DNA from: Sphingobium sp. CCH11-B1
Lineage (GTDB): Bacteria > Pseudomonadota > Alphaproteobacteria > Sphingomonadales > Sphingomonadaceae
Reading direction: 5' to 3'
NCBI RefSeq assembly: GCF_001556865.1
Contig: NZ_LSJY01000112.1
Location: 32,924-96,923 of the forward strand
DNA length: 64,000 nucleotides
In this document: piece by piece, positions 1 through 64,000 of the stretch
Layout of the letters: every line of letters begins with the position of its first letter
Numbering within the stretch: the first letter of the stretch is position 1
Made by a program: the position numbers and the translations under genes
Notes under the pieces: generated by a model
Databases searched by the model: none
What the model was told of the DNA's origin: nothing
Seen by the model: the letters and a program-made list of their open reading frames with translations, nothing else

Positions 1-436
1 AAATGCGGTAGCTTCGCTCCAGTGACGCGTGCGTGACCGGAGCCGCCGCGCCATATTGCACAAAGTCGATAAAGGCGGCCACGATCAGCGCATCGCCCCA
101 ACGCGAACGGCCAGCCGTGGCGTCGGACAGGCTGGCGCGCGCCTGCCGGATCCTTTCCGACCTGGCCAGGCCCTGGCGCAACGCGAAGGCGTCCCGCGCC
201 AGCATTTCGGCCCGCATCAAGGACGCGCGGGGAGGCAGTCCCGTACGGTCCGCCAGCGCGCCAATATCGGGGGCGCGCCCATCGCCAGCGGAAAGCTGCA
301 GATCCTCGTCCGCCTCCATGCGTTTGACCTGCCATTCGCCATAAGCGGCCCGGGCAGCAAAGAGGAACATGGCGCAAAGCGCGACGACGGCCAGTACCGG
401 GATCAGGCTCCATCGGCGACCGGCGGCCCGACGCAT
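1..436 (-). CDS. Hypothetical single-pass membrane protein of the EPS locus (partial, runs off left edge)
   Basis: An open frame starts at the ATG at 436, three bases after the stop of the Wzc-type kinase, and stays open for 145 codons to the edge of the window. It opens with basic residues (MRRAAGRRW) followed by one hydrophobic segment at about residues 11-30, then a soluble, Arg/Ala-rich part with several Glu/Asp. I recognise no family. Because it is co-directional with the kinase gene and almost touches it, it is very probably the next gene of the EPS export operon. Its C-terminus and true length are outside the window. Confidence 0.6.
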   Translation of the reverse strand, partial: MRRAAGRRWSLIPVLAVVALCAMFLFAARAAYGEWQVKRMEADEDLQLSAGDGRAPDIGALADRTGLPPRASLMRAEMLARDAFALRQGLARSERIRQARASLSDATAGRSRWGDALIVAAFIDFVQYGAAAPVTHASLERSYRI

Positions 437-439
437 CGG

Positions 440-2584
440 TCAGTTTGAGTAATATTGGTTGTATTTGCGCGAATAATAGAGCGCGCCATACACCTCGGAC
501 CCCGGGGCGGCCATGGTGTAGATCGCGCCGGCGAGCGGCGTCTGGTCCAGCGCCATCAGGGACAGCGCGTGGCGGACCGCGCCTGCAGAGGTCGAGTTCC
601 AACGCACCGCCAGCACGGCCGCATCAGCCCGCGCCGCGATGGTGCGGGCATCGGTCACGCCCAGGAAGGGCGGAGTGTCGAGAATGATGCGATCATAATT
701 TTCGCGCGCCTGCTGCAGCAGCTTGGCAAAGCTTTCGCCACTGAACACGTCTTCCGGGCTGAACAGCGAGCTGGTGACGACCAGCAAGTCCAGATTGCTG
801 TCCGGATCCTTTACGATCGCCTGGTCGAGCCGCGCTTCGCCATGCAGAACCTCAACCAGGCCCGCCTTGGCGGTCACTCCCGCCGTGTGCTGCATCGTCG
901 CCCGGCGCAAATCCGTATCGATGAGCAGCGTCCGTTCGCCCGACAGGGCCAGGACCCGCGCCAGGGAAAGGGACGACACGGTCTTGCCTTCGTCCGGCAG
1001 GGTGGAAATCACTGCCACGACCTGCGGCGCCTTGTCCGTCGTCTGGGACAGGGATCTGCGAATGGTGCGGAAGGATTCCGCATAGGCGCTCATGGGATGT
1101 AGGATCACATAGCTGGCCGGGGAAATATTCCCGTCAGCGGTCTTGAGCGCCTTTGCGTCCAGGCGAGGGACGCTGGCCATGAGATAGAGGCCAAGCTTGC
1201 TCATGTCGGCGATCGACGTCATGCCGCTAGACAGGAGTTCAACGCCGGTAATCGTTCCCACGCCCGCCGCGACGGCGAACATCAATGCGACCGCCAGGAA
1301 CAACGCCTTCTTCGGCTGGGCGGGCTTGATCGGAGGACTGGCCTTCTCGATGATCTGAGCCTGCGAAATCGAGCTGTTCTGGGCCTGCGATGCAAGCTGG
1401 GCCTGTTCAGCGATGCGATTATAATTGGCTTCGGCCATTTCGGCCTGACGCTTGTAGGTGTCCGCCTGGGCCGAGGACCGGGTCGCGGCGGTCTGCTCCC
1501 CGCGCAGCCGCCCGAGGTTGGCGGACAGGCTGCCCGCGCGCGCCGCAGCGGCGCTGGCCTCGCTGCGCAGGCCTCCGATTACGCGGCGCGCTTCTTCCTG
1601 AATCTGACGGTCCAGGGACGCGAGCTGCTCAGTCACTTTCTGGGTTTCAGGATGTTTGGGGCCGTAGCGCGTCAGAACCTCACCCTGCTCCGCGACGATC
1701 TGCGCGCGTTGGGTACGCAGATTGCGAATGACTTCCGAGTTGAGGACGGCTGACACATTGTCCATGCCCCCGCTGCGGATCTGCGCCTCCGCAGCGGCGA
1801 CCTTGGCCGAAGCGGCGGCGGCTTCCGACTGCGCCGTTGCGAGCTGGGCGGATAGCGGCGCGATCTGCTGATCGATCAGCGACGAGCCGCCACGTTCCGA
1901 ATCGACCACGCCGGCAGCGGCGCGATATTGAGCGAGACGCTCGTCCGCCGAAGCAGCTTCCGCCGCCAAGTCCTTCATCTTCTTGTCGAGGAACTGCGAC
2001 TGCCGTTCTGCAGTGCCAGTGCGGCGACCAAGGCTAGCCTCGATATATTCGGCGGCGAAGGCATTGGCGATCGTCGCTGCCTTTTCCGGGTTTACCGACT
2101 TGGCCGACAGTTGGACGACATAGGTCGCCTTTTCGCGATCCGCCGATGTCGCGCGCAACAAGGCGTCGGCAAGAGCATCTTCCTCCGACAAGCCGCCTTC
2201 TTCGTCGCGGCGCAAATCCTTGGTAAATTCGGGGTCATGGGACAGGTTGAGCTTGCGCGCGACAATGCGTGCAATGTCGCGCGAGCGCATCACGCTGACT
2301 TCGGTATCGACGATCGCCTGATCGGGGTAGCTGTTGCTTTCGCCCAGCTTGCCGATGGCGGCGCTCTGAGACGGGTCAATCTTCAGCCGCGTCACCGCGA
2401 CATATTTCGGCGTCATCATGAAAATGAGACTGGCGCCGATCAGGAACAATCCTCCGCTCACGATCGCCAGCAAGAGCCAGCGACGGCGAAGGATGGTGAA
2501 AACGCTGCGCATCATCCCCGTGAGAGTTTCATTTTCGCGGAGATGATCTTCCTGAAAAGATTCAGGGGTAGCGCTTGTCAGCAT
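440..2584 (-). CDS. Wzc/GumC-type polysaccharide co-polymerase fused to BY-kinase
   Basis: Inner-membrane chain-length regulator fused to a bacterial tyrosine autokinase, controlling EPS polymerisation and export (714 aa). It has an N-terminal Wzz region with a membrane segment at about 35-56, a long Ala/Gln-rich periplasmic coiled coil at about 190-410, and a second membrane segment at about 427-447. The cytoplasmic kinase domain carries Walker A (ISTLPDEGKTVS, 526-537), Walker A' (LLIDTDLR, 553-560) and Walker B (RIILDTPP, 632-639). The tail is Tyr-rich, with tyrosines at about 699, 703, 704, 708, 711 and 712, the usual autophosphorylation cluster. The fused layout is typical of proteobacterial Wzc, so no separate kinase is needed. 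It is transcribed leftwards after the beta-barrel protein and the Wza-type exporter. Confidence 0.95.
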   Translation of the reverse strand: MLTSATPESFQEDHLRENETLTGMMRSVFTILRRRWLLLAIVSGGLFLIGASLIFMMTPKYVAVTRLKIDPSQSAAIGKLGESNSYPDQAIVDTEVSVMRSRDIARIVARKLNLSHDPEFTKDLRRDEEGGLSEEDALADALLRATSADREKATYVVQLSAKSVNPEKAATIANAFAAEYIEASLGRRTGTAERQSQFLDKKMKDLAAEAASADERLAQYRAAAGVVDSERGGSSLIDQQIAPLSAQLATAQSEAAAASAKVAAAEAQIRSGGMDNVSAVLNSEVIRNLRTQRAQIVAEQGEVLTRYGPKHPETQKVTEQLASLDRQIQEEARRVIGGLRSEASAAAARAGSLSANLGRLRGEQTAATRSSAQADTYKRQAEMAEANYNRIAEQAQLASQAQNSSISQAQIIEKASPPIKPAQPKKALFLAVALMFAVAAGVGTITGVELLSSGMTSIADMSKLGLYLMASVPRLDAKALKTADGNISPASYVILHPMSAYAESFRTIRRSLSQTTDKAPQVVAVISTLPDEGKTVSSLSLARVLALSGERTLLIDTDLRRATMQHTAGVTAKAGLVEVLHGEARLDQAIVKDPDSNLDLLVVTSSLFSPEDVFSGESFAKLLQQARENYDRIILDTPPFLGVTDARTIAARADAAVLAVRWNSTSAGAVRHALSLMALDQTPLAGAIYTMAAPGSEVYGALYYSRKYNQYYSN

Positions 2585-2628
2585 ATTTGCATGTGCCTCA
2601 AAAACTTAAGCAACAATTGGGGGTCGCG

Positions 2629-3930
2629 TTACGGATGGATCGACACCCCGAAAGTCATCCGGAACTCGTCCAGTCTGGGTCCGTTCAGAGCATTGTCGCT
2701 CGTGCGGCGTCCATAAGCGAGGTTGCCATTGAACCAGATCAGGCGGTTCGCCTGATATTGGCCACCGCCGGACATGCGCAGGATGGTCGCGCTGCCATCG
2801 ATACCCTTGTAATCATCATGCTCATAATCGACGCCGGCATTGACGATCAGGTTCCTGAGCAGTTCGTGATCGATGCGCATCGCAACGCCGTTATTGAAAT
2901 AACCGCTGCTTCCGCCCAGGATCGAATCCTCGACCTGGCGACGACCGGTCAGGGTGACGGTCGTCAGGTCCGTGGGGAAATATTCCAGCTTCGCGTCGAG
3001 GGAGAAACCCTTCACATCCGGCAAGCCGGGTGCGAGGTAGCGACGTTTGACATAGCCCACGCCAACGCTTCCGCGCAGAAGGGCCGTGACGTCCATCGTC
3101 AGGCCAGAGAGGAAGCGCCATTCATGGGAGTCGCGGTTGATGGCGCCCACCTGCTGGATGTTCCTGTAATCCGTGTCGGTATAGCCCGCCCGGACGAACA
3201 CGCCGGCATCGGGCGTAATGCCATATTCTACCTGGCCGATGGCGCGCGTGATTTTCCGGTCGCGATCAGCCTGATCGTAGAAGGTGCCGTTCAGCAGTTG
3301 TACGGTCTGATAATCGTAAATCGAATGATCGACCGTCGCGACGGTGCGGAAGCGGGCGAACTTCATGTCGCCCAGGATCTTGAAGATCGACGCCTGCACC
3401 GGGATCGAGCTGCGCGCATCGGGCACGGATGCGCCGGTAAGCTGGCTTTCGTAGATATGGCTGGTCCGAGCGCCGCCGGTGATGGAGCCACGGCCGATGT
3501 CAAGCCGGCCGGTGCCGCCCACCGTCCAACCATCCTCGTCGCGGGGGCTTTCGTCGAAATAACGAACGAAGGTGCCGCCGGCATCCAGATTGAGAGCATG
3601 GCGGCTCCAGTCGGAGGTCAGGACCAGCCGGGGCGCGACGGTCAGCAGCCCGTCCCCCTTCTCGTCATTTTCCGTCTGGTAAACATTGTCGTCATAACCC
3701 AACGACACATCGAGAAACGGATTAAGCACTACGCCGCCGAGACGGAAGCCGATCGGAGCCCATGCCGGCCGGGGGCGATCGACGACACTTTCGTTCCGAC
3801 CGCGGTCATATGTGATGGGGATGGTCGTATCGAAGATACGTGTACTTACAACCTGCGCCTCAGCGCTAGCGGCTTGCATCAGGATGACGGCGAACAGGCT
3901 GCTCCCGACCTTGGACAGGACGCGTGTCAT
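2629..3930 (-). CDS. Outer-membrane beta-barrel protein of the EPS locus
   Basis: Predicted 433-residue outer-membrane barrel. It begins with a signal peptide (MTRVLSKVGSSLFAVILM, cleavage near ASAEA). The body has alternating aromatic/polar strands such as VSLGYDDNVYQ and ends in a typical barrel strand (MTFGVSIHP). Barrel proteins of this kind (putative beta-barrel porin 2 type) are common beside Wza/Wzc genes in sphingomonads and may help polymer exit, but that role is inferred. The ATG at 3930 was chosen because GGGGA sits 7 nt upstream; an in-frame ATG at 3948 is the alternative. The gene ends 44 nt before the kinase start. Confidence 0.85.
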   Translation of the reverse strand: MTRVLSKVGSSLFAVILMQAASAEAQVVSTRIFDTTIPITYDRGRNESVVDRPRPAWAPIGFRLGGVVLNPFLDVSLGYDDNVYQTENDEKGDGLLTVAPRLVLTSDWSRHALNLDAGGTFVRYFDESPRDEDGWTVGGTGRLDIGRGSITGGARTSHIYESQLTGASVPDARSSIPVQASIFKILGDMKFARFRTVATVDHSIYDYQTVQLLNGTFYDQADRDRKITRAIGQVEYGITPDAGVFVRAGYTDTDYRNIQQVGAINRDSHEWRFLSGLTMDVTALLRGSVGVGYVKRRYLAPGLPDVKGFSLDAKLEYFPTDLTTVTLTGRRQVEDSILGGSSGYFNNGVAMRIDHELLRNLIVNAGVDYEHDDYKGIDGSATILRMSGGGQYQANRLIWFNGNLAYGRRTSDNALNGPRLDEFRMTFGVSIHP

Positions 3931-4027
3931 AAGATGATCCCCAATCATGTTTTGCTCTTTTACCCGGCAACACCCTGATGATGCCGGCATTCTTCTTGCG
4001 CACAGCAGAACGCGCCTCGGAACAACC

Positions 4028-4468
4028 TTAAGGCGTCGAATAATCCGTCGCGCCGCCACCGCCGCCACCGCCGCCAGGCCCAGCGCCAAGCGACGCGCCG
4101 CTTCCCGGCAGCGCGCCTGTACCGCAACTGCGAACACGCAGCAAGTTTTGGATCGCCAAGCGCTGAACCGGGGTTAATTTTTCATTCAGCAATTGGGTCA
4201 ATGCCGCGACGACGACAGCGTCGCCGGCCCCCGACTGATCGATCGCAAATGCGGCGACACCCTGAATATCGTCCACGGTTGCGGTCTTTGGCTGCGCCTG
4301 AATGCGGGCCAGGATGTTGCTTGCCAGCGCGCTTGCCTGCGCGGGGTCGGCGACGGTTCCATCGGGGCGGCATCCGCGCTCCTTGGTTCCGGTGACAGCC
4401 GGTTTGGACGGCTGTGCAATAGCGGCGGTGCCGACACTGAGAAGTGCGGCTGCAATCACGTAGCGCAT
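4028..4468 (-). CDS. Small secreted protein with polyglycine tail
   Basis: A 146-residue protein with a clear signal peptide (MRYVIAAALLSVGTAAIAQ) and one Cys pair (ERGCRPDG and RVRSCGTG). The middle is helical and contains AIDQSGAGDAVVVAALTQLL. The C-terminus has a run of about nine glycines before ATDYSTP. I recognise no family. It sits between the Wza-type exporter and the beta-barrel protein, so a periplasmic accessory role in EPS export is likely but unproven. The ATG at 4468 follows a GGAAGGGG purine run; an upstream ATG at 4492 (MLSEGRGAM) is possible. Confidence 0.75.
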   Translation of the reverse strand: MRYVIAAALLSVGTAAIAQPSKPAVTGTKERGCRPDGTVADPAQASALASNILARIQAQPKTATVDDIQGVAAFAIDQSGAGDAVVVAALTQLLNEKLTPVQRLAIQNLLRVRSCGTGALPGSGASLGAGPGGGGGGGGATDYSTP

Positions 4469-4519
4469 CGCGCCCCTTCCTTCGCTCAACATGTCCCGCC
4501 CCTTGGCTACACAGTTTTT

Positions 4520-5116
4520 CTAAAAATATCGTTCACCGATGCGCACGGTGTCGCCCGGCATCACTTCGAGGTCGGGAGTCAATTTGACCGCCTTCTCCTC
4601 TTTTTCTCCCGCACGCTTCAGGAAAACCTTCCCTTTGTTCGCACGATAAGTGAATCCCTCTGCACGAGCGATCGCATTCATCACGGTGAGATTACTGGAA
4701 TATGGATATTCCCCCGGCTTCGCCACTTCACCAAGTATATAGAAGGGACGATAGGTCAGAACGTCCAGACTGACCCTGGGTTCCTTGAGATAGCCATCAG
4801 CAAGGCGTGCCTGGATATCTTCGGTGACGACCTTTTGCGAACGGCCCTTCGCGACGACCTCGCCGATCAGCGGGAGGGAAAGGGATCCATTGTCCCCTAC
4901 GATGAATTCGCCCGACAGACTGGGCTCGTTGTAAACGATTATACGCACCTTGTCGGCAACGCCGAGCAGATAGTTGCCCGAGGAAGGATCGCTGGACGGC
5001 GAGGCCGCAGCCTGATCTTGCGCTGCAGCAATTCCATATGACGACCCCGAAAGGACCATCAGGAGAACAGCAATCAGCGAAAAAAACTTGCGTAGAGCCA
5101 GTCTTTTGGATTCCAT
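4520..5116 (-). CDS. Polysaccharide export protein, Wza/GumB family
   Basis: Outer-membrane/periplasmic export channel component of the Wzx/Wzy EPS pathway (about 198 aa). After a signal peptide (about residues 1-33, ending GIAAAQ) comes the polysaccharide-export domain (NYLLGVADKVRIIVYNEP ... VSLDVLTYRPFYILGEV). A SLBB-like domain follows (GEYPYSSNLTVMNAIARA, then VMPGDTVRIGERYF). The mature protein starts without an obvious lipobox Cys, so lipidation is doubtful. The length is typical of the short GumB/KpsD-like exporters of sphingomonads. MESKRL at 5116 is the chosen start because the signal peptide follows directly, although the ribosome-binding site is weak; the frame stays open upstream to 5218. 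Confidence 0.9.
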   Translation of the reverse strand: MESKRLALRKFFSLIAVLLMVLSGSSYGIAAAQDQAAASPSSDPSSGNYLLGVADKVRIIVYNEPSLSGEFIVGDNGSLSLPLIGEVVAKGRSQKVVTEDIQARLADGYLKEPRVSLDVLTYRPFYILGEVAKPGEYPYSSNLTVMNAIARAEGFTYRANKGKVFLKRAGEKEEKAVKLTPDLEVMPGDTVRIGERYF

Positions 5117-5367
5117 TTGAGGGGTTACCCATTTCCAATTTGTTGCAAAGCACATATACCACCTGGGGCTTGCCCGCAAGATCAGCCTAAAAGGCGGAAC
5201 CTTGCCGGAAAGAATCACCGGATTGCTGTTCAGCTTTTCGAGCCGTCCTTAAAGAAGCCATTCTGCGAACATACCATCAAAGAGGTTGTGATTTTTGCAG
5301 ATGCGAAATAGCTGTGTCATCCTATTGGCGTGAACGACATCATCCCGCAAAGGATATCGGACCCATC
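5117..5367. promoter_or_regulatory. Divergent intergenic region of the EPS locus
   Basis: About 250 nt separate the leftward Wza-type exporter gene from the rightward Alg14-like gene. The stretch is more A/T-rich than its neighbours, particularly around 5275-5310 (gttgtgatttttgcag, then gcgaaatagct), so promoters for both directions probably lie here. I see no clear palindromic operator and cannot assign -35/-10 boxes with confidence. Confidence 0.4.
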
Positions 5368-5841
5368 ATGAACGGCAACGATACGGCTGTGAGAAAAAAG
5401 CGCATCCTTGCGGTGGCTTCCGGCGGCGGCCATTGGGAACAGTTGATGTTGATGCGACCGGCATTCGACGGAAATCAGGCGTTTTTCGCGACCACGCTCA
5501 AAGGCGCGGGCGATCTGGCAGCGTTGCCGCACGTGCACATCGTTCCGGATTGCAACCGCAACAAACCGGTGAAAGCGGCCATTTCGGCGTTGCGGATCGC
5601 CCTTTTGATCCTTCGTTTGCGGCCGGACGTCATCATATCGACCGGCGCGCTGCCCGGAGTCATAGCGCTGGCGATCGGCCGCAAGACGGGGGCCCGAACG
5701 ATCTGGGTCGACAGCATCGCCAATGCGGAGGAGTTTTCCATGGCCGGTAAAAAGGCGCAGCGTCATGCCGACCTCTGGGTCAGCCAATGGCCCAATGTGG
5801 CACAGGAGGAAGGCGCAGAATTTCTGGGGTCGGTACTATGA
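5368..5841 (+). CDS. Alg14-like glycosyltransferase subunit (PssD type)
   Basis: Membrane-associated anchor/acceptor subunit of a split GT28-type glycosyltransferase (157 aa). It shows the Alg14 hallmarks: N-terminal ILAVASGGGHWEQLM, then RLRPDVIISTGALPGV and GARTIWVDSIANAEE. The family works with an Alg13-like catalytic subunit, and here the next gene (5838) is exactly that, overlapping by ATGA. In rhizobial EPS the homologous PssD/PssE pair transfers glucuronic acid to the lipid-linked first sugar; the same reaction is inferred here. The start MNGND at 5368 was preferred over the upstream MSSYW (5314) because the usual fold begins immediately after it. Confidence 0.88.
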   Translation: MNGNDTAVRKKRILAVASGGGHWEQLMLMRPAFDGNQAFFATTLKGAGDLAALPHVHIVPDCNRNKPVKAAISALRIALLILRLRPDVIISTGALPGVIALAIGRKTGARTIWVDSIANAEEFSMAGKKAQRHADLWVSQWPNVAQEEGAEFLGSVL

Positions 5842-6308
5842 TCTTCGCGACGGTGGGTACGCAGCTCCCTTTTCCACGCTTTCTGGAGGCTGTCGACCGA
5901 GTCGCGGGCAGGCGGGGGCTGAAGGTCATCGCCCAGACATGCGATCCAGGTTGTAGCTACGCCCATATGGAAACACATGCCACCCTTGCCCCGTCCCAGT
6001 TCGACCGTCTGGTGCGGTCGGCCGACATCATCGTCGGTCACGCCGGCATTGGTACGATCCTGAGCGCGGCGCGAGCAGAAAAGCCCGCCGTGCTGTTCGC
6101 AAGACGTGCCGATCTGGGCGAACATCGCAACGATCATCAAATGGCCACGTTGTCGTCGTTTCGCGACCGTCCGGGCATCTACGCCGCCACGACGGAAGAC
6201 GAGCTGGACCATTATATGACCGCGTCCAACCTCAAGCCTTTCACCACGCATGACGTGACGGCCCGGCAACCACTGATCGACGGCCTGCGCGCTTTCATCA
6301 ATCGCTGA
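5838..6308 (+). CDS. Alg13-like glycosyltransferase catalytic subunit (PssE type)
   Basis: Catalytic partner of the Alg14-like protein (156 aa). The N-terminus MIFATVGTQLPFPRFLEAV is the Alg13/PssE signature, and the sugar-nucleotide region SADIIVGHAGIGTILSAA, with RADLGEHRNDHQ, matches GT28 C-terminal domains. The ATG at 5838 overlaps the stop of the preceding gene (ATGA), which suggests coupled translation of a 1:1 complex. Donor is probably a UDP-sugar and acceptor an undecaprenyl-diphosphate sugar; glucuronate is the best guess by analogy with PssDE. Confidence 0.88.
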   Translation: MIFATVGTQLPFPRFLEAVDRVAGRRGLKVIAQTCDPGCSYAHMETHATLAPSQFDRLVRSADIIVGHAGIGTILSAARAEKPAVLFARRADLGEHRNDHQMATLSSFRDRPGIYAATTEDELDHYMTASNLKPFTTHDVTARQPLIDGLRAFINR

Positions 6309-6370
6309 AGGGCTGTCCTACAGCATTGCGCCATGCATATTACGGACACTCCCATATGAAGGAGTGCCGT

Positions 6371-6820
6371 ATGACAAGATGGATAGGCTTTGCCCTTCTG
6401 GCCTGTTGCGTGGTCGGAAGCAGCGCCGGAGCGCAGTCGGTGCGACTGCCCGGCAACTTCGCGCCGGGGGCGAGCATCGGCTATGGCGCCGCCGACGACA
6501 ACTGGACCGCTGTGACGGAGGCGACACCTTTGCCGACTGCCCCGAAACAGGAATCCCACGTGCTCGTATCGGCCAATGCGTCCACAGGGCCGGCAACGCT
6601 CTATGGCGGCACCTATGTGGTTACACAGGGATGCGCCGGCTATGGCACCGTCACCCTCCGCTATCGCGGCCCCGATGGCGCGACGATGCTCCCACTGCTA
6701 AGCCGGACCGCTTCCGACAGTAGCGGCGGAACCGTGGTCGCGCTGGGTTCGAACGCGATGGTCGACGCGACGCTCGTCGGAACCACCGGATGCAACGTCC
6801 AGATCGCGAGGTTGCCATGA
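6371..6820 (+). CDS. Secreted protein of unknown function paired with SGNH hydrolase
   Basis: A 149-residue exported protein: signal peptide MTRWIGFALLACCVVGSSAGAQ, then a beta-rich domain with GTYVVTQGCAGYGTVTLRY and a second Cys near the C-terminus (GTTGCNVQIARLP), possibly a disulphide. No family is recognised. AAGGAG lies 6 nt before the ATG at 6371, which decides this start over in-frame ATGs at 6326 and 6356. Its stop overlaps the start of the SGNH hydrolase gene (ATGA), so the two are probably made together and may act on the same periplasmic polymer. Confidence 0.72.
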   Translation: MTRWIGFALLACCVVGSSAGAQSVRLPGNFAPGASIGYGAADDNWTAVTEATPLPTAPKQESHVLVSANASTGPATLYGGTYVVTQGCAGYGTVTLRYRGPDGATMLPLLSRTASDSSGGTVVALGSNAMVDATLVGTTGCNVQIARLP

Positions 6821-8358
6821 TCCGTTTGCTCTCTTCCCTCACGGTTGCCTTCTGCCTGCTGTCCGTCGGTCCTGCCTTCGCGCAGGTTTTGAGCAGCGCG
6901 CCGGTCGCTTACGGCGCGGGATCATCGGACGACCGGATCCCGGCGGCGGCGCGCATGCTGCCGCCGCTTCCGCTGCCCGCAGGTGCCAAGGTCATGGCGT
7001 TTTGCGACAGCCATTCCGCCTTCAACAATGTTGCGGCCAATTCGGGCGTGCTGGCTGCGCCGGTTACGGCGAAAGGTCTGATCGAGGCGGCATGGTCAAT
7101 CGATCCACGGTTCAATTTCGACAGCTGGTATGACCCCACTGATCCATGGCGCCGGGCCGATAACGGTTCGATCAACGCGGTCAGCATCAACGGCGCCAAC
7201 CAGGGCATACCGTCCGATCATCTGATGAAGGGATCGGTCAGCGACGGGGCAATGACGCGGCTGCGCTACGCCCTGTCGCGGGATCCGGCGGTCATCATCC
7301 TGAACTGCGGCACCAACAGCATCGCGACCGGCGATGTCGTGGGCAGCAACACGCCGGCAGACTCCGCCTATGTCATCGCCCAGTTGGACAGGATGTTGAC
7401 GCGCATCCGCCAGCAGGGGGTGTGGACCGTCCTGTCCACCCTTTATCCGCGCGCGGACTGGCCCCAGGGCGACGCACGCCACCAGACCACCCGTGAGGTG
7501 AATGCGTGGATCCGGGCGCAGAGCATGAGGGAAGGCGTGGCCGGGATCATCGACCCGGCCCCAGCATTGACCAGCGCCACTAACCCCGATGGCATCGACC
7601 AGACGCTGTACATGGATGCGGTTCACCTCAACGCCAAAGGCGTCAATCTGGTGGCCAAGGATTATCTGCTGCCGCTGCTGCGGACATTGATCGCCCCCGG
7701 CAACGTCTTTGACGAAAATGCAGCCAGCAACAATCTTTGGCCCTCCTCGACCTATGGCTTGACCGGAACGGCGGGCACCCGGACGGGCGCGGCGACCACG
7801 GGATCGGTGGCGACCGGCTATAATCTCTACATGAGCCGGTCAGGCGGCGGATCGACACAGGTGGGCAGCAAGGACAGCAGCAACGCCACCTTCAATCGAC
7901 AGATCATCACGATCAGCCCAGGCGCGACCGGCGCATGGGACCAGAGCAGGCTGACATTCCCTGTCCTGGCGACGGGATTGCCGCAGGCGGGCCAGTGGGT
8001 CCGCGCCTACGTCCGCATAGAGGCGGCGGACGCAAGGTCGGCCGTGCCGGTATTAACGGTTTCGCTGCTCGACGGCGGCGGCGCGACGATCGTGCAGGCG
8101 CAAGCAGGCGTGATCGATAGCAACCAATATGGGTCGGCCCAATATGGCGCGAACCCGCCTTCGGGTCGTGGCGTCTTCTGGCTGGCGACCAAGCCGTTCC
8201 AGGTGCCGCAGGGTGCTATGGTGGCACAGGTAACAACCACGCTGGTCATGAACTTCTGGACCGGTGGCTATACGCCAGGATCGAGCTTCACGGTGGCGGT
8301 GGACCGACCCATCCTGCGCCTGTCAGCCGACCCGCGCCCGGCGTGGAATCTGCCCTGA
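6817..8358 (+). CDS. Secreted SGNH/GDSL-type hydrolase
   Basis: Exported 513-residue esterase-type protein with a signal peptide (MIRLLSSLTVAFCLLSVGPAFAQ). The SGNH fold is seen as block I around VMAFCDSHSAFN (Ser about 65), block III IILNCGTNS and the C-terminal DAVHLNAKG (Asp/His pair). About 200 further residues form a beta-rich, Gly/Ser-rich C-terminal domain, perhaps carbohydrate binding. Such enzymes add or remove acetyl or other acyl groups on exopolysaccharides; substrate and direction are not visible. It overlaps the preceding small secreted protein by 4 nt and ends the rightward mini-operon. Confidence 0.82.
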   Translation: MIRLLSSLTVAFCLLSVGPAFAQVLSSAPVAYGAGSSDDRIPAAARMLPPLPLPAGAKVMAFCDSHSAFNNVAANSGVLAAPVTAKGLIEAAWSIDPRFNFDSWYDPTDPWRRADNGSINAVSINGANQGIPSDHLMKGSVSDGAMTRLRYALSRDPAVIILNCGTNSIATGDVVGSNTPADSAYVIAQLDRMLTRIRQQGVWTVLSTLYPRADWPQGDARHQTTREVNAWIRAQSMREGVAGIIDPAPALTSATNPDGIDQTLYMDAVHLNAKGVNLVAKDYLLPLLRTLIAPGNVFDENAASNNLWPSSTYGLTGTAGTRTGAATTGSVATGYNLYMSRSGGGSTQVGSKDSSNATFNRQIITISPGATGAWDQSRLTFPVLATGLPQAGQWVRAYVRIEAADARSAVPVLTVSLLDGGGATIVQAQAGVIDSNQYGSAQYGANPPSGRGVFWLATKPFQVPQGAMVAQVTTTLVMNFWTGGYTPGSSFTVAVDRPILRLSADPRPAWNLP

Positions 8359-8369
8359 TCGATTTCAGG

Positions 8370-8395
8370 CGTCCCGGACGTGCAGGTCCGGGGCG
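8370..8395. terminator. Hairpin between convergent genes
   Basis: A 10-bp stem (8370-8379 with 8386-8395, one G-T wobble) and 6-nt loop lie between the stop of the rightward SGNH gene (8358) and the stop of the leftward acetyltransferase gene (8402). The stem is very GC-rich and there is no T-run on either side. It may act as a bidirectional terminator or simply stabilise the 3' ends. Confidence 0.45.
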
Positions 8396-8401
8396 CGTGG
8401 A

Positions 8402-8827
8402 TCATTGTTCGAACCGGCCATAGGGACCGACGCGGATATCGGACCGGACCACTTTGGCGGGATTACCGGCGACGATACTGCGCGGCGGAACATCATGTAC
8501 GACGACCGCGCCAGCGGCAACGATCGACCCTTCGCCGACAGTGACGCCGGGCATGATGAGCGACCGCGCCCCGATGAAGCAATGTCTTTCGATCCGGGTG
8601 TCGCGATAGAGGCGACGGGTGGTATCGTGCGTCAGGATCATCACACCGAGCGCGACATAGCTTTCCTCCGCCACGTGCACGCCCTTTGGATAGGTCTTGT
8701 CGAAATGGGTGCTAAGCGAAAATTCGGCGGTGGGATGGATATCCATGCCCCACACCCGGTTGAACCACAGGCGTTTCGCGCCAACCACCACCGTGCGCAG
8801 CTTTTTCAGCTTATTAAGGCTTGCCAT
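8402..8827 (-). CDS. Hexapeptide-repeat O-acetyltransferase (left-handed beta-helix)
   Basis: A 141-residue acyl-CoA-dependent acetyltransferase of the LbH superfamily. Hexapeptide-like turns are seen in HVAEESYVALGVMILTHD and CFIGARSLIMPGVTVGEGSIVAAGAVVVHDV, with the usual end IVAGNPAKVVR. The catalytic His is probably in LTHDTTR. It likely decorates an EPS repeat-unit sugar in the cytoplasm before flipping. It is the last gene of the leftward glycosyltransferase operon, 27 nt after the Wzy gene. Confidence 0.85.
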   Translation of the reverse strand: MASLNKLKKLRTVVVGAKRLWFNRVWGMDIHPTAEFSLSTHFDKTYPKGVHVAEESYVALGVMILTHDTTRRLYRDTRIERHCFIGARSLIMPGVTVGEGSIVAAGAVVVHDVPPRSIVAGNPAKVVRSDIRVGPYGRFEQ

Positions 8828-8854
8828 GGACGATTCGACACCTTGTCTAGGAGA

Positions 8855-10213
8855 TCATGAAGTACGCAGCACCCCGACCTGATAAGGCTGGCGCGGGCGC
8901 GGCACGCGCGTGGCTCCGGAGGCCAGCACAAGCACGACGCACATGTCCGCCCAGAGCGGGAAATAGAGGATCGACGGGAACGGATCGGTATATTGCACTT
9001 CCGTCATCGAGCGCACCAGCAGCAGGATGACAAGGCCCATAATTGCCGGACCCAGCGGATGCCGGGTGGTCAATATGAGGCGCAACGTGTGATAGATATT
9101 GCGAACCACGATGGCGATCATGATGCCCAGACCGGCAAGGCCCAATTGAAGCCACAGGTCGAGCCAGCTGTTGTGCGAATGGCCGACGGCATAGCCAAGC
9201 TGGCGCCAGATCGAGTTGCGGGCAGGGTTGTCGGCGGTCCAGAAGGCATAGCCAAATCCCCGGATGGGATGCGCCTCAAGTGTGCGGATGGCAATTTCCC
9301 ACACATCCGTTCGGCCGGTAAGAGTGGCGTCCCGGCCTGCCATGCCAAACAGCAGGTCAGACACGGCATATGCAAGTAGGCCCAGCATGGCGAGAGACAG
9401 GATGGCCAGCAGGATGAGCAGGATCCGTGTTTCCATCTTCGCGCGCTGAATCATCGTCATGAAGGCGATCACGGCGATCGCCTGCGCCAGGCTGGCTGCT
9501 GCCGTGCCGGATTGCGACATGATGACGATAAACACGCAGCCCAATGCGGTCACCGCCGCCAGCGGCAGGCTGACGCCATTCATCCGCCATGCGGCATAGG
9601 TCACGACTGCGCCGATGGCGAACATGATCCCGGTCAGGTTCTTCTGGATCATCGCGCCGCGCCAGGCAAGGTCATAGGCCCCCCCGATGCGACCGACGCC
9701 CATGCCCGGCTCGAGGATGCAGACCAAGATCGAGAGGATGACGCTGACCAGAAAGGCGACCGTCATCAGGCGCAAGATCTTCGCCGGCCCGTACAGTTGC
9801 GGAAAAATGATCGCGAAGATCGTGAACGGCATCAGCCGTGCGGCGCGCTGGATACTCATCACCGGGTCGAAGGCCCAGAGCGCGGACAGGAAGGCGACGG
9901 CAATCAGACCATAGGCCAGGAAGTCATGACGGAACCGGTTGCCGGTTTGCACTGTCTTCCACACGAAAAAGGCAGCGATCATCATGATAATGATGAGACT
10001 GACGGTGGTCACCGGGAACGGCAGCGCCGTATATCCCTCCGCACCGATCTTGGAAGGCAACGACACGTAGGATTCGAACGGAAAGAAACAGCCGTAAATG
10101 GGTGAGATCAATATGAGGATCGCGATGAAATCCATCACGATGTCGCTCGGCTTCCTCGGCCGCTCCACCGGCGCATCCGAATCCATCATGGTCGCTCCAT
10201 TCACCGATTTCAC
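8855..10213 (-). CDS. Wzy/O-antigen-ligase family polymerase
   Basis: Polytopic inner-membrane protein (452 aa, about 10-12 hydrophobic segments) of the O-antigen ligase/Wzy family. The family-typical large periplasmic loop is seen around GRTDVWEIAIRTLEAHP, IRGFGYAFW and VGHSHNSWLDLWLQLG. It probably polymerises flipped lipid-linked repeat units. The start at 10213 overlaps the stop of the acyltransferase gene by 4 nt (ATGA), so the two are translationally coupled. It is the only polymerase candidate in the window. Confidence 0.88.
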   Translation of the reverse strand: MKSVNGATMMDSDAPVERPRKPSDIVMDFIAILILISPIYGCFFPFESYVSLPSKIGAEGYTALPFPVTTVSLIIIMMIAAFFVWKTVQTGNRFRHDFLAYGLIAVAFLSALWAFDPVMSIQRAARLMPFTIFAIIFPQLYGPAKILRLMTVAFLVSVILSILVCILEPGMGVGRIGGAYDLAWRGAMIQKNLTGIMFAIGAVVTYAAWRMNGVSLPLAAVTALGCVFIVIMSQSGTAAASLAQAIAVIAFMTMIQRAKMETRILLILLAILSLAMLGLLAYAVSDLLFGMAGRDATLTGRTDVWEIAIRTLEAHPIRGFGYAFWTADNPARNSIWRQLGYAVGHSHNSWLDLWLQLGLAGLGIMIAIVVRNIYHTLRLILTTRHPLGPAIMGLVILLLVRSMTEVQYTDPFPSILYFPLWADMCVVLVLASGATRVPRPRQPYQVGVLRTS

Positions 10214-11334
10214 GCTTCGCCGGCAGCGCGACGCGCAGACCCCCGCTGCATCAAGAAAGTGGCGGCCATCGTCAAGCGCTTCTCCACCAAGAGGTGATAA
10301 AGGCTGCCCGCGACCAGCGCCCCGGCGAACATCAGGAACACCGTCAGTTCAATGGGCAGCAACCGCCCCAGCGCCAGCCGGATAGCGTGCGCGGCCACCA
10401 GGACCGCCAACGGATGGATGAGATATAGCGAATAAGACGCCGCGCCCAGGAAAGACATGGGCCGGGGCACGGGCACGGCCCTGCGCCGTTCCAGTTCAAC
10501 GGCGCCCAGCACGAACAGGACGGACGCTGTGCCGAAGACGAGCCGGCCACGCAGCGAAACATCCTGTATGTGGGGAGCGAACCACATGAAGCCGACGAAC
10601 AGAACCGTGCCCGCGATCATCATGAACATCGGGGCCGGCAGACGCGGATATCGGCGCAGAAGCGCCGCCGCCGTCATCCCCATGACGAATTCGAGGTTGA
10701 AGGGACTGAACAGGAAACTGAGTGGGAAGACCGGTTCCATGCTGAGTTGGACAACGACGATTGCCGCCGCCCAAAGCCAGAACAACATGATCTTGTCCCG
10801 GCCCTTGAGCAGCACGATCAGGAACAAGGCGTAGAAGAATATCTCGAACGTCAAAGTCCAGGCGACGCCCAGAACGGGATGTTCGGGCGAAGGGATGAGA
10901 AAGATCGATTGGAGAATGTGGAGCGGATCATTTTCCAGCGGGTCGCGCGGATCCGGGAACAACGCATGTCCAATGATCAGCGGGAACAGCAGTCCCCAAT
11001 AGGGCGGGAAGATGCGGAAGAAGCGCTTGGCCGCATAGCCGCCCAGCGTTTCGGGCCGTCCCATGTCGCGCCAGTGGACCCAGGTGATGATGAAGCCACT
11101 GAGGACGAAGAAGAAATCTACACCCACATTGAAGTTACGGAAATGCTGGGCAAATGGCTCCACGCCGTAGAAACGAGGCTCGGCCAGCATGCTGCCGATA
11201 TGGTGAAATACCACCAGCATCGCCGCGACGCCGCGCGCCGCCTCGATCAACTGGAATTTTGGCTTGGTAGGAGGCGTGGATGCCAAGCGACCTGTTTCCT
11301 CAGCCCGATGTGATGCGGTTGAAAAGCGCCGCAT
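10210..11334 (-). CDS. Acyltransferase family 3 (OafA-like) membrane protein
   Basis: Integral membrane acyltransferase (up to 374 aa, about 10 membrane segments) that transfers acetyl or similar groups to periplasmic polysaccharides. The N-terminal motif FQLIEAARGVAAMLVVFHH contains the conserved R/H pair, followed by FFFVLSGFIITWVHW and FFRIFPPYWGLLF. The annotated ATG at 11334 overlaps the upstream glycosyltransferase gene by 35 nt. A TTG at 11286, 13 nt after that gene's stop and behind an AACAGG purine run, is an attractive alternative start (358 aa). Confidence 0.87.
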   Translation of the reverse strand: MRRFSTASHRAEETGRLASTPPTKPKFQLIEAARGVAAMLVVFHHIGSMLAEPRFYGVEPFAQHFRNFNVGVDFFFVLSGFIITWVHWRDMGRPETLGGYAAKRFFRIFPPYWGLLFPLIIGHALFPDPRDPLENDPLHILQSIFLIPSPEHPVLGVAWTLTFEIFFYALFLIVLLKGRDKIMLFWLWAAAIVVVQLSMEPVFPLSFLFSPFNLEFVMGMTAAALLRRYPRLPAPMFMMIAGTVLFVGFMWFAPHIQDVSLRGRLVFGTASVLFVLGAVELERRRAVPVPRPMSFLGAASYSLYLIHPLAVLVAAHAIRLALGRLLPIELTVFLMFAGALVAGSLYHLLVEKRLTMAATFLMQRGSARRAAGEA

Positions 11335-12442
11335 AATCAGCGGCGCAGCGTTGAACCGAAAAATGACGCCCGCGCCGGATCAGCCTGTCTGCGTCGTCGG
11401 GATCGGCAATGCTGGCGAGGATGGCGTCCGCCAGAGCATCATCGTCCCCGACCGGAACCAGCCTGCCATAGGCACCGCCATCCAGAATTTCGGCGGGACC
11501 GTGGGGGCAATCGGTACTGACGACCGGCGTCCCAACCGCCAGTGCTTCGACAAGGACATTGCCGAACCCTTCAAAGCGGGAGGACATCACGAAAACGGAC
11601 GCCTTCCGAACCGCGGGCAGCGGGTTGGCGAGGAAACCGGGCAGGGCCACACGGTCGGAAAGGCCATGTTCTTCGATCCACGCCTCCAACGCGGGCCGTT
11701 CTTCGCCTTCGCCCAGGATCATGAGTCGCGCATCGGACCGTTCCGCAAGACGGCCGAACGCACGCAGCAGAGACGGAAAGTCCTTTTGCGGCACCAGGCG
11801 ACCCATGCCGACGATGACCGGGGGTGACCCGGGACGGAACCATGGATGATCCCAGTCCCGTTGCGATCGGGCGTCAAAATGCTCATCTATGACGCCATTG
11901 TGGATGACGTCGATGGACTCACGCCGTATCCCGGCGGTTTTCGCAAGATCATCGGCCACGCCTTCCGACACGGCGACGATGGCGTCCGCGTGCGGCAATA
12001 TCCGACGGTAGAGAGCGGGAATGACGCGCCATTGGGCCGACCGGCGCTTGACCTGTTGGGACAGGGCGTTGTGCTGCGTCACCACGACTCGCGTCGGCGC
12101 ACGCGCCAGCATCTTCGCGACCACCGCGATGATGTTCATATGTTCCATGTTGGAAATCAGCACATCAGGCGGGTTTCGACGCAGATGACGAACCAGCTTG
12201 GGCAGTGCGGCCAGCGTACGAGACGCCTCCAGCACATGCACGGATACATCGGACGGCACCGTGCCCATCAGCGCGCCCCCCTCCTGATCCAGCAGAAAAC
12301 TGGGCTTTATGCCCAGACTGCGAAACGGCGCGACGAGGAGCGTATGAAGCCTTTCAGCACCGCCGCCGGACAGGTCCGGAAAATAGCTGGCGGCGGTCAA
12401 CCGTCGGGCACCCCCATCCGAAAGCTTGAGACCAACAGACAT
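11300..12442 (-). CDS. GT4 family glycosyltransferase
   Basis: Cytoplasmic retaining glycosyltransferase (380 aa, GT-B fold). The N-terminal loop is SGGGAERLHTLL and the nucleotide-sugar site is RFEGFGNVLVEALAVGTPVV followed by CPHGPAEIL, the EX7E signature of GT4. The donor sugar cannot be read from sequence. The ATG at 12442 is favoured because AGAGGAA lies 9 nt upstream; a TTG at 12451 extends the frame by three codons. It follows the next GT4 gene by 6 nt and belongs to the leftward repeat-unit assembly operon. Confidence 0.9.
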   Translation of the reverse strand: MSVGLKLSDGGARRLTAASYFPDLSGGGAERLHTLLVAPFRSLGIKPSFLLDQEGGALMGTVPSDVSVHVLEASRTLAALPKLVRHLRRNPPDVLISNMEHMNIIAVVAKMLARAPTRVVVTQHNALSQQVKRRSAQWRVIPALYRRILPHADAIVAVSEGVADDLAKTAGIRRESIDVIHNGVIDEHFDARSQRDWDHPWFRPGSPPVIVGMGRLVPQKDFPSLLRAFGRLAERSDARLMILGEGEERPALEAWIEEHGLSDRVALPGFLANPLPAVRKASVFVMSSRFEGFGNVLVEALAVGTPVVSTDCPHGPAEILDGGAYGRLVPVGDDDALADAILASIADPDDADRLIRRGRHFSVQRCAADYAALFNRITSG

Positions 12443-12447
12443 GTTCG

Positions 12448-13566
12448 TCAATTCCTCTGATTAGCCCGTTCGGCGAGGAGGCTATCGAATATATCTTCCG
12501 TCTCTTTGGCGGCCTTCTTCCAACTAAACCGCTTACAATTCAACCTCCCTTTGGTGCGCAGATCGGCCCGCATGGCCGGTTGCTCCACCAGAGACCGCAG
12601 GACGCCCGCAAGCGACCTGGGATCCTCTGGATCGATAAAGGCGGCTCCCTCCCCCGCGACCTCGCGTAGCACAGGTATATCCGTGCAAACGACCGGCAGG
12701 CCAAGGGTCTGCGCCTCCAGAATCGGCAGGCAGAACCCTTCAACGGTTGAAGTGTTGATGTAGGCCGATGCGGTGGCATAGAGTTCGGCCAGGCTTTCTT
12801 CCGATTGGCTGCCTGCCTGGACCACATCGGCATGGGGATAGCGCGCCATCAATCCGGGCAGGAGGCCCACATCGTCGCGCCCTACCAACATGATCCGCGG
12901 ACGCAATCCTTCCTGAGCGAGAAGCGTGAGCGCCCTGAACAGCAATTCGATATTCTTGTTGCGGGTGATGTTCGCGACCATCAGGCCGAACGCCCACTCC
13001 CTTTCTTCGTTTCGCAACAATTCTTCCGGCCCCCCGTCGATCGGTGACGCTTCGTGGACCACCGAGATTCGACCCGCCAGCGCAGGGTAACAGCGAAGAG
13101 CGGTCGTGCGGGTCGCTTCCGAAACGGCAATCAGCCGGCCGGACTTGCAAAACCCCCGGCTGGTCACATGCCGCCATTGCAGCACTTGCGCGCTGTCGAA
13201 CAAATGGGGATGGCTTGCGCGGTAGAGGTCGTGGAGGACCGTGACGCTGTCCTGCATTCCTGCGAACATGGCGACCGGCTGGGTGTGGAAGATCAGCGAC
13301 GCCCCCACTTCCCGCATCAGGCGGGGAAGGCAGAATGTGTTCGTCGCCAGCGCCAGCGTCTCGTTGATGGGCAAGGTGCGATGGACGATCGGCAGGCCCA
13401 ACTTCACGATCGCCGCTGGTATGTGATCGATGGTCCAGTTGGTCGCCAGAACATAATCATGGCGGCCGTGGACGTGCAGCGCCTCCACAATCCGCCAGAC
13501 ATAGGTCGATATGCCGGTCAGCTTGTTGGGATAGGGTGAGGTGAAATTGATGAGAATCCGCGCCAT
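12448..13566 (-). CDS. GT4 family glycosyltransferase
   Basis: A 372-residue GT-B glycosyltransferase. The N-terminus ARILINFTSPYPNKLTGIST has the acceptor-domain glycine loop, and the C-terminal domain shows EGFCLPILEAQTLGLPVVC and DIPVLREVAGEGA, the EX7E donor site. Its ATG overlaps the stop of the preceding GT4 gene by one base (TGATG). It probably adds one sugar of the EPS repeat unit on undecaprenyl phosphate. Confidence 0.9.
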   Translation of the reverse strand: MARILINFTSPYPNKLTGISTYVWRIVEALHVHGRHDYVLATNWTIDHIPAAIVKLGLPIVHRTLPINETLALATNTFCLPRLMREVGASLIFHTQPVAMFAGMQDSVTVLHDLYRASHPHLFDSAQVLQWRHVTSRGFCKSGRLIAVSEATRTTALRCYPALAGRISVVHEASPIDGGPEELLRNEEREWAFGLMVANITRNKNIELLFRALTLLAQEGLRPRIMLVGRDDVGLLPGLMARYPHADVVQAGSQSEESLAELYATASAYINTSTVEGFCLPILEAQTLGLPVVCTDIPVLREVAGEGAAFIDPEDPRSLAGVLRSLVEQPAMRADLRTKGRLNCKRFSWKKAAKETEDIFDSLLAERANQRN

Positions 13567-14699
13567 CAGCTGCGCACCGTGCGCGAATGGGCGACGACCT
13601 GTTCCAGAAAGCGATCCAGTTTGCCGCAGACCGACAGTTCGGGCGCATCCCCATCGGCTGAACGAAGCGAGAAAAGCCGGCGCACGCGCTGCGCCCCTTC
13701 CCTGGCGAGCCGTTCGCGCAACGGCGCGTCATCAATCAGCGTGCGCAAGGCGTCTTCCACCGCTTTGCCTGTCACTTCCGGCAGATAGAGCGCGGCGTCG
13801 CCGCTGATCTGTCGCAACCCGCCTGTCCCCGAGGAGATGAGCGCCACACCCGCGGCATGGGCCTCCAGCGCGGTGCGGCCGAACGGTTCCACCCATTTCG
13901 ACGCGACGATCGAAATGGCGCTGCGTTCGACGATCGCCTTCACCTGGGCATAAGGGATGTTGGTCTTGATTTCCGCCCTGTCCCCCAACGGGGCAAGCGC
14001 CGCATGAACGCGGGCCATGTAATCGGGATAAATGGTTTCGGACAGGATGAGCACGGCGCGCCAGCCGGGATGGTCGATCAGGCTGTCCCGGATCCCTTCC
14101 GCGCATTCGACGATGCCCTTGGTGTCATTGGCGCGCCCGGTCACGACGATGAGCGGTTCTTTCTCCCGATCCATGTCCCAGGAAGAGAAATCGAAGCCGT
14201 TCGTCACGACCGCGCGAGGTATGGCAACCTGAGGCCAGTCCTGATCGAAGCGGGCCAGGGTCGCGTCGCTGATAAGGGTGATGCCCGACAGGCGGTTGAG
14301 CGATGCCGCCGTCAGCTTGTTTCGCACGCCAGCGAAACGTCCCTTGACCGGCGCGTCCACGAAATTATGCGTCTGAAGCACCACAGGCGTACGGGGGTTG
14401 AACAGCGCGATGCGGCCTGCCGTCGGGATATGCTGCTGGGTAACGATGACGTCGACGCCCGCCCGCTTCACAAACCCGCGCAGAAATGTGGCGAGGCGCC
14501 AGGACGTCAACTTTCGCGCCGGCGGCAGCCGTTCAACCGCGACATCGAGGATCGGCGGCTGTTCGCTGGCCTCGGCGACGACGATGGTGTCGTTCCGGTA
14601 GCGACTGCCCGCCACCCATTCCGACACGCATAGCTCAACAGACGAGGCGGCCGATTTTTCGAACCGCATCCTGCGGGGGATTGCCTGGACCACCTTCAT
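13566..14699 (-). CDS. GT4 family glycosyltransferase
   Basis: A 377-residue GT-B glycosyltransferase (MKVVQAIPRRMRFEKSAASS ...), with IVVTGRANDTKGI as the start of the donor domain and WVEPFGRTALEAHAAGVALI followed by GTGGL as the EX7E donor site. The start at 14699 overlaps the flippase stop (ATGA), whereas the longer frame to 14816 lies inside the flippase gene and is rejected. It is one of three consecutive GT4 genes in this operon, so the repeat unit probably has at least four or five sugars when the Alg13/14 step and the GT4 at 18319 are counted. Confidence 0.9.
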   Translation of the reverse strand: MKVVQAIPRRMRFEKSAASSVELCVSEWVAGSRYRNDTIVVAEASEQPPILDVAVERLPPARKLTSWRLATFLRGFVKRAGVDVIVTQQHIPTAGRIALFNPRTPVVLQTHNFVDAPVKGRFAGVRNKLTAASLNRLSGITLISDATLARFDQDWPQVAIPRAVVTNGFDFSSWDMDREKEPLIVVTGRANDTKGIVECAEGIRDSLIDHPGWRAVLILSETIYPDYMARVHAALAPLGDRAEIKTNIPYAQVKAIVERSAISIVASKWVEPFGRTALEAHAAGVALISSGTGGLRQISGDAALYLPEVTGKAVEDALRTLIDDAPLRERLAREGAQRVRRLFSLRSADGDAPELSVCGKLDRFLEQVVAHSRTVRS

Positions 14700-16114
14700 G
14701 CGGCGAACTCCGGTTCGGGCGCGACCTTGGGCTTTCGAACAAGAGCGACGTAGCCCTTGATCGTCCTTACCGATATCGGCATCGCCAGCGCGACGAAGGG
14801 AACAGCGATCGCCCACAGGCCCAGTTCACGCCAGAACAGGCCGATGGCGCAAGCCACCCACCACAAGGCGGCGACGCTGTAATTGGGCGACCCCACCGCG
14901 CGCGTCAGCACGATATGCATGACGAGATAGGTCGGGATGGCCGCGAGTTCCGCGTACCCATAGCCTATCGCGCCGACCTGGCGCACCGCGAACCATGTGG
15001 TTCCCGCAAATACCGCGACATGGATCAGATGATAGATGGCAAGGTCGCGATTGCGGTCGATGACCGACATCACCGCCGAATGGACGTTGAACGTCGCGAT
15101 CGTGACATAGGACAGCGCGATATAGGGGAAATAGGTCATGACCGGCGCCCAGCGGGCCCCGAACACCAGCGGCACGACATAGCTGCCGGTCCAGCTGAAG
15201 CCCAGCAGCAGCGCCCCCACCACAAGGGTCTGGAGCGCCATTCCTTCCGTCACCGCCTGCCGCAACTTGTCCAGATTGTCCTGCACACGCCCCAGGATCG
15301 ATACGGACAGCCGCCAGGCGATGGTCTTGGCGATGGAAAGCATCTCAAGAATCCCGACCGTCATGCCGATAAGGCCCACGCCATGCGCGCCGATTACAGG
15401 GGCGGCGATCAGCGGGTTGACCAGCATTCGCAGCTGCCACACCCAGTTGGCGAAGGAAAAGGTGGCGGCATAGCGGACCGTTTCCTTGACGGTGGCCCGG
15501 TCGAAGCCGAACCGCGGCAGCGTGCGCGCCATGTAGAGGGCGAGCGCACAGAACATCATCTTCTGGACAAGCAGCGCCACCCCCAGGGCAAACGCGCCAT
15601 ATCCCATCAGCGCCAGCGGCGCGGCGATCGCATAATAGGCAACGTCGCCGCCGATTTCGATAACGGCGACGTTGCGGTAGTTAAGATCGCGCTCCAGCCC
15701 GATCGTCGCGGGAATGGACAGGAGCTGGAACGGCAGCGCCACCGCCACCACCGCCATGACGGAATAATAGCCCGACACGCCGCTCCATCCGGCGACCAGG
15801 CCACGCGTCCCTTCCATCGCAATGAACAGGATGGCCGCCGTGAACATCAGCAGCGAATAGGATGTCCGTATCGCAATGTCCGGCACGGTGCCGGGGTAGC
15901 GCAGCAGATACACGCCCACCCCCGCCTGTCCCAACAACAGCGCATATTGATAGACATTGAAGGCTGTCACGTAGGAGCCATATTCGCTTGGCCCCAAGAC
16001 GCGCGTGATCAGCATCACGCCGATGAGCTTGAGGCAAACCCCAAGAGCCTGTCGCCCGATAAGATAAACGCCGCCGCGCATCGCGCTGCGTCGCAAGGAG
16101 TTATCTGCCGCCAT
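14696..16114 (-). CDS. Wzx-type polysaccharide flippase
   Basis: A 472-residue polytopic membrane protein of the MOP/oligosaccharide flippase superfamily. The N-terminal region RGGVYLIGRQALGVCLKLI and VMLITRVLGPSEYGSYV is typical, followed by about 12 hydrophobic segments. It flips the lipid-linked repeat unit to the periplasm for the Wzy protein at 8855. The ATG at 16114 has AAGGG close upstream; a GTG one codon earlier is possible. It overlaps the downstream GT4 gene by 4 nt and lies 123 nt after the deacetylase gene. Confidence 0.9.
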   Translation of the reverse strand: MAADNSLRRSAMRGGVYLIGRQALGVCLKLIGVMLITRVLGPSEYGSYVTAFNVYQYALLLGQAGVGVYLLRYPGTVPDIAIRTSYSLLMFTAAILFIAMEGTRGLVAGWSGVSGYYSVMAVVAVALPFQLLSIPATIGLERDLNYRNVAVIEIGGDVAYYAIAAPLALMGYGAFALGVALLVQKMMFCALALYMARTLPRFGFDRATVKETVRYAATFSFANWVWQLRMLVNPLIAAPVIGAHGVGLIGMTVGILEMLSIAKTIAWRLSVSILGRVQDNLDKLRQAVTEGMALQTLVVGALLLGFSWTGSYVVPLVFGARWAPVMTYFPYIALSYVTIATFNVHSAVMSVIDRNRDLAIYHLIHVAVFAGTTWFAVRQVGAIGYGYAELAAIPTYLVMHIVLTRAVGSPNYSVAALWWVACAIGLFWRELGLWAIAVPFVALAMPISVRTIKGYVALVRKPKVAPEPEFAA

Positions 16115-16237
16115 CACACCCTTCTATGGAGCCCTGCCCTGCCTGCCCCGATCCTGACACGTCCCCCGACATGCCCAGCATCGTTAAATGCATCATTGTG
16201 GTTAATGCGTAATGTTCCAAATCATAAAAAAGAAAAT
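16115..16237 (-). promoter_or_regulatory. A/T-rich spacer upstream of flippase gene, possible internal promoter
   Basis: The 123 nt between the deacetylase stop (16238) and the flippase start contain an unusually A/T-rich block at about 16185-16237, including a T-rich run on the minus strand just after the deacetylase stop. It may hold a promoter for the long Wzx-to-acetyltransferase operon. No convincing -35/-10 pair or hairpin was identified. Confidence 0.3.
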
Positions 16238-17059
16238 TTAATCCAAGGTGACGATCTTCGCCCTTCTTCGCGCCATTTCAGACAGGATCATCCTTAACAG
16301 TGCCGGCGTGTTGGATTGTCCGTCATGCAATAGAATGACCCCGCGGTCGGGCAGGCGACCCAGCAGGCGCTTGAAACTGACATCGGGTGGATCGTTGCGC
16401 CAATCCTCCGGGCTGGCATCCACACCGGCCAGGATCAGACCATTATCCCTGGCAATGGCGCGCCACGGCTGGGGCGGGATGAGCGGAACGCCCGGCCCAC
16501 CCGGCAGTCGCATCAGCCGTCGCTCACCCTTGCTCCGCGCGCGCCCGTAAACCGCTCTTTCCACTGAATCCGCGCCGTCGACGATTTCATCGCGGACCTG
16601 GTCCAGCGACATCCCCGAGAAGTTGCGATGATTCTGCGAATGGCTTCCGATGCCATTGCCTTCCGCGACGATCCGCTTCGCCAGGTCGGGCGTCGCCGTC
16701 GCGCGACGACCGATGAGGAAGAAGGTCGCATGGACGCAATTTTGCCGCAGCAAGTCCAACAGCACGGGAGTGGACGTGCGATCGGGACCGTCGTCGATCG
16801 TCAGCACATATTCTCCCGCCTTCAGCGGCAAAGGAGGCAGACGCTGCGCGGAACCGAACGCATCCTGACGCGGCGGCACAGTGATGCGCCTGCCGGTAAG
16901 CGCAGACGCGCACGACTTGAAGGGCGCAGCTACCGACCGGGCGGACGGGGCGATCATGTTTCCGCCCCCAATGAACAAGGCAATCGCCACAAGGACAGGC
17001 GCTAGCAGCACGCACATCCGGCGGAGATGCGAAGCGCGAGAGCGGGAAGTTGCTGCCAT
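16238..17059 (-). CDS. NodB-type polysaccharide deacetylase, membrane-anchored
   Basis: A 273-residue exported carbohydrate esterase 4 protein with an N-terminal hydrophobic anchor (about 16-32). The NodB motifs are all present: TIDDGPD (87-93, catalytic base and metal Asp), HSQNH (140-144, metal His pair), RLPGGPG (motif 3) and VILLHDG near the C-terminus (motif 5). It probably removes N- or O-acetyl groups from the EPS or peptidoglycan in the periplasm. The start MAATSR at 17059 was chosen because the anchor follows directly; the frame is open to 17182. It is divergent from the GH10 gene, with about 150 nt between them. Confidence 0.87.
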   Translation of the reverse strand: MAATSRSRASHLRRMCVLLAPVLVAIALFIGGGNMIAPSARSVAAPFKSCASALTGRRITVPPRQDAFGSAQRLPPLPLKAGEYVLTIDDGPDRTSTPVLLDLLRQNCVHATFFLIGRRATATPDLAKRIVAEGNGIGSHSQNHRNFSGMSLDQVRDEIVDGADSVERAVYGRARSKGERRLMRLPGGPGVPLIPPQPWRAIARDNGLILAGVDASPEDWRNDPPDVSFKRLLGRLPDRGVILLHDGQSNTPALLRMILSEMARRRAKIVTLD

Positions 17060-17206
17060 TCCCGATCCATATCGCAACTGCGAAAAAATTCCTATAACAT
17101 TCCGGAACGAGGCACTATAGTCGCGATGGGGGTTCAGGAACTGGTTGCGGTTCCGAAAACATCTGTCGCTGCTGCTGGTCACATGACAAAAGGGGTTCCT
17201 TGCTTG

Positions 17207-18322
17207 ATGGCCGCTTCCAGACGCACGATCGTCGCTGGTCTATGCTGCGTCATGTCAGTGGGAGCAAGCAGCGGCATGCGTGCCGCGCGGCATTTCGCAA
17301 CGCCCGAAGCCAAGGCGCAAGGCCTTCGCTGGCGCGCGCGAAGGCGCGGAATGAGCTTTGGCAGCATGATGCTGGCGACCCAGACGGCAGGCCCGCTTGC
17401 ATCGGTGATCCAGCAGGAATGCGACATCGTCGTTCCCGGCATCGAAATGAAATGGGGCGAGACGGAAAAGCGCCGCGGCAAGCCGGATTATGCCCGCGCC
17501 GACCAGATCGTGGATTTCGCGCATCGGTCGGGCATCGAGGTGCGCGGCCATGCGGGTTTTTGGTATCGCAATATACCGGGCTGGTCTCGCCCGCTTCTGC
17601 AAGAACCCGGCGCAGACGCGCTGATCGTGGCGCGGGTCGGCGACATCGTGCGGCATTTCCGCGGCAAGGTCGCCGAATGGGATGTCGTGAATGAAGCGGT
17701 GCAGCCGGGGGACGGACTGCCCTGGGCTATGCGACGCGCGCCCTTCGGCAAGGCGATCGATCCCGGCTGGATCGCCGATTGCTTCCATGCGGCCAGGGAT
17801 GCGGATCCGAAAACACTCCTCGCCTACAATGATTATGGGCTGGAAAATGCGGTCCCTGACGACGAAAGCCGCCGGCGCGCGACGCTCGGGCTGCTGGAAG
17901 AGTTGAAGCGGCGAAACGCGCCGGTGCAGGTCATGGGCCTTCAGACCCATATCGGCGTGGGCCAGCGGTTCGACGCCGACGTCTACCGGCGTTTCCTGGC
18001 AGACGTCGCGGCGATGGGGATGAAATTGCGCATCACCGAATTCGACATCAATGACCGTCGAGCACCCACTGATCCCGCCGCACGCGATCAGGCAGTGGCG
18101 GACCGGGCGCTTCAACTGCTGGAGGTCGCCTTTGCCGAACCGGCGATGCTGGGCATGATGACCTGGGGTCTGAGCGACGCTGACAGCCAGTTCCAGGGTC
18201 AGCCGGCGATGGCGCGTGAAGACGGACAGCCGCAACGCCCCCTCCCCTTCGACAGCCAACTGCGCCGCAAGCCTCTGTGGGAGGCAATTGCGCGCGCCTA
18301 TGACGGTGCCCCAAAACGATGA
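17207..18322 (+). CDS. Exported GH10-family glycoside hydrolase (endo-xylanase-like)
   Basis: A 371-residue protein with the GH10 (beta/alpha)8 signatures: acid/base in WDVVNEAV (Glu about 163), nucleophile in ITEFDIND (Glu about 278), QTHIG (His about 248) and MMTWGLSD. The N-terminus ASRRTIVAGL looks like a twin-arginine signal. It is annotated by family as endo-1,4-beta-xylanase, but its place between a deacetylase and a glycosyltransferase of the EPS locus suggests that it cuts the EPS or its biosynthetic intermediate. The ATG at 17207 has AGGGG about 11 nt upstream; an in-frame ATG at 17183 is an alternative. Confidence 0.86.
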   Translation: MAASRRTIVAGLCCVMSVGASSGMRAARHFATPEAKAQGLRWRARRRGMSFGSMMLATQTAGPLASVIQQECDIVVPGIEMKWGETEKRRGKPDYARADQIVDFAHRSGIEVRGHAGFWYRNIPGWSRPLLQEPGADALIVARVGDIVRHFRGKVAEWDVVNEAVQPGDGLPWAMRRAPFGKAIDPGWIADCFHAARDADPKTLLAYNDYGLENAVPDDESRRRATLGLLEELKRRNAPVQVMGLQTHIGVGQRFDADVYRRFLADVAAMGMKLRITEFDINDRRAPTDPAARDQAVADRALQLLEVAFAEPAMLGMMTWGLSDADSQFQGQPAMAREDGQPQRPLPFDSQLRRKPLWEAIARAYDGAPKR

Positions 18323-19389
18323 GCAAGACGCGTCGCACGATCATGATCTGGAACGCCGCGCGCGGCGGCATGCGCAGCGTGGTGGAGGCTTATGAGCGAG
18401 ACGGCTTTCTGGCGCAGGAGGGCGTTACCCTGATCGCCGCCTATGCCGATGGCGGTTTCCTGAAGCGCCAGGTCGTGCTGCTGAAAGGCCTGCTACGCTT
18501 CCTGCTCCTCGCGATCGGCGGCCATGTCGAGCTGGTCCATATTCATGCAGCCATGCGCGGCAGTTTTTGGCGCAAGGGGCTGTTCGCCTCCATCGCGCGC
18601 GCCTTCGGCATTCCCGTGCTGCTTCATCTCCACGGCTCGGAGATGAAGCTCTTCTATGGGTCGCTGCCCGATTGGGCGAAGAAGAAGGCCCGGCGACATC
18701 TGGAACGCGCGAGCCGGGTCCTCGTGCTGTCTGAAAGCTGGCGGGATTTCATCCTGACTATCGCGCCCCGCGCGCACATCATTGTCGTACCCAATTATGT
18801 GACGGTGCCGCCCCTTCCCGATGCTTCGGCGCGGGTGCCCGGCGAAGTGCTGTTCCTGGGCCTGGTGGGCGACCGCAAAGGCGTCTTTGACCTGATCCCA
18901 GCCTTTGCGCAGGTTGCCGGGGCTCATCCAGACGCGCGGCTGGTGATCGGCGGCAACGGCGAACTGGACCGCGCACGCCAGGCGATCCAGGCAGCAGGCG
19001 CGGATAGGTCCATCGATCTGGCTGGCTGGATAGAGGGAGCGGCCAAGGAAGCGCTGCTCGCCCGTGCGTCGGTCTACGTGCTGCCGTCGCATAATGAAGG
19101 CCTGCCGATGAGCGTGCTCGAAGCCATGGCGCGTGGCCTTCCGGTTGTCACCACCCGCGTCGGCGGCATACCCGAACTGATCACCGACGGCGTGGACGGG
19201 CTGCTGATCGACGCAGGCGATCAGGCAGCGCTCGCCCAGCGCATCGATGCGCTGCTTGCGGACGAAGCCTTGCGGACGCGCATCGCCGCGGCTGGACGAT
19301 CCCGGATCGAAACCCACTACAGTGACAAGGCCATCCTTCCTCTGTTGCGTGACATCTATCGCGATGCCCGGAAAAAGACGGGGTCTTGA
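18319..19389 (+). CDS. GT4 family glycosyltransferase
   Basis: A 356-residue GT-B glycosyltransferase. Features include VLLHLHGSEM in the acceptor domain, FLGLVGDRKGVFDLIPAFA at the start of the donor domain, and SHNEGLPMSVLEAMARGLPV followed by TTRVGGIPELI (EX7E donor motif). Its start overlaps the stop of the GH10 gene by 4 nt (ATGA), so hydrolase and transferase are co-expressed. Donor and acceptor are unknown. Confidence 0.9.
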   Translation: MSKTRRTIMIWNAARGGMRSVVEAYERDGFLAQEGVTLIAAYADGGFLKRQVVLLKGLLRFLLLAIGGHVELVHIHAAMRGSFWRKGLFASIARAFGIPVLLHLHGSEMKLFYGSLPDWAKKKARRHLERASRVLVLSESWRDFILTIAPRAHIIVVPNYVTVPPLPDASARVPGEVLFLGLVGDRKGVFDLIPAFAQVAGAHPDARLVIGGNGELDRARQAIQAAGADRSIDLAGWIEGAAKEALLARASVYVLPSHNEGLPMSVLEAMARGLPVVTTRVGGIPELITDGVDGLLIDAGDQAALAQRIDALLADEALRTRIAAAGRSRIETHYSDKAILPLLRDIYRDARKKTGS

Positions 19390-19440
19390 GGTGATCGGAC
19401 CGCTTGCACTTTGGGCGTCGCTGGACGATCACCACGTATA

Positions 19441-20565
19441 ATGATCAACAGCCCACGCCCTGCCCCTTCCCATCCCGCGCTTGGCAGGCATTCGCACTTC
19501 ATCGCCCTGGACGGTTTGCGAGGGGTGGCGGCGGGCTGCGTGTTTCTATTCCATGGACTCGCCTCGCCCACGCTGGAATGGCCGATGTTCAACAACGGCC
19601 TGTTGATGGTCGATCTGTTCTTTCTGCTCAGCGGATTCGTCATCGCCCATGCCTATGAGCGCCCGTTGACGGAAGGGATGCGGTTCGGCGATTTTGCCGT
19701 TCGTCGTTTCGTGCGCCTGTACCCGATGATTTTCCTGGGCGCGGCGCTGGCCGGGGCGGTCGGGATATTCGACCTCTATTTCAGGCGGAACAGTCCTCTC
19801 GCCATGAGCGCGGGAGAATTGGCGACTGCTGTTGGGCTGTCCTTCTTTCTTCTGCCTTTCACCTTCGGCAATCCGACACGCGAAATCTTTCCGACGAACA
19901 CGGTGCTATGGTCGCTGATGTTCGAAACCATCATCAATTTTGTCTATGCGGCATTTGCGCGCCACCTGACGACGCCGCGCCTTTACATCGTCGTGGCGCT
20001 TTCGCTTGCAGCGATCGCGATGGGCGGTTTTGGCGGCGGGGGGACCGATAATGCCTGGATGGGCATACCGCGCGTCTCGGCGGGCTTCTTCGGCGGCGTC
20101 ATCCTTTACCGCTGGTGGCGCAACGGCGCGATCCGGGTGCCCGCCATGTCATTTTCGACCGCGTCGCTGCTGCTCATCCTCGTCTCACTGCTGCCCTGGC
20201 CGTTGCCGGCGGCGGCCTTTCCCCCAGTTTTCCTGCTGTTCTCGTTCATCATCCTTTCCACTGCCGGCCGGCAAGCGGGCGATGTCGAGCGACGCATCTG
20301 CGTCATGCTGGGCGGCTTATCCTATCCCCTTTATGTGCTGCATCGCCCGATCCTCTCAACCGTGCTTTCGCTGGCGCGCCGCGTGGTGGGTGACGGATGG
20401 CCGGCGGTGCATCTGACGGTGGCCGTCACGTTGCTGATCTGCGCAATCCTGAGCCATTATGTGGTCCGCTTCTATGAGGGGCCTACACGTCGCACTTTGG
20501 GCAAGCGTCTGCGCATTGGCCGTACCGACCCCCAGGACCCGGAAATCCTGCAAAGCAGCAGATAG
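19441..20565 (+). CDS. Acyltransferase family 3 (OafA-like) membrane protein
   Basis: A 374-residue integral membrane acyltransferase with the conserved N-terminal block FIALDGLRGVAAGCVFLFHG and LLMVDLFFLLSGFVIAHAYE, then about ten hydrophobic segments. It is the second such enzyme of the locus, which implies at least two different acyl decorations on the polymer. The ATG at 19441 is used because the family normally begins 20-30 residues before the LDGLRG motif; the ribosome-binding site is weak. It lies 51 nt after the GT4 gene. Confidence 0.87.
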   Translation: MINSPRPAPSHPALGRHSHFIALDGLRGVAAGCVFLFHGLASPTLEWPMFNNGLLMVDLFFLLSGFVIAHAYERPLTEGMRFGDFAVRRFVRLYPMIFLGAALAGAVGIFDLYFRRNSPLAMSAGELATAVGLSFFLLPFTFGNPTREIFPTNTVLWSLMFETIINFVYAAFARHLTTPRLYIVVALSLAAIAMGGFGGGGTDNAWMGIPRVSAGFFGGVILYRWWRNGAIRVPAMSFSTASLLLILVSLLPWPLPAAAFPPVFLLFSFIILSTAGRQAGDVERRICVMLGGLSYPLYVLHRPILSTVLSLARRVVGDGWPAVHLTVAVTLLICAILSHYVVRFYEGPTRRTLGKRLRIGRTDPQDPEILQSSR

Positions 20566-20598
20566 AGAGACATCTTCGCCGCGCGGGAACCGGACACC

Positions 20599-20634
20599 GC
20601 CTGATAGGCGGGCCTGATACCCTTCACTCAGGCC
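20599..20634. terminator. Tandem hairpins between convergent genes
   Basis: Two small perfect stems, CGCCT/AGGCG (20599-20611) and GGCCTGA/TCAGGCC (20611-20634), lie between the rightward acyltransferase stop (20565) and the leftward LapG-like gene stop (20640). They share a base, so only one can be fully formed at a time. No T-run follows, so terminator function is only plausible. Confidence 0.35.
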
Positions 20635-20639
20635 GAAAC

Positions 20640-21548
20640 TCAGCCATTTTGTTTGTCGATGGCGAACCAGCGCATGGGATTGTTGAAATCCTGTATGCCT
20701 ATGAAGCTATATTCCGAGTCCGACCAGCGACGGATAGCGATCGTACGGTTGTCGAGGACCACATCCGCATGGTCCAGCCGAGCGACCAGAACGGTATGCA
20801 GCCCCGCCGCCTGCGAATAGACGATCGCAAAGGCGAGACGATCTTCCGGAAAACCGGCTTCGGCCAGTTCGATCCGCTTCTCGATGGCGAGATCTTCGCA
20901 ATCGCCGACCGCTTGTGGGCCAACGCCGCTTCGCGTCCAATATTCGTCACGACCGTAGAGCGCGATGTCCGTATCCTGCCGTACCCGGCCGTTCACGGCG
21001 CGGTTGACCTTTTTCAGCATCGCCATCGCGTCGGCCGCAGCGACAGCCTGCGGAGCGCTGGGGCGAACTGGCCGCGCGACGGCGGCAACTTCGACCCTGG
21101 GCGCCCCAGCCTCGTCGGGCGCGGCCAGCGACGCAACCGCGGGAAGCGGCGCGAAGATGGGGAATCTTTCGATCAACGGCATCGAAGCGAAGGAAGGCTC
21201 CTTCGAAAATTGCGGCGCGAACTGCAAATCAGGCAAGGGCCGGAGCGCGTTCAGAAAGCGGGCGGCTTCGGCCTTCATCCCGCGGTCGTGCGCGGCGGCA
21301 GATGCGCCGCCACGGACCACGATGCCGCCCGTTTCTATTTGAGGGTCGCCCTGCGATTTGGTGTCGGCGCACAGCCGCGTGTCTGCGGTGCGATCGCACA
21401 TCATCACGAAGCCGCGTGGCGGCTCGATCTGCGCGCCTGTCGCGAGAAAGGACTGTGCCGGGCTTTTGGCGTAGGCGTCAGCGTGCGTCAGCCCCAGCGC
21501 CCCGAGCGCGATTACTGCGCTCCAATGACCTAACTTCCTGATCCGCAC
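20640..21548 (-). CDS. LapG-type transglutaminase-like cysteine protease (BTLCP, DUF920)
   Basis: A 302-residue exported protein with a signal peptide (ending near ADAYA), a proline-rich linker, and a C-terminal bacterial transglutaminase-like cysteine protease domain. The catalytic triad is visible: Cys in GDCEDLAIEKR (about 217), His in HTVLVARLDH (about 251) and Asp in VVLDNR (about 266). LapG, the studied family member, is a calcium-dependent periplasmic protease that releases RTX adhesins from the cell surface. Here an RTX protein is encoded two genes upstream. The start is a GTG at 21548 with AGGAG 7 nt upstream. Confidence 0.88.
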   Translation of the reverse strand: MRIRKLGHWSAVIALGALGLTHADAYAKSPAQSFLATGAQIEPPRGFVMMCDRTADTRLCADTKSQGDPQIETGGIVVRGGASAAAHDRGMKAEAARFLNALRPLPDLQFAPQFSKEPSFASMPLIERFPIFAPLPAVASLAAPDEAGAPRVEVAAVARPVRPSAPQAVAAADAMAMLKKVNRAVNGRVRQDTDIALYGRDEYWTRSGVGPQAVGDCEDLAIEKRIELAEAGFPEDRLAFAIVYSQAAGLHTVLVARLDHADVVLDNRTIAIRRWSDSEYSFIGIQDFNNPMRWFAIDKQNG

Positions 21549-21646
21549 CGATTCACTCCTGCTTCAGGAGTGGTATGGCGAGGAATCATGCAAAGCCGGT
21601 TGAGGCGCAAAGTTAAAGCGAGGTTAACCTTGCTATTATTAGCAAC

Positions 21647-22036
21647 TCACCTTTCGCTCATCGGCGTAGCTACATAATATTTGCTGAAAGAAAGCGCATA
21701 GTAGATGCAACGCACCTTGTCGGTCGGCAATGTTTGCGATCGCGTAACGAGAACGCCTTTCTCGTCTTTTTGCTTCAGGGAAAACTGCCAGCCCTGAACA
21801 TTGCAGGCAGTTGCAACAAGCGTTTCGAGTTCATCGATGTTGCGGGCGGCCTTGGCAGCGTAGGCAAGCCGGTTCTTTTCGTCCACCGTCATCTGCGGCG
21901 GCGGGAGGACGGGCCGCTCGTCGCGCAGGCCACGGGGGCCATAGGGCCGGTTGGGTGCGGCGGACTGTGCATGCGCCACGCCGCCGGCCAATGTCAGGAT
22001 GGAAGCAGCAGCCAGCATCTTCCAAGCATTGTGCAT
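21647..22036 (-). CDS. Small secreted hypothetical protein
   Basis: A 129-residue protein with a signal peptide (MHNAWKMLAAASILTLAGGV, cleaved near AHAQ), a Pro/Arg-rich stretch, and a domain with two Cys (ATACNVQGWQFSL and TDKVRCIYYALSFSKYY) that may form a disulphide. I recognise no family. The start at 22036 is decided by GGAGGAG 7 nt upstream; the longer frame to 22090 has no such site. It lies between the LapG-like protease and the RTX lyase gene and follows that gene's terminator. Confidence 0.7.
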   Translation of the reverse strand: MHNAWKMLAAASILTLAGGVAHAQSAAPNRPYGPRGLRDERPVLPPPQMTVDEKNRLAYAAKAARNIDELETLVATACNVQGWQFSLKQKDEKGVLVTRSQTLPTDKVRCIYYALSFSKYYVATPMSER

Positions 22037-22101
22037 GTGCAAACTCCTCCGCAGATCAAATGCCGCTACTACAGGATCGAAGCTGAACAAACGCCTATCG
22101 C

Positions 22102-22130
22102 AAAAGGGGCCGGATTTTCACCCGGCCCCT
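22102..22130 (-). terminator. Rho-independent terminator of the RTX lyase gene
   Basis: A perfect 9-bp GC-rich stem (AGGGGCCGG at 22105-22113 with CCGGCCCCT at 22122-22130, 8-nt loop) begins 24 nt after the stop of the leftward RTX gene. On the minus strand it is followed by TTTTG, the classic layout of an intrinsic terminator. Confidence 0.75.
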
Positions 22131-22153
22131 CATAATGCTGCTCTGTCCCGTAC

Positions 22154-25100
22154 TTAGAGTATCAGGCTGTTCGCGCCAAGCGGCAGGCCATTCAGATTGT
22201 CGACCCGGATCACGAAGTCGACCACGCCGTCCCCGTTCAGATCGCCATGCAACTGGGCGAAATTGCCATTGTTCACGAACCAGACCGAATGGTCCATCGG
22301 CGTCGTCGGGCGATCGGCATAGTATGTCAGCGCCTGGCGACCGTGCATATCTGGATTGGCATCGAACTCGCTCAGGTCGATCTTGTCACCCTGCGTCACG
22401 GAAAAGTCCGCGATGCGCGTGGTGTTGCCGCCTTTCGAGCCAGCCTCGCCATAGCGGAAGACGAAGCGATCCGCACCCGCGCCGCCATAAAGCATGTCGT
22501 TCCCCGATCCGCCGATCAGAACGTCATTGCCATCGCCACCCATGAGAAGGTCATCGCCGGCACCCCCGATCAGGATATCATTGCCGCCATTGCCGACGAG
22601 CTTGTCATTGCCGTCGCCGCCCTCCAGCCGGTTCGCTGCATTGTTGCCTGTGATGAGATTATCGAGCGTGTTGCCGATGCCGTTGATGGCCCCGGCGGTG
22701 GACGCCAGCGTCAGATTCTCGACGTTAGCGGACAGGGCGTAGGACACATAGGCGGCGACCGTGTCGAGCCCGCCGTTCGCATATTCAGTCACCTGATCGT
22801 TCACATCATCAACGATGTAGCGATCGTCGCCATTACCCCCATAGAGGATGTCCGCGCCACGGCCGCCATTCAGCTGGTCGTTGCCGTCCCCTCCATAGAG
22901 GATGTCGTTGCCCATCCCGCCATCCAGGCTGTCGTCGCCCGCACCGCCAATGATGACGTTGTCGCGTTGGTTGCCGATCAGCGTGGCGTTCCCGCTTCCC
23001 GTGAAGGTCAGCTTTTCCAAGCCGTCGCCCAGCACATAATTGCGCAGGCCCGTCAGCACGGTATCGCCCCCGCTGCTGTCGACGATGTGATCGCCGGCAT
23101 GATCGACATAATAGGTATCGTCGCCCGCGCCGCCGTCCATCCGGTCGGCCCCTGCGCCGCCATCGAGAATGTCGTTCCCGTTGCCGCCGACCAGATTGTC
23201 GTCGCCTGCTCCACCGAACAGGGATCCGCCATGATGATCGGAAAGCGACAGGGCTTCGTCCGCAGCGGTTCCAATGACCGAACGATGCAGAAGCGAACCG
23301 TCGATCGCCATCTGGTCGAGCGTCGTCACGCCATGCGCGTCGACAATCGACTGCTGTTCCAAAGTGCCGTCGGCGCGATATTGGTGCACCGTATCGACGC
23401 CATCGGGACCGATGGACCGGTCATATTGCACCGCGCCGTCCGGATAGTATCGGACCACCTTCACAAGCCGGCCATCGGCCGTGTACATGTCGATCTGCGA
23501 TGCATAATCCTCTCCGTTGTGGGAGAAGCTCTGCACCTGACGCGCGACCGCGCCAGCAGCGGCCTTCGGGTTCTCGATGATCTCCTGCACCAGCGCGTTG
23601 CCGTCCATCACGCGCTCCACCATGAGCAGCTTGGTGCCGTGCGAGTCGTAGGTCGTGCGAATGAGGTTGGCCGGCGTCCCTGTGGTGACGACGAACTCGA
23701 ACGCGCCGTTAATGGCCGACAGTGCTATCTGCTCGTTAGACAGGATGTCCCTCAGCTGGGCTTCCGACGTCAGGTTCAGCACCTGGCCGTCCGTCAGGAC
23801 GACACCAGCCAGATTGGGCGCGGCATCGATCGCGGCGATGTTGGCGACGAAGTCCGCGGCAGTGCCGACGAACATCGACGCAGCGGTCGATGCCGGGGAT
23901 GTCACGCCGGTCGCATGGACGGAAACGGCAGTGATATTATGCAGGCCAGAACCCATCGTCAGATCAAAGCTGAAATGCCCGTTGCCGTCGATCGTGGCGC
24001 TGCCCAGCAAGTTGCCGCCATCATAAATCTGCACACGGGCCGCGCCTGAAGCAGTGCCGGCAATGGTGGTCTGGGCATGGCCGTCCGACCCGATCGGCGC
24101 GCTTAGGGTGAGCGACGGCGCGTCTACATGAACGGGTTCCGGGGGCAAGGTCGGCGGCGCTTGATTGGCCGGGCTCGCGGGCAGATCAAGTTCGGCCGGC
24201 GTCACCGGATGCGTATCGACATGATGCACATTGTCGAGTCCGCCGATCGCGCCGAGCGTATCGTTGATCGCATGGAACCCGTCCTTGTCGACCGCTTCCG
24301 ATAGAATAGGCTGCGAATGGGCGGCCTCGCCCCCCGACGTGATCACAGGCTGCGCTTTGGCGAAGTCGGGAAGACTGGTCGCGGTCGGGTAGCTGGTCGA
24401 TACCAGTTTGCCGCTGGCATCGTAGCTGTTGAGGCGAATGGACGATGCCTGGCCTACGATGTTGAATTCGTAGATCTGTTTCGCGACCCCATCGACCGGC
24501 TTGGCGAAGGTCACCGTTTCGCGCATCAGCACGCCATTGGTGTAGGATTTGACGTCCGTGGACCCGTCTAGGGCGGTGATGGTGTCGCTGGTGATGGCGC
24601 CATTTGTCGCATAGCGCCGGATTTCGGTCGCTCCGTTCGACAGGGTGTAGCGGGCGTAATCGAGCGTATTGTCGCTATGGAAACGCTCTTCGGTTACGAG
24701 CGTCGATCCCGAATAGGCCTTGTACGTCCGGGCATAGCTCTGGCCGGAAACACCGTTGCTATAAATCTCCTTCGTGACGGGCCCGGACATGTGGGTGATC
24801 GTCTGGGACAGGAGCTGACCATCGGACCAGCTGTTATTTTCCGTCGACTTGTCAGCGAACGTCGTCGACGTGCTGACAAGTTTGCCGCCGGCATAGCCCT
24901 GGTTGACGGTGCGGCCGTCGGCCGTCGTGACCGTCAATTGGGCCAGCGAGCCGTCCACGCCGTAGAGGTGTGCAATCGTCGATCCGTCCGGGTTCATCTT
25001 CATGTCATATTGCAGCGAACCATCGGCATTGGTGCGCGTCGAATATACAATTTTGCCCGCCGCGTTCAGCGCCGTCCATGTCGCCACATAGGGCTGGCCA

Positions 25101-26683
25101 ACGATGTTGGCCTGATACATCTCCATCGCGATCGGCCCGCTTGCGTGCTGGATCGAATAGGACTGCAACAGGCCTGCGACATTGAACTTCTCGGTCGTCT
25201 GGTCACCATTATCCAGCAGCCGGCTGCGGAAATCCAACGTCCCGTCCGCGTGGTAACGGACGCATTCCGTCATCTGGCCGGCGGCATTGAAGGCCTGATA
25301 CTGTGTGACATAGGATTGGCCGGTCACATTGTAGGCGACCACTTCCTTCTGAACCCCGTCCGCGTTGGCGGTGACATAGTCCTTCGTCTGCCGGATCAGC
25401 ACACCATTTTTGTAGGTGTCGTTGATGACCAGCGTCGGCTTGCCGTCCAAGTCGAGGAAGGTGGAATAGCGATTGTCGCCGGTGCCCGTGATCTGGAGGA
25501 AATTGGCCCCGCCGACCACCTTGGTCAGAGCATCCTTTGCATCGGCCATCAAGGTCGCCAGCTGCGACGTGGATGTGAGGGTGAAGGTACGCGTGTCCGT
25601 CAGAACGATCGCGCCAAGGCGATCCTGACCCGCTATGACGTCCATCCGCGCGAGGATGTCGGCCGATGTGCCGACCTGAACGGAAATGTCATCCGATGTC
25701 GCAGACATCTTGCCGTCGACTTCGGTGGCCGCCTTGAACATATGGCTACCTGCGGCGCTATCGACGATGAAAGTGAACGCACCATTGGCGTCAGCCTGCG
25801 TCGTGCCCACCAGCTTCGTGCCATCGTAAAGATGGACGGTGACGCCCGCTACGGCATGCCCGTTAAACACGCTTTCCGCGCCGGCGCCTTCCGCGCCGCT
25901 GCTTGCCAGGGCAAGCGTTGGCGCTTCTGCGGGAAGGGTATATTTGCCCGGCGCGGGGATCTTGACCATGTCGCCATGATCGATCTGCAGGTTGGAAAAT
26001 TGCGCAGCGATGGTTTCGGGGGCTTCGTTGCGGTAGATGCCCTGCTTCCAGGCAAGGTCTCCGCCGAAATTATAGCCGACCCGTCCGCTATAATCGACGA
26101 CCACCTTCCCATCGATCGCCACGACCACCCGGCCCGAACCGTCGTTGGCGACATTGGCATAAACGTCGAAATGATAATCACTGCCACGCGCGATGTCGGC
26201 GGAGTCCAACCATACACGCTGCTCAACCGTCTTGCCGCTGTCCGATTGATACCGAACCATCACGGAGAGCTTCTCGCCCACTAGCTCGATCGCGACGGGC
26301 GGCGGCGCCGCCATGCTGACGTCTGGCGGGAACTGAATTAGCTGGCTCACCAGCAGCCATTTGGCGGTGTTGGCTGCGCCCGGCTCCAGATTGAAGTCGA
26401 AGCTGGTGTGCAAATTCTGACCCAGCGCGATATGATCGGCCGCCGAAATCTCGGACCGCTCCTTGTGCGTGCCGACATCGATGCCCCAGCGGATTTCATC
26501 GCCGGCCCGCACTTCGAACCGCAAGGTATCTTCGTCGATCGCGCGCAACGCCCAGTCGTTCGCAGCGTTATAGGCGTAGCCACTTGCCGAATTCAGAACG
26601 TCAAATACTGAATTTCCCATGCCAAGCATGTAATAAACGGGATTGCCAGTACCCCAATCCAGCGAATCTACAATCTTTACCAT
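22154..26683 (-). CDS. Type I-secreted RTX protein with N-terminal polysaccharide-lyase domain
   Basis: A 1509-residue extracellular protein without a signal peptide. Residues about 1-240 resemble the concanavalin-like heparin-lyase-I/polysaccharide-lyase fold (TLRFEVRAGDEIRWGIDVG, HKERSEI, FDFNLEPG). Then come two copies of a module: an Ig-like domain, a VGTxAD...VLTD...LTS segment, and repeats with a G-Q/E-x-Y core. From about 1152 to 1410 there are many GGxGxDxLx calcium-binding RTX nonapeptides. The C-terminus has an EF-hand-like loop (GDLNGDGVVDFV) and the non-cleaved type I secretion signal. It likely trims or binds the cell's own uronate-containing EPS. AAGGA just upstream decides the ATG at 26683. 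No type I transporter is in the window. Confidence 0.88.
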   Translation of the reverse strand: MVKIVDSLDWGTGNPVYYMLGMGNSVFDVLNSASGYAYNAANDWALRAIDEDTLRFEVRAGDEIRWGIDVGTHKERSEISAADHIALGQNLHTSFDFNLEPGAANTAKWLLVSQLIQFPPDVSMAAPPPVAIELVGEKLSVMVRYQSDSGKTVEQRVWLDSADIARGSDYHFDVYANVANDGSGRVVVAIDGKVVVDYSGRVGYNFGGDLAWKQGIYRNEAPETIAAQFSNLQIDHGDMVKIPAPGKYTLPAEAPTLALASSGAEGAGAESVFNGHAVAGVTVHLYDGTKLVGTTQADANGAFTFIVDSAAGSHMFKAATEVDGKMSATSDDISVQVGTSADILARMDVIAGQDRLGAIVLTDTRTFTLTSTSQLATLMADAKDALTKVVGGANFLQITGTGDNRYSTFLDLDGKPTLVINDTYKNGVLIRQTKDYVTANADGVQKEVVAYNVTGQSYVTQYQAFNAAGQMTECVRYHADGTLDFRSRLLDNGDQTTEKFNVAGLLQSYSIQHASGPIAMEMYQANIVGQPYVATWTALNAAGKIVYSTRTNADGSLQYDMKMNPDGSTIAHLYGVDGSLAQLTVTTADGRTVNQGYAGGKLVSTSTTFADKSTENNSWSDGQLLSQTITHMSGPVTKEIYSNGVSGQSYARTYKAYSGSTLVTEERFHSDNTLDYARYTLSNGATEIRRYATNGAITSDTITALDGSTDVKSYTNGVLMRETVTFAKPVDGVAKQIYEFNIVGQASSIRLNSYDASGKLVSTSYPTATSLPDFAKAQPVITSGGEAAHSQPILSEAVDKDGFHAINDTLGAIGGLDNVHHVDTHPVTPAELDLPASPANQAPPTLPPEPVHVDAPSLTLSAPIGSDGHAQTTIAGTASGAARVQIYDGGNLLGSATIDGNGHFSFDLTMGSGLHNITAVSVHATGVTSPASTAASMFVGTAADFVANIAAIDAAPNLAGVVLTDGQVLNLTSEAQLRDILSNEQIALSAINGAFEFVVTTGTPANLIRTTYDSHGTKLLMVERVMDGNALVQEIIENPKAAAGAVARQVQSFSHNGEDYASQIDMYTADGRLVKVVRYYPDGAVQYDRSIGPDGVDTVHQYRADGTLEQQSIVDAHGVTTLDQMAIDGSLLHRSVIGTAADEALSLSDHHGGSLFGGAGDDNLVGGNGNDILDGGAGADRMDGGAGDDTYYVDHAGDHIVDSSGGDTVLTGLRNYVLGDGLEKLTFTGSGNATLIGNQRDNVIIGGAGDDSLDGGMGNDILYGGDGNDQLNGGRGADILYGGNGDDRYIVDDVNDQVTEYANGGLDTVAAYVSYALSANVENLTLASTAGAINGIGNTLDNLITGNNAANRLEGGDGNDKLVGNGGNDILIGGAGDDLLMGGDGNDVLIGGSGNDMLYGGAGADRFVFRYGEAGSKGGNTTRIADFSVTQGDKIDLSEFDANPDMHGRQALTYYADRPTTPMDHSVWFVNNGNFAQLHGDLNGDGVVDFVIRVDNLNGLPLGANSLIL
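22453..23230 (-). repeat. RTX nonapeptide repeat block
   Basis: Within the RTX lyase gene, tandem glycine/aspartate-rich nonapeptides (GGAGDDxLx, GGNGNDILD and similar) occupy residues about 1152-1410. They form at least three clusters separated by two VENLTL/LEKLTF-type spacers. They fold into calcium-loaded parallel beta-rolls outside the cell. Confidence 0.85.
23495..25350 (-). repeat. Degenerate GQxY repeats in RTX lyase protein
   Basis: Five protein-level repeats are visible near nt 25325, 25100, 24750, 24455 and 23510. Each has a K/M-E/Q-x-Y segment, then V-x-G-Q/E-x-Y, then Y/N-A-x-G about ten residues later (for example NVTGQSY, NIVGQPY, GVSGQSY, NIVGQAS, SHNGEDY). The segments between them carry ADGSLQY-like YD-type stretches. 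I know no named family for this arrangement. Confidence 0.55.
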
Positions 26684-27103
26684 CGGTCCTTGATCCAGAT
26701 ATAGACACAGCGACATGCTGTCTTTGATGGTGAAGATGACAGACAGGCTATTAAAAGCAGCTAAGAGTCGTGGTGTGCAAAAAATTGTTTCCTGTGCTTA
26801 ACAAGGTGATAACCAGTATTTCCCTACTCTATATATAGGGTGCGGCGGCGGTTGGAGGTTCCAGGATCGGAAGTGGCGCGCTTTCAGGATCAGGATCGTT
26901 GGTGAACTGACACCCACGGGACCCTGATTCGTACCCCTTCGGCTTCAGTTCTCGCAAGGAAACGGAACGTAAGCGACATCCCCCCGTTCCCCACCCCGCA
27001 CCGTCATGGAAACGACCATCTGTCTCGCTGCCGGCCGCACAAAGCGCAGGCGTCTTTCAAAATGCAGCCAATAACGACGAATTTTGCGTCAGCCCAAGGA
27101 ACG
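26684..27103. other. Intergenic region upstream of RTX lyase gene
   Basis: About 420 nt between the RTX gene start (leftward) and the end of the broken lldD gene hold no convincing gene. The part nearest the RTX gene (26730-26850) is A/T-rich, with TATATATAG at about 26832 and a run of A at about 26780, and probably carries the RTX promoter. The remaining 250 nt are GC-rich. The stretch near 26900 (gtgaactgacaccc) resembles the ends of some IS elements, but no partner end or transposase is present. Confidence 0.4.
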
Positions 27104-28200
27104 CTATTGTTTGAGCTGACCGGCAAGGATCGTTTGGTCGATTTCGGCGATGGAGCGTACGCCCGTCAAAGCCATGGCGACCCGCATCTCGCTTTCCATG
27201 AGCGTGAGCAGTTGCGACACGCCTGCCTCTCCGCCGGCGGCAAGCGCGTATACGAACGCACGACCGATCAGCGCCATGTCCGCCCCCAGCGCCAGCATCC
27301 GCACGACGTCCAGTCCGGAGCGGATGCCCGAATCAACAAGGATGCTGATATCACCCTTCACCGCGTCGGCGATCGCCATGGTTTGACACCACAATCCCAT
27401 CAGCGCCGAAACGAACCGCATCGCGTGCATCCTCTGGATCGAGTATCCCCTTGATCACCATCGACCCCTTCCAGAAATCCCGGATCCATTCGAGATCGCC
27501 AGGAAATCGACGGGTCGAAATTGGCCCCGAGCCAGCCAATATAATCCTCCAACGTCGTGGGCGTCCCCCGGTAAGCGGAAATATTGCCCAGATCGTGCGG
27601 CCGCCCCCAAAGCCCCACATCCCAGGCCCAGCGTGGATGGGTCACTGCCTGCATCATCCGGCGGAGACCTGCACGGGGCCCGGACATGCCGGAATGCGCG
27701 TCGCGATAGCGCGCGCCGGGTACGGGCATGTCGACGGTGAAGACCAACGTCGTCACTCCGGCGGCCTGTGCGCGTTCCAACGCGTCGCGCATGAACCCGC
27801 GATCTTTCAGCACATAGAGCTGGAACCAGATCGGCGCGCCAGAGGCAGCCTGCACCTCGCCGATTGCGCAGACCGACACAGTGGAAAGCGTGAAGGGCAC
27901 GCCCTTTGCCGCTGCCGCGCGTGCGGCTTGCACTTCCCCGCGCCGCGCATACATTCCGGTGAGGCCAACAGGCGCGAGCGCGATCGGCAGCGTCATGCGG
28001 GTTCCGAACAGATCGGTCGTCAGATCGCAATCCGCCACGTTCCGTAACACCCGCTGGCGAAGCTCCACGTCCGCCAGATCTTCGACATTGCGCCGCAGCG
28101 TATGTTCGGCATAGGCGCCGCCGTCGATATAGTGGAAGAGGAACGGCGGCAGGCGCCGCCGGGCCGCTTCGCGAAAGTCCGTGGTGGCGGAAATGATCAT
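27104..28200 (-). pseudogene. lldD: Broken L-lactate dehydrogenase (FMN-dependent, LldD family)
   Basis: The frame starting at 28200 encodes the LldD N-terminus ([44 protein letters not shown]) up to NFDPSISWR. One missing base at about 27497 then shifts the frame; the sequence resumes in a second frame with [11 protein letters not shown] and IVVSNHG. After NHG the expected GRQLDG..RALPA stretch (about 15 residues, including the substrate-binding Arg) is absent. The protein continues in a third frame with IADAVKGD and [19 protein letters not shown] to the normal C-terminus. The second lesion looks like a deletion between short GGCG repeats. Intact, it would oxidise L-lactate to pyruvate; no functional product is expected. 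Confidence 0.88.
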
Positions 28201-28481
28201 GGCATTCCGCCTTCCCTGTTGCAGTAGCCGGTGGTTTCAGGCCGCCATGCCGTCAGCAGAGCCGATGATGGTCGGCATCCGTACGACGTGTGGAAGGTGG
28301 AGGCAGTCATGAGGTCGCGCTCCTCGCTGGTCATGAAGCAGACCATGGCGGCAGATTCCCTTACCGGGCGAAGGCTTCCCATCGACGGTTGCGCCAGGAT
28401 CGGGGCCTCGAAGGTCGCTGGCGTCGCGCCGCCCGTGCTGACCGCAACGCGGCCTTCAAACCGGCCCGGCCATGTGGTCAT
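28197..28481 (-). pseudogene. Internally deleted short-chain dehydrogenase remnant
   Basis: This 94-codon open frame begins like an SDR Rossmann domain (RFEGRVAVSTGGA) and then jumps to an SDR C-terminus (MGSLRPVRESAAMVCFM, then TASTFHTSYG, compare the usual AAMVCFLASD..TGSTFDVSGG). About 160-170 residues are missing from the middle, including the rest of the cofactor site and the catalytic Ser-Tyr-Lys. It keeps ATGA overlaps with both the FAH hydrolase gene and the broken lldD, so the operon structure survives while the gene does not. The original enzyme probably oxidised a 2-keto-3-deoxy sugar acid. The relic could still make a short useless peptide. Confidence 0.7.
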
Positions 28482-29335
28482 TCAAGCACCGCATCGCCCA
28501 AATGACGCCATTCTACGACATTCTGCCGCTGCCTACCGAGCTTTGAGATGCCCAATTCCATGATGTCGCCGGGCTTGAGGAAGATCGCTTCGGGCTTCTT
28601 GCCTTCACCCACGCCCGGGGGGGTGCCGGTAATCATCAGGTCGCCGGGCTGAAGCGTCACATATTCGCTGACATAGGAAATGAGTTGCGCGACGGTGAAA
28701 ATCATCGTCTTCGTGTTCCCGGTCTGCATCCGCGCGCCGTTGAGGTCGAGATACATGTCGAGATGCTGCGGATCGCCGACCTCGTCCGGCGTGACGAGCC
28801 AGGGGCCGACCGGGCAGAAAGTGTCATGGCCCTTGCCCTTGCTCCACTGAGTGCCGCGCTGCTTCTGGTTGAAGCGTTCCGACACATCGTTGACGAGGAC
28901 ATAGCCCGCCACTTTTGACAGCGCCTCGTCCTCGGTGACATAGCGGCAGGTCTCTCCTATGATGACGCCCAGTTCGACCTCCCAGTCGCTGTGCGTCGAT
29001 CCCTTGGGCAACATGACGTCATCGTTTGGGCCGGTGAGCGCGGACAGCGCCTTCATGAACATCACCGGCTCGGTCGGGATCGGCAGGTTGGATTCGATCG
29101 CATGGTCCTCATAATTGAGGCCGATGGCGACGATCTTGCCGATGCCCTTCACTGGCACGCCGAGGCGCGGCGTACCCTCCACCGCGGGCAAGCTGGCGAC
29201 ATCCACGCTTGTGGCGGTGGCAAGCGCCTCGACCGTCAGTTCAGGGACGATCGCGGACAGGTCGCGGATATGGCCTTCGCTGTCGATGATACCGGGCTTT
29301 TCCTGGCCAGGATGGCCGAAACGGCAGAATCTCAT
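28478..29335 (-). CDS. FAH-family hydrolase, probable 2,4-diketo-3-deoxy-L-rhamnonate/fuconate hydrolase
   Basis: A 285-residue fumarylacetoacetate hydrolase-superfamily enzyme. The C-terminal FAH core is complete: IVAIGLNYEDHAIE, metal ligands in WEVELGVIIGE (Glu, Glu) and VNDVSER (Asp), and DLMITGTPPGVGEG. The N-terminus MRFCRFGHPGQEKPGIIDSE matches the LRA6-like subgroup that cleaves 2,4-diketo-3-deoxy sugar acids to pyruvate plus L-lactate. Databases often name such proteins ureidoglycolate lyase. The adjacent SDR and lldD remnants fit the deoxysugar pathway better than the purine one. The start at 29335 follows AAAGAG 8 nt upstream. It appears intact although its partners are broken. Confidence 0.85.
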   Translation of the reverse strand: MRFCRFGHPGQEKPGIIDSEGHIRDLSAIVPELTVEALATATSVDVASLPAVEGTPRLGVPVKGIGKIVAIGLNYEDHAIESNLPIPTEPVMFMKALSALTGPNDDVMLPKGSTHSDWEVELGVIIGETCRYVTEDEALSKVAGYVLVNDVSERFNQKQRGTQWSKGKGHDTFCPVGPWLVTPDEVGDPQHLDMYLDLNGARMQTGNTKTMIFTVAQLISYVSEYVTLQPGDLMITGTPPGVGEGKKPEAIFLKPGDIMELGISKLGRQRQNVVEWRHLGDAVLE

Positions 29336-29544
29336 GGGACTTGCTCTTTCTATGGCAGTCAGGGGGTGGAGGACGGTGGAGCGGGATATTGCGATTGCGA
29401 TCGACGCAGAAGCCCAGCACGTCGAGCGCGGTGACATTCAAAGCTCGGACAAATCTGATCTCTGGTTAGGTCACGACCGGCACGAACTCAACTCCCTGAA
29501 CCGGACGACTTCCTGCAGCCTCGCCAGTGAACTGCCTCCGGTCT

Positions 29545-29562
29545 CGCGCAACGCGTTGCGCG
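29545..29562. promoter_or_regulatory. Perfect 18-bp palindrome, possible operator
   Basis: CGCGCAACG followed by its exact reverse complement CGTTGCGCG lies in the 267-nt gap between the dehydroquinase stop (29603) and the FAH hydrolase start (29335). Perfect dyads of this size with a central CG step are typical of transcription-factor operators. It could control the FAH-SDR-lldD operon; the regulator is not in the window. Confidence 0.4.
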
Positions 29563-29602
29563 CACCGTACGACAGTCTACGAATGTGCGTGCGACAAGGG
29601 CC

Positions 29603-30049
29603 CTACGCCCCGTCGCGGATCAGCTTGCCGACGTGGCGCAGCGCCAATTGATAGCCATGCGTGCCGAAGCCAGCCATGACAGCGTCGGCACGGCCCGACA
29701 CATAGCTGTGATGGCGAAACACATCGCGCTTGTGGACGTTCGAGATGTGGATTTCAACGACATGCCCTTCAAACGCGTTCAGCGCGTCGAGTATCGCGAC
29801 AGAGGTGTGAGTGAAGGCAGCCGGATTGATGACAATGGCCGCCGCACGCTCGCGCGCTTCGTGGATCCAGTCGATGATCTGGAATTCAGCATTCGACTGG
29901 AGAAAGCGGAGTTGCAGCCCCTCGCTATTCGCCACTTCGCAACAGTCGCGTTCGACATCGGAGAGGGTTTCGCTACCGTAAATTTCGGGTTCCCGCTTGC
30001 CAAGCAGGTTAAGGTTGGGCCCGTTAATCACATAGACGAGAACGCTCAT
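29603..30049 (-). CDS. aroQ: Type II 3-dehydroquinate dehydratase
   Basis: A 148-residue class II dehydroquinase that interconverts 3-dehydroquinate and 3-dehydroshikimate. The N-terminal motif [19 protein letters not shown] carries the catalytic Arg and Tyr, followed by [23 protein letters not shown], and [17 protein letters not shown] with the catalytic His. Length is normal for the dodecameric enzyme. GGAG 6 nt before the ATG at 30049 supports the start. It is not beside other shikimate genes, so it might serve quinate catabolism rather than biosynthesis; sequence alone does not decide. Confidence 0.92.
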
Positions 30050-30472
30050 TTTCTACTCCGATTGTCGTCGACCCGCCCGCCAGACAGACCATATTCCGCG
30101 AAATCGCGGCTAGTGACTGTTAGAATGCCCGATTTGGTCCGCCCCGGATCGTCGACCCGGCCTGAAACGCCCCCAATCAAATCCTCGTCTCTCGCCTTGC
30201 CGTGGTCGAGGCGGCAGCGTGGGCCAAGACGAACAGGCTAGTCAACTCTCATCCTGTGGAAGTGCGTCTGCATCCCTTCTGATTGACCTGGCCGTCGACC
30301 GTACGGCGGTTGATCGCCCATACCAGCCGGAGCAATTCCGTTTCGAGGGGAAACAGACGATCTCGGCGACCCGAAGATTCGGCAGCGTGCATGGCGAGCG
30401 CTATTTTTTGCAACGATCCGTGCCGATCATTGCGTTGGATCGATAGGGGCGAAACAGGCATCAGGATCACGC
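30050..30472. promoter_or_regulatory. Divergent intergenic region before the purine operon
   Basis: This 423-nt stretch between aroQ (leftward) and the 19-gene purine operon (rightward) holds no credible gene; its short open frames look random. It must contain the promoter of the purine operon. At 30401-30442, 31-72 nt before the first start codon, lies a block that recurs upstream of the TonB receptor operon. Confidence 0.5.
30401..30442 (+). promoter_or_regulatory. Shared promoter block, copy 1 (candidate LysR operator)
   Basis: The first 15 bases (CTATTTTTTGCAACG) are identical to 52982-52996, and about 16 of the next 27 positions also match without gaps. An inverted CAACG...CGTTG pair (30411-30415 and 30433-30437) lies inside the block. 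The copy sits 31-72 nt upstream of the symporter start, a normal place for an activator site or promoter. The second copy has the same orientation relative to the rightward TonB receptor operon. Confidence 0.5.
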
Positions 30473-31453
30473 ATGCGCGCTATCCGCTTTATTCCTTCCG
30501 TTGACCCGTTCCTGCTGTTCCTGATCGCGACGGTTGCAGCGGCCTCGTTCCTGCCGGTTCGGGGCGCTGCGGCGGCATGGGTCGGGCTGATCGCCGATCT
30601 GGCGATCGCGCTCCTGTTCTTCCTGCACGGCGCAAAGCTGTCACGCGAGGCTATCGTGCAGGGTATCGGCAGCTGGCGGCTGCATCTGCTGGTATTCGGA
30701 TCGACCTATCTGCTGTTTCCAGCGATCGGCCTGGCCGTAGTCGACCTGTCGGGCGGGTGGGTCGATCCGCTGCTGCTGTCGGGCCTGCTCTATCTGACGC
30801 TGCTGCCTTCGACGGTACAGTCGTCGATCGCCTTTACGGCAATCGCCGGCGGCAATGTTGCAGCGGCGGTGTGCAGCGCTTCGCTTTCCAACCTGATCGG
30901 CATCGTGCTGACGCCGCTGCTGGTCAGCCTTGCGATGACGACCAGCGGCAGCGGCGTACAGATGAGCTGGCATTCGATCGAAGCCATCCTGTTGCAACTG
31001 CTGCTGCCCTTCGTCGCGGGTCATTTGCTGCGTCCGTTGATCGGCACTTTCGTGGCCCGCAACAAGGCTGTCCTGCAGATCGTGGATCGCGGATCGATCC
31101 TGCTGGTCGTCTATTCCGCCTTCAGCGCTGCGGTGGTGAACGGCATCTGGCTGATATTGGGATGGCGGGACATGGCGGCGCTGCTGGTGCTGAGTGCCCT
31201 CATCCTGGCGATCGTCATGGGGGCCAACCTGCTGGCCGCAAGGATGCTTAAACTGCCGCGCGAGGACGCAATCGTCCTGCTGTTCTGCGGCTCGAAGAAA
31301 AGCCTGGTATCGGGCGTACCAATGGCAGGTGCATTGTTCGCGCCGGCCAGCGTCGGCATGATCGTGCTGCCCCTGATGATCTTCCACCAGTTGCAACTGT
31401 TCGTCTGCGCCATGCTGGCCGCGCGCTATCGTCGCCAGATGGAGGCAGGCTGA
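30473..31453 (+). CDS. Bile acid:sodium symporter-like transporter (YfeH/SBF-like)
   Basis: A 326-residue polytopic inner-membrane protein of the SBF-like 7TM (BASS/YfeH) family with about nine to ten hydrophobic segments. Family-like motifs include LLYLTLLPSTVQSSIAFTAIAGGNVAAA and LLFCGSKKSLVSGVPMAG (kept here as two separate regions of the protein). It is the first gene of the purine operon, with AGGA 6 nt before the ATG. Its substrate is unknown; position suggests a purine-derived organic acid such as oxamate, oxalurate or allantoate, moved with sodium. That is inference from context only. Confidence 0.82.
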   Translation: MRAIRFIPSVDPFLLFLIATVAAASFLPVRGAAAAWVGLIADLAIALLFFLHGAKLSREAIVQGIGSWRLHLLVFGSTYLLFPAIGLAVVDLSGGWVDPLLLSGLLYLTLLPSTVQSSIAFTAIAGGNVAAAVCSASLSNLIGIVLTPLLVSLAMTTSGSGVQMSWHSIEAILLQLLLPFVAGHLLRPLIGTFVARNKAVLQIVDRGSILLVVYSAFSAAVVNGIWLILGWRDMAALLVLSALILAIVMGANLLAARMLKLPREDAIVLLFCGSKKSLVSGVPMAGALFAPASVGMIVLPLMIFHQLQLFVCAMLAARYRRQMEAG

Positions 31454-31454
31454 C

Positions 31455-31631
31455 ATGGCCGAAACGCCCCCGCCCGCCATTCCGCTGACCGACGAAGATG
31501 TCTTCGCGGCGGCGGCGACGCTCGATCTGCCGATCCTTGCAGCCTGCATGCCGGGCGTACTCGCCAATCTGGCGCTGCTTGACCGGCACGCCCGTACGCT
31601 GTTGACGGAAAGGGGCGCGGAATGCGAATGA
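31455..31631 (+). CDS. hpxX: AtzG/HpxX-like small subunit (DUF4089)
   Basis: A 58-residue protein (MAETPPPAIPLTDEDVFAAA ... LDLPILAACMPGVLANLALL) of the AtzG/DUF4089 type, a GatC-like stabilising subunit for AtzE-family amidases. It starts one base after the symporter stop and overlaps the amidase gene by 10 nt, the arrangement seen in atzG-atzE and in hpxX-hpxY of enterobacterial purine loci. Too short for many gene finders, but the family pattern and position are clear. Confidence 0.82.
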   Translation: MAETPPPAIPLTDEDVFAAAATLDLPILAACMPGVLANLALLDRHARTLLTERGAECE

Positions 31632-32968
31632 CCTCCGTCACCGCCATTGCCGATGCGGTCCGATCCGGCGCAGTAACGGCCGTCGCTGTGCTGGAACAGT
31701 GCCTGTCCGGGCTGGACCGGGAAGGGGGAAGGCTGGTCGCCGTCACCCGCCTCCTCGCCGAGCGGGCACGCAAGGAGGCGGAGGCAGTGGACGCGATCGT
31801 GGCCAGGGGCGGCGATCCGGGACCACTCGCCGGCGTGCCCTATGGTGTCAAGGATCTGTTCGATGTGGAGGGGCTGCCCACGACGGCAGGCTCCAGCCTC
31901 TACGCCGGCACGCCGCCCGCGACCGCCGATGCCGAAGCGATCACGATGCTGCGGGCGGCCGGGGCGGTGCTGGTCGCGACGCTCAACATGGACGAGTTCG
32001 CCTATGGTTTCGCGACGATCAACGCACACCATGGCACGACCCGCAATCCCCATGACCGGGAACGGCTGGCGGGCGGATCGTCCGGCGGATCGGCGGCCAT
32101 CGTTGCCGCCGGCTTGCTGCCCTTCTCGCTTGGTTCCGACACCAACGGATCGGTGCGGGTTCCCGCCAGCCTCACCGGCACCTACGGCCTGAAACCGACC
32201 CATGGCGGGCTGCCCATGGGCGGCGTCTTCCCCTTCGCCCGCAGTTTCGACGATGTCGGACCTTTCACTTTGTCAGTCCAGGACATGCAATGCGTGTGGC
32301 GCGCGCTGACGGGCAAGCAGCCCTCCTCCAATACCCAGGCGCTCCGCATCGCGCGGCTGGGTGGGCGGTTTCGCGAGAATGCCGATCCCGACCAGATCGA
32401 GGCGATCGACAAGATCGCGCCCGGCGCACCGCTGATCGAATTGCCCGATATCGGCGCGGCACGGTCTGCGGCGTTTCTGATCACCGCGGCGGAGGGCGGG
32501 GCGTTGCACCGCGCTGCGCTGGCCCGCGATCCGATGGCGTTCGATCCCGCGACCCGCGACCGCCTGATCGCCGGTGCCCTGCTGCCGCCTGAACTCTACG
32601 AGGCCGCACAGGACTTCAAGAAGCACTATCGCCAACGGATAAGTGCGCTGATCGCTGATCATGACGTCCTGCTGGCGCCGGCAACGCCCTGTGTCGCGCC
32701 GTTGATCGCCGATCCCCGCATCCTCATCGACGGAGCCTGGTCTCCGGCCCGCGCGGACCTGGGCATCCACAGTCAGCCGATCAGCTTCACCGGCCTCCCC
32801 TCCCTGTGCGTGCCGCTCAACCGGCCCGGCCAGTTGCCGATCGGCATCCAGTTAATCGGCAAGGCGGGCGAGGAAGCCACTTTATTCCGCCTCGCCGCAA
32901 TGCTGGAAGAAGAGGGGCAGATCGGCGTAACATTGCCGACGGGCTTGTTTCAGGGGGATCCAATATGA
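31622..32968 (+). CDS. hpxY: AtzE/HpxY-like amidase (amidase signature family)
   Basis: A 448-residue amidase-signature enzyme. The catalytic Lys is in GVPYGVKDLFDVEG, and the glycine-serine segment with cis-Ser and nucleophile Ser is LAGGSSGGSAAIVAAGL followed by LGSDTNGSVRVPASLTG. It belongs with the preceding AtzG-like subunit. In Klebsiella the hpxWXYZ genes act after oxalurate, and HpxY is thought to hydrolyse the ureido group of oxalurate towards oxamate; the same step is inferred here. The ATG at 31622 or the ATG at 31628 (overlapping the previous stop) may be used. Confidence 0.87.
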   Translation: MRMTSVTAIADAVRSGAVTAVAVLEQCLSGLDREGGRLVAVTRLLAERARKEAEAVDAIVARGGDPGPLAGVPYGVKDLFDVEGLPTTAGSSLYAGTPPATADAEAITMLRAAGAVLVATLNMDEFAYGFATINAHHGTTRNPHDRERLAGGSSGGSAAIVAAGLLPFSLGSDTNGSVRVPASLTGTYGLKPTHGGLPMGGVFPFARSFDDVGPFTLSVQDMQCVWRALTGKQPSSNTQALRIARLGGRFRENADPDQIEAIDKIAPGAPLIELPDIGAARSAAFLITAAEGGALHRAALARDPMAFDPATRDRLIAGALLPPELYEAAQDFKKHYRQRISALIADHDVLLAPATPCVAPLIADPRILIDGAWSPARADLGIHSQPISFTGLPSLCVPLNRPGQLPIGIQLIGKAGEEATLFRLAAMLEEEGQIGVTLPTGLFQGDPI

Positions 32969-34335
32969 CCGATGCCGTTTCGTTGGACGCGGCGGCGACA
33001 TCGCCGCCGGCGGCCAGCCGTCTGGACCGCTATTTCGCCCTGACGGAGCGCGGCACGACCGCCCGTACCGAGATATTGGCAGGCATCACCACCTTCCTCA
33101 CCATGGCCTATATCGTTCTGGTCAACCCATCGATCCTGAGCGCGGCGGGGATGCCGGTCGCCTCGGTCGCGGCGGCGACCTGCTTTGCAGCCGCCTTCGC
33201 TTCCATTTTGATGGGCATGGTCGCAAACACGCCGCTGGCGCTGGCGCCGGGGATGGGGCTCAACGCCTATTTCGCCTTCACTGTCGTTGGTCAGATGGGG
33301 GTGCCCTGGCCCGTGGCGCTGGGCTGCGTGTTCATTTCGGGCGTGGCCTTCCTCATCCTGACGCTGACCGGGGTGCGGCAGATGATCGTGGCGGTGATCC
33401 CGCCCTATCTGTTCGCGGCGGTAGCGGGGGGTATTGGCCTGTTCATCGGTTTCATCGGCCTCAAAAATGCCGGCATCATCGCCGCCAATCCCGCGACCTT
33501 CGTGGCGCTGGGCAACCTCAAGGCGCCGGGCGCCGCTCTGGCCTTGCTTGGCTTGGCGGTAATCGGCGCGCTCAGCGTCTGGAATGTGCGCGGCGCAATG
33601 CTATTCGGGATCGTCGGCACGACCATTATCGGCTGGCTGACGGGGCAGGTGACGGTCAACCCCGAACCCTATGACCTATCCGCGCTGACCGGCACGGCGT
33701 TCAAGCTCGACCTGCCCGGCGTGTTCGGCCTGACCGGGTCGCACGGCATCGGCCTCATCGAAATCCTGTTCGTCTTCCTGTTCGTCGACCTGTTCGACAA
33801 TATCGGCACGCTGGTCGCCGTCACCAAACGCGCGGGGCTGATCGACGCGGCGGGCCGCATCCCCGGCCTCAACCGCATCCTGATGACCGATGCGGTCGCG
33901 ACCATGGTGGGGTCGATTGCGGGCACCAGCACGGTCACCTCCTATGTCGAGAGCGCAGCGGGCGTGCAGGCCGGCGGACGCACGGGCCTCACCGCCGTGG
34001 TAACCGGCATCTTGTTTCTGGCGACGATGTTCGTCGCCCCTTACGCGCAGATCGTTCCGCTGGCGGCGACCGCGCCGGCCCTGATCATCGTCGGCGGGCT
34101 GATGCTGCTGCCGCTGACGGAGATCGAATGGGAAGACCCGATGGCGGCGATCCCCGCCTTCCTCACCGTGGCGATGATCCCGCTCACCTTCTCCATCGCG
34201 AACGGCTTGGCCTTCGGCATCACCGCCCATGCGGCGCTGAAGCTGATCCGCGGCCGCGCGACGCGGACCGACTGGTTCCTGTTCCTCCTCGCCGGGCTGT
34301 TCGTCGTCCGCTTCGTCTGGATGTCCGCCGCATGA
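32965..34335 (+). CDS. NCS2 purine permease, AzgA/GhxP-like
   Basis: A 456-residue inner-membrane transporter of the AzgA-like branch of NCS2, which imports adenine, guanine or hypoxanthine with protons. Hallmarks are the N-terminal block RGTTARTEILAGITTFLTMA and YIVLVNPSIL, NTPLALAPGMGLNAYFAFTV, FLFVDLFDNIGTLVAV and GTSTVTSYVESAAGVQAGGR. About 12-14 hydrophobic segments. The ATG overlaps the amidase stop (ATGA) and has AGGGGG upstream. It would import bases freed in the periplasm by the exported nucleosidases of this locus. Confidence 0.92.
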   Translation: MTDAVSLDAAATSPPAASRLDRYFALTERGTTARTEILAGITTFLTMAYIVLVNPSILSAAGMPVASVAAATCFAAAFASILMGMVANTPLALAPGMGLNAYFAFTVVGQMGVPWPVALGCVFISGVAFLILTLTGVRQMIVAVIPPYLFAAVAGGIGLFIGFIGLKNAGIIAANPATFVALGNLKAPGAALALLGLAVIGALSVWNVRGAMLFGIVGTTIIGWLTGQVTVNPEPYDLSALTGTAFKLDLPGVFGLTGSHGIGLIEILFVFLFVDLFDNIGTLVAVTKRAGLIDAAGRIPGLNRILMTDAVATMVGSIAGTSTVTSYVESAAGVQAGGRTGLTAVVTGILFLATMFVAPYAQIVPLAATAPALIIVGGLMLLPLTEIEWEDPMAAIPAFLTVAMIPLTFSIANGLAFGITAHAALKLIRGRATRTDWFLFLLAGLFVVRFVWMSAA

Positions 34336-35258
34336 TCCGCTTTCTGGCTCTTGCCTTTCTGTCCTTCTTCGCCGCACCCGCTTTCGCGCAGAAGCTGGAC
34401 GAGACGCCCCGCACGGTGGTGATGACCGCCTACCGGCCGGAATGGAATGCGCTGGTCGCCCATGTAGAGCAGCCGCAAGAGCACAGGATCAACGGCATGA
34501 CGCTGCTGACCGGCACGATGTCGGGCAAGCCCGTCATCCTGATGATGAGCGGCGTGTCGATGGTGAACGCGGCGATGAACAGCCAGATCGTCATCGACCG
34601 TTTCGCCGTGAAGCGCATCGTCTTTTCGGGCATCGCCGGCGGTGTCGATCCGGCGCTGTCGATCGGTGACGTGATCGTGGCGGACAACTGGGGGCAATAT
34701 CTGGAGGCGAGCTTCGCCCGGCGCACCAGAACCGGCTATGTCCCGCCCGAAAATGCCGGGCCGGACGCGCCCGCCAACTGGAACTTCATCTTTCCGCGCG
34801 GCACCAGCGTCGGCAACGAGGCAACGCCGGCAAAGCGCGTCTTCCGCTTGCCCGTCGATCCATCGTTGCTGGATCTGGCCCGGAAAATCGCGCCGCAGGT
34901 CCAGTTGGAGCGCTGCGTTCCGCCTCATCCCGAAGCATTGCCCGGTTCCGCGCTCTGCCTGCCGAAATCGCCGAAGATCGTCGTCGGCGGCACCGGCGTA
35001 TCGGCCGGCATCTTCGCCGACAACGCGGCCTTTCGCCAATATCTGCACCGGGCTTGGGGCGCGCGCCTACTGGACATGGAAAGCGCGGCGGTTGCCCAGG
35101 TCGCCTATGCCAATCGCGTGCCGGCCATCTTCTTCCGCAGCCTCTCCGACCTAGCCGGCGGCGATGCCACCAAGAATATGGAGGATACATTCGAGCATCT
35201 GGCGTCGGTGAACAGCGCGCATGTCGTGCGCGCCTATATCGCGGCCTTGCCGGACTGA
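34332..35258 (+). CDS. Exported phosphorylase-superfamily nucleosidase (MTA/SAH nucleosidase-like)
   Basis: A 308-residue protein of the PNP/UDP phosphorylase superfamily with a signal peptide (MIRFLALAFLSFFAAPAFAQ). Core motifs: RIVFSGIAGGVDPALSIGDV (glycine-rich phosphate/ribose site), RLLDMESAAVAQVAYANRVP (ribose-binding Met-Glu) and FRSLSDLAGG (catalytic Asp loop). It probably splits purine nucleosides or methylthioadenosine in the periplasm. It overlaps the permease gene by 4 nt, which fits cleavage outside followed by base import. Confidence 0.85.
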   Translation: MIRFLALAFLSFFAAPAFAQKLDETPRTVVMTAYRPEWNALVAHVEQPQEHRINGMTLLTGTMSGKPVILMMSGVSMVNAAMNSQIVIDRFAVKRIVFSGIAGGVDPALSIGDVIVADNWGQYLEASFARRTRTGYVPPENAGPDAPANWNFIFPRGTSVGNEATPAKRVFRLPVDPSLLDLARKIAPQVQLERCVPPHPEALPGSALCLPKSPKIVVGGTGVSAGIFADNAAFRQYLHRAWGARLLDMESAAVAQVAYANRVPAIFFRSLSDLAGGDATKNMEDTFEHLASVNSAHVVRAYIAALPD

Positions 35259-36841
35259 TGGCGATGCAAACCGTTTCCGGCCGGCACGGCATGACGACCG
35301 CGCCTCATTATCTTGCCGCAGAGGCCGGGCGCGAGGTGCTGCGCGACGGCGGTAACGCGGTGGAAGCCTGTGTCGCGATCGCGGCGACGCTGGCTGTCGT
35401 CTACCCGCATATGACCGGGATAGGCGGCGACGGCTTCTGGCTCATCGCCGAGCCGGACGGCCGCGTGCGCGGCATCCATGGCTGCGGCGGCGCAGCGATG
35501 AAGGCCGATCTGTCGCTCTACGCGGGGATGAACGCTGTGCCGACGCGCGGCCCGCTGGCGGCCAATACGGTTGCAGGAACCATATCCGGCTGGGAGGCGG
35601 CACTGGTGGGCAGCGGCGGGACGATGCCGCTCGACCGCCTGCTACGCGACGCCATCGCCCATGCCAGGGCGGGCATAGCTGTGACGAAGGGCGGCGCCGG
35701 CATCGCAGCAGCCAAGGGCGGGGAACTGCGCGCGCAGCCGGGGGCGTATCGCGCGATCTTTGAGCCGGGAGGCCGGCCTTTGATTGAAGGCGACATACTG
35801 AAACAGCCTGCCCTAGCTGACACCCTGGAACGGCTGGCGGCCGATGGCCTGGCGGGTTTCTACACCGGCGCTCTGGCCGCCGACATTGTCGCCGATCTGG
35901 AAGCGCTGGGCAGCCCGGTCTCCGCTGCCGATCTTGCTGCACATGACGCCTTCCTCGCGACGCCGCTTAAAACCCGGATCAGCGGCGCGACCCTTTATAA
36001 CAGCGCGCCGCCGACGCAGGGCTTCGCCTCGCTCCTGATCCTCGCCCTGTTCGATCGGCTGAAGGCCGGGAGCGCCGACGGCTTCGATCATGTGCATGGC
36101 CTGATCGAGGCGACCAAGCAGGCTTTCCTGCTGCGCGACGCCCATGTCGGTGACCCCGCCTTCCACGATTATGACTATCAGGGGCTGCTGGACGATCCGG
36201 GCGCGCTCGACAGTCTGGCCGCGAAGATCGATCCGGCCCACGCCTTGTCATGGCCGCCGCCGCCGCAATGGGGCGACACCTGCTGGTTCGCGGCGGCGGA
36301 CGGCGAGGGGCGCGTCGTCAGCTGCATCCAGTCGACCTATTTCGAGTTCGGCTCGGGCGTCGTGCTGCCGCGGACCGGCATCACCTGGCAGAACAGAGGC
36401 TCCAGCTTTCGCCTCGCGCCGGGCGGCTGGAACGCGCTCAAGCCCGGTCGCAAGCCCTTCCACACCCTCAACCCCGCGCTTGCCAGGTTCGACGACGGCC
36501 GCGTCATGGCCTATGGCACTATGGGTGGCGAAGGGCAGCCGCAGACGCAGGCGGCGCTCTTCACTCGCTACGCCCGCTTCGCGGTCGACCTGCAACAGGC
36601 GATCAGCGCGCCCCGCTGGCTGCTTGGCCGTACCTGGGGCGAGGAGAGCACCACGCTGAAACTGGAAGATGGTTTCGATGAGCGGCTCTATTCTGATCTC
36701 GCCATCGCGGGTCATGATGTCGAGCGCGTCGGGCCGCTGACCGCGACCATGGGTCATGCCGGCGCGATCGTGCGGCATTCCGATGGAAGGCTGGACGGTG
36801 CAACGGATCCGCGCAGCGACGGCGCGGTGGCGGCATGGTGA
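35258..36841 (+). CDS. hpxW: Oxamate amidohydrolase-like protein (HpxW, gamma-glutamyltransferase fold)
   Basis: A 527-residue Ntn-hydrolase of the gamma-glutamyltransferase superfamily. N-terminal GMTTAPHYLAAEAGREVLRD and YPHMTGIGGDGFWLI are family features. The predicted autoprocessing/nucleophile Thr is in WGDTCWFAAADGEGR (Thr about 341), giving large and small chains. HpxW of Klebsiella hydrolyses oxamate to oxalate plus ammonia, and gene context (hpxX, hpxY, hpxZ, aminotransferase) points to the same role. The ATG at 35258 overlaps the preceding stop by one base (TGATG); the frame open back to 35054 lies inside the previous gene. Confidence 0.87.
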   Translation: MAMQTVSGRHGMTTAPHYLAAEAGREVLRDGGNAVEACVAIAATLAVVYPHMTGIGGDGFWLIAEPDGRVRGIHGCGGAAMKADLSLYAGMNAVPTRGPLAANTVAGTISGWEAALVGSGGTMPLDRLLRDAIAHARAGIAVTKGGAGIAAAKGGELRAQPGAYRAIFEPGGRPLIEGDILKQPALADTLERLAADGLAGFYTGALAADIVADLEALGSPVSAADLAAHDAFLATPLKTRISGATLYNSAPPTQGFASLLILALFDRLKAGSADGFDHVHGLIEATKQAFLLRDAHVGDPAFHDYDYQGLLDDPGALDSLAAKIDPAHALSWPPPPQWGDTCWFAAADGEGRVVSCIQSTYFEFGSGVVLPRTGITWQNRGSSFRLAPGGWNALKPGRKPFHTLNPALARFDDGRVMAYGTMGGEGQPQTQAALFTRYARFAVDLQQAISAPRWLLGRTWGEESTTLKLEDGFDERLYSDLAIAGHDVERVGPLTATMGHAGAIVRHSDGRLDGATDPRSDGAVAAW

Positions 36842-38124
36842 GTGGTGGCGTACGGGCAGTGGCGCGCTGTGACGCGCTGGGCGTCGCGCCCTATAGCGAC
36901 ATGGAGGGCGGGCTGTTCCGGGCCTATCTGACCCCGGCCTATGCGGCAGCGCAAGGCGCGCTGGCCGGCTGGATGGAGGAAGCAGGCATGAGCGTCCGGG
37001 TCGATCCGGCCGCCAATCTCATCGGACGGTATGAGGGGCTGATCGCCGATGCGCCGCCGCTGCTGATCGGCAGCCATCTGGACAGCGTGAAGGATGGGGG
37101 GCGCTATGACGGGCCGCTCGGCATCATGCTTGGCGTGGAAGCGGTGGATGCACTGCACCGGGCGGGAAAGCGGATGCCATTCCCGGTCGAGGTCATCGCC
37201 TTCGGTGACGAAGAAGGATCGCGCTTTCCCGCCGCCATGCTGACCAGCCGCGCGGTGGCGGGCGTGCTGGAGGCAGAAGCGCTGGATGTGGTGGACGGCG
37301 ATGGGGTGCCGTTGGAAGATGCCCTTTCCCTCCATCGTGATGCCAGTGAAGGCTGGCATCTCTCTTCCCCTGCCATGTCCGCCTTCGCTGGCATGACGCG
37401 ATTTCTGGAGGCGCGCCGAGCCGCACCGCTCGCCTATCTCGAAGCGCATATCGAGCAAGGCCCGGTTCTCGAGGCGGAGGGGCTGGCCGTCGGCACCGTC
37501 ACAGGCATCGCTGCGCAGTTGCGCTACCAGGCGGTCGTCACCGGCCAGGCCAACCATGCCGGCACCACCACTATGACGCTGCGCCGCGACGCGCTGGCGG
37601 GCGCCGCGGAGATGCTGCTGGCGATCGAACGAATCGCGAAGAATGACGCTTCCGATCTCGTCGCCACGGTCGGCCGGATCGAGGTGCTGCCGGCTGCGTC
37701 CAATGTCATCCCCGGCGAAGCGCGCTTCACTATTGATATCCGCTCCGGCGATCCCGCCCGCCGCGACCGCGCCGCCGGGCAGATCCTCGCCGCACTTGAA
37801 GGCATCGCCCGTGCGCGCGGGCTGACGCTCTCGGTCGATCTCATCCACGACCTGCCGGCCAGCCCCAGCGCGACCGAACTCATGGACATGATGGACGCGG
37901 CGATAGCCGACGCCGGCCAGCCGCCCTTTCGCCTCGTGTCCGGAGCGGGGCATGACGCGATGGTCATGGCTGCGCTTTGTCCGACCGGCATGCTGTTCAT
38001 CCGGTGCAGGGACGGCGTCAGCCACAATCCTGCCGAACATGTCGATCCCGCTGACGCCGAAATCGCGCTACAGGTGATGCTGGGCTTCATCGATCGACTG
38101 GGAGGTTCTTTTGCCGCTGCCTGA
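36835..38124 (+). CDS. allC: Allantoate amidohydrolase (M20 family)
   Basis: A 429-residue metal-dependent amidohydrolase of the M20/hydantoinase-carbamoylase group. It hydrolyses allantoate to ureidoglycine, carbon dioxide and ammonia. Metal and catalytic motifs are IGSHLDSVKDGGRYDGPLG, FGDEEGSRF, YLEAHIEQGPVLE and GAGHDAMVMA. N-carbamoyl-amino-acid hydrolases look similar, but the neighbouring PuuE allantoinase and ureidoglycine aminotransferase make allantoate the likely substrate. It overlaps hpxW by 7 nt. Confidence 0.9.
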   Translation: MVSGGVRAVARCDALGVAPYSDMEGGLFRAYLTPAYAAAQGALAGWMEEAGMSVRVDPAANLIGRYEGLIADAPPLLIGSHLDSVKDGGRYDGPLGIMLGVEAVDALHRAGKRMPFPVEVIAFGDEEGSRFPAAMLTSRAVAGVLEAEALDVVDGDGVPLEDALSLHRDASEGWHLSSPAMSAFAGMTRFLEARRAAPLAYLEAHIEQGPVLEAEGLAVGTVTGIAAQLRYQAVVTGQANHAGTTTMTLRRDALAGAAEMLLAIERIAKNDASDLVATVGRIEVLPAASNVIPGEARFTIDIRSGDPARRDRAAGQILAALEGIARARGLTLSVDLIHDLPASPSATELMDMMDAAIADAGQPPFRLVSGAGHDAMVMAALCPTGMLFIRCRDGVSHNPAEHVDPADAEIALQVMLGFIDRLGGSFAAA

Positions 38125-39349
38125 CCCGACGTTCTTCGGCGACATCGACCCGCCGCAGCGCCTGCTGATGGGGCCGGGGCCGGTCAACGCGCATCCCCGC
38201 GTGCTGCGCGCCATGTCCGCGGACCTTCTTGGTCAGTTCGATCCCGAAATGACCGGTTATATGAACCAGGTCATGGCGCTCTATCGCCCGATCTTCGGCA
38301 CCGACAATCGGTGGACCATGCTGATCGATGGCACCGCGCGCGCGGCAATAGAGGCGTCGCTCATCAGTCTCGTCACCCCCGGCGACACCGTGCTGGTGGT
38401 CAATTTCGGCCGCTTCGGGCTGCTGCTTCAGGAGATATTGGCGCGGATCGGCGCGATCGTCGTAACCGTGGATGCCCCCTGGGGCGAAACGGTGCCGTTG
38501 GACGCCATCGCCGCCGCAGTCGAACGGGTGGGGCCGAAGATCGTCGCGACCGTGCACGGCGATACCTCAACCACGATGGCGCAGCCGCTCGATGGCGTGG
38601 GCGAACTTGCCCACGCCGCCGGCGCGCTGCTCTATGTCGATGCGACCGCCACCATCGGCGGCATGGAAATGGCGAGCGACCGCTGGGGCGCGGATATCGT
38701 GACGGGCGGGCTTCAGAAATGCCTCGGCGGCCCTTCCGGCTCGGCACCGATCACTATTTCGGACCGCGCCGCAGACCATATCTTCAACCGCCGCCACGTC
38801 GAAGCCGGCATAAGGGCGGCAGGGACGATGGACGGCGCGGGGGCGCGCATCGGGTCCAACTATTTCGATCTCGCCATGATCATGGACTATTGGAGCGAAA
38901 AGCGCCTCAACCACCATACCGAGGCGACGTCGATGCTCTACGCCGCGCGGGAATGTGCCCGGATCATGCTGGGGGAAGGTCTGGAGGCACGCTGTGCCCG
39001 TCATGCGCGCGCCGGCCGCGCGGTGACGGCGGGGCTGCGCGCCATGGGGCTGACCGTCTTTGGCGACGATGCCCATCGCATGACCAATGTGACCGGGGTT
39101 TATATCCCGGCCGACGTCGATGGGGAACGCATCCGCACGATGATGCGCGAGGCGTTCGAGATCGAGATCGGCACGGCGTTCGGTCCGCTCGCCGGCAAGA
39201 TTTGGCGGATCGGCGCGATGGGCTACAATGCCGCCCGGCACAAAGCGCTGATCACGCTCGGCGCGCTGGAAGCCTGCCTGCGCCGCGAGGGGCACAGTCT
39301 GCCGGCGGGCGCGGCAGTGGACGCCGCCATGGAGGCGTGGGAGGGATGA
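38111..39349 (+). CDS. hpxJ: (S)-Ureidoglycine-glyoxylate aminotransferase-like, class V
   Basis: A 412-residue PLP-dependent class V aminotransferase (alanine-glyoxylate/PucG type). Motifs: RLLMGPGPVNAHPRVLRAM at the N-terminus, YVDATATIGGMEM, and the PLP lysine in GGLQKCLGGPSGSAP. In purine loci this enzyme moves the amino group of ureidoglycine to glyoxylate, giving oxalurate and glycine, the entry to the HpxWXYZ branch. The start is a TTG at 38111 behind a strong GGAGG; it overlaps allC by 14 nt. Confidence 0.88.
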   Translation: MPLPDPTFFGDIDPPQRLLMGPGPVNAHPRVLRAMSADLLGQFDPEMTGYMNQVMALYRPIFGTDNRWTMLIDGTARAAIEASLISLVTPGDTVLVVNFGRFGLLLQEILARIGAIVVTVDAPWGETVPLDAIAAAVERVGPKIVATVHGDTSTTMAQPLDGVGELAHAAGALLYVDATATIGGMEMASDRWGADIVTGGLQKCLGGPSGSAPITISDRAADHIFNRRHVEAGIRAAGTMDGAGARIGSNYFDLAMIMDYWSEKRLNHHTEATSMLYAARECARIMLGEGLEARCARHARAGRAVTAGLRAMGLTVFGDDAHRMTNVTGVYIPADVDGERIRTMMREAFEIEIGTAFGPLAGKIWRIGAMGYNAARHKALITLGALEACLRREGHSLPAGAAVDAAMEAWEG

Positions 39350-40215
39350 GCCGCGACCTCATCGGCTTTGGCGCCAGTCCGCCCGATCCGCGCTGGCCCG
39401 GCGGCGCGCGGGTCGCCGTGCAATTCGTGATCAATTATGAGGAAGGCGCGGAAAATTCGGTTCTAAACGGCGACGCGCGGTCGGAAGCCTTCCTGTCCGA
39501 AATGGTCGGCGCGGCCAGCCACCCGGATCGGGCGATGGCGATGGAAAGCCTCTACGAATATGGCAGCCGCGCCGGCTTCTGGCGGCTGCACCGGCTGTTC
39601 ACCGACCGGGAACTGCCGGTAACCGTCTTCGGCGTGGCGAGCGCGATGGCGATGAACCCGGAAGCGGTCGAGGCGATGCTGCGCGCCGATTGGGAGATCG
39701 CGAGCCATGGATTTCGGTGGATCGACTATCAATATGTGCCAGAGGATGTGGAGCGGGAGCATATCGCGCAGGCGATCGCCCTCCATAAGCAGCTGACCGG
39801 CGCGCGCCCGCTGGGTTGGTATCAGGGGCGCACATCACCCAACACCGCGCGGCTGGTGCGTGAGGAGGGCGGCTTCCTCTACGACGCGGACAGCTATGCC
39901 GATGACCTGCCCTATTACAGCCAGGGCCAGTTGATCGTCCCCTACACGCTCGACGCCAACGACATGAAGATGGTGGCCTATAACGGCTTTACCGAAGGCG
40001 AGCAGTTTTTCCGCTATCTGCGCGACACGTTCGACCAGTTGCGCGAGGAAGGCGGGCGAATGATGTCGGTCGGCCTGCATGGTCGCATCGCTGGACGCCC
40101 CGCCCGCGCCCGCGCCCTTGCCCGCTTCCTCGACCACGTCATCACCAGCGGTGACGCCTGGGTCGCGCGCCGCATCGATATCGCCCGCCACTGGATGGAG
40201 GTCCACCCTTTATGA
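39346..40215 (+). CDS. puuE: Allantoinase PuuE (NodB-fold)
   Basis: A 289-residue metal-independent allantoinase related to polysaccharide deacetylases but specific for purine loci. Typical segments are VAVQFVINYEEGAENS, WEIASHGFRWIDYQ, PLGWYQGRTSPNT and MMSVGLHGRIAGRPAR. It opens the allantoin ring to allantoate. The ATG overlaps the aminotransferase stop (ATGA). No second (AllB-type) allantoinase is present. Confidence 0.92.
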   Translation: MSRDLIGFGASPPDPRWPGGARVAVQFVINYEEGAENSVLNGDARSEAFLSEMVGAASHPDRAMAMESLYEYGSRAGFWRLHRLFTDRELPVTVFGVASAMAMNPEAVEAMLRADWEIASHGFRWIDYQYVPEDVEREHIAQAIALHKQLTGARPLGWYQGRTSPNTARLVREEGGFLYDADSYADDLPYYSQGQLIVPYTLDANDMKMVAYNGFTEGEQFFRYLRDTFDQLREEGGRMMSVGLHGRIAGRPARARALARFLDHVITSGDAWVARRIDIARHWMEVHPL

Positions 40216-40592
40216 CTATCGACGATCCGATCCTGCTGAAGGAAATCACGGCCGCTTTCCAAGAATATGAGCGCGCGCTGATGGAGGATGATATTCCAGC
40301 GATGGACGCCCTGTTCCACGACGCGCCCACGACCAACCGCTACGGCGTGGGCGAAGTGCTTTATGGCATCGAAGAGATACGCGAATTTCGCAAAGGCCGC
40401 GGCGGATCGCCACAGCGCCGCTTGGGCAGGGTGGCGATCACGGTCTATGGCGATTCCTTCGCCACGGCGGATGCCGAATTCTTTCGGGAGAATAGCGATC
40501 GGCGCGGTCGCCAGACCCAGAGCTGGGTCAAGTTCGCGGACGGTTGGAAAGTGGTGTCCGCCCATGTGTCCCTGGAAGGGAACACGCATTGA
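40212..40592 (+). CDS. hpxZ: HpxZ/AtzH-like protein (DUF3225)
   Basis: A 126-residue protein with an NTF2/SnoaL-like cone fold: LLKEITAAFQEYERALMEDD, LFHDAPTTNRYGVGE and QSWVKFADGWKVVSAHVS. HpxZ is part of the enterobacterial oxalurate gene set, and AtzH, a relative from cyanuric acid catabolism, deamidates 1,3-dicarboxyurea. Its exact role here is unknown; acting on an unstable carbamoyl product of the HpxXY amidase is plausible. It overlaps both neighbours by 4 nt. Confidence 0.87.
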   Translation: MTIDDPILLKEITAAFQEYERALMEDDIPAMDALFHDAPTTNRYGVGEVLYGIEEIREFRKGRGGSPQRRLGRVAITVYGDSFATADAEFFRENSDRRGRQTQSWVKFADGWKVVSAHVSLEGNTH

Positions 40593-41038
40593 CGGCTTTG
40601 TTCGAACATAGTCCCTGGGTCGAGGCGCGCGCCGATGCGCTGCCTTCGTCCGGTGACCGCCACGCCGATCTGATGGCGGTCCTGTCTGCGGCGACCCCTG
40701 ACGAGCAGTTGGCGTTGATCCGCGCGCACCCGGAACTGGCGGGCAAGGCGGCAATCGACCGGACCCTGACCGATGCCTCCGCGGCCGAACAGGCCTCCGC
40801 CGGGCTGGATCGACTCACGCCGGAGGAGTTTGCGCGTTTCCACGACCTCAATGCCGCCTATCGTGACCGCTTCGGCTTTCCCTTCATCATCTGCGTGCGG
40901 CTGACCGACAAGGCGGGGATTTTGGCGGCGATGGAAAACCGCCTGTCCAACGATCGCGACACCGAAATCGCGACTGCGCTCACGCAGATCGGGGAGATCG
41001 TGCGACTCCGGCTGATGGACAGGGAGGCGCAGGAATGA
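40589..41038 (+). CDS. uraD: OHCU decarboxylase
   Basis: A 149-residue 2-oxo-4-hydroxy-4-carboxy-5-ureidoimidazoline decarboxylase, which gives (S)-allantoin after 5-hydroxyisourate hydrolysis. Family motifs: LFEHSPWVEARA, ALIRAHPELAGKAA (catalytic His), EQASAGLDRLTPEE, and FGFPFIICV. The start is taken as TTG at 40589 with GGAAGGG about 8 nt upstream and a 4-nt overlap with hpxZ; an ATG at 40544 would extend it into hpxZ. Confidence 0.92.
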   Translation: MTALFEHSPWVEARADALPSSGDRHADLMAVLSAATPDEQLALIRAHPELAGKAAIDRTLTDASAAEQASAGLDRLTPEEFARFHDLNAAYRDRFGFPFIICVRLTDKAGILAAMENRLSNDRDTEIATALTQIGEIVRLRLMDREAQE

Positions 41039-42450
41039 CCGGCCTAGCCGCGCTGGAAGCGGAGCTTGCCCGCCAGCTTTCGCTGATCGGCTTTGGCGGC
41101 GCGGACTGGACGCGGCCGCGCGTCCATGCGGAGGGCCATGTCCATGACGTGGTCATCGTCGGCGGCGGGCAGAGCGGCCTCGCCGCGGCCTTCGGCCTGA
41201 TGCGCGAGCGCGTGTCCAATATCCTCGTCATCGACGAAGGCCCGGCGGGCTACGAAGGCCCCTGGGACACCTATGCACGGATGATCACGCTGCGAACGCC
41301 CAAGGATCTGAACCCGATCGATTTCGGCATCCCGGCCCTCACCTACCGTGCCTGGTGGGAAGCGCAGCATGGCCCGGCCGGCTGGGAAGCCGTGGACAAG
41401 ATCGCGCGCGGCGACTGGATGGACTATTTGCGCTGGTATCGGCGCGTACTGGGCCTGCCCGTCCGCAACAACACGCGCCTCACCGCGATCGAGCCGATCG
41501 GAGATGGCCTCCACAGACTGCTTGTCGAAGGGGAGGCCCCGCTGCTCGCGCGCAAGGTCGTGCTGGCGACCGGCATCCAGGGCGGCGGCGAATGGCACAC
41601 GCCGGCCATGGTCAAGAACGCCCTGCCCCGGCATCTCTACGCTCATACCAGCGAGCCGGTCGACTATGCCGCGCTGGCCGGCAAGAGCGTCGGCATATTG
41701 GGCGGCGGCGCGTCGGCATTCGACAACGCCAATGCCGCGCTGACGCTGGGCGTGGCGCAAGCGCATGTCTTCATCCGGCGCAAGCTGCTGCCGCGCATCA
41801 ACCCGATCCGCTTCATGGAGCGCGTCGGCTTCACCGGCCGCTACCCGGCGCTGTCGGACGCGGAAAAATATGCGGTGATGGCGAGCTTCCTCGGCCATAA
41901 CCAGCCGCCGACCAACGACACGTTCGAGCGCGCGGCGCGCTGGCCGGGTTTCGGCCTGCATCTGGGATCGCCCTGGACGGGGGTAGAGCATGTCGATGGC
42001 AAGGTGCGGGTGACGACGCCGCACGCGACGCATGATTTCGATTTCGTGGTTCTTTCGACCGGCCTCATCAGCGATCCCGGCCTGCGCCCCGAGCTTGCCG
42101 CCCTGTCGCCGCATATCGCCCGCTGGGCCGACCGCTTCACGCCGGCGGGCGACGCCAACGCGTTGATCGACGCGCATCCGTATCTCGGCCCCGGCTTCGA
42201 GTTGCTGCCGCGCACGTCCGAAGGCGAAGCCCTTCTGCACGGTTTGTTCGCCTTCAATTACTCCGCGCTCATCAGCCTCGGCCTTTCCGCCTCGGCGCTT
42301 TCGGGACTCCAGACCGCCTTGCCGCGTCTGGTGCGTGGGGTCACCGACCAGCTCTTCCTCGACGACCGGGACGCGCTGATCGCCGACCTCCTCGCCTATG
42401 ACGAGGCCGAATTCGTCGGCGAATGGCCGCGCAGGGAGGCGGCGGCATGA
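41035..42450 (+). CDS. FMO-like FAD/NAD(P)-binding oxidoreductase, candidate urate hydroxylase
   Basis: A 471-residue flavoprotein with two dinucleotide-binding loops: [17 protein letters not shown] (about 39-55, FAD) and [18 protein letters not shown] (about 219-236, NAD(P)H), plus an ATG motif at about 178. The layout is that of flavin-containing monooxygenases. It lies between uraD and uraH, and no uricase of the UaZ, HpxO or PuuD type is present in the window, so it is the best candidate for the urate-oxidising step. A FAD-dependent urate hydroxylase (HpyO) is known from Xanthomonas; I cannot test similarity to it here. Confidence 0.82.
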
Positions 42451-42779
42451 GCAGCCTGTCCACCCATGTTCTCGACACCGCGCATGGCTGTCCGGCGGCG
42501 GGCATCGCCCTGCGGCTGCTCGGCGGGGGCGGCGCGCTACTTTTCAGCGGCGTGACCGATGCCGACGGCCGCTGTCCCGGCCTGCCCGCGCTCGGCCCCG
42601 GCCGCTATGCGCTCAGTTTCTCGGTTGCCGACTATTTCCGCGCGCGTGGCGTCGATCTGCCCGATCCGCCCTTCCTCGACCTCGTGACGATCGACTTTGG
42701 CATCGCCGATGAGGACGGGCACTATCATGTGCCGCTGCTCGTCTCGCCCTTCGCCTACTCCACCTACAGGGGGAGCTGA
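42447..42779 (+). CDS. uraH: 5-Hydroxyisourate hydrolase (transthyretin-like)
   Basis: A 110-residue homotetrameric enzyme that opens 5-hydroxyisourate to OHCU. It carries both diagnostic ends: N-terminal [14 protein letters not shown] with the catalytic His, and the C-terminal [24 protein letters not shown] and [16 protein letters not shown] are also typical. The ATG overlaps the flavoprotein stop (ATGA), linking it with the candidate urate oxidase. Confidence 0.95.
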
Positions 42780-42780
42780 C

Positions 42781-44211
42781 ATGGACGTGCGCTTCCTGCT
42801 CGATGGCGAGGTCGTGGAAATCGCCAATGTCGATCCCACCTCCACGTTGCTCGACCATCTTCGGTATCGCATGGGCCGCACGGGCACGAAAGAGGGATGC
42901 GCGGAAGGGGACTGCGGCGCCTGCACCGTGCTGGTCGGCGAACTGGAGGGGGAAGGGGTGCGATGGCGCTCGGTCAACGCCTGCATCACTTTCCTGCCCA
43001 TGCTGGATTGTCGGGCGCTGATGACTGTCGAGAGCCTGGCGGGCGCCGAGGGCGCGCTTACGCCGCTGCAACGCTGCATGGCGGCCAATGGCAGTTCGCA
43101 ATGCGGTTTCTGCACGCCGGGTTTCGTCATGTCGCTCCATGGCCGCTGCATCGGCGCGGTGGGCCATGATCTGCCGATCGCAGATGTGATCGCGGGCAAT
43201 CTCTGCCGCTGCACCGGCTATGGGCCGATCCTGGCGGCGGCGGAGGCAACCGGCTCGCTGACGCAAGACGATACCTCGGTGGCGCTGGCCCTTAGGCAGC
43301 TGCGTTCGTGCGAGACCGTCTCGGGCAGCCATGAAGGCCGGCAATGGTTCGCGCCCCGAACCATGGAGGCCTTGCTCGCGCTACTTTCGGAGCATCCCGA
43401 AGCACGCATGGTGGCCGGCGCGACCGATGTCGGGTTGTGGGTGACGAAGGGACTACGGACCCTCGACACGCTCATCTTTCTGGGCGACGTCGCCGAACTG
43501 CGGGAAATCGAGGAAGACGCCAGGGGTCTGCGGCTGGGAGCGGGCGTACGCTATGCCGACGCGCATGCGGCCTTCGCCCGGCTACACCCGGATCTTGGCG
43601 AACTGGTGCGCCGGATTGGCGGACTTCAGGTACGCAATGCCGGCACGATCGGCGGCAATATCGCCAATGGGTCCCCGATTGGCGACGGCCCGCCGGCGCT
43701 TATAGCCATGGGCGCGGAACTGACATTGCGCAGCCTTGAGGGGCGCCGGACGATGCCGCTGGAGGACTATTTCCTCGGTTATGGCAAGCAGGATCGCCGC
43801 CCGGGCGAATGCGTCGAAAGCATCTGGATACCCCGCCCCACAGAGAAGGCGGTGGTGCATATATCCAAGCTTTCTCGTCGGTTCGACAGCGATATTTCAG
43901 CGATCTGCGGCGCATTCAACCTCTCGGTCGAGGCCGGAACGATAACGCGCGCGCGCGTCGCCTTTGGCGGGATGGCCGGCACGCCGCACCGGGCGAGCGC
44001 GTGCGAAGCCGCGCTGACGGGCCAGCCCTTCATCCGCGCGACCCTGGAAAAGGCGGCCGACGCGCTGCGCGCCGACTACACCCCCCTCACCGACGTTCGG
44101 GGATCCTCCGAATATAGGCTGGAGGCTGCCGCCAACCTGCTGCTGCGCCTGTGGCATGGCGCGCAGGGCGACACCGTTTCGGTGCTGGACAGACTGGCTG
44201 CCCATGGCTGA
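42781..44211 (+). CDS. xdhA: Xanthine dehydrogenase small subunit (2x2Fe-2S, FAD)
   Basis: A 476-residue subunit. The first [2Fe-2S] cluster is in KEGCAEGDCGACTVLVGEL with NACITFLPML, and the second in SQCGFCTPGFVMSL with GNLCRCTGYGPI. The FAD domain follows, with MVAGATDVGLWVTKGLR and VRNAGTIGGNIANGSPIGDG, then the CO-dehydrogenase flavoprotein C-terminal domain. It passes electrons from the molybdenum subunit to NAD+. It starts one base after uraH. Confidence 0.95.
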   Translation: MDVRFLLDGEVVEIANVDPTSTLLDHLRYRMGRTGTKEGCAEGDCGACTVLVGELEGEGVRWRSVNACITFLPMLDCRALMTVESLAGAEGALTPLQRCMAANGSSQCGFCTPGFVMSLHGRCIGAVGHDLPIADVIAGNLCRCTGYGPILAAAEATGSLTQDDTSVALALRQLRSCETVSGSHEGRQWFAPRTMEALLALLSEHPEARMVAGATDVGLWVTKGLRTLDTLIFLGDVAELREIEEDARGLRLGAGVRYADAHAAFARLHPDLGELVRRIGGLQVRNAGTIGGNIANGSPIGDGPPALIAMGAELTLRSLEGRRTMPLEDYFLGYGKQDRRPGECVESIWIPRPTEKAVVHISKLSRRFDSDISAICGAFNLSVEAGTITRARVAFGGMAGTPHRASACEAALTGQPFIRATLEKAADALRADYTPLTDVRGSSEYRLEAAANLLLRLWHGAQGDTVSVLDRLAAHG

Positions 44212-46513
44212 GCGCGATCCAGACTGGCCGGTGCTGACCAAGCCCTCGCATCCGCATGACAGCGCACGGCTCCATGTCAGCGGCACGGCGCGCTACGCTG
44301 ACGACATGGCGGAACCGGCCGACATGCTCCACCTCGCCTTCGGGCAAAGCAGCCAGGCCCATGCGCGCATCATCGCCATGGACCTCGACGCCGTACGCGC
44401 GGCGCCCGGCGTGGTCGCCGTGTTCACCGCTGCCGATATCCCCGGCGCCAATGATGTAAGCCCCGTTGCGGGCGACGACCGGCTGCTGGCGGAGGGCGAG
44501 GTACTCCATGTGGGCCAAGCGGTCTTCCTGGTCGCCGCCGCCAGCCGACAAGCGGCGCGCAAGGCGGCGCGACTCGGCCGGGTCGACTATGAACCACTGC
44601 CCGCTTTTCTGACGATCGAGGCGGCGCAGGCGGCCGGATCGCTGATCGAACCCACGCAGCGCATGGCGCGGGGCGACGTCCACGCCGCACTGGCAGCCGC
44701 GCCGTTTAGCCTCACCGGCGGGTTCGACATTGGCGGGCAGGATCACTTCTATCTCGAGGGACAGGTCGCGGTCGCGACGCCGGGCGAGGACGGGCAGATG
44801 CACATCCTCAGCTCCACCCAGCATCCCAGCGAAGTGCAGCACCTAATCGCCCATATGCTCCACCGTAGTTCGGCCGATGTCACAGTGGAGGTGCGCCGTA
44901 TGGGCGGTGCGTTCGGCGGCAAGGAGACGCAGGCCGCCCTGTTCGCCGCCGCCGCCGCGCTGGTGGCGCATCGCACCGGCCGTCCCGCCAAGTTCCGCTG
45001 CGACCGGGACGACGACATGGCGATGACCGGCAAGCGCCACGCGTTTGCCATCGGCTATGATGTCGGGTTCGACGCACAAGGGCATGTGCTGGCGCTAAAG
45101 CTGCGTTTGGCGTCGCGTTGCGGGGCAACCGTGGACCTGTCGCCCGCGATCAATGATCGCGCGATGTTCCATGCCGACAATTGCTATTATCTGCCCGCTG
45201 TCGAAATCGTGTCGGAACGGCTGAAGACCCACACCGTGTCCGACACCGCCTTTCGCGGTTTCGGCGGGCCGCAGGGCATGATCGCGATCGAGCGGATCAT
45301 GGACGATATCGCGGCCCGTCTAGGGCTGGACCCGCTCGATGTACGGACCGCCAATCTCTACGGCCCCGGCCGCGATGTCACCCCCTATGACATGACCATC
45401 GCCGACAATATCGCGCCGCAAATTATTGCAAGGCTGCGCGCGGACTCGCGCTACGACGCGCGCAGCAAGGACATTGCCGCCTTCAACGCGGCAAGCCCGA
45501 TCATCAAAAAGGGAATTGCGCTGACCCCGGTCAAGTTCGGGATCAGCTTCACCACCACCCATCTCAACCAGGCCGGCGCGCTGGTGCTGGTTTATGCCGA
45601 CGGCAGCATCCAGATCAACCATGGCGGCACCGAAATGGGCCAGGGATTGTACATCAAGGTCGCGCAGGTTGTGGCCGACGTGTTCGCCGTGCCCATTGAC
45701 CAAGTGCGGATCACCGCGACCCGAACGGACAAGGTGCCCAACACCTCCGCGACGGCGGCCTCGTCCGGCGCGGACCTTAACGGCATGGCCGCCTATCATG
45801 CCGCGATGACCATTCGCGATCGATTGGCCGACTTTGCGGCCCGAACCTTCGGCTGTCCGATAGAGACGGTGCACTTCACCCCCGACGGCGTCATCGCCGG
45901 CAAGGATAAGCTGTCCTTCGGCCAGCTCTGCCGCAAGGCCCATATCGGCCGCATCTCGCTCGCCTCCACCGGCTATTATGCGACGCCCGACATCGCCTAC
46001 GACCGCGCGGCGCATAAGGGGCAGCCGTTCTACTATTTCGCCTATGGCGCGGCCGTCAGTGAGGTCGCGATCGACACGCTCACCGGCGAGCATAAGGTGC
46101 TGGCCGTGGACATCCTCCACGATGTCGGCAAATCGCTCAATCCGCTCATCGATCTGGGTCAGATCGAAGGCGGTTTCCTTCAGGGACAGGGCTGGCTGAC
46201 AACGGAGGAACTGGTCTTTGACGACAAGGGCCGCCTGCTCACCCACTCGCCCGCGACCTACAAGATTCCGACCGCGTCGGATCGGCCGCTGCGGATGGCC
46301 ATTTCCCTCTGGGACGGGGAGAATGTGCAGCCGACCATCAATCGGTCGAAGGCGGTCGGAGAGCCGCCCTTCATGCTGGCGATTTCGGTCTTCTCGGCCC
46401 TCACGCGCGCCATCGCCTCGGTCGCGCCGGACAAGCGCGACCTCCCCGCGCTCAGCGCGCCGGCGACGCCCGAACGCATCTTGCGCGCCGTATGCGAGCA
46501 TCGTGCGCCATGA
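44204..46513 (+). CDS. xdhB: Xanthine dehydrogenase molybdenum subunit
   Basis: A 769-residue molybdopterin-binding subunit that hydroxylates hypoxanthine and xanthine to urate. Characteristic segments: GGQDHFYLEGQVAVA, RRMGGAFGGKETQAALFA, DTAFRGFGGPQGMIAIE (Arg in the purine site), NHGGTEMGQGLYIKVAQVV, and the catalytic Glu in SKAVGEPPFMLAISV. It overlaps xdhA by 8 nt and xdhC by 4 nt. Confidence 0.95.
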   Translation: MAERDPDWPVLTKPSHPHDSARLHVSGTARYADDMAEPADMLHLAFGQSSQAHARIIAMDLDAVRAAPGVVAVFTAADIPGANDVSPVAGDDRLLAEGEVLHVGQAVFLVAAASRQAARKAARLGRVDYEPLPAFLTIEAAQAAGSLIEPTQRMARGDVHAALAAAPFSLTGGFDIGGQDHFYLEGQVAVATPGEDGQMHILSSTQHPSEVQHLIAHMLHRSSADVTVEVRRMGGAFGGKETQAALFAAAAALVAHRTGRPAKFRCDRDDDMAMTGKRHAFAIGYDVGFDAQGHVLALKLRLASRCGATVDLSPAINDRAMFHADNCYYLPAVEIVSERLKTHTVSDTAFRGFGGPQGMIAIERIMDDIAARLGLDPLDVRTANLYGPGRDVTPYDMTIADNIAPQIIARLRADSRYDARSKDIAAFNAASPIIKKGIALTPVKFGISFTTTHLNQAGALVLVYADGSIQINHGGTEMGQGLYIKVAQVVADVFAVPIDQVRITATRTDKVPNTSATAASSGADLNGMAAYHAAMTIRDRLADFAARTFGCPIETVHFTPDGVIAGKDKLSFGQLCRKAHIGRISLASTGYYATPDIAYDRAAHKGQPFYYFAYGAAVSEVAIDTLTGEHKVLAVDILHDVGKSLNPLIDLGQIEGGFLQGQGWLTTEELVFDDKGRLLTHSPATYKIPTASDRPLRMAISLWDGENVQPTINRSKAVGEPPFMLAISVFSALTRAIASVAPDKRDLPALSAPATPERILRAVCEHRAP

Positions 46514-47430
46514 TCGAGTGGCTCGGCTGGCTGGACCGTGTCGCCCGCAAGCAATCCAGCGCGTTGGTCAGCATTCTTGCCAGCGAAGGCTCCGCGCCGC
46601 GCGGCGCGGGCACCCGGATGCTGGTCACGGCCGATGCCCTGTTCGGCACGATCGGCGGCGGGCAGCTGGAGTATCGGGCGGCGGAGCAGGCGCGGGCAAT
46701 CCTGGCGATGCCGCCGGGCTGCTGGCGTGTGCAGGATTATCCGTTGGGGCCGATGCTCGGCCAATGTTGCGGCGGGCGGGTGAGGCTGCTCATCGAGCAT
46801 GTCGATCCGGGTGGGCTCGACTGGATCGCCGATGCGGGTGAAGAGCGCGCGCTGGTATCGACCTTCACGCCCAACCGGATTGATCGGCATTGCACCCACG
46901 CCATGCCGCCTTCTCCCCTGTCGGCGCGGGGCGATCGGCCGCGCGAAGGAACCTGCCTGATCGAGATTTTCGGACAGAGGCGACGGCCTCTCTATCTGTT
47001 CGGCGCGGGCCATGTCGGCCAGGCGATAGCGCGTCATTGCACCGGCCTGCCCTTCCGCCTGGCCTGGTTCGATACGCGGCCGGTGTTCGACACGGTCGAA
47101 GGCGTTACCATCGTTCCGGAAGCCGCGATCGAGCAATGTGTCGCCGAAGCGCCCGAGGACGCGGCGATCTTGATCCTGACCCATGATCACGCCCTGGATT
47201 ATCGGCTGACCAAGGCTGCGCTCGATGGGCCGCCCGTCGCTTTTGTCGGGCTGATCGGATCGGAGACCAAACGGGCGCGCTTCCACGCCCGGCTGGAACG
47301 GGATGGGATAGGCGCCGAAGCGCGCGCCCGGCTGACCTGTCCGATTGGCATAACACATATCATTGGAAAGGAACCGGACGTCATCGCCGTCGCCACCCTT
47401 GCCCAGCTGCTTCAGATGAGGAGCCGATGA
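46510..47430 (+). CDS. xdhC: Xanthine dehydrogenase accessory protein XdhC
   Basis: A 306-residue chaperone that binds sulphurated molybdenum cofactor and inserts it into XdhB. The N-terminal XdhC/CoxI domain shows LASEGSAPRGAGTRMLVT, GTIGGGQLEYRA and LGQCCGGRVRLL; the C-terminal Rossmann-like domain shows LYLFGAGHVGQAIAR and ILTHDHALD. The ATG at 46510 overlaps the xdhB stop (ATGA). Confidence 0.93.
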   Translation: MIEWLGWLDRVARKQSSALVSILASEGSAPRGAGTRMLVTADALFGTIGGGQLEYRAAEQARAILAMPPGCWRVQDYPLGPMLGQCCGGRVRLLIEHVDPGGLDWIADAGEERALVSTFTPNRIDRHCTHAMPPSPLSARGDRPREGTCLIEIFGQRRRPLYLFGAGHVGQAIARHCTGLPFRLAWFDTRPVFDTVEGVTIVPEAAIEQCVAEAPEDAAILILTHDHALDYRLTKAALDGPPVAFVGLIGSETKRARFHARLERDGIGAEARARLTCPIGITHIIGKEPDVIAVATLAQLLQMRSR

Positions 47431-48725
47431 CGCTCAAGGCCTATCGTGGCGAAATCCTGTCGGTCCCGCACGATCCGCGCCACCACCCCGACGCCGTCCG
47501 GCACGAACCCGACGGGCTGCTGGTGGCGGAAGACGGCATCATCGTGGCGCGGGGCGCTTATGCTGATTTGGCTGACCGCTATCCGGGCGTAGCCGTGGAA
47601 ACCCTTTCCGGCCTGATCGTGCCTGGCTTCATCGACGCGCATGTCCATTATCCGCAGATGGACCGCATCGCCGCCCATGGAGAACAACTGCTCGACTGGC
47701 TCGAAAGGCATATCTTCCCGGCCGAAAAGGCCTTCGCCGATCGCGCCCATGCAAGCCAGGTGGCGGACCTGTTCCTGAACGAACTGCTCCGCAACGGCAC
47801 GACCAGCGCGCTGGTCTTTCCCACGGTCCATGCCCATTCGGTCGATGCGCTGTTTGACGCGGCGCTCGCTCGCAACATGCGGATCGCATCGGGCAAGGTG
47901 CTGATGGACCTTGGCCCGGAAGGGCTGCGCGACACGGTCGAGGCCGCACGCGAGGATAGCGAGGCGCTGATCCGTCGCTGGCGCGGCCGGGGGCGTCTCT
48001 CCTACGCGGTGACGCCCCGTTTCGCGCTGACCTCCAGCGACGCGCAACTGAGGCTGGCGGGCGATCTGCTGGCCGCGCATCCCGATATATTGCTGCACAC
48101 GCATCTAGCAGAAAATCTGCGCGAATGTGCGGCGGTGATCGATCGCTTTCCCGACGCCTACCATTATCTCGACGCCTATGACCGGTTCGGCATGGTAGGC
48201 GCCCGATCCGTTTTCGCCCATGGCATCCATATGTGCGACCGGTCCTGCGCGCGGATGGCAGAGGCAGGCGCGGGCATAGCCATATGCCCCAGTTCCAACC
48301 TCTTCCTGGGGTCGGGCTTCTTAGATTTCGAGCTGGCGGACAGGCATGGCATCCGGCTGGGCCTGGGCACCGATATCGGCGCGGGCACCTCCTTCTCAAT
48401 GCTCTTCACCGCCGGTCTCGCCTATCAGGCGGCGCTGGCGCGCGGCACCGCGCTCGATCCGTTCCGCGGGCTGTATCTGGCGACGGCGGGAAGCGCGGCG
48501 CTTGTGCATATCGACGACCGGGTCGGCAGCCTCGTGCCCGGCCAAGAGGCCGATTTCGTGGTACTGGATAGTCGCGCGACGCCCCTGCTCGCGCGGCGGA
48601 CGACCGGCGCGTCGCTGGCCGAAAGGCTGTTCGCGCTACAGATATTGGGCGACGATCGGGCGATTGGGCGCACCTACATCATGGGCGAATGCGCCTGGGA
48701 CAGGAATAGCGAAGGACTGGCATGA
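47427..48725 (+). CDS. guaD: Guanine deaminase
   Basis: A 432-residue amidohydrolase-superfamily enzyme that converts guanine to xanthine. Zinc and catalytic motifs are FIDAHVHYPQMDRIAA, LHTHLAENLRE, SVFAHGIHM and GLGTDIGAGTSFSM; CPSSNLFLGSG is a guanine-deaminase feature. Length and motifs match the GuaD subgroup. It overlaps both neighbours by 4 nt and feeds XdhAB. Confidence 0.94.
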   Translation: MTLKAYRGEILSVPHDPRHHPDAVRHEPDGLLVAEDGIIVARGAYADLADRYPGVAVETLSGLIVPGFIDAHVHYPQMDRIAAHGEQLLDWLERHIFPAEKAFADRAHASQVADLFLNELLRNGTTSALVFPTVHAHSVDALFDAALARNMRIASGKVLMDLGPEGLRDTVEAAREDSEALIRRWRGRGRLSYAVTPRFALTSSDAQLRLAGDLLAAHPDILLHTHLAENLRECAAVIDRFPDAYHYLDAYDRFGMVGARSVFAHGIHMCDRSCARMAEAGAGIAICPSSNLFLGSGFLDFELADRHGIRLGLGTDIGAGTSFSMLFTAGLAYQAALARGTALDPFRGLYLATAGSAALVHIDDRVGSLVPGQEADFVVLDSRATPLLARRTTGASLAERLFALQILGDDRAIGRTYIMGECAWDRNSEGLA

Positions 48726-49738
48726 CCGATATCGACAATTTCATCGCTGGTCTGCCCAAGGCGGAATTGCACCTGCATATCGAAGGCAGCCTGGAGCCCG
48801 AGCTGATGTTCGCGCTCGCCAGGCGCAACGGTATCGCCATCCCCTATGCCTCGGTCGAGGATGTGCGCGCGGCCTACGCCTTTTCCAACCTTCAGGATTT
48901 CCTCGACATCTACTATGCCGGGGCGGATGTGCTGCGGACACGGCAGGATTTCCATGATCTGGCGGCCGCCTATTTCGACCGGGCGGCGGCCGACGGCGTG
49001 CTCCATGCCGAGATCATGTTCGACCCGCAGACTCATACCGCGCGCGGCATCGCGTTCGACACGGTGGTCGAGGGGCTTGTGTCCGCCTGCGCCGACGCGG
49101 AAGCGAAATATGGTCTTACCAGCCGACTCATCCTGTGCTTCCTGCGCCATCTGAGCGAAGCCGAAGCGTTCGAGACGCTCGCACAGGCAGAACCCTGGCT
49201 GGACCGGATAGCGGCGGTGGGGCTGGACTCGTCGGAGATCGGCCACCCGCCGGAGAAGTTCGCGCGCGTCTTCGCCGCCGCGCGGGACAAGGGGCTGAAG
49301 CTCGTCGCCCATGCCGGCGAAGAGGGGCCGCCCGCTTATGTCATGCAAGCGCTCGACATCCTTCAGGTCGACCGCATCGACCATGGCAACCGATCACTTG
49401 AGGATGCCGCGCTGACCGATCGACTGGCGCAAGAGGGCATGACGCTGACGGTCTGCCCGCTCTCCAATCTCAAGCTGTGCGTGATCGACAGACTTGAGGA
49501 TCATCCGATCGATCGGATGCTGGAGCTAGGCCTCCACGCCACGATCAATTCGGACGACCCCGCCTATTTCGGCGGCTATGTCGCGGACAATTACCGCGCT
49601 GTCGCGGCGGCGCGTGGATTGACGCGCGCGCAGCTCGTCACCTTGGCGCGCAACAGCTTTGCCGGTTCTTTCCTGCCGCCCGAGGCGGTGTCGACGCATC
49701 TCCAGCGCATCGACGCCTATGTGGCAGCGAGTTCATGA
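48722..49738 (+). CDS. Adenine deaminase (adenosine deaminase family)
   Basis: A 338-residue zinc hydrolase of the adenosine/adenine deaminase family. Motifs: LPKAELHLHIEGSLEPEL, LKLVAHAGEEGPP (catalytic Glu), VDRIDHGNRS and the C-terminal INSDDPAYFGGYV. The SDDPAYFGG form is typical of the adenine-specific branch rather than adenosine deaminase, so conversion of adenine to hypoxanthine is most likely. It overlaps guaD and the next gene by 4 nt each. Confidence 0.9.
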   Translation: MTDIDNFIAGLPKAELHLHIEGSLEPELMFALARRNGIAIPYASVEDVRAAYAFSNLQDFLDIYYAGADVLRTRQDFHDLAAAYFDRAAADGVLHAEIMFDPQTHTARGIAFDTVVEGLVSACADAEAKYGLTSRLILCFLRHLSEAEAFETLAQAEPWLDRIAAVGLDSSEIGHPPEKFARVFAAARDKGLKLVAHAGEEGPPAYVMQALDILQVDRIDHGNRSLEDAALTDRLAQEGMTLTVCPLSNLKLCVIDRLEDHPIDRMLELGLHATINSDDPAYFGGYVADNYRAVAAARGLTRAQLVTLARNSFAGSFLPPEAVSTHLQRIDAYVAASS

Positions 49739-50835
49739 GACTGCTGTCCATCATCCTTCTCGCCTTGCTGTCGGTCAACGCCGCGCAGGCGCAGGACGGA
49801 CGACACAAGGTCATCATCGACGATGAAGGCTTCGCGCTGATGCACCTGATGCTGCTCCAGGCGCCCGAGGTCGATGTTTTGGGCATCACCACCGTATCGG
49901 GCAATGTCTGGGCCAACCGCGCCACCGCAATGGCATTGCGCGGCTTGGAGATTGCCGGCCGGACCGACGTGCCGGTCGTGCAAGGCGCGACCTTTCCGCT
50001 GCTCAATTCCGAAAAGCAGACCGATCGCTGGGAATCGCTCTACGGCAAGCTCACCTGGAAGGGCGCGTGGATGAAACAATGGGTCGAGACAACGGCGCAG
50101 AGCACGCCGCCCTATTTCGGCCCCACCGATCCCGTGCATCTTCCCGAAGGCGACCCGACCACCAGGCCGGCCGACGAGATCGCAGCCAATTTCCTGATCC
50201 GCATGGTCCGCCGTTATCCGGGCGAGATCACGATCATCGCCTGCGGGCCACTCACCAATCTGGCGCTGGCGCAGCGGCTGGACCCGGCCTTTGCGGGGCT
50301 GGCGAAGGAGCTGGTCTATATGGGCGGCAGCCTCAATCCCCGACAGACGCTGGACAATGTGTCGGCGGCGCAATTCGCCCGGGAGTTCGTCAATACACCG
50401 CGCCGCGAATTCAACATGCGTTTCGATCCCGAAGCCGCCAGCATCGTTTCGCGCAGCCCTTGGCGGAAGATCACTATCGTGCCGGTCGATCCGTCGACTG
50501 ATACGCAGCGCACGAAGGCGCTGCTTGACCGCATGGCGAAGGCCGCGCCGCCCCAGCTTGCGGCCTATATCCGCGCGATGGAGCCCGGCTTTCCGCTATG
50601 GGACGAAATTGCCGCCGGCATATGGTTGGACCCCGGCCTGATCACCCGGCACGAAACGCTGTTCATCGACTATAATACGCAGTTCGGGGCAGGCTATGGC
50701 GACATGCTGTCCTGGCACCGCGCCTATCGGCCCGACCTTGGCGAGCAGCCCGCCGACGTGGTCGAGGCGATCGACACCAAGCTTCTGGAAACGCTGATGG
50801 TGCGGCTGATGGCCGAACGGCGCAAGGCGAACTGA
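49735..50835 (+). CDS. Exported nucleoside hydrolase-like protein with altered metal motif
   Basis: A 366-residue protein of the inosine-uridine nucleoside hydrolase superfamily with a signal peptide (MRLLSIILLALLSVNAAQAQ). The core segments VDVLGITTVSGNVWANRAT, IIACGPLTNLALAQRLDP and KELVYMGGSLN are present. The N-terminal calcium motif, normally DTDPGxDD, reads VIIDDEGFALMHLML, so two metal Asp are lost; the C-terminal Asp is probably in LWDEIAAGIWLDP. It may split purine nucleosides in the periplasm or have a changed activity. Last gene of the long operon. Confidence 0.85.
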   Translation: MRLLSIILLALLSVNAAQAQDGRHKVIIDDEGFALMHLMLLQAPEVDVLGITTVSGNVWANRATAMALRGLEIAGRTDVPVVQGATFPLLNSEKQTDRWESLYGKLTWKGAWMKQWVETTAQSTPPYFGPTDPVHLPEGDPTTRPADEIAANFLIRMVRRYPGEITIIACGPLTNLALAQRLDPAFAGLAKELVYMGGSLNPRQTLDNVSAAQFAREFVNTPRREFNMRFDPEAASIVSRSPWRKITIVPVDPSTDTQRTKALLDRMAKAAPPQLAAYIRAMEPGFPLWDEIAAGIWLDPGLITRHETLFIDYNTQFGAGYGDMLSWHRAYRPDLGEQPADVVEAIDTKLLETLMVRLMAERRKAN

Positions 50836-50841
50836 CGCGCG

Positions 50842-51420
50842 TCAGACGTCGTCCGCGCCCAGCCAATGCTCGGTCTTGGGCGGCAGATATTGGGCCATCC
50901 GGTCGAGCAGCACGTCCGGCTCATCCTCCACCAGCAGCATCGCGCGATGGCGCGGCTGCAGGAAGCCTTCCTCGACCACCTGGTCGATGAAACGTGCCAT
51001 CGGCGTGTAGAAGCCGTTGACGTTGAGCAGGCCGACGGGCTTTTCATGATAGCCAAGCTGCGACCAGCACCAGGCCTCGAACATCTCTTCGAACGTTCCG
51101 ATGCCGCCGGGCAGGCAAATGAACCCATCGGCGAACTTCGCCATCATTGCCTTGCGTTCATGCATGGTCTTGACGACATGAAGCTGCGTGATGCCCTGGT
51201 GGTCATGCTCGCGCGCGCGCAGTGCTTCGGGAATGACGCCGATCACCTCACCTCCCGCAGTGCACACCGCATCCGCGATAATCCCCATCAACCCGACGGT
51301 GCCCCCGCCATAGACAAGGCCGATCCCACGTTCGGCGAGCAATGCCCCTACCCGCTCGGCGGCTTGAGCATAGACAGGCGAACGGCCGGGCGAAGAACCG
51401 AGATAGACACAGATACGCAA
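50842..51420 (-). CDS. LOG-family (TIGR00730) nucleotide phosphoribohydrolase
   Basis: A 192-residue Rossmann-fold protein of the LOG family, which removes ribose 5-phosphate from nucleoside 5'-monophosphates (AMP, or cytokinin nucleotides in plants and some bacteria). Motifs: GIGLVYGGGTVGLMGIIAD, MHERKAMMAKFADGFI and PGGIGTFEEMFEAW. The start is a TTG at 51420, chosen because GGAG lies 6 nt upstream and the upstream phosphoribosyltransferase gene ends at 51432. It is convergent with the purine operon, with only 6 nt between the stops. Confidence 0.88.
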   Translation of the reverse strand: MRICVYLGSSPGRSPVYAQAAERVGALLAERGIGLVYGGGTVGLMGIIADAVCTAGGEVIGVIPEALRAREHDHQGITQLHVVKTMHERKAMMAKFADGFICLPGGIGTFEEMFEAWCWSQLGYHEKPVGLLNVNGFYTPMARFIDQVVEEGFLQPRHRAMLLVEDEPDVLLDRMAQYLPPKTEHWLGADDV

Positions 51421-51431
51421 TGGTTTCTCCC

Positions 51432-51962
51432 TCAGGCGAGACGCTCGGGGACGGACAGCGCTTCCTCGATGATCGTGGTGCGCATCCCGACCGCTTCCCA
51501 AGGGAAGACGAACCAGCGTTTGTCTTCCTCCCGGTCGATCATTTGCGCCCAGTAATCGACACTCGCGCGGGACCGGCTGTTGTTGATAAGGACGGCGAAC
51601 CGCAGGTTCGCGCCCTCGCAATCATTGTCCGCCAGCAGCCGGCGGACATAGGCGATGGTGCCGCCGCTGTCGTTGATATCGTCGATGAAGAGCAGCTTCA
51701 CGCCCGCCGCGCTCTTGGCGGCGACTTTCGCCAGCAGTTCGTCGGCAAAGCCCGGCACCTTGGAACTATGGTCGATAGACAGCATCGGCAGGTCGGCGTG
51801 GTGGGAGATATAGACCGCCGGGACGAGGCCGCCGCGACCGATGCCGATCACGAAGTCCGGCTTCCAGTCGCTCTCGCCTATCTGTCTCGCGACGCTTCTG
51901 ACATCGGCCAGAAATGCTTCGTCGGTGATGTAGTGAAGTTCAGGGGCGGCCTCTATGCTCAT
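51432..51962 (-). CDS. Purine-type phosphoribosyltransferase
   Basis: A 176-residue type I phosphoribosyltransferase. The PRPP-binding motif is LLFIDDINDSGGTIAYV, preceded by the flexible-loop region and the PPi loop FVIGIGRGGLVPAVYIS. It resembles xanthine/guanine/hypoxanthine salvage enzymes, and its place in the purine locus supports a base-salvage role. It is followed after 11 nt by the LOG gene and preceded by the LysR gene (76 nt), so the three may be co-transcribed leftwards. Confidence 0.85.
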   Translation of the reverse strand: MSIEAAPELHYITDEAFLADVRSVARQIGESDWKPDFVIGIGRGGLVPAVYISHHADLPMLSIDHSSKVPGFADELLAKVAAKSAAGVKLLFIDDINDSGGTIAYVRRLLADNDCEGANLRFAVLINNSRSRASVDYWAQMIDREEDKRWFVFPWEAVGMRTTIIEEALSVPERLA

Positions 51963-52038
51963 GACGCGAATCCGTTAGCTCTGGAAATTCGCCGCTATCG
52001 GGTCGGCAGGCTTTGGGCAATCGGAACGCGACAAAAGT

Positions 52039-52974
52039 TTACAGATCGCCTGGCCCTTCGATCGACAAGGGATAGCTGAGCTGGCCAAAGCCGTTCTCGA
52101 TTTCCTGCAGCATCATCGTGGCGGCGTAGGACGGCGTGCGGGCCGAAGCCGTGCACAGGCCAAGGGTCATCGGCCGCAATATCGGGTCGGAGATTCGCGT
52201 GAAGGTCAACAGACCCCTGCGGACTTCGGTAATGACGTCCAGCGACGTCAGAATGCCGATGCCGACGCCTTGCGACACGAGCGAGGTGATCATCTGGATA
52301 TTGTCGGAGGACACGGCTTTATCCATGATCACGCCGGTCGTGCCTTCCAGCACCGAAACCTGCTCATATACGGCGAGTGGCCGTGCCGGCACGATCAGTT
52401 TTGACCCGCTGCAGGCGGAAAAGCGCGCTTCCCGCTTGGCGCCGAAGGGATGGCCGCAGGGCGTCACAAAACCCAGCACGACGTCAACGAAGGCGCGCAC
52501 CGCCAGGTCGCGAAAACTTTGCGGATCGAAGAAAATGCCGAAATCCACCTCACCCCGAGCCGTTGCCTGCCGGGCCAGATCATTTTCCATCACTCTGACG
52601 CCAACGCTGATGCCGGGATATTTGCCCTGAACCGACCGGATAACCGAGGGGATATAGCCCTTTGCCAAAGCGTCGATGACTGCGATCTCGACATGACCGC
52701 GCTTCAAGCCGCGTAGATCCTCTATCTGCGCGCGGACGTCGGCCATATTCTTCTGCCACTTGCTGCCCGCGGCCATCATGATCTCGCCCGCTGCGGTCAG
52801 GCGAAGGCCGGTCGGCAGGCGCTCGAAAAGCGGCATTCCAAGATTGGCTTCGACGTTCAATATCTGCCGGTCGATCGCCGAGGCAGAGACATTTAACTCG
52901 TCCGCCGCACGCCGGATCGAGCCCAGCCGCCCGACCGCGAGAAAATAGCGAAGGAAGCGGGAAAGAGCGGGCAC
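52039..52974 (-). CDS. LysR-family transcriptional regulator
   Basis: A 311-residue LysR-type regulator. The winged helix-turn-helix is in residues about 1-65 (LSRFLRYFLAVGRLGSIRRA, ADELNVSASAIDRQI, and LFERLPTGLRLTAAGE), followed by a periplasmic-binding-like effector domain. It is divergent from the TonB receptor operon and is the only regulator in the window, so it is the natural candidate to control the purine locus, with a purine intermediate as effector. A GTG at 52974 with AGG 6 nt upstream is preferred; a TTG at 52980 also fits the frame. Confidence 0.9.
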   Translation of the reverse strand: MPALSRFLRYFLAVGRLGSIRRAADELNVSASAIDRQILNVEANLGMPLFERLPTGLRLTAAGEIMMAAGSKWQKNMADVRAQIEDLRGLKRGHVEIAVIDALAKGYIPSVIRSVQGKYPGISVGVRVMENDLARQATARGEVDFGIFFDPQSFRDLAVRAFVDVVLGFVTPCGHPFGAKREARFSACSGSKLIVPARPLAVYEQVSVLEGTTGVIMDKAVSSDNIQMITSLVSQGVGIGILTSLDVITEVRRGLLTFTRISDPILRPMTLGLCTASARTPSYAATMMLQEIENGFGQLSYPLSIEGPGDL

Positions 52975-52981
52975 ACCCAAC

Positions 52982-53023
52982 CTATTTTTTGCAACGCAGC
53001 GTCGAGTTCATGGCATTTGCTCG
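52982..53023 (+). promoter_or_regulatory. Shared promoter block, copy 2 (candidate LysR operator)
   Basis: The block starts with the same 15 bases (CTATTTTTTGCAACG) as 30401-30415 and keeps about 31 of 42 matches overall. It lies immediately upstream of the LysR start codon and about 210-250 nt upstream of the TonB receptor gene, in the usual divergent LysR arrangement where one site serves autoregulation and activation. The rest of the divergent gap (53024-53232) shows no other clear element apart from the AAGGGGGG ribosome-binding site of the receptor gene. Confidence 0.5.
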
Positions 53024-53232
53024 CATCCCGTCAAGCCCCTAATTCGTCTCGTGGCATCTTCTGCATCATGCGAAACGGCATCGGGGTCGTCGCTGGCGCA
53101 GAGCAGTCACCACAACAGTCCGCAGCATCCAACCATGCGCGGCATTTTGAAAAGAGGAGAGGAGATCAGGGACAAGGGCCGGAGCGCATCGCCACGAGGC
53201 AGCGCTCGCCGGCTAAAGGGGGGTATATAATA

Positions 53233-55722
53233 ATGATCAACACGCATTCGCCGGCCGTCAAACTCAATGTCGCGTCGCAAAAATCCCTACGGAGGGCGCC
53301 CTTCTGCTTCGCAGCAGCCGGCCTTCTCGCCTGCACGGCGCTAACGGCGCCGGCCTTCGCGCAGAGCCCTGCAGCCGAAGACGAGCCAACAGACGAGATC
53401 GTCGTCACCGGCGCGCTTGACGCCTTGCCGATCAAGAATGTCGGCTCCATCTTCGGCTTCGACAAGACGATCGTGGAAACGCCACGATCCGCCTCTACCA
53501 TTTCGAAGGAACAGATCGAGCGTTTCGGCATCACCGACATCTATGATCTGGTCGCGCAGGCGCCCGGCACCTTCACCAACAGCTTCTTCGGCGTCGGCGG
53601 CGCGCTCGACATTCGCGGAACGCCCGGCGAAGTCTATTTCCGGGGCATGCGCCGGCTCGACAATCCGGGCAACTATCCCACCCCGATCGCGGCGTCCGAC
53701 CGCATCGACATCGTGCGCGGCCCCGCCTCGCCCATCTATGGTCCATCCAAGACCGGCGGCTATATGAACTTCGTCCCCAAGTCCGCGCGCGTCGCCGACG
53801 GCAAGCTGCGCGACAAGGCTTCGGGCGAACTCAGCTACACCCGCGGCAGCTGGGACATGAATATCGCTAAGGGCGAGATTTCCGGTCCGCTCAAGATCGG
53901 CGAGCAGGAATTCGGCTACAGCCTGTTCGGCCAATATGAGGACGACGGCAGCTATTATCGCAACATGAGCACCAAGCAATATATATTGCAGGCCTCGTTC
54001 GATACCGATCTGTCCGACCATGTCCGGATTGAATGGGGCGGCCAGTATCAGAATTACAAGGGCCAGCAGAATGGCGGCTGGAACCGCCTGACCCAGGATC
54101 TGGTCGACAATGGCACCTATCTGACCGGTCAGGCAAAGCCGGTGGACACCAATGGCGATGGCCAGATGTCGCAGGGCGAGATCAACGCGGTCGTACCCGG
54201 CGGCTTCTCGATCTTCGGCAATTTCGCCTGCCCGAACAGCACATTCAGTCCGTTCGCGACCGGGTTTACCGACGCGTGCTTCGGGCCCGGCGCCTTCGAT
54301 GCGCTCAACCTCGTCAACACCGGCACGGCCAAGCTCAGCCGCCGCGACACGCTGACGGGCAAGGACGACAAGCTCAACAACCGGGGCACCGCGCTCTATT
54401 TCGACGCGATCTACACGTCAGACAGCGGTTTCGAACTCAAGAACCAGTGGTTCTACGACAGCTACGAGAACCTAAACGAAAACGCCTATGGCTTCTCGCA
54501 ATTCCATGACAGCTGGGTGATCGAGGACAAGATCGTCGCGTCCAAGACATTCGAGAACAAGGCGGGCAAATTCGCGTTTCAGCTCTCGCCTTCGGTGCGC
54601 TACACCAAATTCGCCCATGGCGACGACTTCAACTATGAATATTTCCACCGCGTCGATCTGACCGTCGGCTACAACGCGCTATCGGATCGACTGCTATCGA
54701 CCGAATGCGATTGCAATTACACCAGCAACGTCGTTGGCCATTATTCGGACCTCGCCTTTGCGGGTCTGGCCGATCTCGATTTCGCCTTCGGCCTCGATTT
54801 GACACTCGGCGCTCGCTACGATCATTTCGACGTCAAGGCCACCAACCTGACGTCGAAGATGGAAGCCGCCGCCATCCCCGCGATCAACAATGGCAGCGGC
54901 AGCAAGGGCGCGTGGTCCTATTCGGGCAGCGCCTCCTACAAGATGCCATTCGGCCTCATCCCCTATGCGACGATCGCCAAACAGTCGGTCGTGATCGCCG
55001 GCCAGGGCGCGGAAATCTATCCCGACCTCGCTGCTACCAACACGTTCATTTCAGCATCGAAGCTGTACGAGGCGGGCGTCAAGGGCAGCTGGCTGGACAA
55101 CAAGCTCTATGCCGCAGTCTCGGTCTACAAGCAGAAGCGCAACGATTTCAACGTCCAGTCCATCACAGTAAACCAGGCGGTCGAAACCAAAGGACTGGAA
55201 GCGGAATTCCGCTGGTCGGTGGACCGGCACCTGCTTATCACCGGTGCCTACACCCACACCAACGTCTATAACCTGACCGCGCTCGAGAGCGGCACGCTGT
55301 TCAGCTTCTTCGGCATCGAGGATCTGGTGAACGTCACCAATCCCTATCTGTACCTGGGCGGTCAGCCGATCGGCCTGGTGCCCATCAACAGCAAGAGCGA
55401 TTCCAAGCGCGCGGGCATCCCCGAAAATATGTTCTCCGCGACCGCGACCTACGCGTTCGATTTCGGCCTTGCCCTGTCCGCCAGCGCGGTCCATGTCGAC
55501 TCGGTCTATTCGGGCCAGAGCCAGGCGGTGAAGCTCCCGGCCTATACGACCGTCGATCTCGGCGCGTCGTTCGAGACCGGACCGTTTCTCTTCCGCCTGG
55601 TCGTCAAGAATGCGACCAACGAGAAATATTTCCGCGCCAACTTCACCGAATTGTTCGGCAGCACGATCGTACTTCCGGAACGTCCGCGGAGCTTCCAGGC
55701 GTCGGCGGTCTATAAATTCTGA
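53233..55722 (+). CDS. TonB-dependent outer-membrane receptor of the purine locus
   Basis: An 829-residue TonB-dependent transporter. It has a signal peptide (about 1-44, ending PAFAQ), a TonB-box-like DEIVVTG (about 54-60) and a plug domain at about 65-190 (TPRSASTISKEQIERFGITD, DIRGTPGEVYFRGMRRLDNP, RIDIVRGPASPIYGPSKTGG). A 22-strand barrel follows, ending in SFQASAVYKF. The substrate is not readable, but its operon partners are purine enzymes, so a purine base, nucleoside or related compound is likely. AAGGGGGG 9 nt before the ATG decides the start over the longer frame from 53017. Confidence 0.92.
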   Translation: MINTHSPAVKLNVASQKSLRRAPFCFAAAGLLACTALTAPAFAQSPAAEDEPTDEIVVTGALDALPIKNVGSIFGFDKTIVETPRSASTISKEQIERFGITDIYDLVAQAPGTFTNSFFGVGGALDIRGTPGEVYFRGMRRLDNPGNYPTPIAASDRIDIVRGPASPIYGPSKTGGYMNFVPKSARVADGKLRDKASGELSYTRGSWDMNIAKGEISGPLKIGEQEFGYSLFGQYEDDGSYYRNMSTKQYILQASFDTDLSDHVRIEWGGQYQNYKGQQNGGWNRLTQDLVDNGTYLTGQAKPVDTNGDGQMSQGEINAVVPGGFSIFGNFACPNSTFSPFATGFTDACFGPGAFDALNLVNTGTAKLSRRDTLTGKDDKLNNRGTALYFDAIYTSDSGFELKNQWFYDSYENLNENAYGFSQFHDSWVIEDKIVASKTFENKAGKFAFQLSPSVRYTKFAHGDDFNYEYFHRVDLTVGYNALSDRLLSTECDCNYTSNVVGHYSDLAFAGLADLDFAFGLDLTLGARYDHFDVKATNLTSKMEAAAIPAINNGSGSKGAWSYSGSASYKMPFGLIPYATIAKQSVVIAGQGAEIYPDLAATNTFISASKLYEAGVKGSWLDNKLYAAVSVYKQKRNDFNVQSITVNQAVETKGLEAEFRWSVDRHLLITGAYTHTNVYNLTALESGTLFSFFGIEDLVNVTNPYLYLGGQPIGLVPINSKSDSKRAGIPENMFSATATYAFDFGLALSASAVHVDSVYSGQSQAVKLPAYTTVDLGASFETGPFLFRLVVKNATNEKYFRANFTELFGSTIVLPERPRSFQASAVYKF

Positions 55723-55728
55723 TGAACA

Positions 55729-55764
55729 AGGGGGCACCGGGCTGGCTCGGGGCCCCTTCATCGT
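55729..55764 (+). terminator. GC-rich hairpin after the TonB receptor gene
   Basis: AAGGGGGC and GCCCCTTC can pair across about 20 nt starting 7 nt after the receptor stop codon. A further GC-rich inverted pair follows at about 55806-55838 (CGGGGCTCCGGCCCC region). There is no strong T-run. The structure may lower expression of the downstream cytoplasmic genes relative to the receptor. Confidence 0.3.
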
Positions 55765-55868
55765 GCTCCTGCGGATGCGGGCGTTCCGGCGCGGCGTGCA
55801 TAACGCCGCTCCGGGGCTCCGGCCCCCGCAGGGGCACGAACCAGTCCTGCGCTCGAAAGAATGATCCG

Positions 55869-56957
55869 ATGCCCCTGATCCCGCGCCTTTTCCTGCTCGC
55901 CGCGGCAGCCTTGCTGCCCGCAATGGCGGCTTATGCGCAGCCCCGGCCATCGGATTGCGCGCCCGGCGCGCCCTGCTCCAAGCCGCTTTCAGTCCGCGTC
56001 GTCATCGTCACCATGTTCGAGATCGGGGCGGACACGGGCGACGCACCCGGCGAATTTCAATTGTGGAAGGAACGGCGCAAGCTCGATACCCGCATTCCCT
56101 TCCCGCAGGGCTATCACGACCTCTACTATAATCCGGACAGCCGCATCCTGGCGATGGTGACGGGCGTGGGCACGGCGCGCTCGGGCACCGGCGTCATGGC
56201 GCTGGGCCTCGACCCGCGGTTTGACCTGTCCAAAGCCTATTGGCTGGTGGCGGGTATCGCCGGCATCGACCCACAGGACGCCTCGATCGGATCGGCCGCT
56301 TGGGCGCGCTACAGCGTCGATGGCGATCTGGCGCATGAGATCGACGCGCGCGAAATTCCCACCGGCTGGAAATCGGGCTTCTTCCCACTCGACAAGCAGG
56401 GACCCGATGACAAAAGTCCCCCCATCACCGAAGGCCGGGTCTTTGCGCTCAGCCCCAGGCTAACCGATTGGGCCTATGCGCTCACCAGGGACATAAAGCT
56501 GCCCGACGATCCGGGCATCGCCAAGGAACGCGCCCGCTACACCGGCTATCCCAATGCGCAAAAGCCGCCCTTCGTGCTCATGGGCGATCAACTGTCCGCC
56601 ATGACCTTCTGGCATGGCAAGCTGCTCACCGACTGGGCGAATGATTGGGTGCGCTATTCGACGAGCGGCAAAGGCGAATTCGTGACCTCCGCCATGGAAG
56701 AGACGGGCACGCTGCAGGCGATCACCTATCTCGACAGGATCGACAAGGTGGACAAGGGCCGCGTCATGGTGCTGCGATCGGGCAGCAATTTCTCCATGCC
56801 TCCGCCCGACGTGTCCGCCGCCGACTATCTGCTGCGCGAGAATGAAGGCTATGCGGGCATGAAAGCCTCTCTGGAGAGCCTTTATATCGTGGGCTCCAAG
56901 GTGGTCGACGAGCTGATCGGCCATTGGGACCGCTATGAAAAGGCGCCGCCCGAGTGA
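55869..56957 (+). CDS. Purine nucleoside permease (NUP) family protein, probably a periplasmic nucleosidase
   Basis: A 362-residue protein of the NUP family (named after a yeast purine nucleoside permease) but with a bacterial signal peptide (MPLIPRLFLLAAAALLPAMA, cleaved near AYAQ) and no membrane segments. The fold resembles nucleoside phosphorylases: VRVVIVTMFEIGADTGDAPG, ILAMVTGVGTARSGTGVMAL, WLVAGIAGIDPQDASIGSAA and VTSAMEETGTLQAI (Met-Glu ribose site). A periplasmic purine nucleoside-cleaving or -binding role is inferred. The ATG at 55869 is about 146 nt after the receptor stop; earlier in-frame sequence is low-complexity and unlikely coding. Confidence 0.85.
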   Translation: MPLIPRLFLLAAAALLPAMAAYAQPRPSDCAPGAPCSKPLSVRVVIVTMFEIGADTGDAPGEFQLWKERRKLDTRIPFPQGYHDLYYNPDSRILAMVTGVGTARSGTGVMALGLDPRFDLSKAYWLVAGIAGIDPQDASIGSAAWARYSVDGDLAHEIDAREIPTGWKSGFFPLDKQGPDDKSPPITEGRVFALSPRLTDWAYALTRDIKLPDDPGIAKERARYTGYPNAQKPPFVLMGDQLSAMTFWHGKLLTDWANDWVRYSTSGKGEFVTSAMEETGTLQAITYLDRIDKVDKGRVMVLRSGSNFSMPPPDVSAADYLLRENEGYAGMKASLESLYIVGSKVVDELIGHWDRYEKAPPE

Positions 56958-58315
56958 CCCTGACGGTCATCCGCAACGCCGACATCCTCGTCACCATGGA
57001 TGATCGGCGGCGCGAGATTGCAAGCGGGGCGCTGGCCTTCCGAGACGGGGTCATCGAAATGGTCGGGGCGACGGCAGAGCTGGCCGCGCTGGAGCGGGAC
57101 GCCGATGCGGTGATCGACGCCACCGGCTGCGTCCTGACCCCCGGTCTCGTCAACACGCATCACCATCTCTACCAGTCGCTGACGCGCGCTCTGCCTGGGG
57201 CAATCAACGCATCGCTGTTCGACTGGCTAAAGCACCTCTATCCCATCTGGGCGCGCTACACGCCCGAGGATGTGTTCGCGGCCACCCAGCTTGGCCTCGC
57301 GGAACTGGCGCTGTCGGGCTGCACGCTCAGCAGCGACCATCTTTATCTGTTCCCCAACGGCGTGACACTGGACGATACAATCGCCGCCGCGCAAGGCATC
57401 GGCATCCGCTTCCACCCGACGCGCGGCGCGATGAGCGTGGGCGAAAGTGCCGGCGGCCTGCCACCCGACAGCCTGGTCGAGCGGGAGGACGCGATCCTCA
57501 ACGACTGCATCCGGGTGATCGACCGCTTCCATGATGCCAAGGACGGCGCGATGGTCCGGGTCGGCGTTGCCCCCTGCTCGCCTTTCTCCGTCAGCCGCGA
57601 GCTGATGCGCGACGCGGCGGTGCTGGCGCGCGACAAGGGCGTGATGCTGCACACCCATCTGGCCGAAGATGTCGACGACGTCGCCTTCAGCCTGGAGCGT
57701 TTCGGATGCCGGCCGGGCCAATATGCGGAGGAGCTGGGCTGGACCGGCTCCGATGTCTGGCACGCTCACTGCGTGCAGCTCGACGCGCAGGAGATAGAGC
57801 TGTTCGCCCGCAGCCGGACCGGCGTCGCTCATTGCCCCTGCTCCAACTGCCGGCTCGGATCGGGCATCGCGCCGCTGCGCGCAATGGTCGCACTAGGGGT
57901 GCCGGTCGGTATCGGCGTCGACGGCTCCGCGTCGAGCGACAGCGGACACCTGCTGCTGGAAGCGCGGCAGGCGATGCTGCTCCAGCGCGCGGTTGGGGGA
58001 CCGTCCGTCTTCGATCCGCGCGACGCGCTGTTCCTGGCGACGCGCGGGGGCGCGCAGATATTGGGCCGGCCCGATTGCGGATCGCTCGAGCCGGGCAAGC
58101 GCGCCGACATTGTGCTTTGGGACATGGCGAACATCCCGTCCGCGGGGGCATGGGACAAGGTCGCGGCGCTGCTGCTTGCGCCGCCATCGGGTGCACGCGA
58201 CGTCTTTGTCGAAGGGCGGGCGGTGGTGCGCGACGGCGATCTGGTGCAGGCCAGCCGCAGCGACATAATGCGCGCCGCCGACCGTTCGCTCGCCCGCCTG
58301 ATGGAAGCCGCCTGA
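56954..58315 (+). CDS. 8-Oxoguanine deaminase-like amidohydrolase
   Basis: A 453-residue metal-dependent amidohydrolase close to the 8-oxoguanine deaminase/chlorohydrolase branch. Motifs: LTPGLVNTHHHLYQSLTRAL, MLHTHLAEDVDD, WHAHCVQLDAQE and GIGVDGSASSDSGHLL; CPCSNCRLGSGIAPL is typical of 8-oxoguanine deaminases. It would convert 8-oxoguanine to urate, feeding the same pathway below XdhAB. The start is a GTG at 56954 overlapping the NUP stop (GTGA). Confidence 0.87.
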   Translation: MTLTVIRNADILVTMDDRRREIASGALAFRDGVIEMVGATAELAALERDADAVIDATGCVLTPGLVNTHHHLYQSLTRALPGAINASLFDWLKHLYPIWARYTPEDVFAATQLGLAELALSGCTLSSDHLYLFPNGVTLDDTIAAAQGIGIRFHPTRGAMSVGESAGGLPPDSLVEREDAILNDCIRVIDRFHDAKDGAMVRVGVAPCSPFSVSRELMRDAAVLARDKGVMLHTHLAEDVDDVAFSLERFGCRPGQYAEELGWTGSDVWHAHCVQLDAQEIELFARSRTGVAHCPCSNCRLGSGIAPLRAMVALGVPVGIGVDGSASSDSGHLLLEARQAMLLQRAVGGPSVFDPRDALFLATRGGAQILGRPDCGSLEPGKRADIVLWDMANIPSAGAWDKVAALLLAPPSGARDVFVEGRAVVRDGDLVQASRSDIMRAADRSLARLMEAA

Positions 58316-59715
58316 TGCACGCCCTGCCGCCTTCCGAGCTGAACACATCGCTCCGCGCCGGGGTGATGACGGCCGACCAGGCGCGCGATCCCGATCATTT
58401 CCCCGCCCTTGCCGTCGCTCTGCCATTGGGCATCCAGCATGTGCTGGCGATGTTCGTCAGCAACCTGACGCCGGCCATCATCGTCGCCGGCGCGGCGGGC
58501 TTCGGCTTCGGATCGCCCGATTCCAGCGCGCTCATCTACATGATCCAGATGGCAATGCTGTTCGCCGGGGTCGCCACGCTGATCCAGACGATCGGCTTCG
58601 GACCGGCGGGTGCTCGGCTGCCGCTAGTGCAAGGGACCAGCTTCGCCTTCCTGCCGGTGATGATCCCGATCGTCGCTGGTCAGGGCGTCGCCGCCATGGC
58701 GCAGCTGACGACGGCGGCGATCTGCGGCGGGTTGTTCCATATGGGGGTGAGCGTCTTCATCGGGCGCATCCGCTTCGCCCTGCCGCCGATGGTCACGGGC
58801 CTCGTCGTGCTGATGATCGGCTTGTCCCTGATGCGCGTGGGGGTGCAATATGCTGCGGGCGGGGTGCCTGCTCAGGGGACGCCTGCTTACGGGGCCGGCA
58901 TCAGCTGGATGCTGGCGGGGATCGTGGTGTTCACGACGCTGGGCCTGAGCTTCTTCGGTAGGGGCATCTGGTCGACCGCATCGGTGCTGCTCGGGTTGGC
59001 AGCCGGCTATGCGGTGGCGGCGTTGCTGGGGCGGGTGTCGCTCACGCCGGTTGCTTCTGCACCTTGGTTCATGCTGCCCTCGCCCTTCCATTTCGGCTTC
59101 GCCTTGTCCACGTCGGCGATATTGGGCTTCGTGCTGATGGGCTTCATCTCCGCCATTGAGTCCATCGGCGCGGTGTCGGCGATCTGCGAAAATGGCGCGG
59201 GGCGGCCGGCGACAGATAGGGAACTGATCGGTGCGACCTGTGCCGACGGCATGGGTACCGCGATCGCCGGCATGTTCGGCGCCATGCCCAATACCAGCTT
59301 CAGCCAGAATGTCGGCCTGATCGCCATTACCGGCATCATGAGCCGCCATGTCGTGACGATCGGCGCGCTGTTCCTGATCGCCTGCGGCCTCGCGCCCAAG
59401 GTCGGCGCACTGGTCACCACCATCCCGATCGAGGTGCTGGGCGGCGGGGTGATCGTGATGTTCGGCATGGTCGCATCTGCTGCCCTGTCGATCCTGTCGG
59501 GCGTTGCCTGGACCCAGCGCAACATGCTGATCTTCGGCGTGGCGCTGTCGGTCGGCATCGGGCTTGAACTGGAGCCGGACGCGGTATCGCACTTGCCCGA
59601 TACGTTGCGGATCGTGCTGACCTCAGGGGTGCTGCCGGCAGCGCTGATCGCCGTCATCCTCAACCTGCTGGTGCCGGATCGTGCGGCGCAGCCTCTGGCA
59701 GTGCCCGCAGAATAG
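58315..59715 (+). CDS. NCS2 xanthine/uric acid permease
   Basis: A 466-residue nucleobase:cation symporter-2 protein with about 14 hydrophobic segments. Family features: LALGIQHVLAM-like N-terminal segment (ALPLGIQHVLAMFVSN), LPLVQGTSFAFLPVMI, and the signature around FISAIESIGAVSAICE with NTSFSQNVGLIAITG. Xanthine or urate is the likely substrate, complementing the AzgA-like permease at 32965. The ATG overlaps the deaminase stop by one base. Confidence 0.9.
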   Translation: MHALPPSELNTSLRAGVMTADQARDPDHFPALAVALPLGIQHVLAMFVSNLTPAIIVAGAAGFGFGSPDSSALIYMIQMAMLFAGVATLIQTIGFGPAGARLPLVQGTSFAFLPVMIPIVAGQGVAAMAQLTTAAICGGLFHMGVSVFIGRIRFALPPMVTGLVVLMIGLSLMRVGVQYAAGGVPAQGTPAYGAGISWMLAGIVVFTTLGLSFFGRGIWSTASVLLGLAAGYAVAALLGRVSLTPVASAPWFMLPSPFHFGFALSTSAILGFVLMGFISAIESIGAVSAICENGAGRPATDRELIGATCADGMGTAIAGMFGAMPNTSFSQNVGLIAITGIMSRHVVTIGALFLIACGLAPKVGALVTTIPIEVLGGGVIVMFGMVASAALSILSGVAWTQRNMLIFGVALSVGIGLELEPDAVSHLPDTLRIVLTSGVLPAALIAVILNLLVPDRAAQPLAVPAE

Positions 59716-59738
59716 TCCAGATCGTCAGCGCATCTCGA

Positions 59739-60395
59739 TCAGAAATGCAGGCCGTTCGCAATGAAATAGGTGACGACGCCCGCGATCACCAAGCCGATCA
59801 ACACTCTCCAGACGGATCCACCCAGAGGCACGACGGTCGTTCCGTCCGCTATCTTCGTGCCGCCGGTAATCATCGGGCCTACAAGGTTCCTGCGTCGCAC
59901 CAGCAGGTAAAAAAGGATCGCCAAGACGTGCAGCGCGATCAGGGCGAGCAGCAGGTTGAAGATCAGGCTGTGCATATCCGAAGCCCAGCGGCCTGCGTCG
60001 AAGCTCACATAATCGGCAAGTGGCCCGGATTCGAGACCATCGACATCGACTGCGAACAGCCCGGCCGTCACCATCGCGATCAATATCGCCAGCATGGCGA
60101 TGACGCTCCAGCCGCCCAAAGGATTATGCCCGATATCGGGCTCTCCCGCTCCGCGCAGATAGGCTAAGGCCGCGTCAGGGCCGCGGACAAACTGCGCAAA
60201 GCGGGCCGTTCTTCCGCCGACAAGGCCCCAATAGAGACGGAAGACGATCAGGAAGCCTATCGCGTAGCCCGACCAGCGATGCCATTCCATCTCGTGATTC
60301 TCGCCGCTCCACCAGGAAAAGCCGATCAGCGCGACGAGCAGCCAGTGGAACAGGCGGAGCGGCAGGTCCCACACAGGCTGACGGGCGGCTTTCAT
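59739..60395 (-). CDS. Cytochrome b561-type membrane protein
   Basis: A 218-residue inner-membrane di-haem cytochrome b with about four to five hydrophobic segments. His residues in LRLFHWLLVALIGF, MEWHRWSGYAIGF, SDMHSLIFNLLLALIALH fit bis-His haem ligation. It begins at 60395, 11 nt after the cytochrome c' stop, so the two likely form an electron-transfer pair in which the b-type protein passes electrons between quinone and periplasmic cytochrome c'. The last gene of the leftward operon. Confidence 0.88.
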   Translation of the reverse strand: MKAARQPVWDLPLRLFHWLLVALIGFSWWSGENHEMEWHRWSGYAIGFLIVFRLYWGLVGGRTARFAQFVRGPDAALAYLRGAGEPDIGHNPLGGWSVIAMLAILIAMVTAGLFAVDVDGLESGPLADYVSFDAGRWASDMHSLIFNLLLALIALHVLAILFYLLVRRRNLVGPMITGGTKIADGTTVVPLGGSVWRVLIGLVIAGVVTYFIANGLHF

Positions 60396-60405
60396 CGCGC
60401 GCGCC

Positions 60406-60855
60406 CTAGTTGTCCGCACGGAACTGCTTGTGGCAGCCGGCACATGTGCCGCCGACGACCTTGAACTGCGCCCCGATGGCATCGACATTGCCGCCGTTGA
60501 CGGCCGTCACCAGCTTGGCCGACTCCGCGACCAGCTTTGCCATCTGCGCGTCGAACGTCGCCCTCTGCGTCCAGATCGCCGGCAAGGCATCCGTGCCCGC
60601 GCCGCTACCGGCGGGGAAGAGAGCACCCTGCTGCTTGGCGGTGGTGGCGACCGTCTGGGCCGCCGCCAGCATCGCCGGTTTGGCGGGGGAGCCGCCGGCG
60701 ATCTGCTCCTTTATCACTTTCATTGCCGCGCCCATCTTCTTGAAGCTCGCCTGCCGCGTTGCCTTTGGGTCGGCGGGCGCAGCCACAAGCGCGCCGGTCA
60801 AGGTCAGCACCGCCAGCGGAAACGCCATGCGGCGAGTGATTCCATATATGCTCAT
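60406..60855 (-). CDS. Cytochrome c' (class II c-type cytochrome)
   Basis: A 149-residue periplasmic four-helix-bundle cytochrome with a signal peptide (MSIYGITRRMAFPLAVLTLT) and a C-terminal haem site GTCAGCHKQFRADN, the class II arrangement. Such proteins bind haem with an open axial site and may carry electrons or bind gases. It lies between the ankyrin-repeat gene and the cytochrome b561 gene. Confidence 0.92.
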   Translation of the reverse strand: MSIYGITRRMAFPLAVLTLTGALVAAPADPKATRQASFKKMGAAMKVIKEQIAGGSPAKPAMLAAAQTVATTAKQQGALFPAGSGAGTDALPAIWTQRATFDAQMAKLVAESAKLVTAVNGGNVDAIGAQFKVVGGTCAGCHKQFRADN

Positions 60856-60881
60856 GCCTGTCTGCCCATATGATTGCCTGA

Positions 60882-62213
60882 CTATTTTTGTGCGGTTGCA
60901 ACGGCCGTCGCGGGCGGCTGCGGAAACACCTTGAGGAAGACGCTCTTGACCTCGTTCAGCCCATTTTCGGCCATCTGCGCCGCCGTCGCGCCGCGCTTCG
61001 TCGCGATGTCGGTTCGCGCGCCATGCGCCGCCAGCAGGCGCAGCATCGGTTCAAGCGCTGGCTGCGGTCCACCATATAGCAGGACATGCAGCGGAGTCGC
61101 GCCGGCTGCGTTTGCGAAATTGGCGTCGGGCGAGAGGCTCAACGCATAATCGAGCGCCTCGACATTGCCGCCGCCGGCCGCCGCCAGCAGGACGTTGGTC
61201 CCGTCCTCCGCGACGAAATCCGCCTTGGCGCCGGCATCGACAAGGCGTCGCATGACGTCGGCATGGCCGCCGGCCGCCGCCATCAACAGGGGTGGCGTTG
61301 GCGGGACCGGCGGGGGCGGCACCCCGAAATTCGCTTCGGTCACCCATTTGATGGTGGTCGGGCCGGTGAGGCCGTTCACGTCCGCGCCCTTCGCCAGCAT
61401 CGCGGCCACCAGGGCGGCGTCGCCTCCCGCTGCCGCCACATGCAGGGGTTGCCGCCCTTCCCGGTCCCGTTCGGCAAGGTCGCCGCCCCGCGCCACGAAC
61501 AGCAAAGCGGCCGCATAATGATGCTGGTAAAGCGCGAGTTGCAGAGCACTGGTCTGCTCAGGCCCCCGATAGTCGACCTTCGCCCCCGCCGCTATCAACA
61601 CCTCGCAGGCGGAGACAGAACCGTTGCGGATCGCGAAGAATAGTGGCGTGAAGCCGCCTTTCGACACGCGGTTTACGTCCGCGCCAGCCCGGATCAACGG
61701 CGTGATCGCCTCGACCCGGCCGGAGGACGCGGCCCACATCACGGGCGTTTGCCCCATAGCGTCGGGCTTGTCCGCCGGGGCGCCCGCCGCGAGCATCCGA
61801 GCGACCGCCTCTGCCGGACCAAAGCGCGCGCAGATGGCGAGCGGGGTCACCCCGTCGGGCCGCGCCGTGCGGACATCGGCATGGGCGTCCAGCAATTGCG
61901 TCACAATTCCCGCGTCGCCCAGTTCGCAGGCCAGCGCGAGCGGCGTCTGTCCATCCGTCTCGGCGATGTCGGGCTTCGCGCCTTTTGCGAGCAGCGCCTT
62001 CACCAGATCGGGATTCTGCCGGCTCACCGCCCAGGCAAGCAGCGTCGCGCCGAAGCCCAGGCGCTGGTCGGGATCGGCCCCGGCCGCGAGCGCAGCCTGC
62101 ACAGCGGCCACGTCGTTCGCCTTAATGGCGTCGACAAGCGAGGATTGGCAGTGCGCCATGCCCGCCCAAAAGAATAACGTCATCCCCGCGAAGGTCTTTG
62201 CAAGTTCAGCCAT
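60882..62213 (-). CDS. Exported ankyrin-repeat protein
   Basis: A 443-residue protein with a signal-like N-terminus (AKTFAGMTLFFWAGMAHCQ) and about eleven ankyrin repeats (for example GADPDQRLGFGATLLAWAVS, GQTPLALACELGDAGIVTQL, GVTPLAICARFGPAEAVARM). A proline-rich insert (FGVPPPPVPPTPP) sits at about residue 300. It is probably a periplasmic scaffold binding its neighbours. The start at 62213 overlaps the DUF1552 stop by 8 nt, so the genes are coupled. Confidence 0.88.
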   Translation of the reverse strand: MAELAKTFAGMTLFFWAGMAHCQSSLVDAIKANDVAAVQAALAAGADPDQRLGFGATLLAWAVSRQNPDLVKALLAKGAKPDIAETDGQTPLALACELGDAGIVTQLLDAHADVRTARPDGVTPLAICARFGPAEAVARMLAAGAPADKPDAMGQTPVMWAASSGRVEAITPLIRAGADVNRVSKGGFTPLFFAIRNGSVSACEVLIAAGAKVDYRGPEQTSALQLALYQHHYAAALLFVARGGDLAERDREGRQPLHVAAAGGDAALVAAMLAKGADVNGLTGPTTIKWVTEANFGVPPPPVPPTPPLLMAAAGGHADVMRRLVDAGAKADFVAEDGTNVLLAAAGGGNVEALDYALSLSPDANFANAAGATPLHVLLYGGPQPALEPMLRLLAAHGARTDIATKRGATAAQMAENGLNEVKSVFLKVFPQPPATAVATAQK

Positions 62214-63546
62214 CGGCCAGCCCTCCGAACGGCTTGTCGCTGTCACCGATCGCTCTGGCCGGCACGTCAAGCAAGTGGAGGCCCGCGAGCAGAAGGTTGG
62301 ACATCGTCGTGCCCTTCTCCGCCGCGATATGCCGCCCGCCCCTGATCAAGCCGCCGGCCACGATCACCGGCAAGTCCATATGGTCATGGTCGTTGGGATC
62401 ACCGAAGGCCGACCCGCGCAATACCAGCGTGCGGTCGAGCAGGCTGCCTTCGCCATCCTTTACCGCCTGCATCCGATCCAGATAATAAGCGAAATAGCCC
62501 ATATGGTGCCGGTTGATCTTGGCGAGCTTCTCCATCTTGTCAGGGTTGTTGCCATGATGGCTCAGCATGTGGTGACTGTCTGGCACGCCGATCTCGGGAT
62601 AGGTGCGGTTGGAAAGCTCGCGCCCGATCATGAAGCTGCCGATACGGGTGATGTCCGCCTGCATCGCCAGCACCTGAAGGTCTATCATCAACCGTACATG
62701 CGCGTCGAAACTGTCCGGGATGCCGGCGGGCTGAACCATGTCGCCCGCACCCGCCGAGACCGGCGAGGCCATGGCCCGCTGGATACGCTTTTCGATGTCC
62801 CGGGTAGCGGTCAGATATTCGTCCAGCTTGGCGCGGTCGGCCATGCCGAGATCGCGCGACAACCGGGCCGTATCCTCCATCACGAAATCGAGGATGCTGG
62901 TCTGGCGGCGGAGCTGCACAATCCGCCCTTTTTCGTCCAGTGTCTCGCCGTCGCCGAACAGCCGCTCGAACACGTCGCGCGGGTTGGCGGTGACGGGAAG
63001 CGGGACGGTGGGGCTGCGCCAGCTGATGCCGTTGGTATAGGCACAGCTATAGCCGATGTCGCAGCTGCCCAGCAGGCTGGCCTGGTCGATGCCCAGCTCC
63101 AGCGAACTGATCTGCGTCGCGTCGCCCAGATGATCGGCGAACATCTGATCCATCGACACGCCGCAGCGTATGTCCGTGCCTTCGGTCTGCTTCACATGTA
63201 CGCCGGTGATGAAGGCAGGGCAGGACCGGCCATGGCCGGCCGGGCGGTCGCCCATAGCGGCGGCCTGCGGATGGCCAAAGCCGGTGACGACGGCGATCCG
63301 CTCGCGGTGCGCGGCGAGCGGCTCCAGCGTCGATGGCAGGGTGAAGCCGGCGCCTGTCTCCTTCGGCACGAAATCCTTCATCATCATGCCGTTGGGCGAA
63401 TAGAAGATCTGAAGGCGCTTCGGCCTCGCCGCAATGTCGGCCGCCTTCGCGCTCGGCATCATCGCTTCCAGGAAGGGCAGCGCCATCGTCGCGCCGAGAC
63501 CACGCAGCATCGTCCGCCGATCGAGGGGATTGCGGATCAGCCTCAT
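62206..63546 (-). CDS. DUF1552 protein with Tat-type signal
   Basis: A 446-residue DUF1552 protein. The N-terminus NPLDRRTMLRGLGATMALPF is a twin-arginine-type signal, so it is probably exported folded. The body contains RLQIFYSPNGMMMKDFVP, AGHGRSCPAFITGVH, DSHHMLSHHGNNPDKM and GSAFGDPNDHDHMDLPVIVA, with many His/Asp that could bind metal. Distant similarity to alkaline-phosphatase/sulphatase-like folds is possible, but no activity is established to my knowledge. Partner genes are DUF1592 upstream and the ankyrin protein downstream. Confidence 0.88.
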   Translation of the reverse strand: MRLIRNPLDRRTMLRGLGATMALPFLEAMMPSAKAADIAARPKRLQIFYSPNGMMMKDFVPKETGAGFTLPSTLEPLAAHRERIAVVTGFGHPQAAAMGDRPAGHGRSCPAFITGVHVKQTEGTDIRCGVSMDQMFADHLGDATQISSLELGIDQASLLGSCDIGYSCAYTNGISWRSPTVPLPVTANPRDVFERLFGDGETLDEKGRIVQLRRQTSILDFVMEDTARLSRDLGMADRAKLDEYLTATRDIEKRIQRAMASPVSAGAGDMVQPAGIPDSFDAHVRLMIDLQVLAMQADITRIGSFMIGRELSNRTYPEIGVPDSHHMLSHHGNNPDKMEKLAKINRHHMGYFAYYLDRMQAVKDGEGSLLDRTLVLRGSAFGDPNDHDHMDLPVIVAGGLIRGGRHIAAEKGTTMSNLLLAGLHLLDVPARAIGDSDKPFGGLADG

Positions 63547-64000
63547 GATTGCGGGGTCTTTCGCAGGAGGAAGGCGTCGCTCTTCACAATGCCCCGGACG
63601 ATCGTCTGGATGCGGTAGCCGTCCGCCGCCGCCGCGCGTGAAATGCCGCGCACCATCGGCATGTCGCGGCCGGTGAGGCCCCGCGCCAGCGCATAGGTCA
63701 GCAGCCTTTCGGTGAAGGCGGCAGTGAACTGGTCCTTGCGCGCCATCAGCACGTCCCGCAGCCCACCTATGCCGGCAAATTTGGTACCATCGGGCAGCAC
63801 GGCGGAGGCGTCGATCGCCTGTCCTGCGTCCATCCTGCGATAGCCGCCGATCGCGTCGAAATTCTCGAGCGCGAAACCGAGCGGGTCCATCTTCACATGA
63901 CAGCCGGTGCAGGCCGGGTCGGCGCGATGCATCTCCAGCTGTTCGCGCGCCGACAGCAGCCGGCCGTCGCGCGTTTCCTTGAGCGCGGGCACATCAGGCG
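63543..64000 (-). CDS. DUF1592/DUF1588-family protein, C-terminal part (runs off right edge)
   Basis: The C-terminal 152 residues or so of a large protein of the planctomycete-type cytochrome family (DUF1592-DUF1588-DUF1585). DUF1588 is seen as VPALKETRDGRL, EQLEMHRADPACTGCH (a c-type haem site) and MDPLGFALENFDAIGGYR; DUF1585 as TERLLTYALARGLTGRDMP and IQTIVRGIVKSDAFL. The frame continues past the window edge with no start. It overlaps DUF1552 by 4 nt (ATGA), a pairing seen widely in sphingomonads and planctomycetes. Confidence 0.88.
   Translation of the reverse strand, partial: PDVPALKETRDGRLLSAREQLEMHRADPACTGCHVKMDPLGFALENFDAIGGYRRMDAGQAIDASAVLPDGTKFAGIGGLRDVLMARKDQFTAAFTERLLTYALARGLTGRDMPMVRGISRAAAADGYRIQTIVRGIVKSDAFLLRKTPQS

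What the first reader, a model, noticed from the sequence alone, without database searches (positions are those of the whole stretch)
30401..59715. PUL-like purine utilisation locus with its own TonB-dependent receptor and periplasmic nucleosidases
The locus combines an outer-membrane TonB receptor, three signal-peptide-bearing nucleosidase-fold proteins, two different NCS2 permeases and a full cytosolic route from adenine, guanine and 8-oxoguanine to oxamate/oxalate-level products. This mirrors polysaccharide utilisation loci but for purines. TonB-dependent uptake of purines or nucleosides is little described, so the receptor substrate is the key unknown.
Basis: partly seen in the sequence, partly recalled or inferred. 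Interest (0 to 1): 0.7.

Follow-up and report, generated by a model that had tools for sequence, protein, structure and literature searches.

The report
Purine-nucleoside scavenging locus with TonB receptor
A Sphingobium-like bacterium carries a 29-kb gene cluster that probably captures purine nucleosides (DNA/RNA building blocks) with a dedicated active outer-membrane receptor, trims them in the periplasm and breaks them down for nitrogen, a nutrient not usually linked to this kind of receptor.

Summary
It also has two NCS2 permeases, three signal-peptide nucleoside-cleaving enzymes, a LysR regulator and a TonB receptor.

The receptor belongs to a monophyletic clade; 56 of 59 members have relatives of the locus's purine genes within 8 kb, 53 of 59 a NUP gene. 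Of 20 other TonB receptors from the same genomes 1 had a weak hit; of 7 distant relatives none.

New here: a ~40-bp element precedes both the catabolic operon (30405) and LysR/receptor (52986), and is found exactly twice in each of 8 related genomes. NUP, named 'permease', is predicted to have the MTA-nucleosidase fold. One gammaproteobacterial version carries its own TonB-ExbB-ExbD.

Best reading: a LysR-controlled purine-nucleoside uptake and catabolic locus. It works like a polysaccharide utilisation locus but is not one (no SusC/SusD). The receptor substrate is inferred, not shown.

The parts
30399..30444 (+). Operator-like element, copy A, before the catabolic operon (core 30405-30433)
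   Evidence: 31 of 46 positions identical to copy B; 2 hits in the window, none in 100 shuffles; present in 14 of 14 loci where this promoter is held, the window included (in L026 the gene behind it runs off the contig)
30473..31453 (+). SBF-like transporter (PF13593), substrate unknown; first gene of the operon
   Evidence: same place in several relatives
31622..32968 (+). AtzE-family amidase (HpxX-like, oxalurate/oxamate branch)
   Evidence: NF006631 542 bits against 461
32965..34335 (+). NCS2 permease a (PF00860)
34332..35258 (+). PNP_UDP_1 nucleosidase with signal peptide
   Evidence: start chosen by signal peptide
35258..36841 (+). Gamma-glutamyltransferase-family protein, HpxW-like (oxamate amidohydrolase by context); start uncertain
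36835..38124 (+). Allantoate amidohydrolase
   Evidence: NF006775 554 bits against 479
38111..39349 (+). Class V aminotransferase, HpxJ-like by context
   Evidence: no equivalog cut-off reached
39346..40215 (+). Allantoinase PuuE
   Evidence: TIGR03212 492 bits against 424.6
40212..40592 (+). HpxZ
   Evidence: NF033625 148 bits against 135
40589..41038 (+). OHCU decarboxylase UraD
   Evidence: TIGR03164 177 bits against 96
41035..42450 (+). FAD-dependent urate hydroxylase, HpyO type
   Evidence: 82%-identical protein P0036 named HpyO by its source; Pfam
42447..42779 (+). Hydroxyisourate hydrolase UraH, ends in YRGS
   Evidence: TIGR02962 108 bits against 87
42781..44211 (+). XdhA
44204..46513 (+). 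XdhB (start by eye)
46510..47430 (+). XdhC
47427..48725 (+). Guanine deaminase
48722..49738 (+). Adenosine/adenine deaminase (PRK09358.1-6)
   Evidence: the name does not settle base or nucleoside
49735..50835 (+). IU_nuc_hydro nucleoside hydrolase with signal peptide
50842..51426 (-). LOG-family (TIGR00730) protein
   Evidence: found in many sphingomonad relatives
51432..51962 (-). Purine phosphoribosyltransferase-like (PF00156)
52039..52980 (-). LysR-type regulator, divergent from the receptor
52980..53025 (+). Operator-like element, copy B, LysR/receptor intergenic (core 52986-53014)
53233..55722 (+). TonB-dependent receptor, signal peptide, plug and barrel
55869..56957 (+). NUP (PF06516), signal peptide, MTA-nucleosidase-like fold
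56954..58315 (+). 8-oxoguanine deaminase
58315..59715 (+). NCS2 permease b (PbuX-like)
   Evidence: TIGR03173 399.9 bits, under its cut-off of 414; TIGR00801 300 bits against 292

Best explanation
This is a purine-nucleoside utilisation locus. (1) Inferred: the TonB receptor at 53233-55722 pumps purine nucleosides, or small compounds that contain them, across the outer membrane. (2) Inferred from families, signal peptides and predicted fold: periplasmic NUP, with the IU_nuc_hydro and PNP-type enzymes, splits them into base and sugar; in many relatives a secreted adenosine deaminase could act first, giving inosine. (3) By family: the two NCS2 permeases bring the bases inside. (4) By family: guanine, 8-oxoguanine and adenine/adenosine deaminases, xanthine dehydrogenase, HpyO, UraH, UraD, PuuE, AllC, an HpxJ-like aminotransferase and the HpxX/Z/W-like proteins release nitrogen down to oxamate/oxalate. 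(5) Shown as sequence, inferred as function: one promoter element ties receptor/LysR and catabolic operons into one regulon, most simply under the adjacent LysR protein.
For: Receptor-NUP linkage: NUP lies downstream on the same strand in 38 of 38 fetched relatives with a receptor ORF, within about 0.4 kb in 37. Samples chosen without regard to context (but centred on genomes with the locus): 22 of 25 clade receptors have at least one purine-gene relative within 8 kb. Co-occurrence: 5 of 6 receptor genomes have NUP, which 14 of 296 genomes have (P 6e-7); 10 of 11, with NUP in 11 of 247 (P 6e-16; kinship ignored). Clade monophyletic, support 1.0, 58 sequences, 20 control receptors outside. Element: exactly 2 sites in each of 8 genomes, reversed control 0; absent from 38 control, distant or NUP-NCS2 loci; a looser third copy before a secreted ADGF deaminase gene in 5 Sphingobium loci. 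NUP genes outside the clade loci sit beside an NCS2 permease in 9 of 11 in the 296-genome sample, and in G306 beside a Ureide_permease-family transporter and a PfkB kinase. TonB, ExbD and ExbB genes lie between receptor and NUP in L084.
Against: No binding, uptake or expression data exist here. The receptor's best named relatives are siderophore receptors (TIGR01783, 134 bits, below its 223.5 cut-off), and its model resembles FhuA/Fiu/PiuA with low confidence. Three clade genes (L088, L095, L096) have no purine gene within 8 kb; L096 is cut by a contig end only on its upstream side. G334 has the receptor in a purine locus but no NUP in the genome, G306 NUP without the receptor. A 31%-identical paralogue outside the clade also sits in one purine locus (L091), and another receptor-like gene outside the clade stands beside a second NUP in G006 (L071), so purine context is not exclusive to the clade. 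Nucleosides are small enough to pass porins. No own genome is held for the window.
Confidence: 0.7

Rival explanations
1. The receptor imports a free purine base or catabolite (xanthine, urate, allantoin) rather than nucleosides; the nucleosidases serve nucleosides that enter by other channels.
For: The locus covers xanthine, urate and allantoin steps. G221 has the receptor next to 8-oxoguanine deaminase with no NUP in the genome. L097 has only an NCS2 permease nearby, and G334 lacks NUP.
Against: The most constant partners are nucleoside enzymes: NUP 53 of 59 and ADGF 41 of 59, against at most 14 of 59 for any Xdh subunit. This comparison is weakened by the 8-kb limit, which leaves xdh outside in many sphingomonad loci that do have it further off.
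Confidence: 0.15
2. The receptor takes up larger purine-containing molecules (nucleotides, NAD, oligonucleotides, cytokinin ribosides) too big for porins, which periplasmic enzymes trim to nucleosides.
For: TonB receptors usually handle large or scarce substrates (abstract start of PMC11658791). A 5'-nucleotidase-family gene sits in one gammaproteobacterial locus (L089). A LOG-family gene, a family known for cytokinin-ribotide and purine-monophosphate hydrolysis (recalled; the NCBIfam cytokinin model scores under its cut-off), lies beside LysR in sphingomonads.
Against: No nuclease or nucleotidase family was hit among the ORFs of the locus scanned. The other gammaproteobacterial loci were not scanned for nucleotidases. 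LOG was not detected in the gammaproteobacterial versions.
Confidence: 0.1
3. An iron-siderophore, molybdenum or other cofactor receptor that merely lies beside the purine genes.
For: Nearest named models and solved structures are mostly siderophore receptors; XdhAB needs molybdenum and iron-sulphur clusters (established knowledge).
Against: Clade-wide purine context in two classes, including loci without xdh within 8 kb; score below the siderophore-family cut-off; no siderophore-synthesis family hit among the window ORFs scanned; element shared with the catabolic promoter.
Confidence: 0.05

Closest known systems
Polysaccharide utilisation loci (SusC/SusD type, Bacteroidota; recalled)
   Same: Outer-membrane TonB receptor, periplasmic cleaving enzymes, inner-membrane importers, cytosolic catabolism and a regulator in one locus
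   Different: No SusC-family receptor and no SusD among the ORFs scanned; substrate class is purines
CUT loci (recalled) and Caulobacter MalA/NagA systems (passage in PMC11658791)
   Same: Proteobacterial TonB receptor dedicated to a small organic nutrient
   Different: Those described take up sugars; here the partners are purine genes
Ribose/nucleoside locus rus of Bacteroides thetaiotaomicron (recalled; the paper is not held)
   Same: TonB-type receptor with nucleoside hydrolases
   Different: SusCD-type, Bacteroidota, built for ribose, without a purine-ring catabolic route (recalled)
Klebsiella hpx and Xanthomonas hpyO purine catabolic genes
   Same: Same cytosolic steps; HpyO-type urate hydroxylase described for Xanthomonas (passages in PMC4562309)
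   Different: No TonB receptor mentioned in PMC4562309 (term search); otherwise recalled
Periplasmic MTA/SAH nucleosidase of Aeromonas hydrophila (5b7q)
   Different: 15% identity; NUP has an invariant Asn where a weak profile alignment to the window's PNP-type protein puts an Asp (that this is the catalytic acid of MTAN is recalled)
Tsx of E. coli
   Same: Outer-membrane route for nucleosides (passage in PMC11658791)
   Different: A porin, not a TonB-dependent receptor

Membership tests
Polysaccharide utilisation locus | SusC-family receptor | tested here: not met
   NCBIfam scan lists 17 families for the receptor at E<=0.001, none SusC-type
Polysaccharide utilisation locus | SusD-like surface lipoprotein | tested here: not met
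   no SusD family in Pfam scans of the ORFs examined between 30.4 and 60.5 kb; ORFs under 120 aa were mostly not scanned
Polysaccharide utilisation locus | glycan-degrading enzymes | tested here: not met
   within the locus the only 'Polysacc_deac' hit is the allantoinase PuuE
TonB-dependent nutrient receptor | plug domain, barrel, signal peptide, TonB-box-like segment | tested here: met
   PF07715; barrel strands in a low-confidence model; signal peptide and EIVVTGA by eye
TonB-dependent nutrient receptor | TonB-powered uptake of the substrate | not testable with these tools
   indirect only: TonB/ExbB/ExbD beside it in L084
TonB-siderophore receptor TIGR01783 | score over curated cut-off | tested here: not met
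   134.4 bits against 223.5
NUP PF06516 | score over gathering cut-off | tested here: met
   380 bits against 27
NUP PF06516 | permease activity implied by the name | tested here: inconclusive
   predicted alpha/beta nucleosidase fold with signal peptide argues against a membrane permease; activity untested
hpx/hpy purine catabolic pathway | urate hydroxylase, HIU hydrolase, OHCU decarboxylase, allantoinase, allantoate amidohydrolase | tested here: met
   HpyO by the source name of an 82% relative, the other four over curated cut-offs
LysR regulon | LysR binds the shared element | not testable with these tools
   position only: element at the LysR promoter in 35 of 35 sphingomonad records of L001-L040 that hold it

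The most novel reading that the evidence does not exclude
A previously unrecognised clade of TonB-dependent receptors in Alpha- and Gammaproteobacteria is dedicated to active uptake of purine nucleosides. Its usual partner is a mis-named 'permease' that is really a periplasmic purine nucleosidase (predicted hydrolase, perhaps favouring inosine/guanosine), and in some gammaproteobacteria it has a private TonB-ExbB-ExbD motor. In sphingomonads a LysR regulon with only two or three sites per genome runs it.
Probability: 0.55. Interest if true: 0.72.

Novelty: new variant of a known kind. Interest (0 to 1): 0.62.

Why it matters
TonB receptors are abundant (41 to 99 plug-domain matches per genome in 8 relatives) and mostly without a known substrate (general knowledge). 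A clade tied to purine nucleosides by gene context, phylogeny and promoter element gives a testable substrate for a non-iron, non-sugar class. It would help explain how oligotrophs without general porins (described for Caulobacter, abstract of PMC4659666) compete for dissolved nucleosides, which several bacteria draw from one diatom (PMC8027193, passages). It would also correct the 'purine nucleoside permease' label of PF06516 and offer a small LysR regulon with a well-defined element.

Tried and rejected
Siderophore receptor: rejected as the main reading because the model score is under the cut-off and clade-wide context is purine. Member of the PUL family: rejected, no SusC/SusD (and Pfam calls). 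HpxO-type urate oxidase: the flavoprotein is instead HpyO-like. Missing HIU hydrolase: my first ORF list (minimum 120 aa) hid it; found. RNA element: Rfam at gathering thresholds found nothing in the window. The promoter/terminator scan of 42.3-59.9 kb gave counts near the shuffles and was not used. A looser 25-base version of the element with 3 mismatches gave 12 hits against 6.4 expected and was dropped as too weak; TTTTTGCAAC alone with one mismatch gave 4 against 1.6. A 6-base inverted repeat was found in copy A and none in copy B, so I do not claim a palindromic LysR site. The receptor model is too uncertain (mean pLDDT 65.8, plug mostly under 50) to read a binding pocket. hhalign of NUP with the window's PNP-type protein is weak (probability 17.8, E 0.0014), so the Asp-to-Asn idea is only a lead. 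A profile built from the clade recognised few of the other TonB receptors and was not used further. Own-genome search: none held.

Literature: 10 searches, seen as listings. No paper was found with both 'purine nucleoside permease' and 'TonB'. Of the two papers with TonB-dependent receptor, purine, nucleoside and xanthine I read passages of one (PMC9870897), which in those passages names no nucleoside TonB receptor; the other was seen in the listing only. In the TonB review PMC11658791 'purine' and 'nucleobase' do not occur, and 'nucleoside' occurs 4 times, for Tsx or in reference titles. PMC4052901 has no 'TonB'. Subscription papers are largely not held, so absence from print is not proven.
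Full report
WHAT IS THERE. The window is 63.4% G+C and its closest matches for the receptor are Sphingobium: a MAG (L018/L039, 91-97%) and S. ummariense RL-3 (L001, 85%). Most genes from 31.6 to 50.8 kb overlap or abut on the plus strand. A hydroxyisourate hydrolase sits between the flavoprotein and xdhA. The flavoprotein is of the HpyO type: an 82%-identical protein carries that name from its source (P0036), and HpyO is described as a Xanthomonas urate oxidase using NAD(P)H and FAD (PMC4562309, passages). So the urate-to-allantoin steps are all present by family. On the minus strand between 50.8 and 53.0 kb lie a LOG-family gene, a phosphoribosyltransferase-like gene and the LysR gene.

IS THE RECEPTOR REALLY A PURINE RECEPTOR? 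I first fetched relatives by peptide patterns (40 loci, one genome per species). NUP lies downstream on the same strand in 38 of 38 records that hold a receptor ORF, within about 0.4 kb in 37; in L012 a deaminase-like gene lies between. That set was selected for similarity, so I added samples chosen without regard to context, though centred on genomes that have the locus. In 296 genomes of the order of S. ummariense the clade occurs in 6 and NUP in 14, together in 5, adjacent in all 5; the sixth, G221, has the receptor followed by 8-oxoguanine deaminase. In 247 genomes of the order of Paraglaciecola the clade is in 11, NUP in 11, both in 10. In 194 genomes of the order of the gammaproteobacterial MAG G007 the clade is in 6; in 289 Alphaproteobacteria only in G001, with NUP over the cut-off in 3. 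Counting genes, 25 clade receptors come from the three order samples, and 22 of them have a purine-gene relative within 8 kb. Hypergeometric P values for co-occurrence in the first two samples are 6e-7 and 6e-16; they ignore kinship between genomes.

CONTROLS. I searched 8 kb on each side of the receptor with 21 proteins of the locus, E 1e-10, 40% coverage; the set includes some broad families such as AtzE and GGT. Of 60 clade records 57 had at least one hit and 56 at least two. After merging the split gene L018/L039 the numbers are 56 and 55 of 59, 39 from sphingomonads and 20 from gammaproteobacteria. Exceptions are L088, L095 and L096 (the last is cut by a contig end upstream only); L097 has only an NCS2 permease. 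Seven relatives at about 30-38% identity had none, some of them on contigs of 5 to 13 kb. Twenty other TonB receptors from the same genomes gave one weak hit (23% to the PNP-type protein). A tree of 84 sequences puts all 58 clade members together, support 1.0, with five distant relatives as sisters and the 20 controls outside, whichever of three controls roots it (which replaces, where 2 of 20 control ORFs were in a wrong frame). Against this: a 31% paralogue sits inside one purine locus (L091); G347 and G367 have 33% paralogues about 20 kb away on the same contig; and in G006 another plug-domain gene outside the clade stands beside a second NUP (L071).

ONE REGULON. Aligning LysR upstream regions showed a strongly conserved block. 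Its core, TTTTTGCAAC-N4-CGT-N5-TCATNGC, occurs twice in the window, at 30405 and 52986, and never in 100 shuffles. Both copies have the same orientation relative to the operon they precede. The catabolic-promoter copy is present in 14 of 14 loci where that promoter is held, counting the window; L125 does not reach it, and in L026 the gene behind it runs off the contig. The LysR-promoter copy is in all 35 sphingomonad records of L001-L040 that hold that promoter and in L069 and L070, but not in G221's locus (L074), where no LysR relative was detected; it is in 0 of 22 gammaproteobacterial loci and 0 of 38 control, distant or NUP-NCS2 loci. Across eight whole genomes, with one mismatch allowed, there are exactly two sites each and the reversed pattern gives none. 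Fifteen of the 16 sites map to these two promoters in loci I hold; the sixteenth (G003:C33:172608) lies about 3 kb beyond the NCS2a gene of L125, where the operon start is expected, but that stretch was not read. In five Sphingobium loci a looser third copy, not matched by the pattern, precedes a secreted ADGF deaminase gene. That LysR is the binder is inference from position.

ENERGY SUPPLY. In L084 the stretch between receptor and NUP encodes DUF3450, two MotA/ExbB-family proteins, ExbD, TonB and a TPR protein; L083, L085 and L089 show proteins with similar starts but were not scanned. A purine locus with its own TonB motor supports TonB-dependence of the receptor there. No such genes were found among the ORFs scanned in the window's locus.

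COMPARISON. It works like a polysaccharide utilisation locus, but the defining SusC and SusD were tested and not met. It is closer in spirit to proteobacterial TonB systems for small sugars (passage of PMC11658791). The Bacteroides rus locus (recalled, paper not held) is the nearest precedent for a TonB-type receptor linked to nucleosides. In the searches listed I found no described proteobacterial TonB receptor for nucleosides, but that library lacks most subscription journals.

VERDICT. Observation confirmed; interpretation supported and sharpened to nucleosides; mechanism inferred in its first step. New variant of a known kind.

Noticed in passing
30405-30433 and 52986-53014: Same ~40-bp promoter element before two parts of the locus, found only twice per genome in 8 related genomes; a compact LysR regulon candidate.
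   Followed up: yes
50842-51962: LOG-family (TIGR00730) and phosphoribosyltransferase-like genes on the minus strand, frequent beside LysR in sphingomonads; perhaps a salvage or overflow valve for purine monophosphates.
   Followed up: partly
30473-31453: SBF-like (PF13593) transporter opens the catabolic operon in several relatives; substrate unknown, perhaps a catabolic intermediate.
   Followed up: partly
L084:7488-16349: TonB/ExbB/ExbD/DUF3450/TPR set between receptor and NUP in a gammaproteobacterial purine locus.
   Followed up: partly
L123:6180-7680 and L127:13650-15170: No HpyO-like gene was detected between UraD and XdhA in these two relatives; another urate oxidase may fill the gap.
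   Followed up: no
L035:12526-14238 and L036:2372-4045: In Paraglaciecola NUP carries an extra C-terminal part of roughly 150-200 residues, not identified by scan.
   Followed up: no
L071:7119-10767: A plug-domain receptor gene outside the clade lies divergently beside a second NUP gene in the Paraglaciecola genome G006.
   Followed up: partly
L099:2723-3817 and L100:9029-10123: NUP with a Ureide_permease-family transporter and a PfkB-family kinase, without the receptor; the same neighbourhood appears on two contigs of G306.
   Followed up: partly
440-20565: Exopolysaccharide cluster: chain-length protein, beta-barrel porin 2, O-antigen ligase, glycosyltransferases, acyltransferases, GH10.
   Followed up: no
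22154-26716 (-): 1520-aa protein with polysaccharide lyase, Big_6 and RTX repeats.
   Followed up: no
60882-63546 (-): Ankyrin-repeat and DUF1552 (HXXSHH) genes beside the locus; a similar pair, by eye, lies beside the receptor in L074.
   Followed up: no
59739-60488 (-): Cytochrome b561-family gene often found at the edge of the locus in relatives.
   Followed up: no
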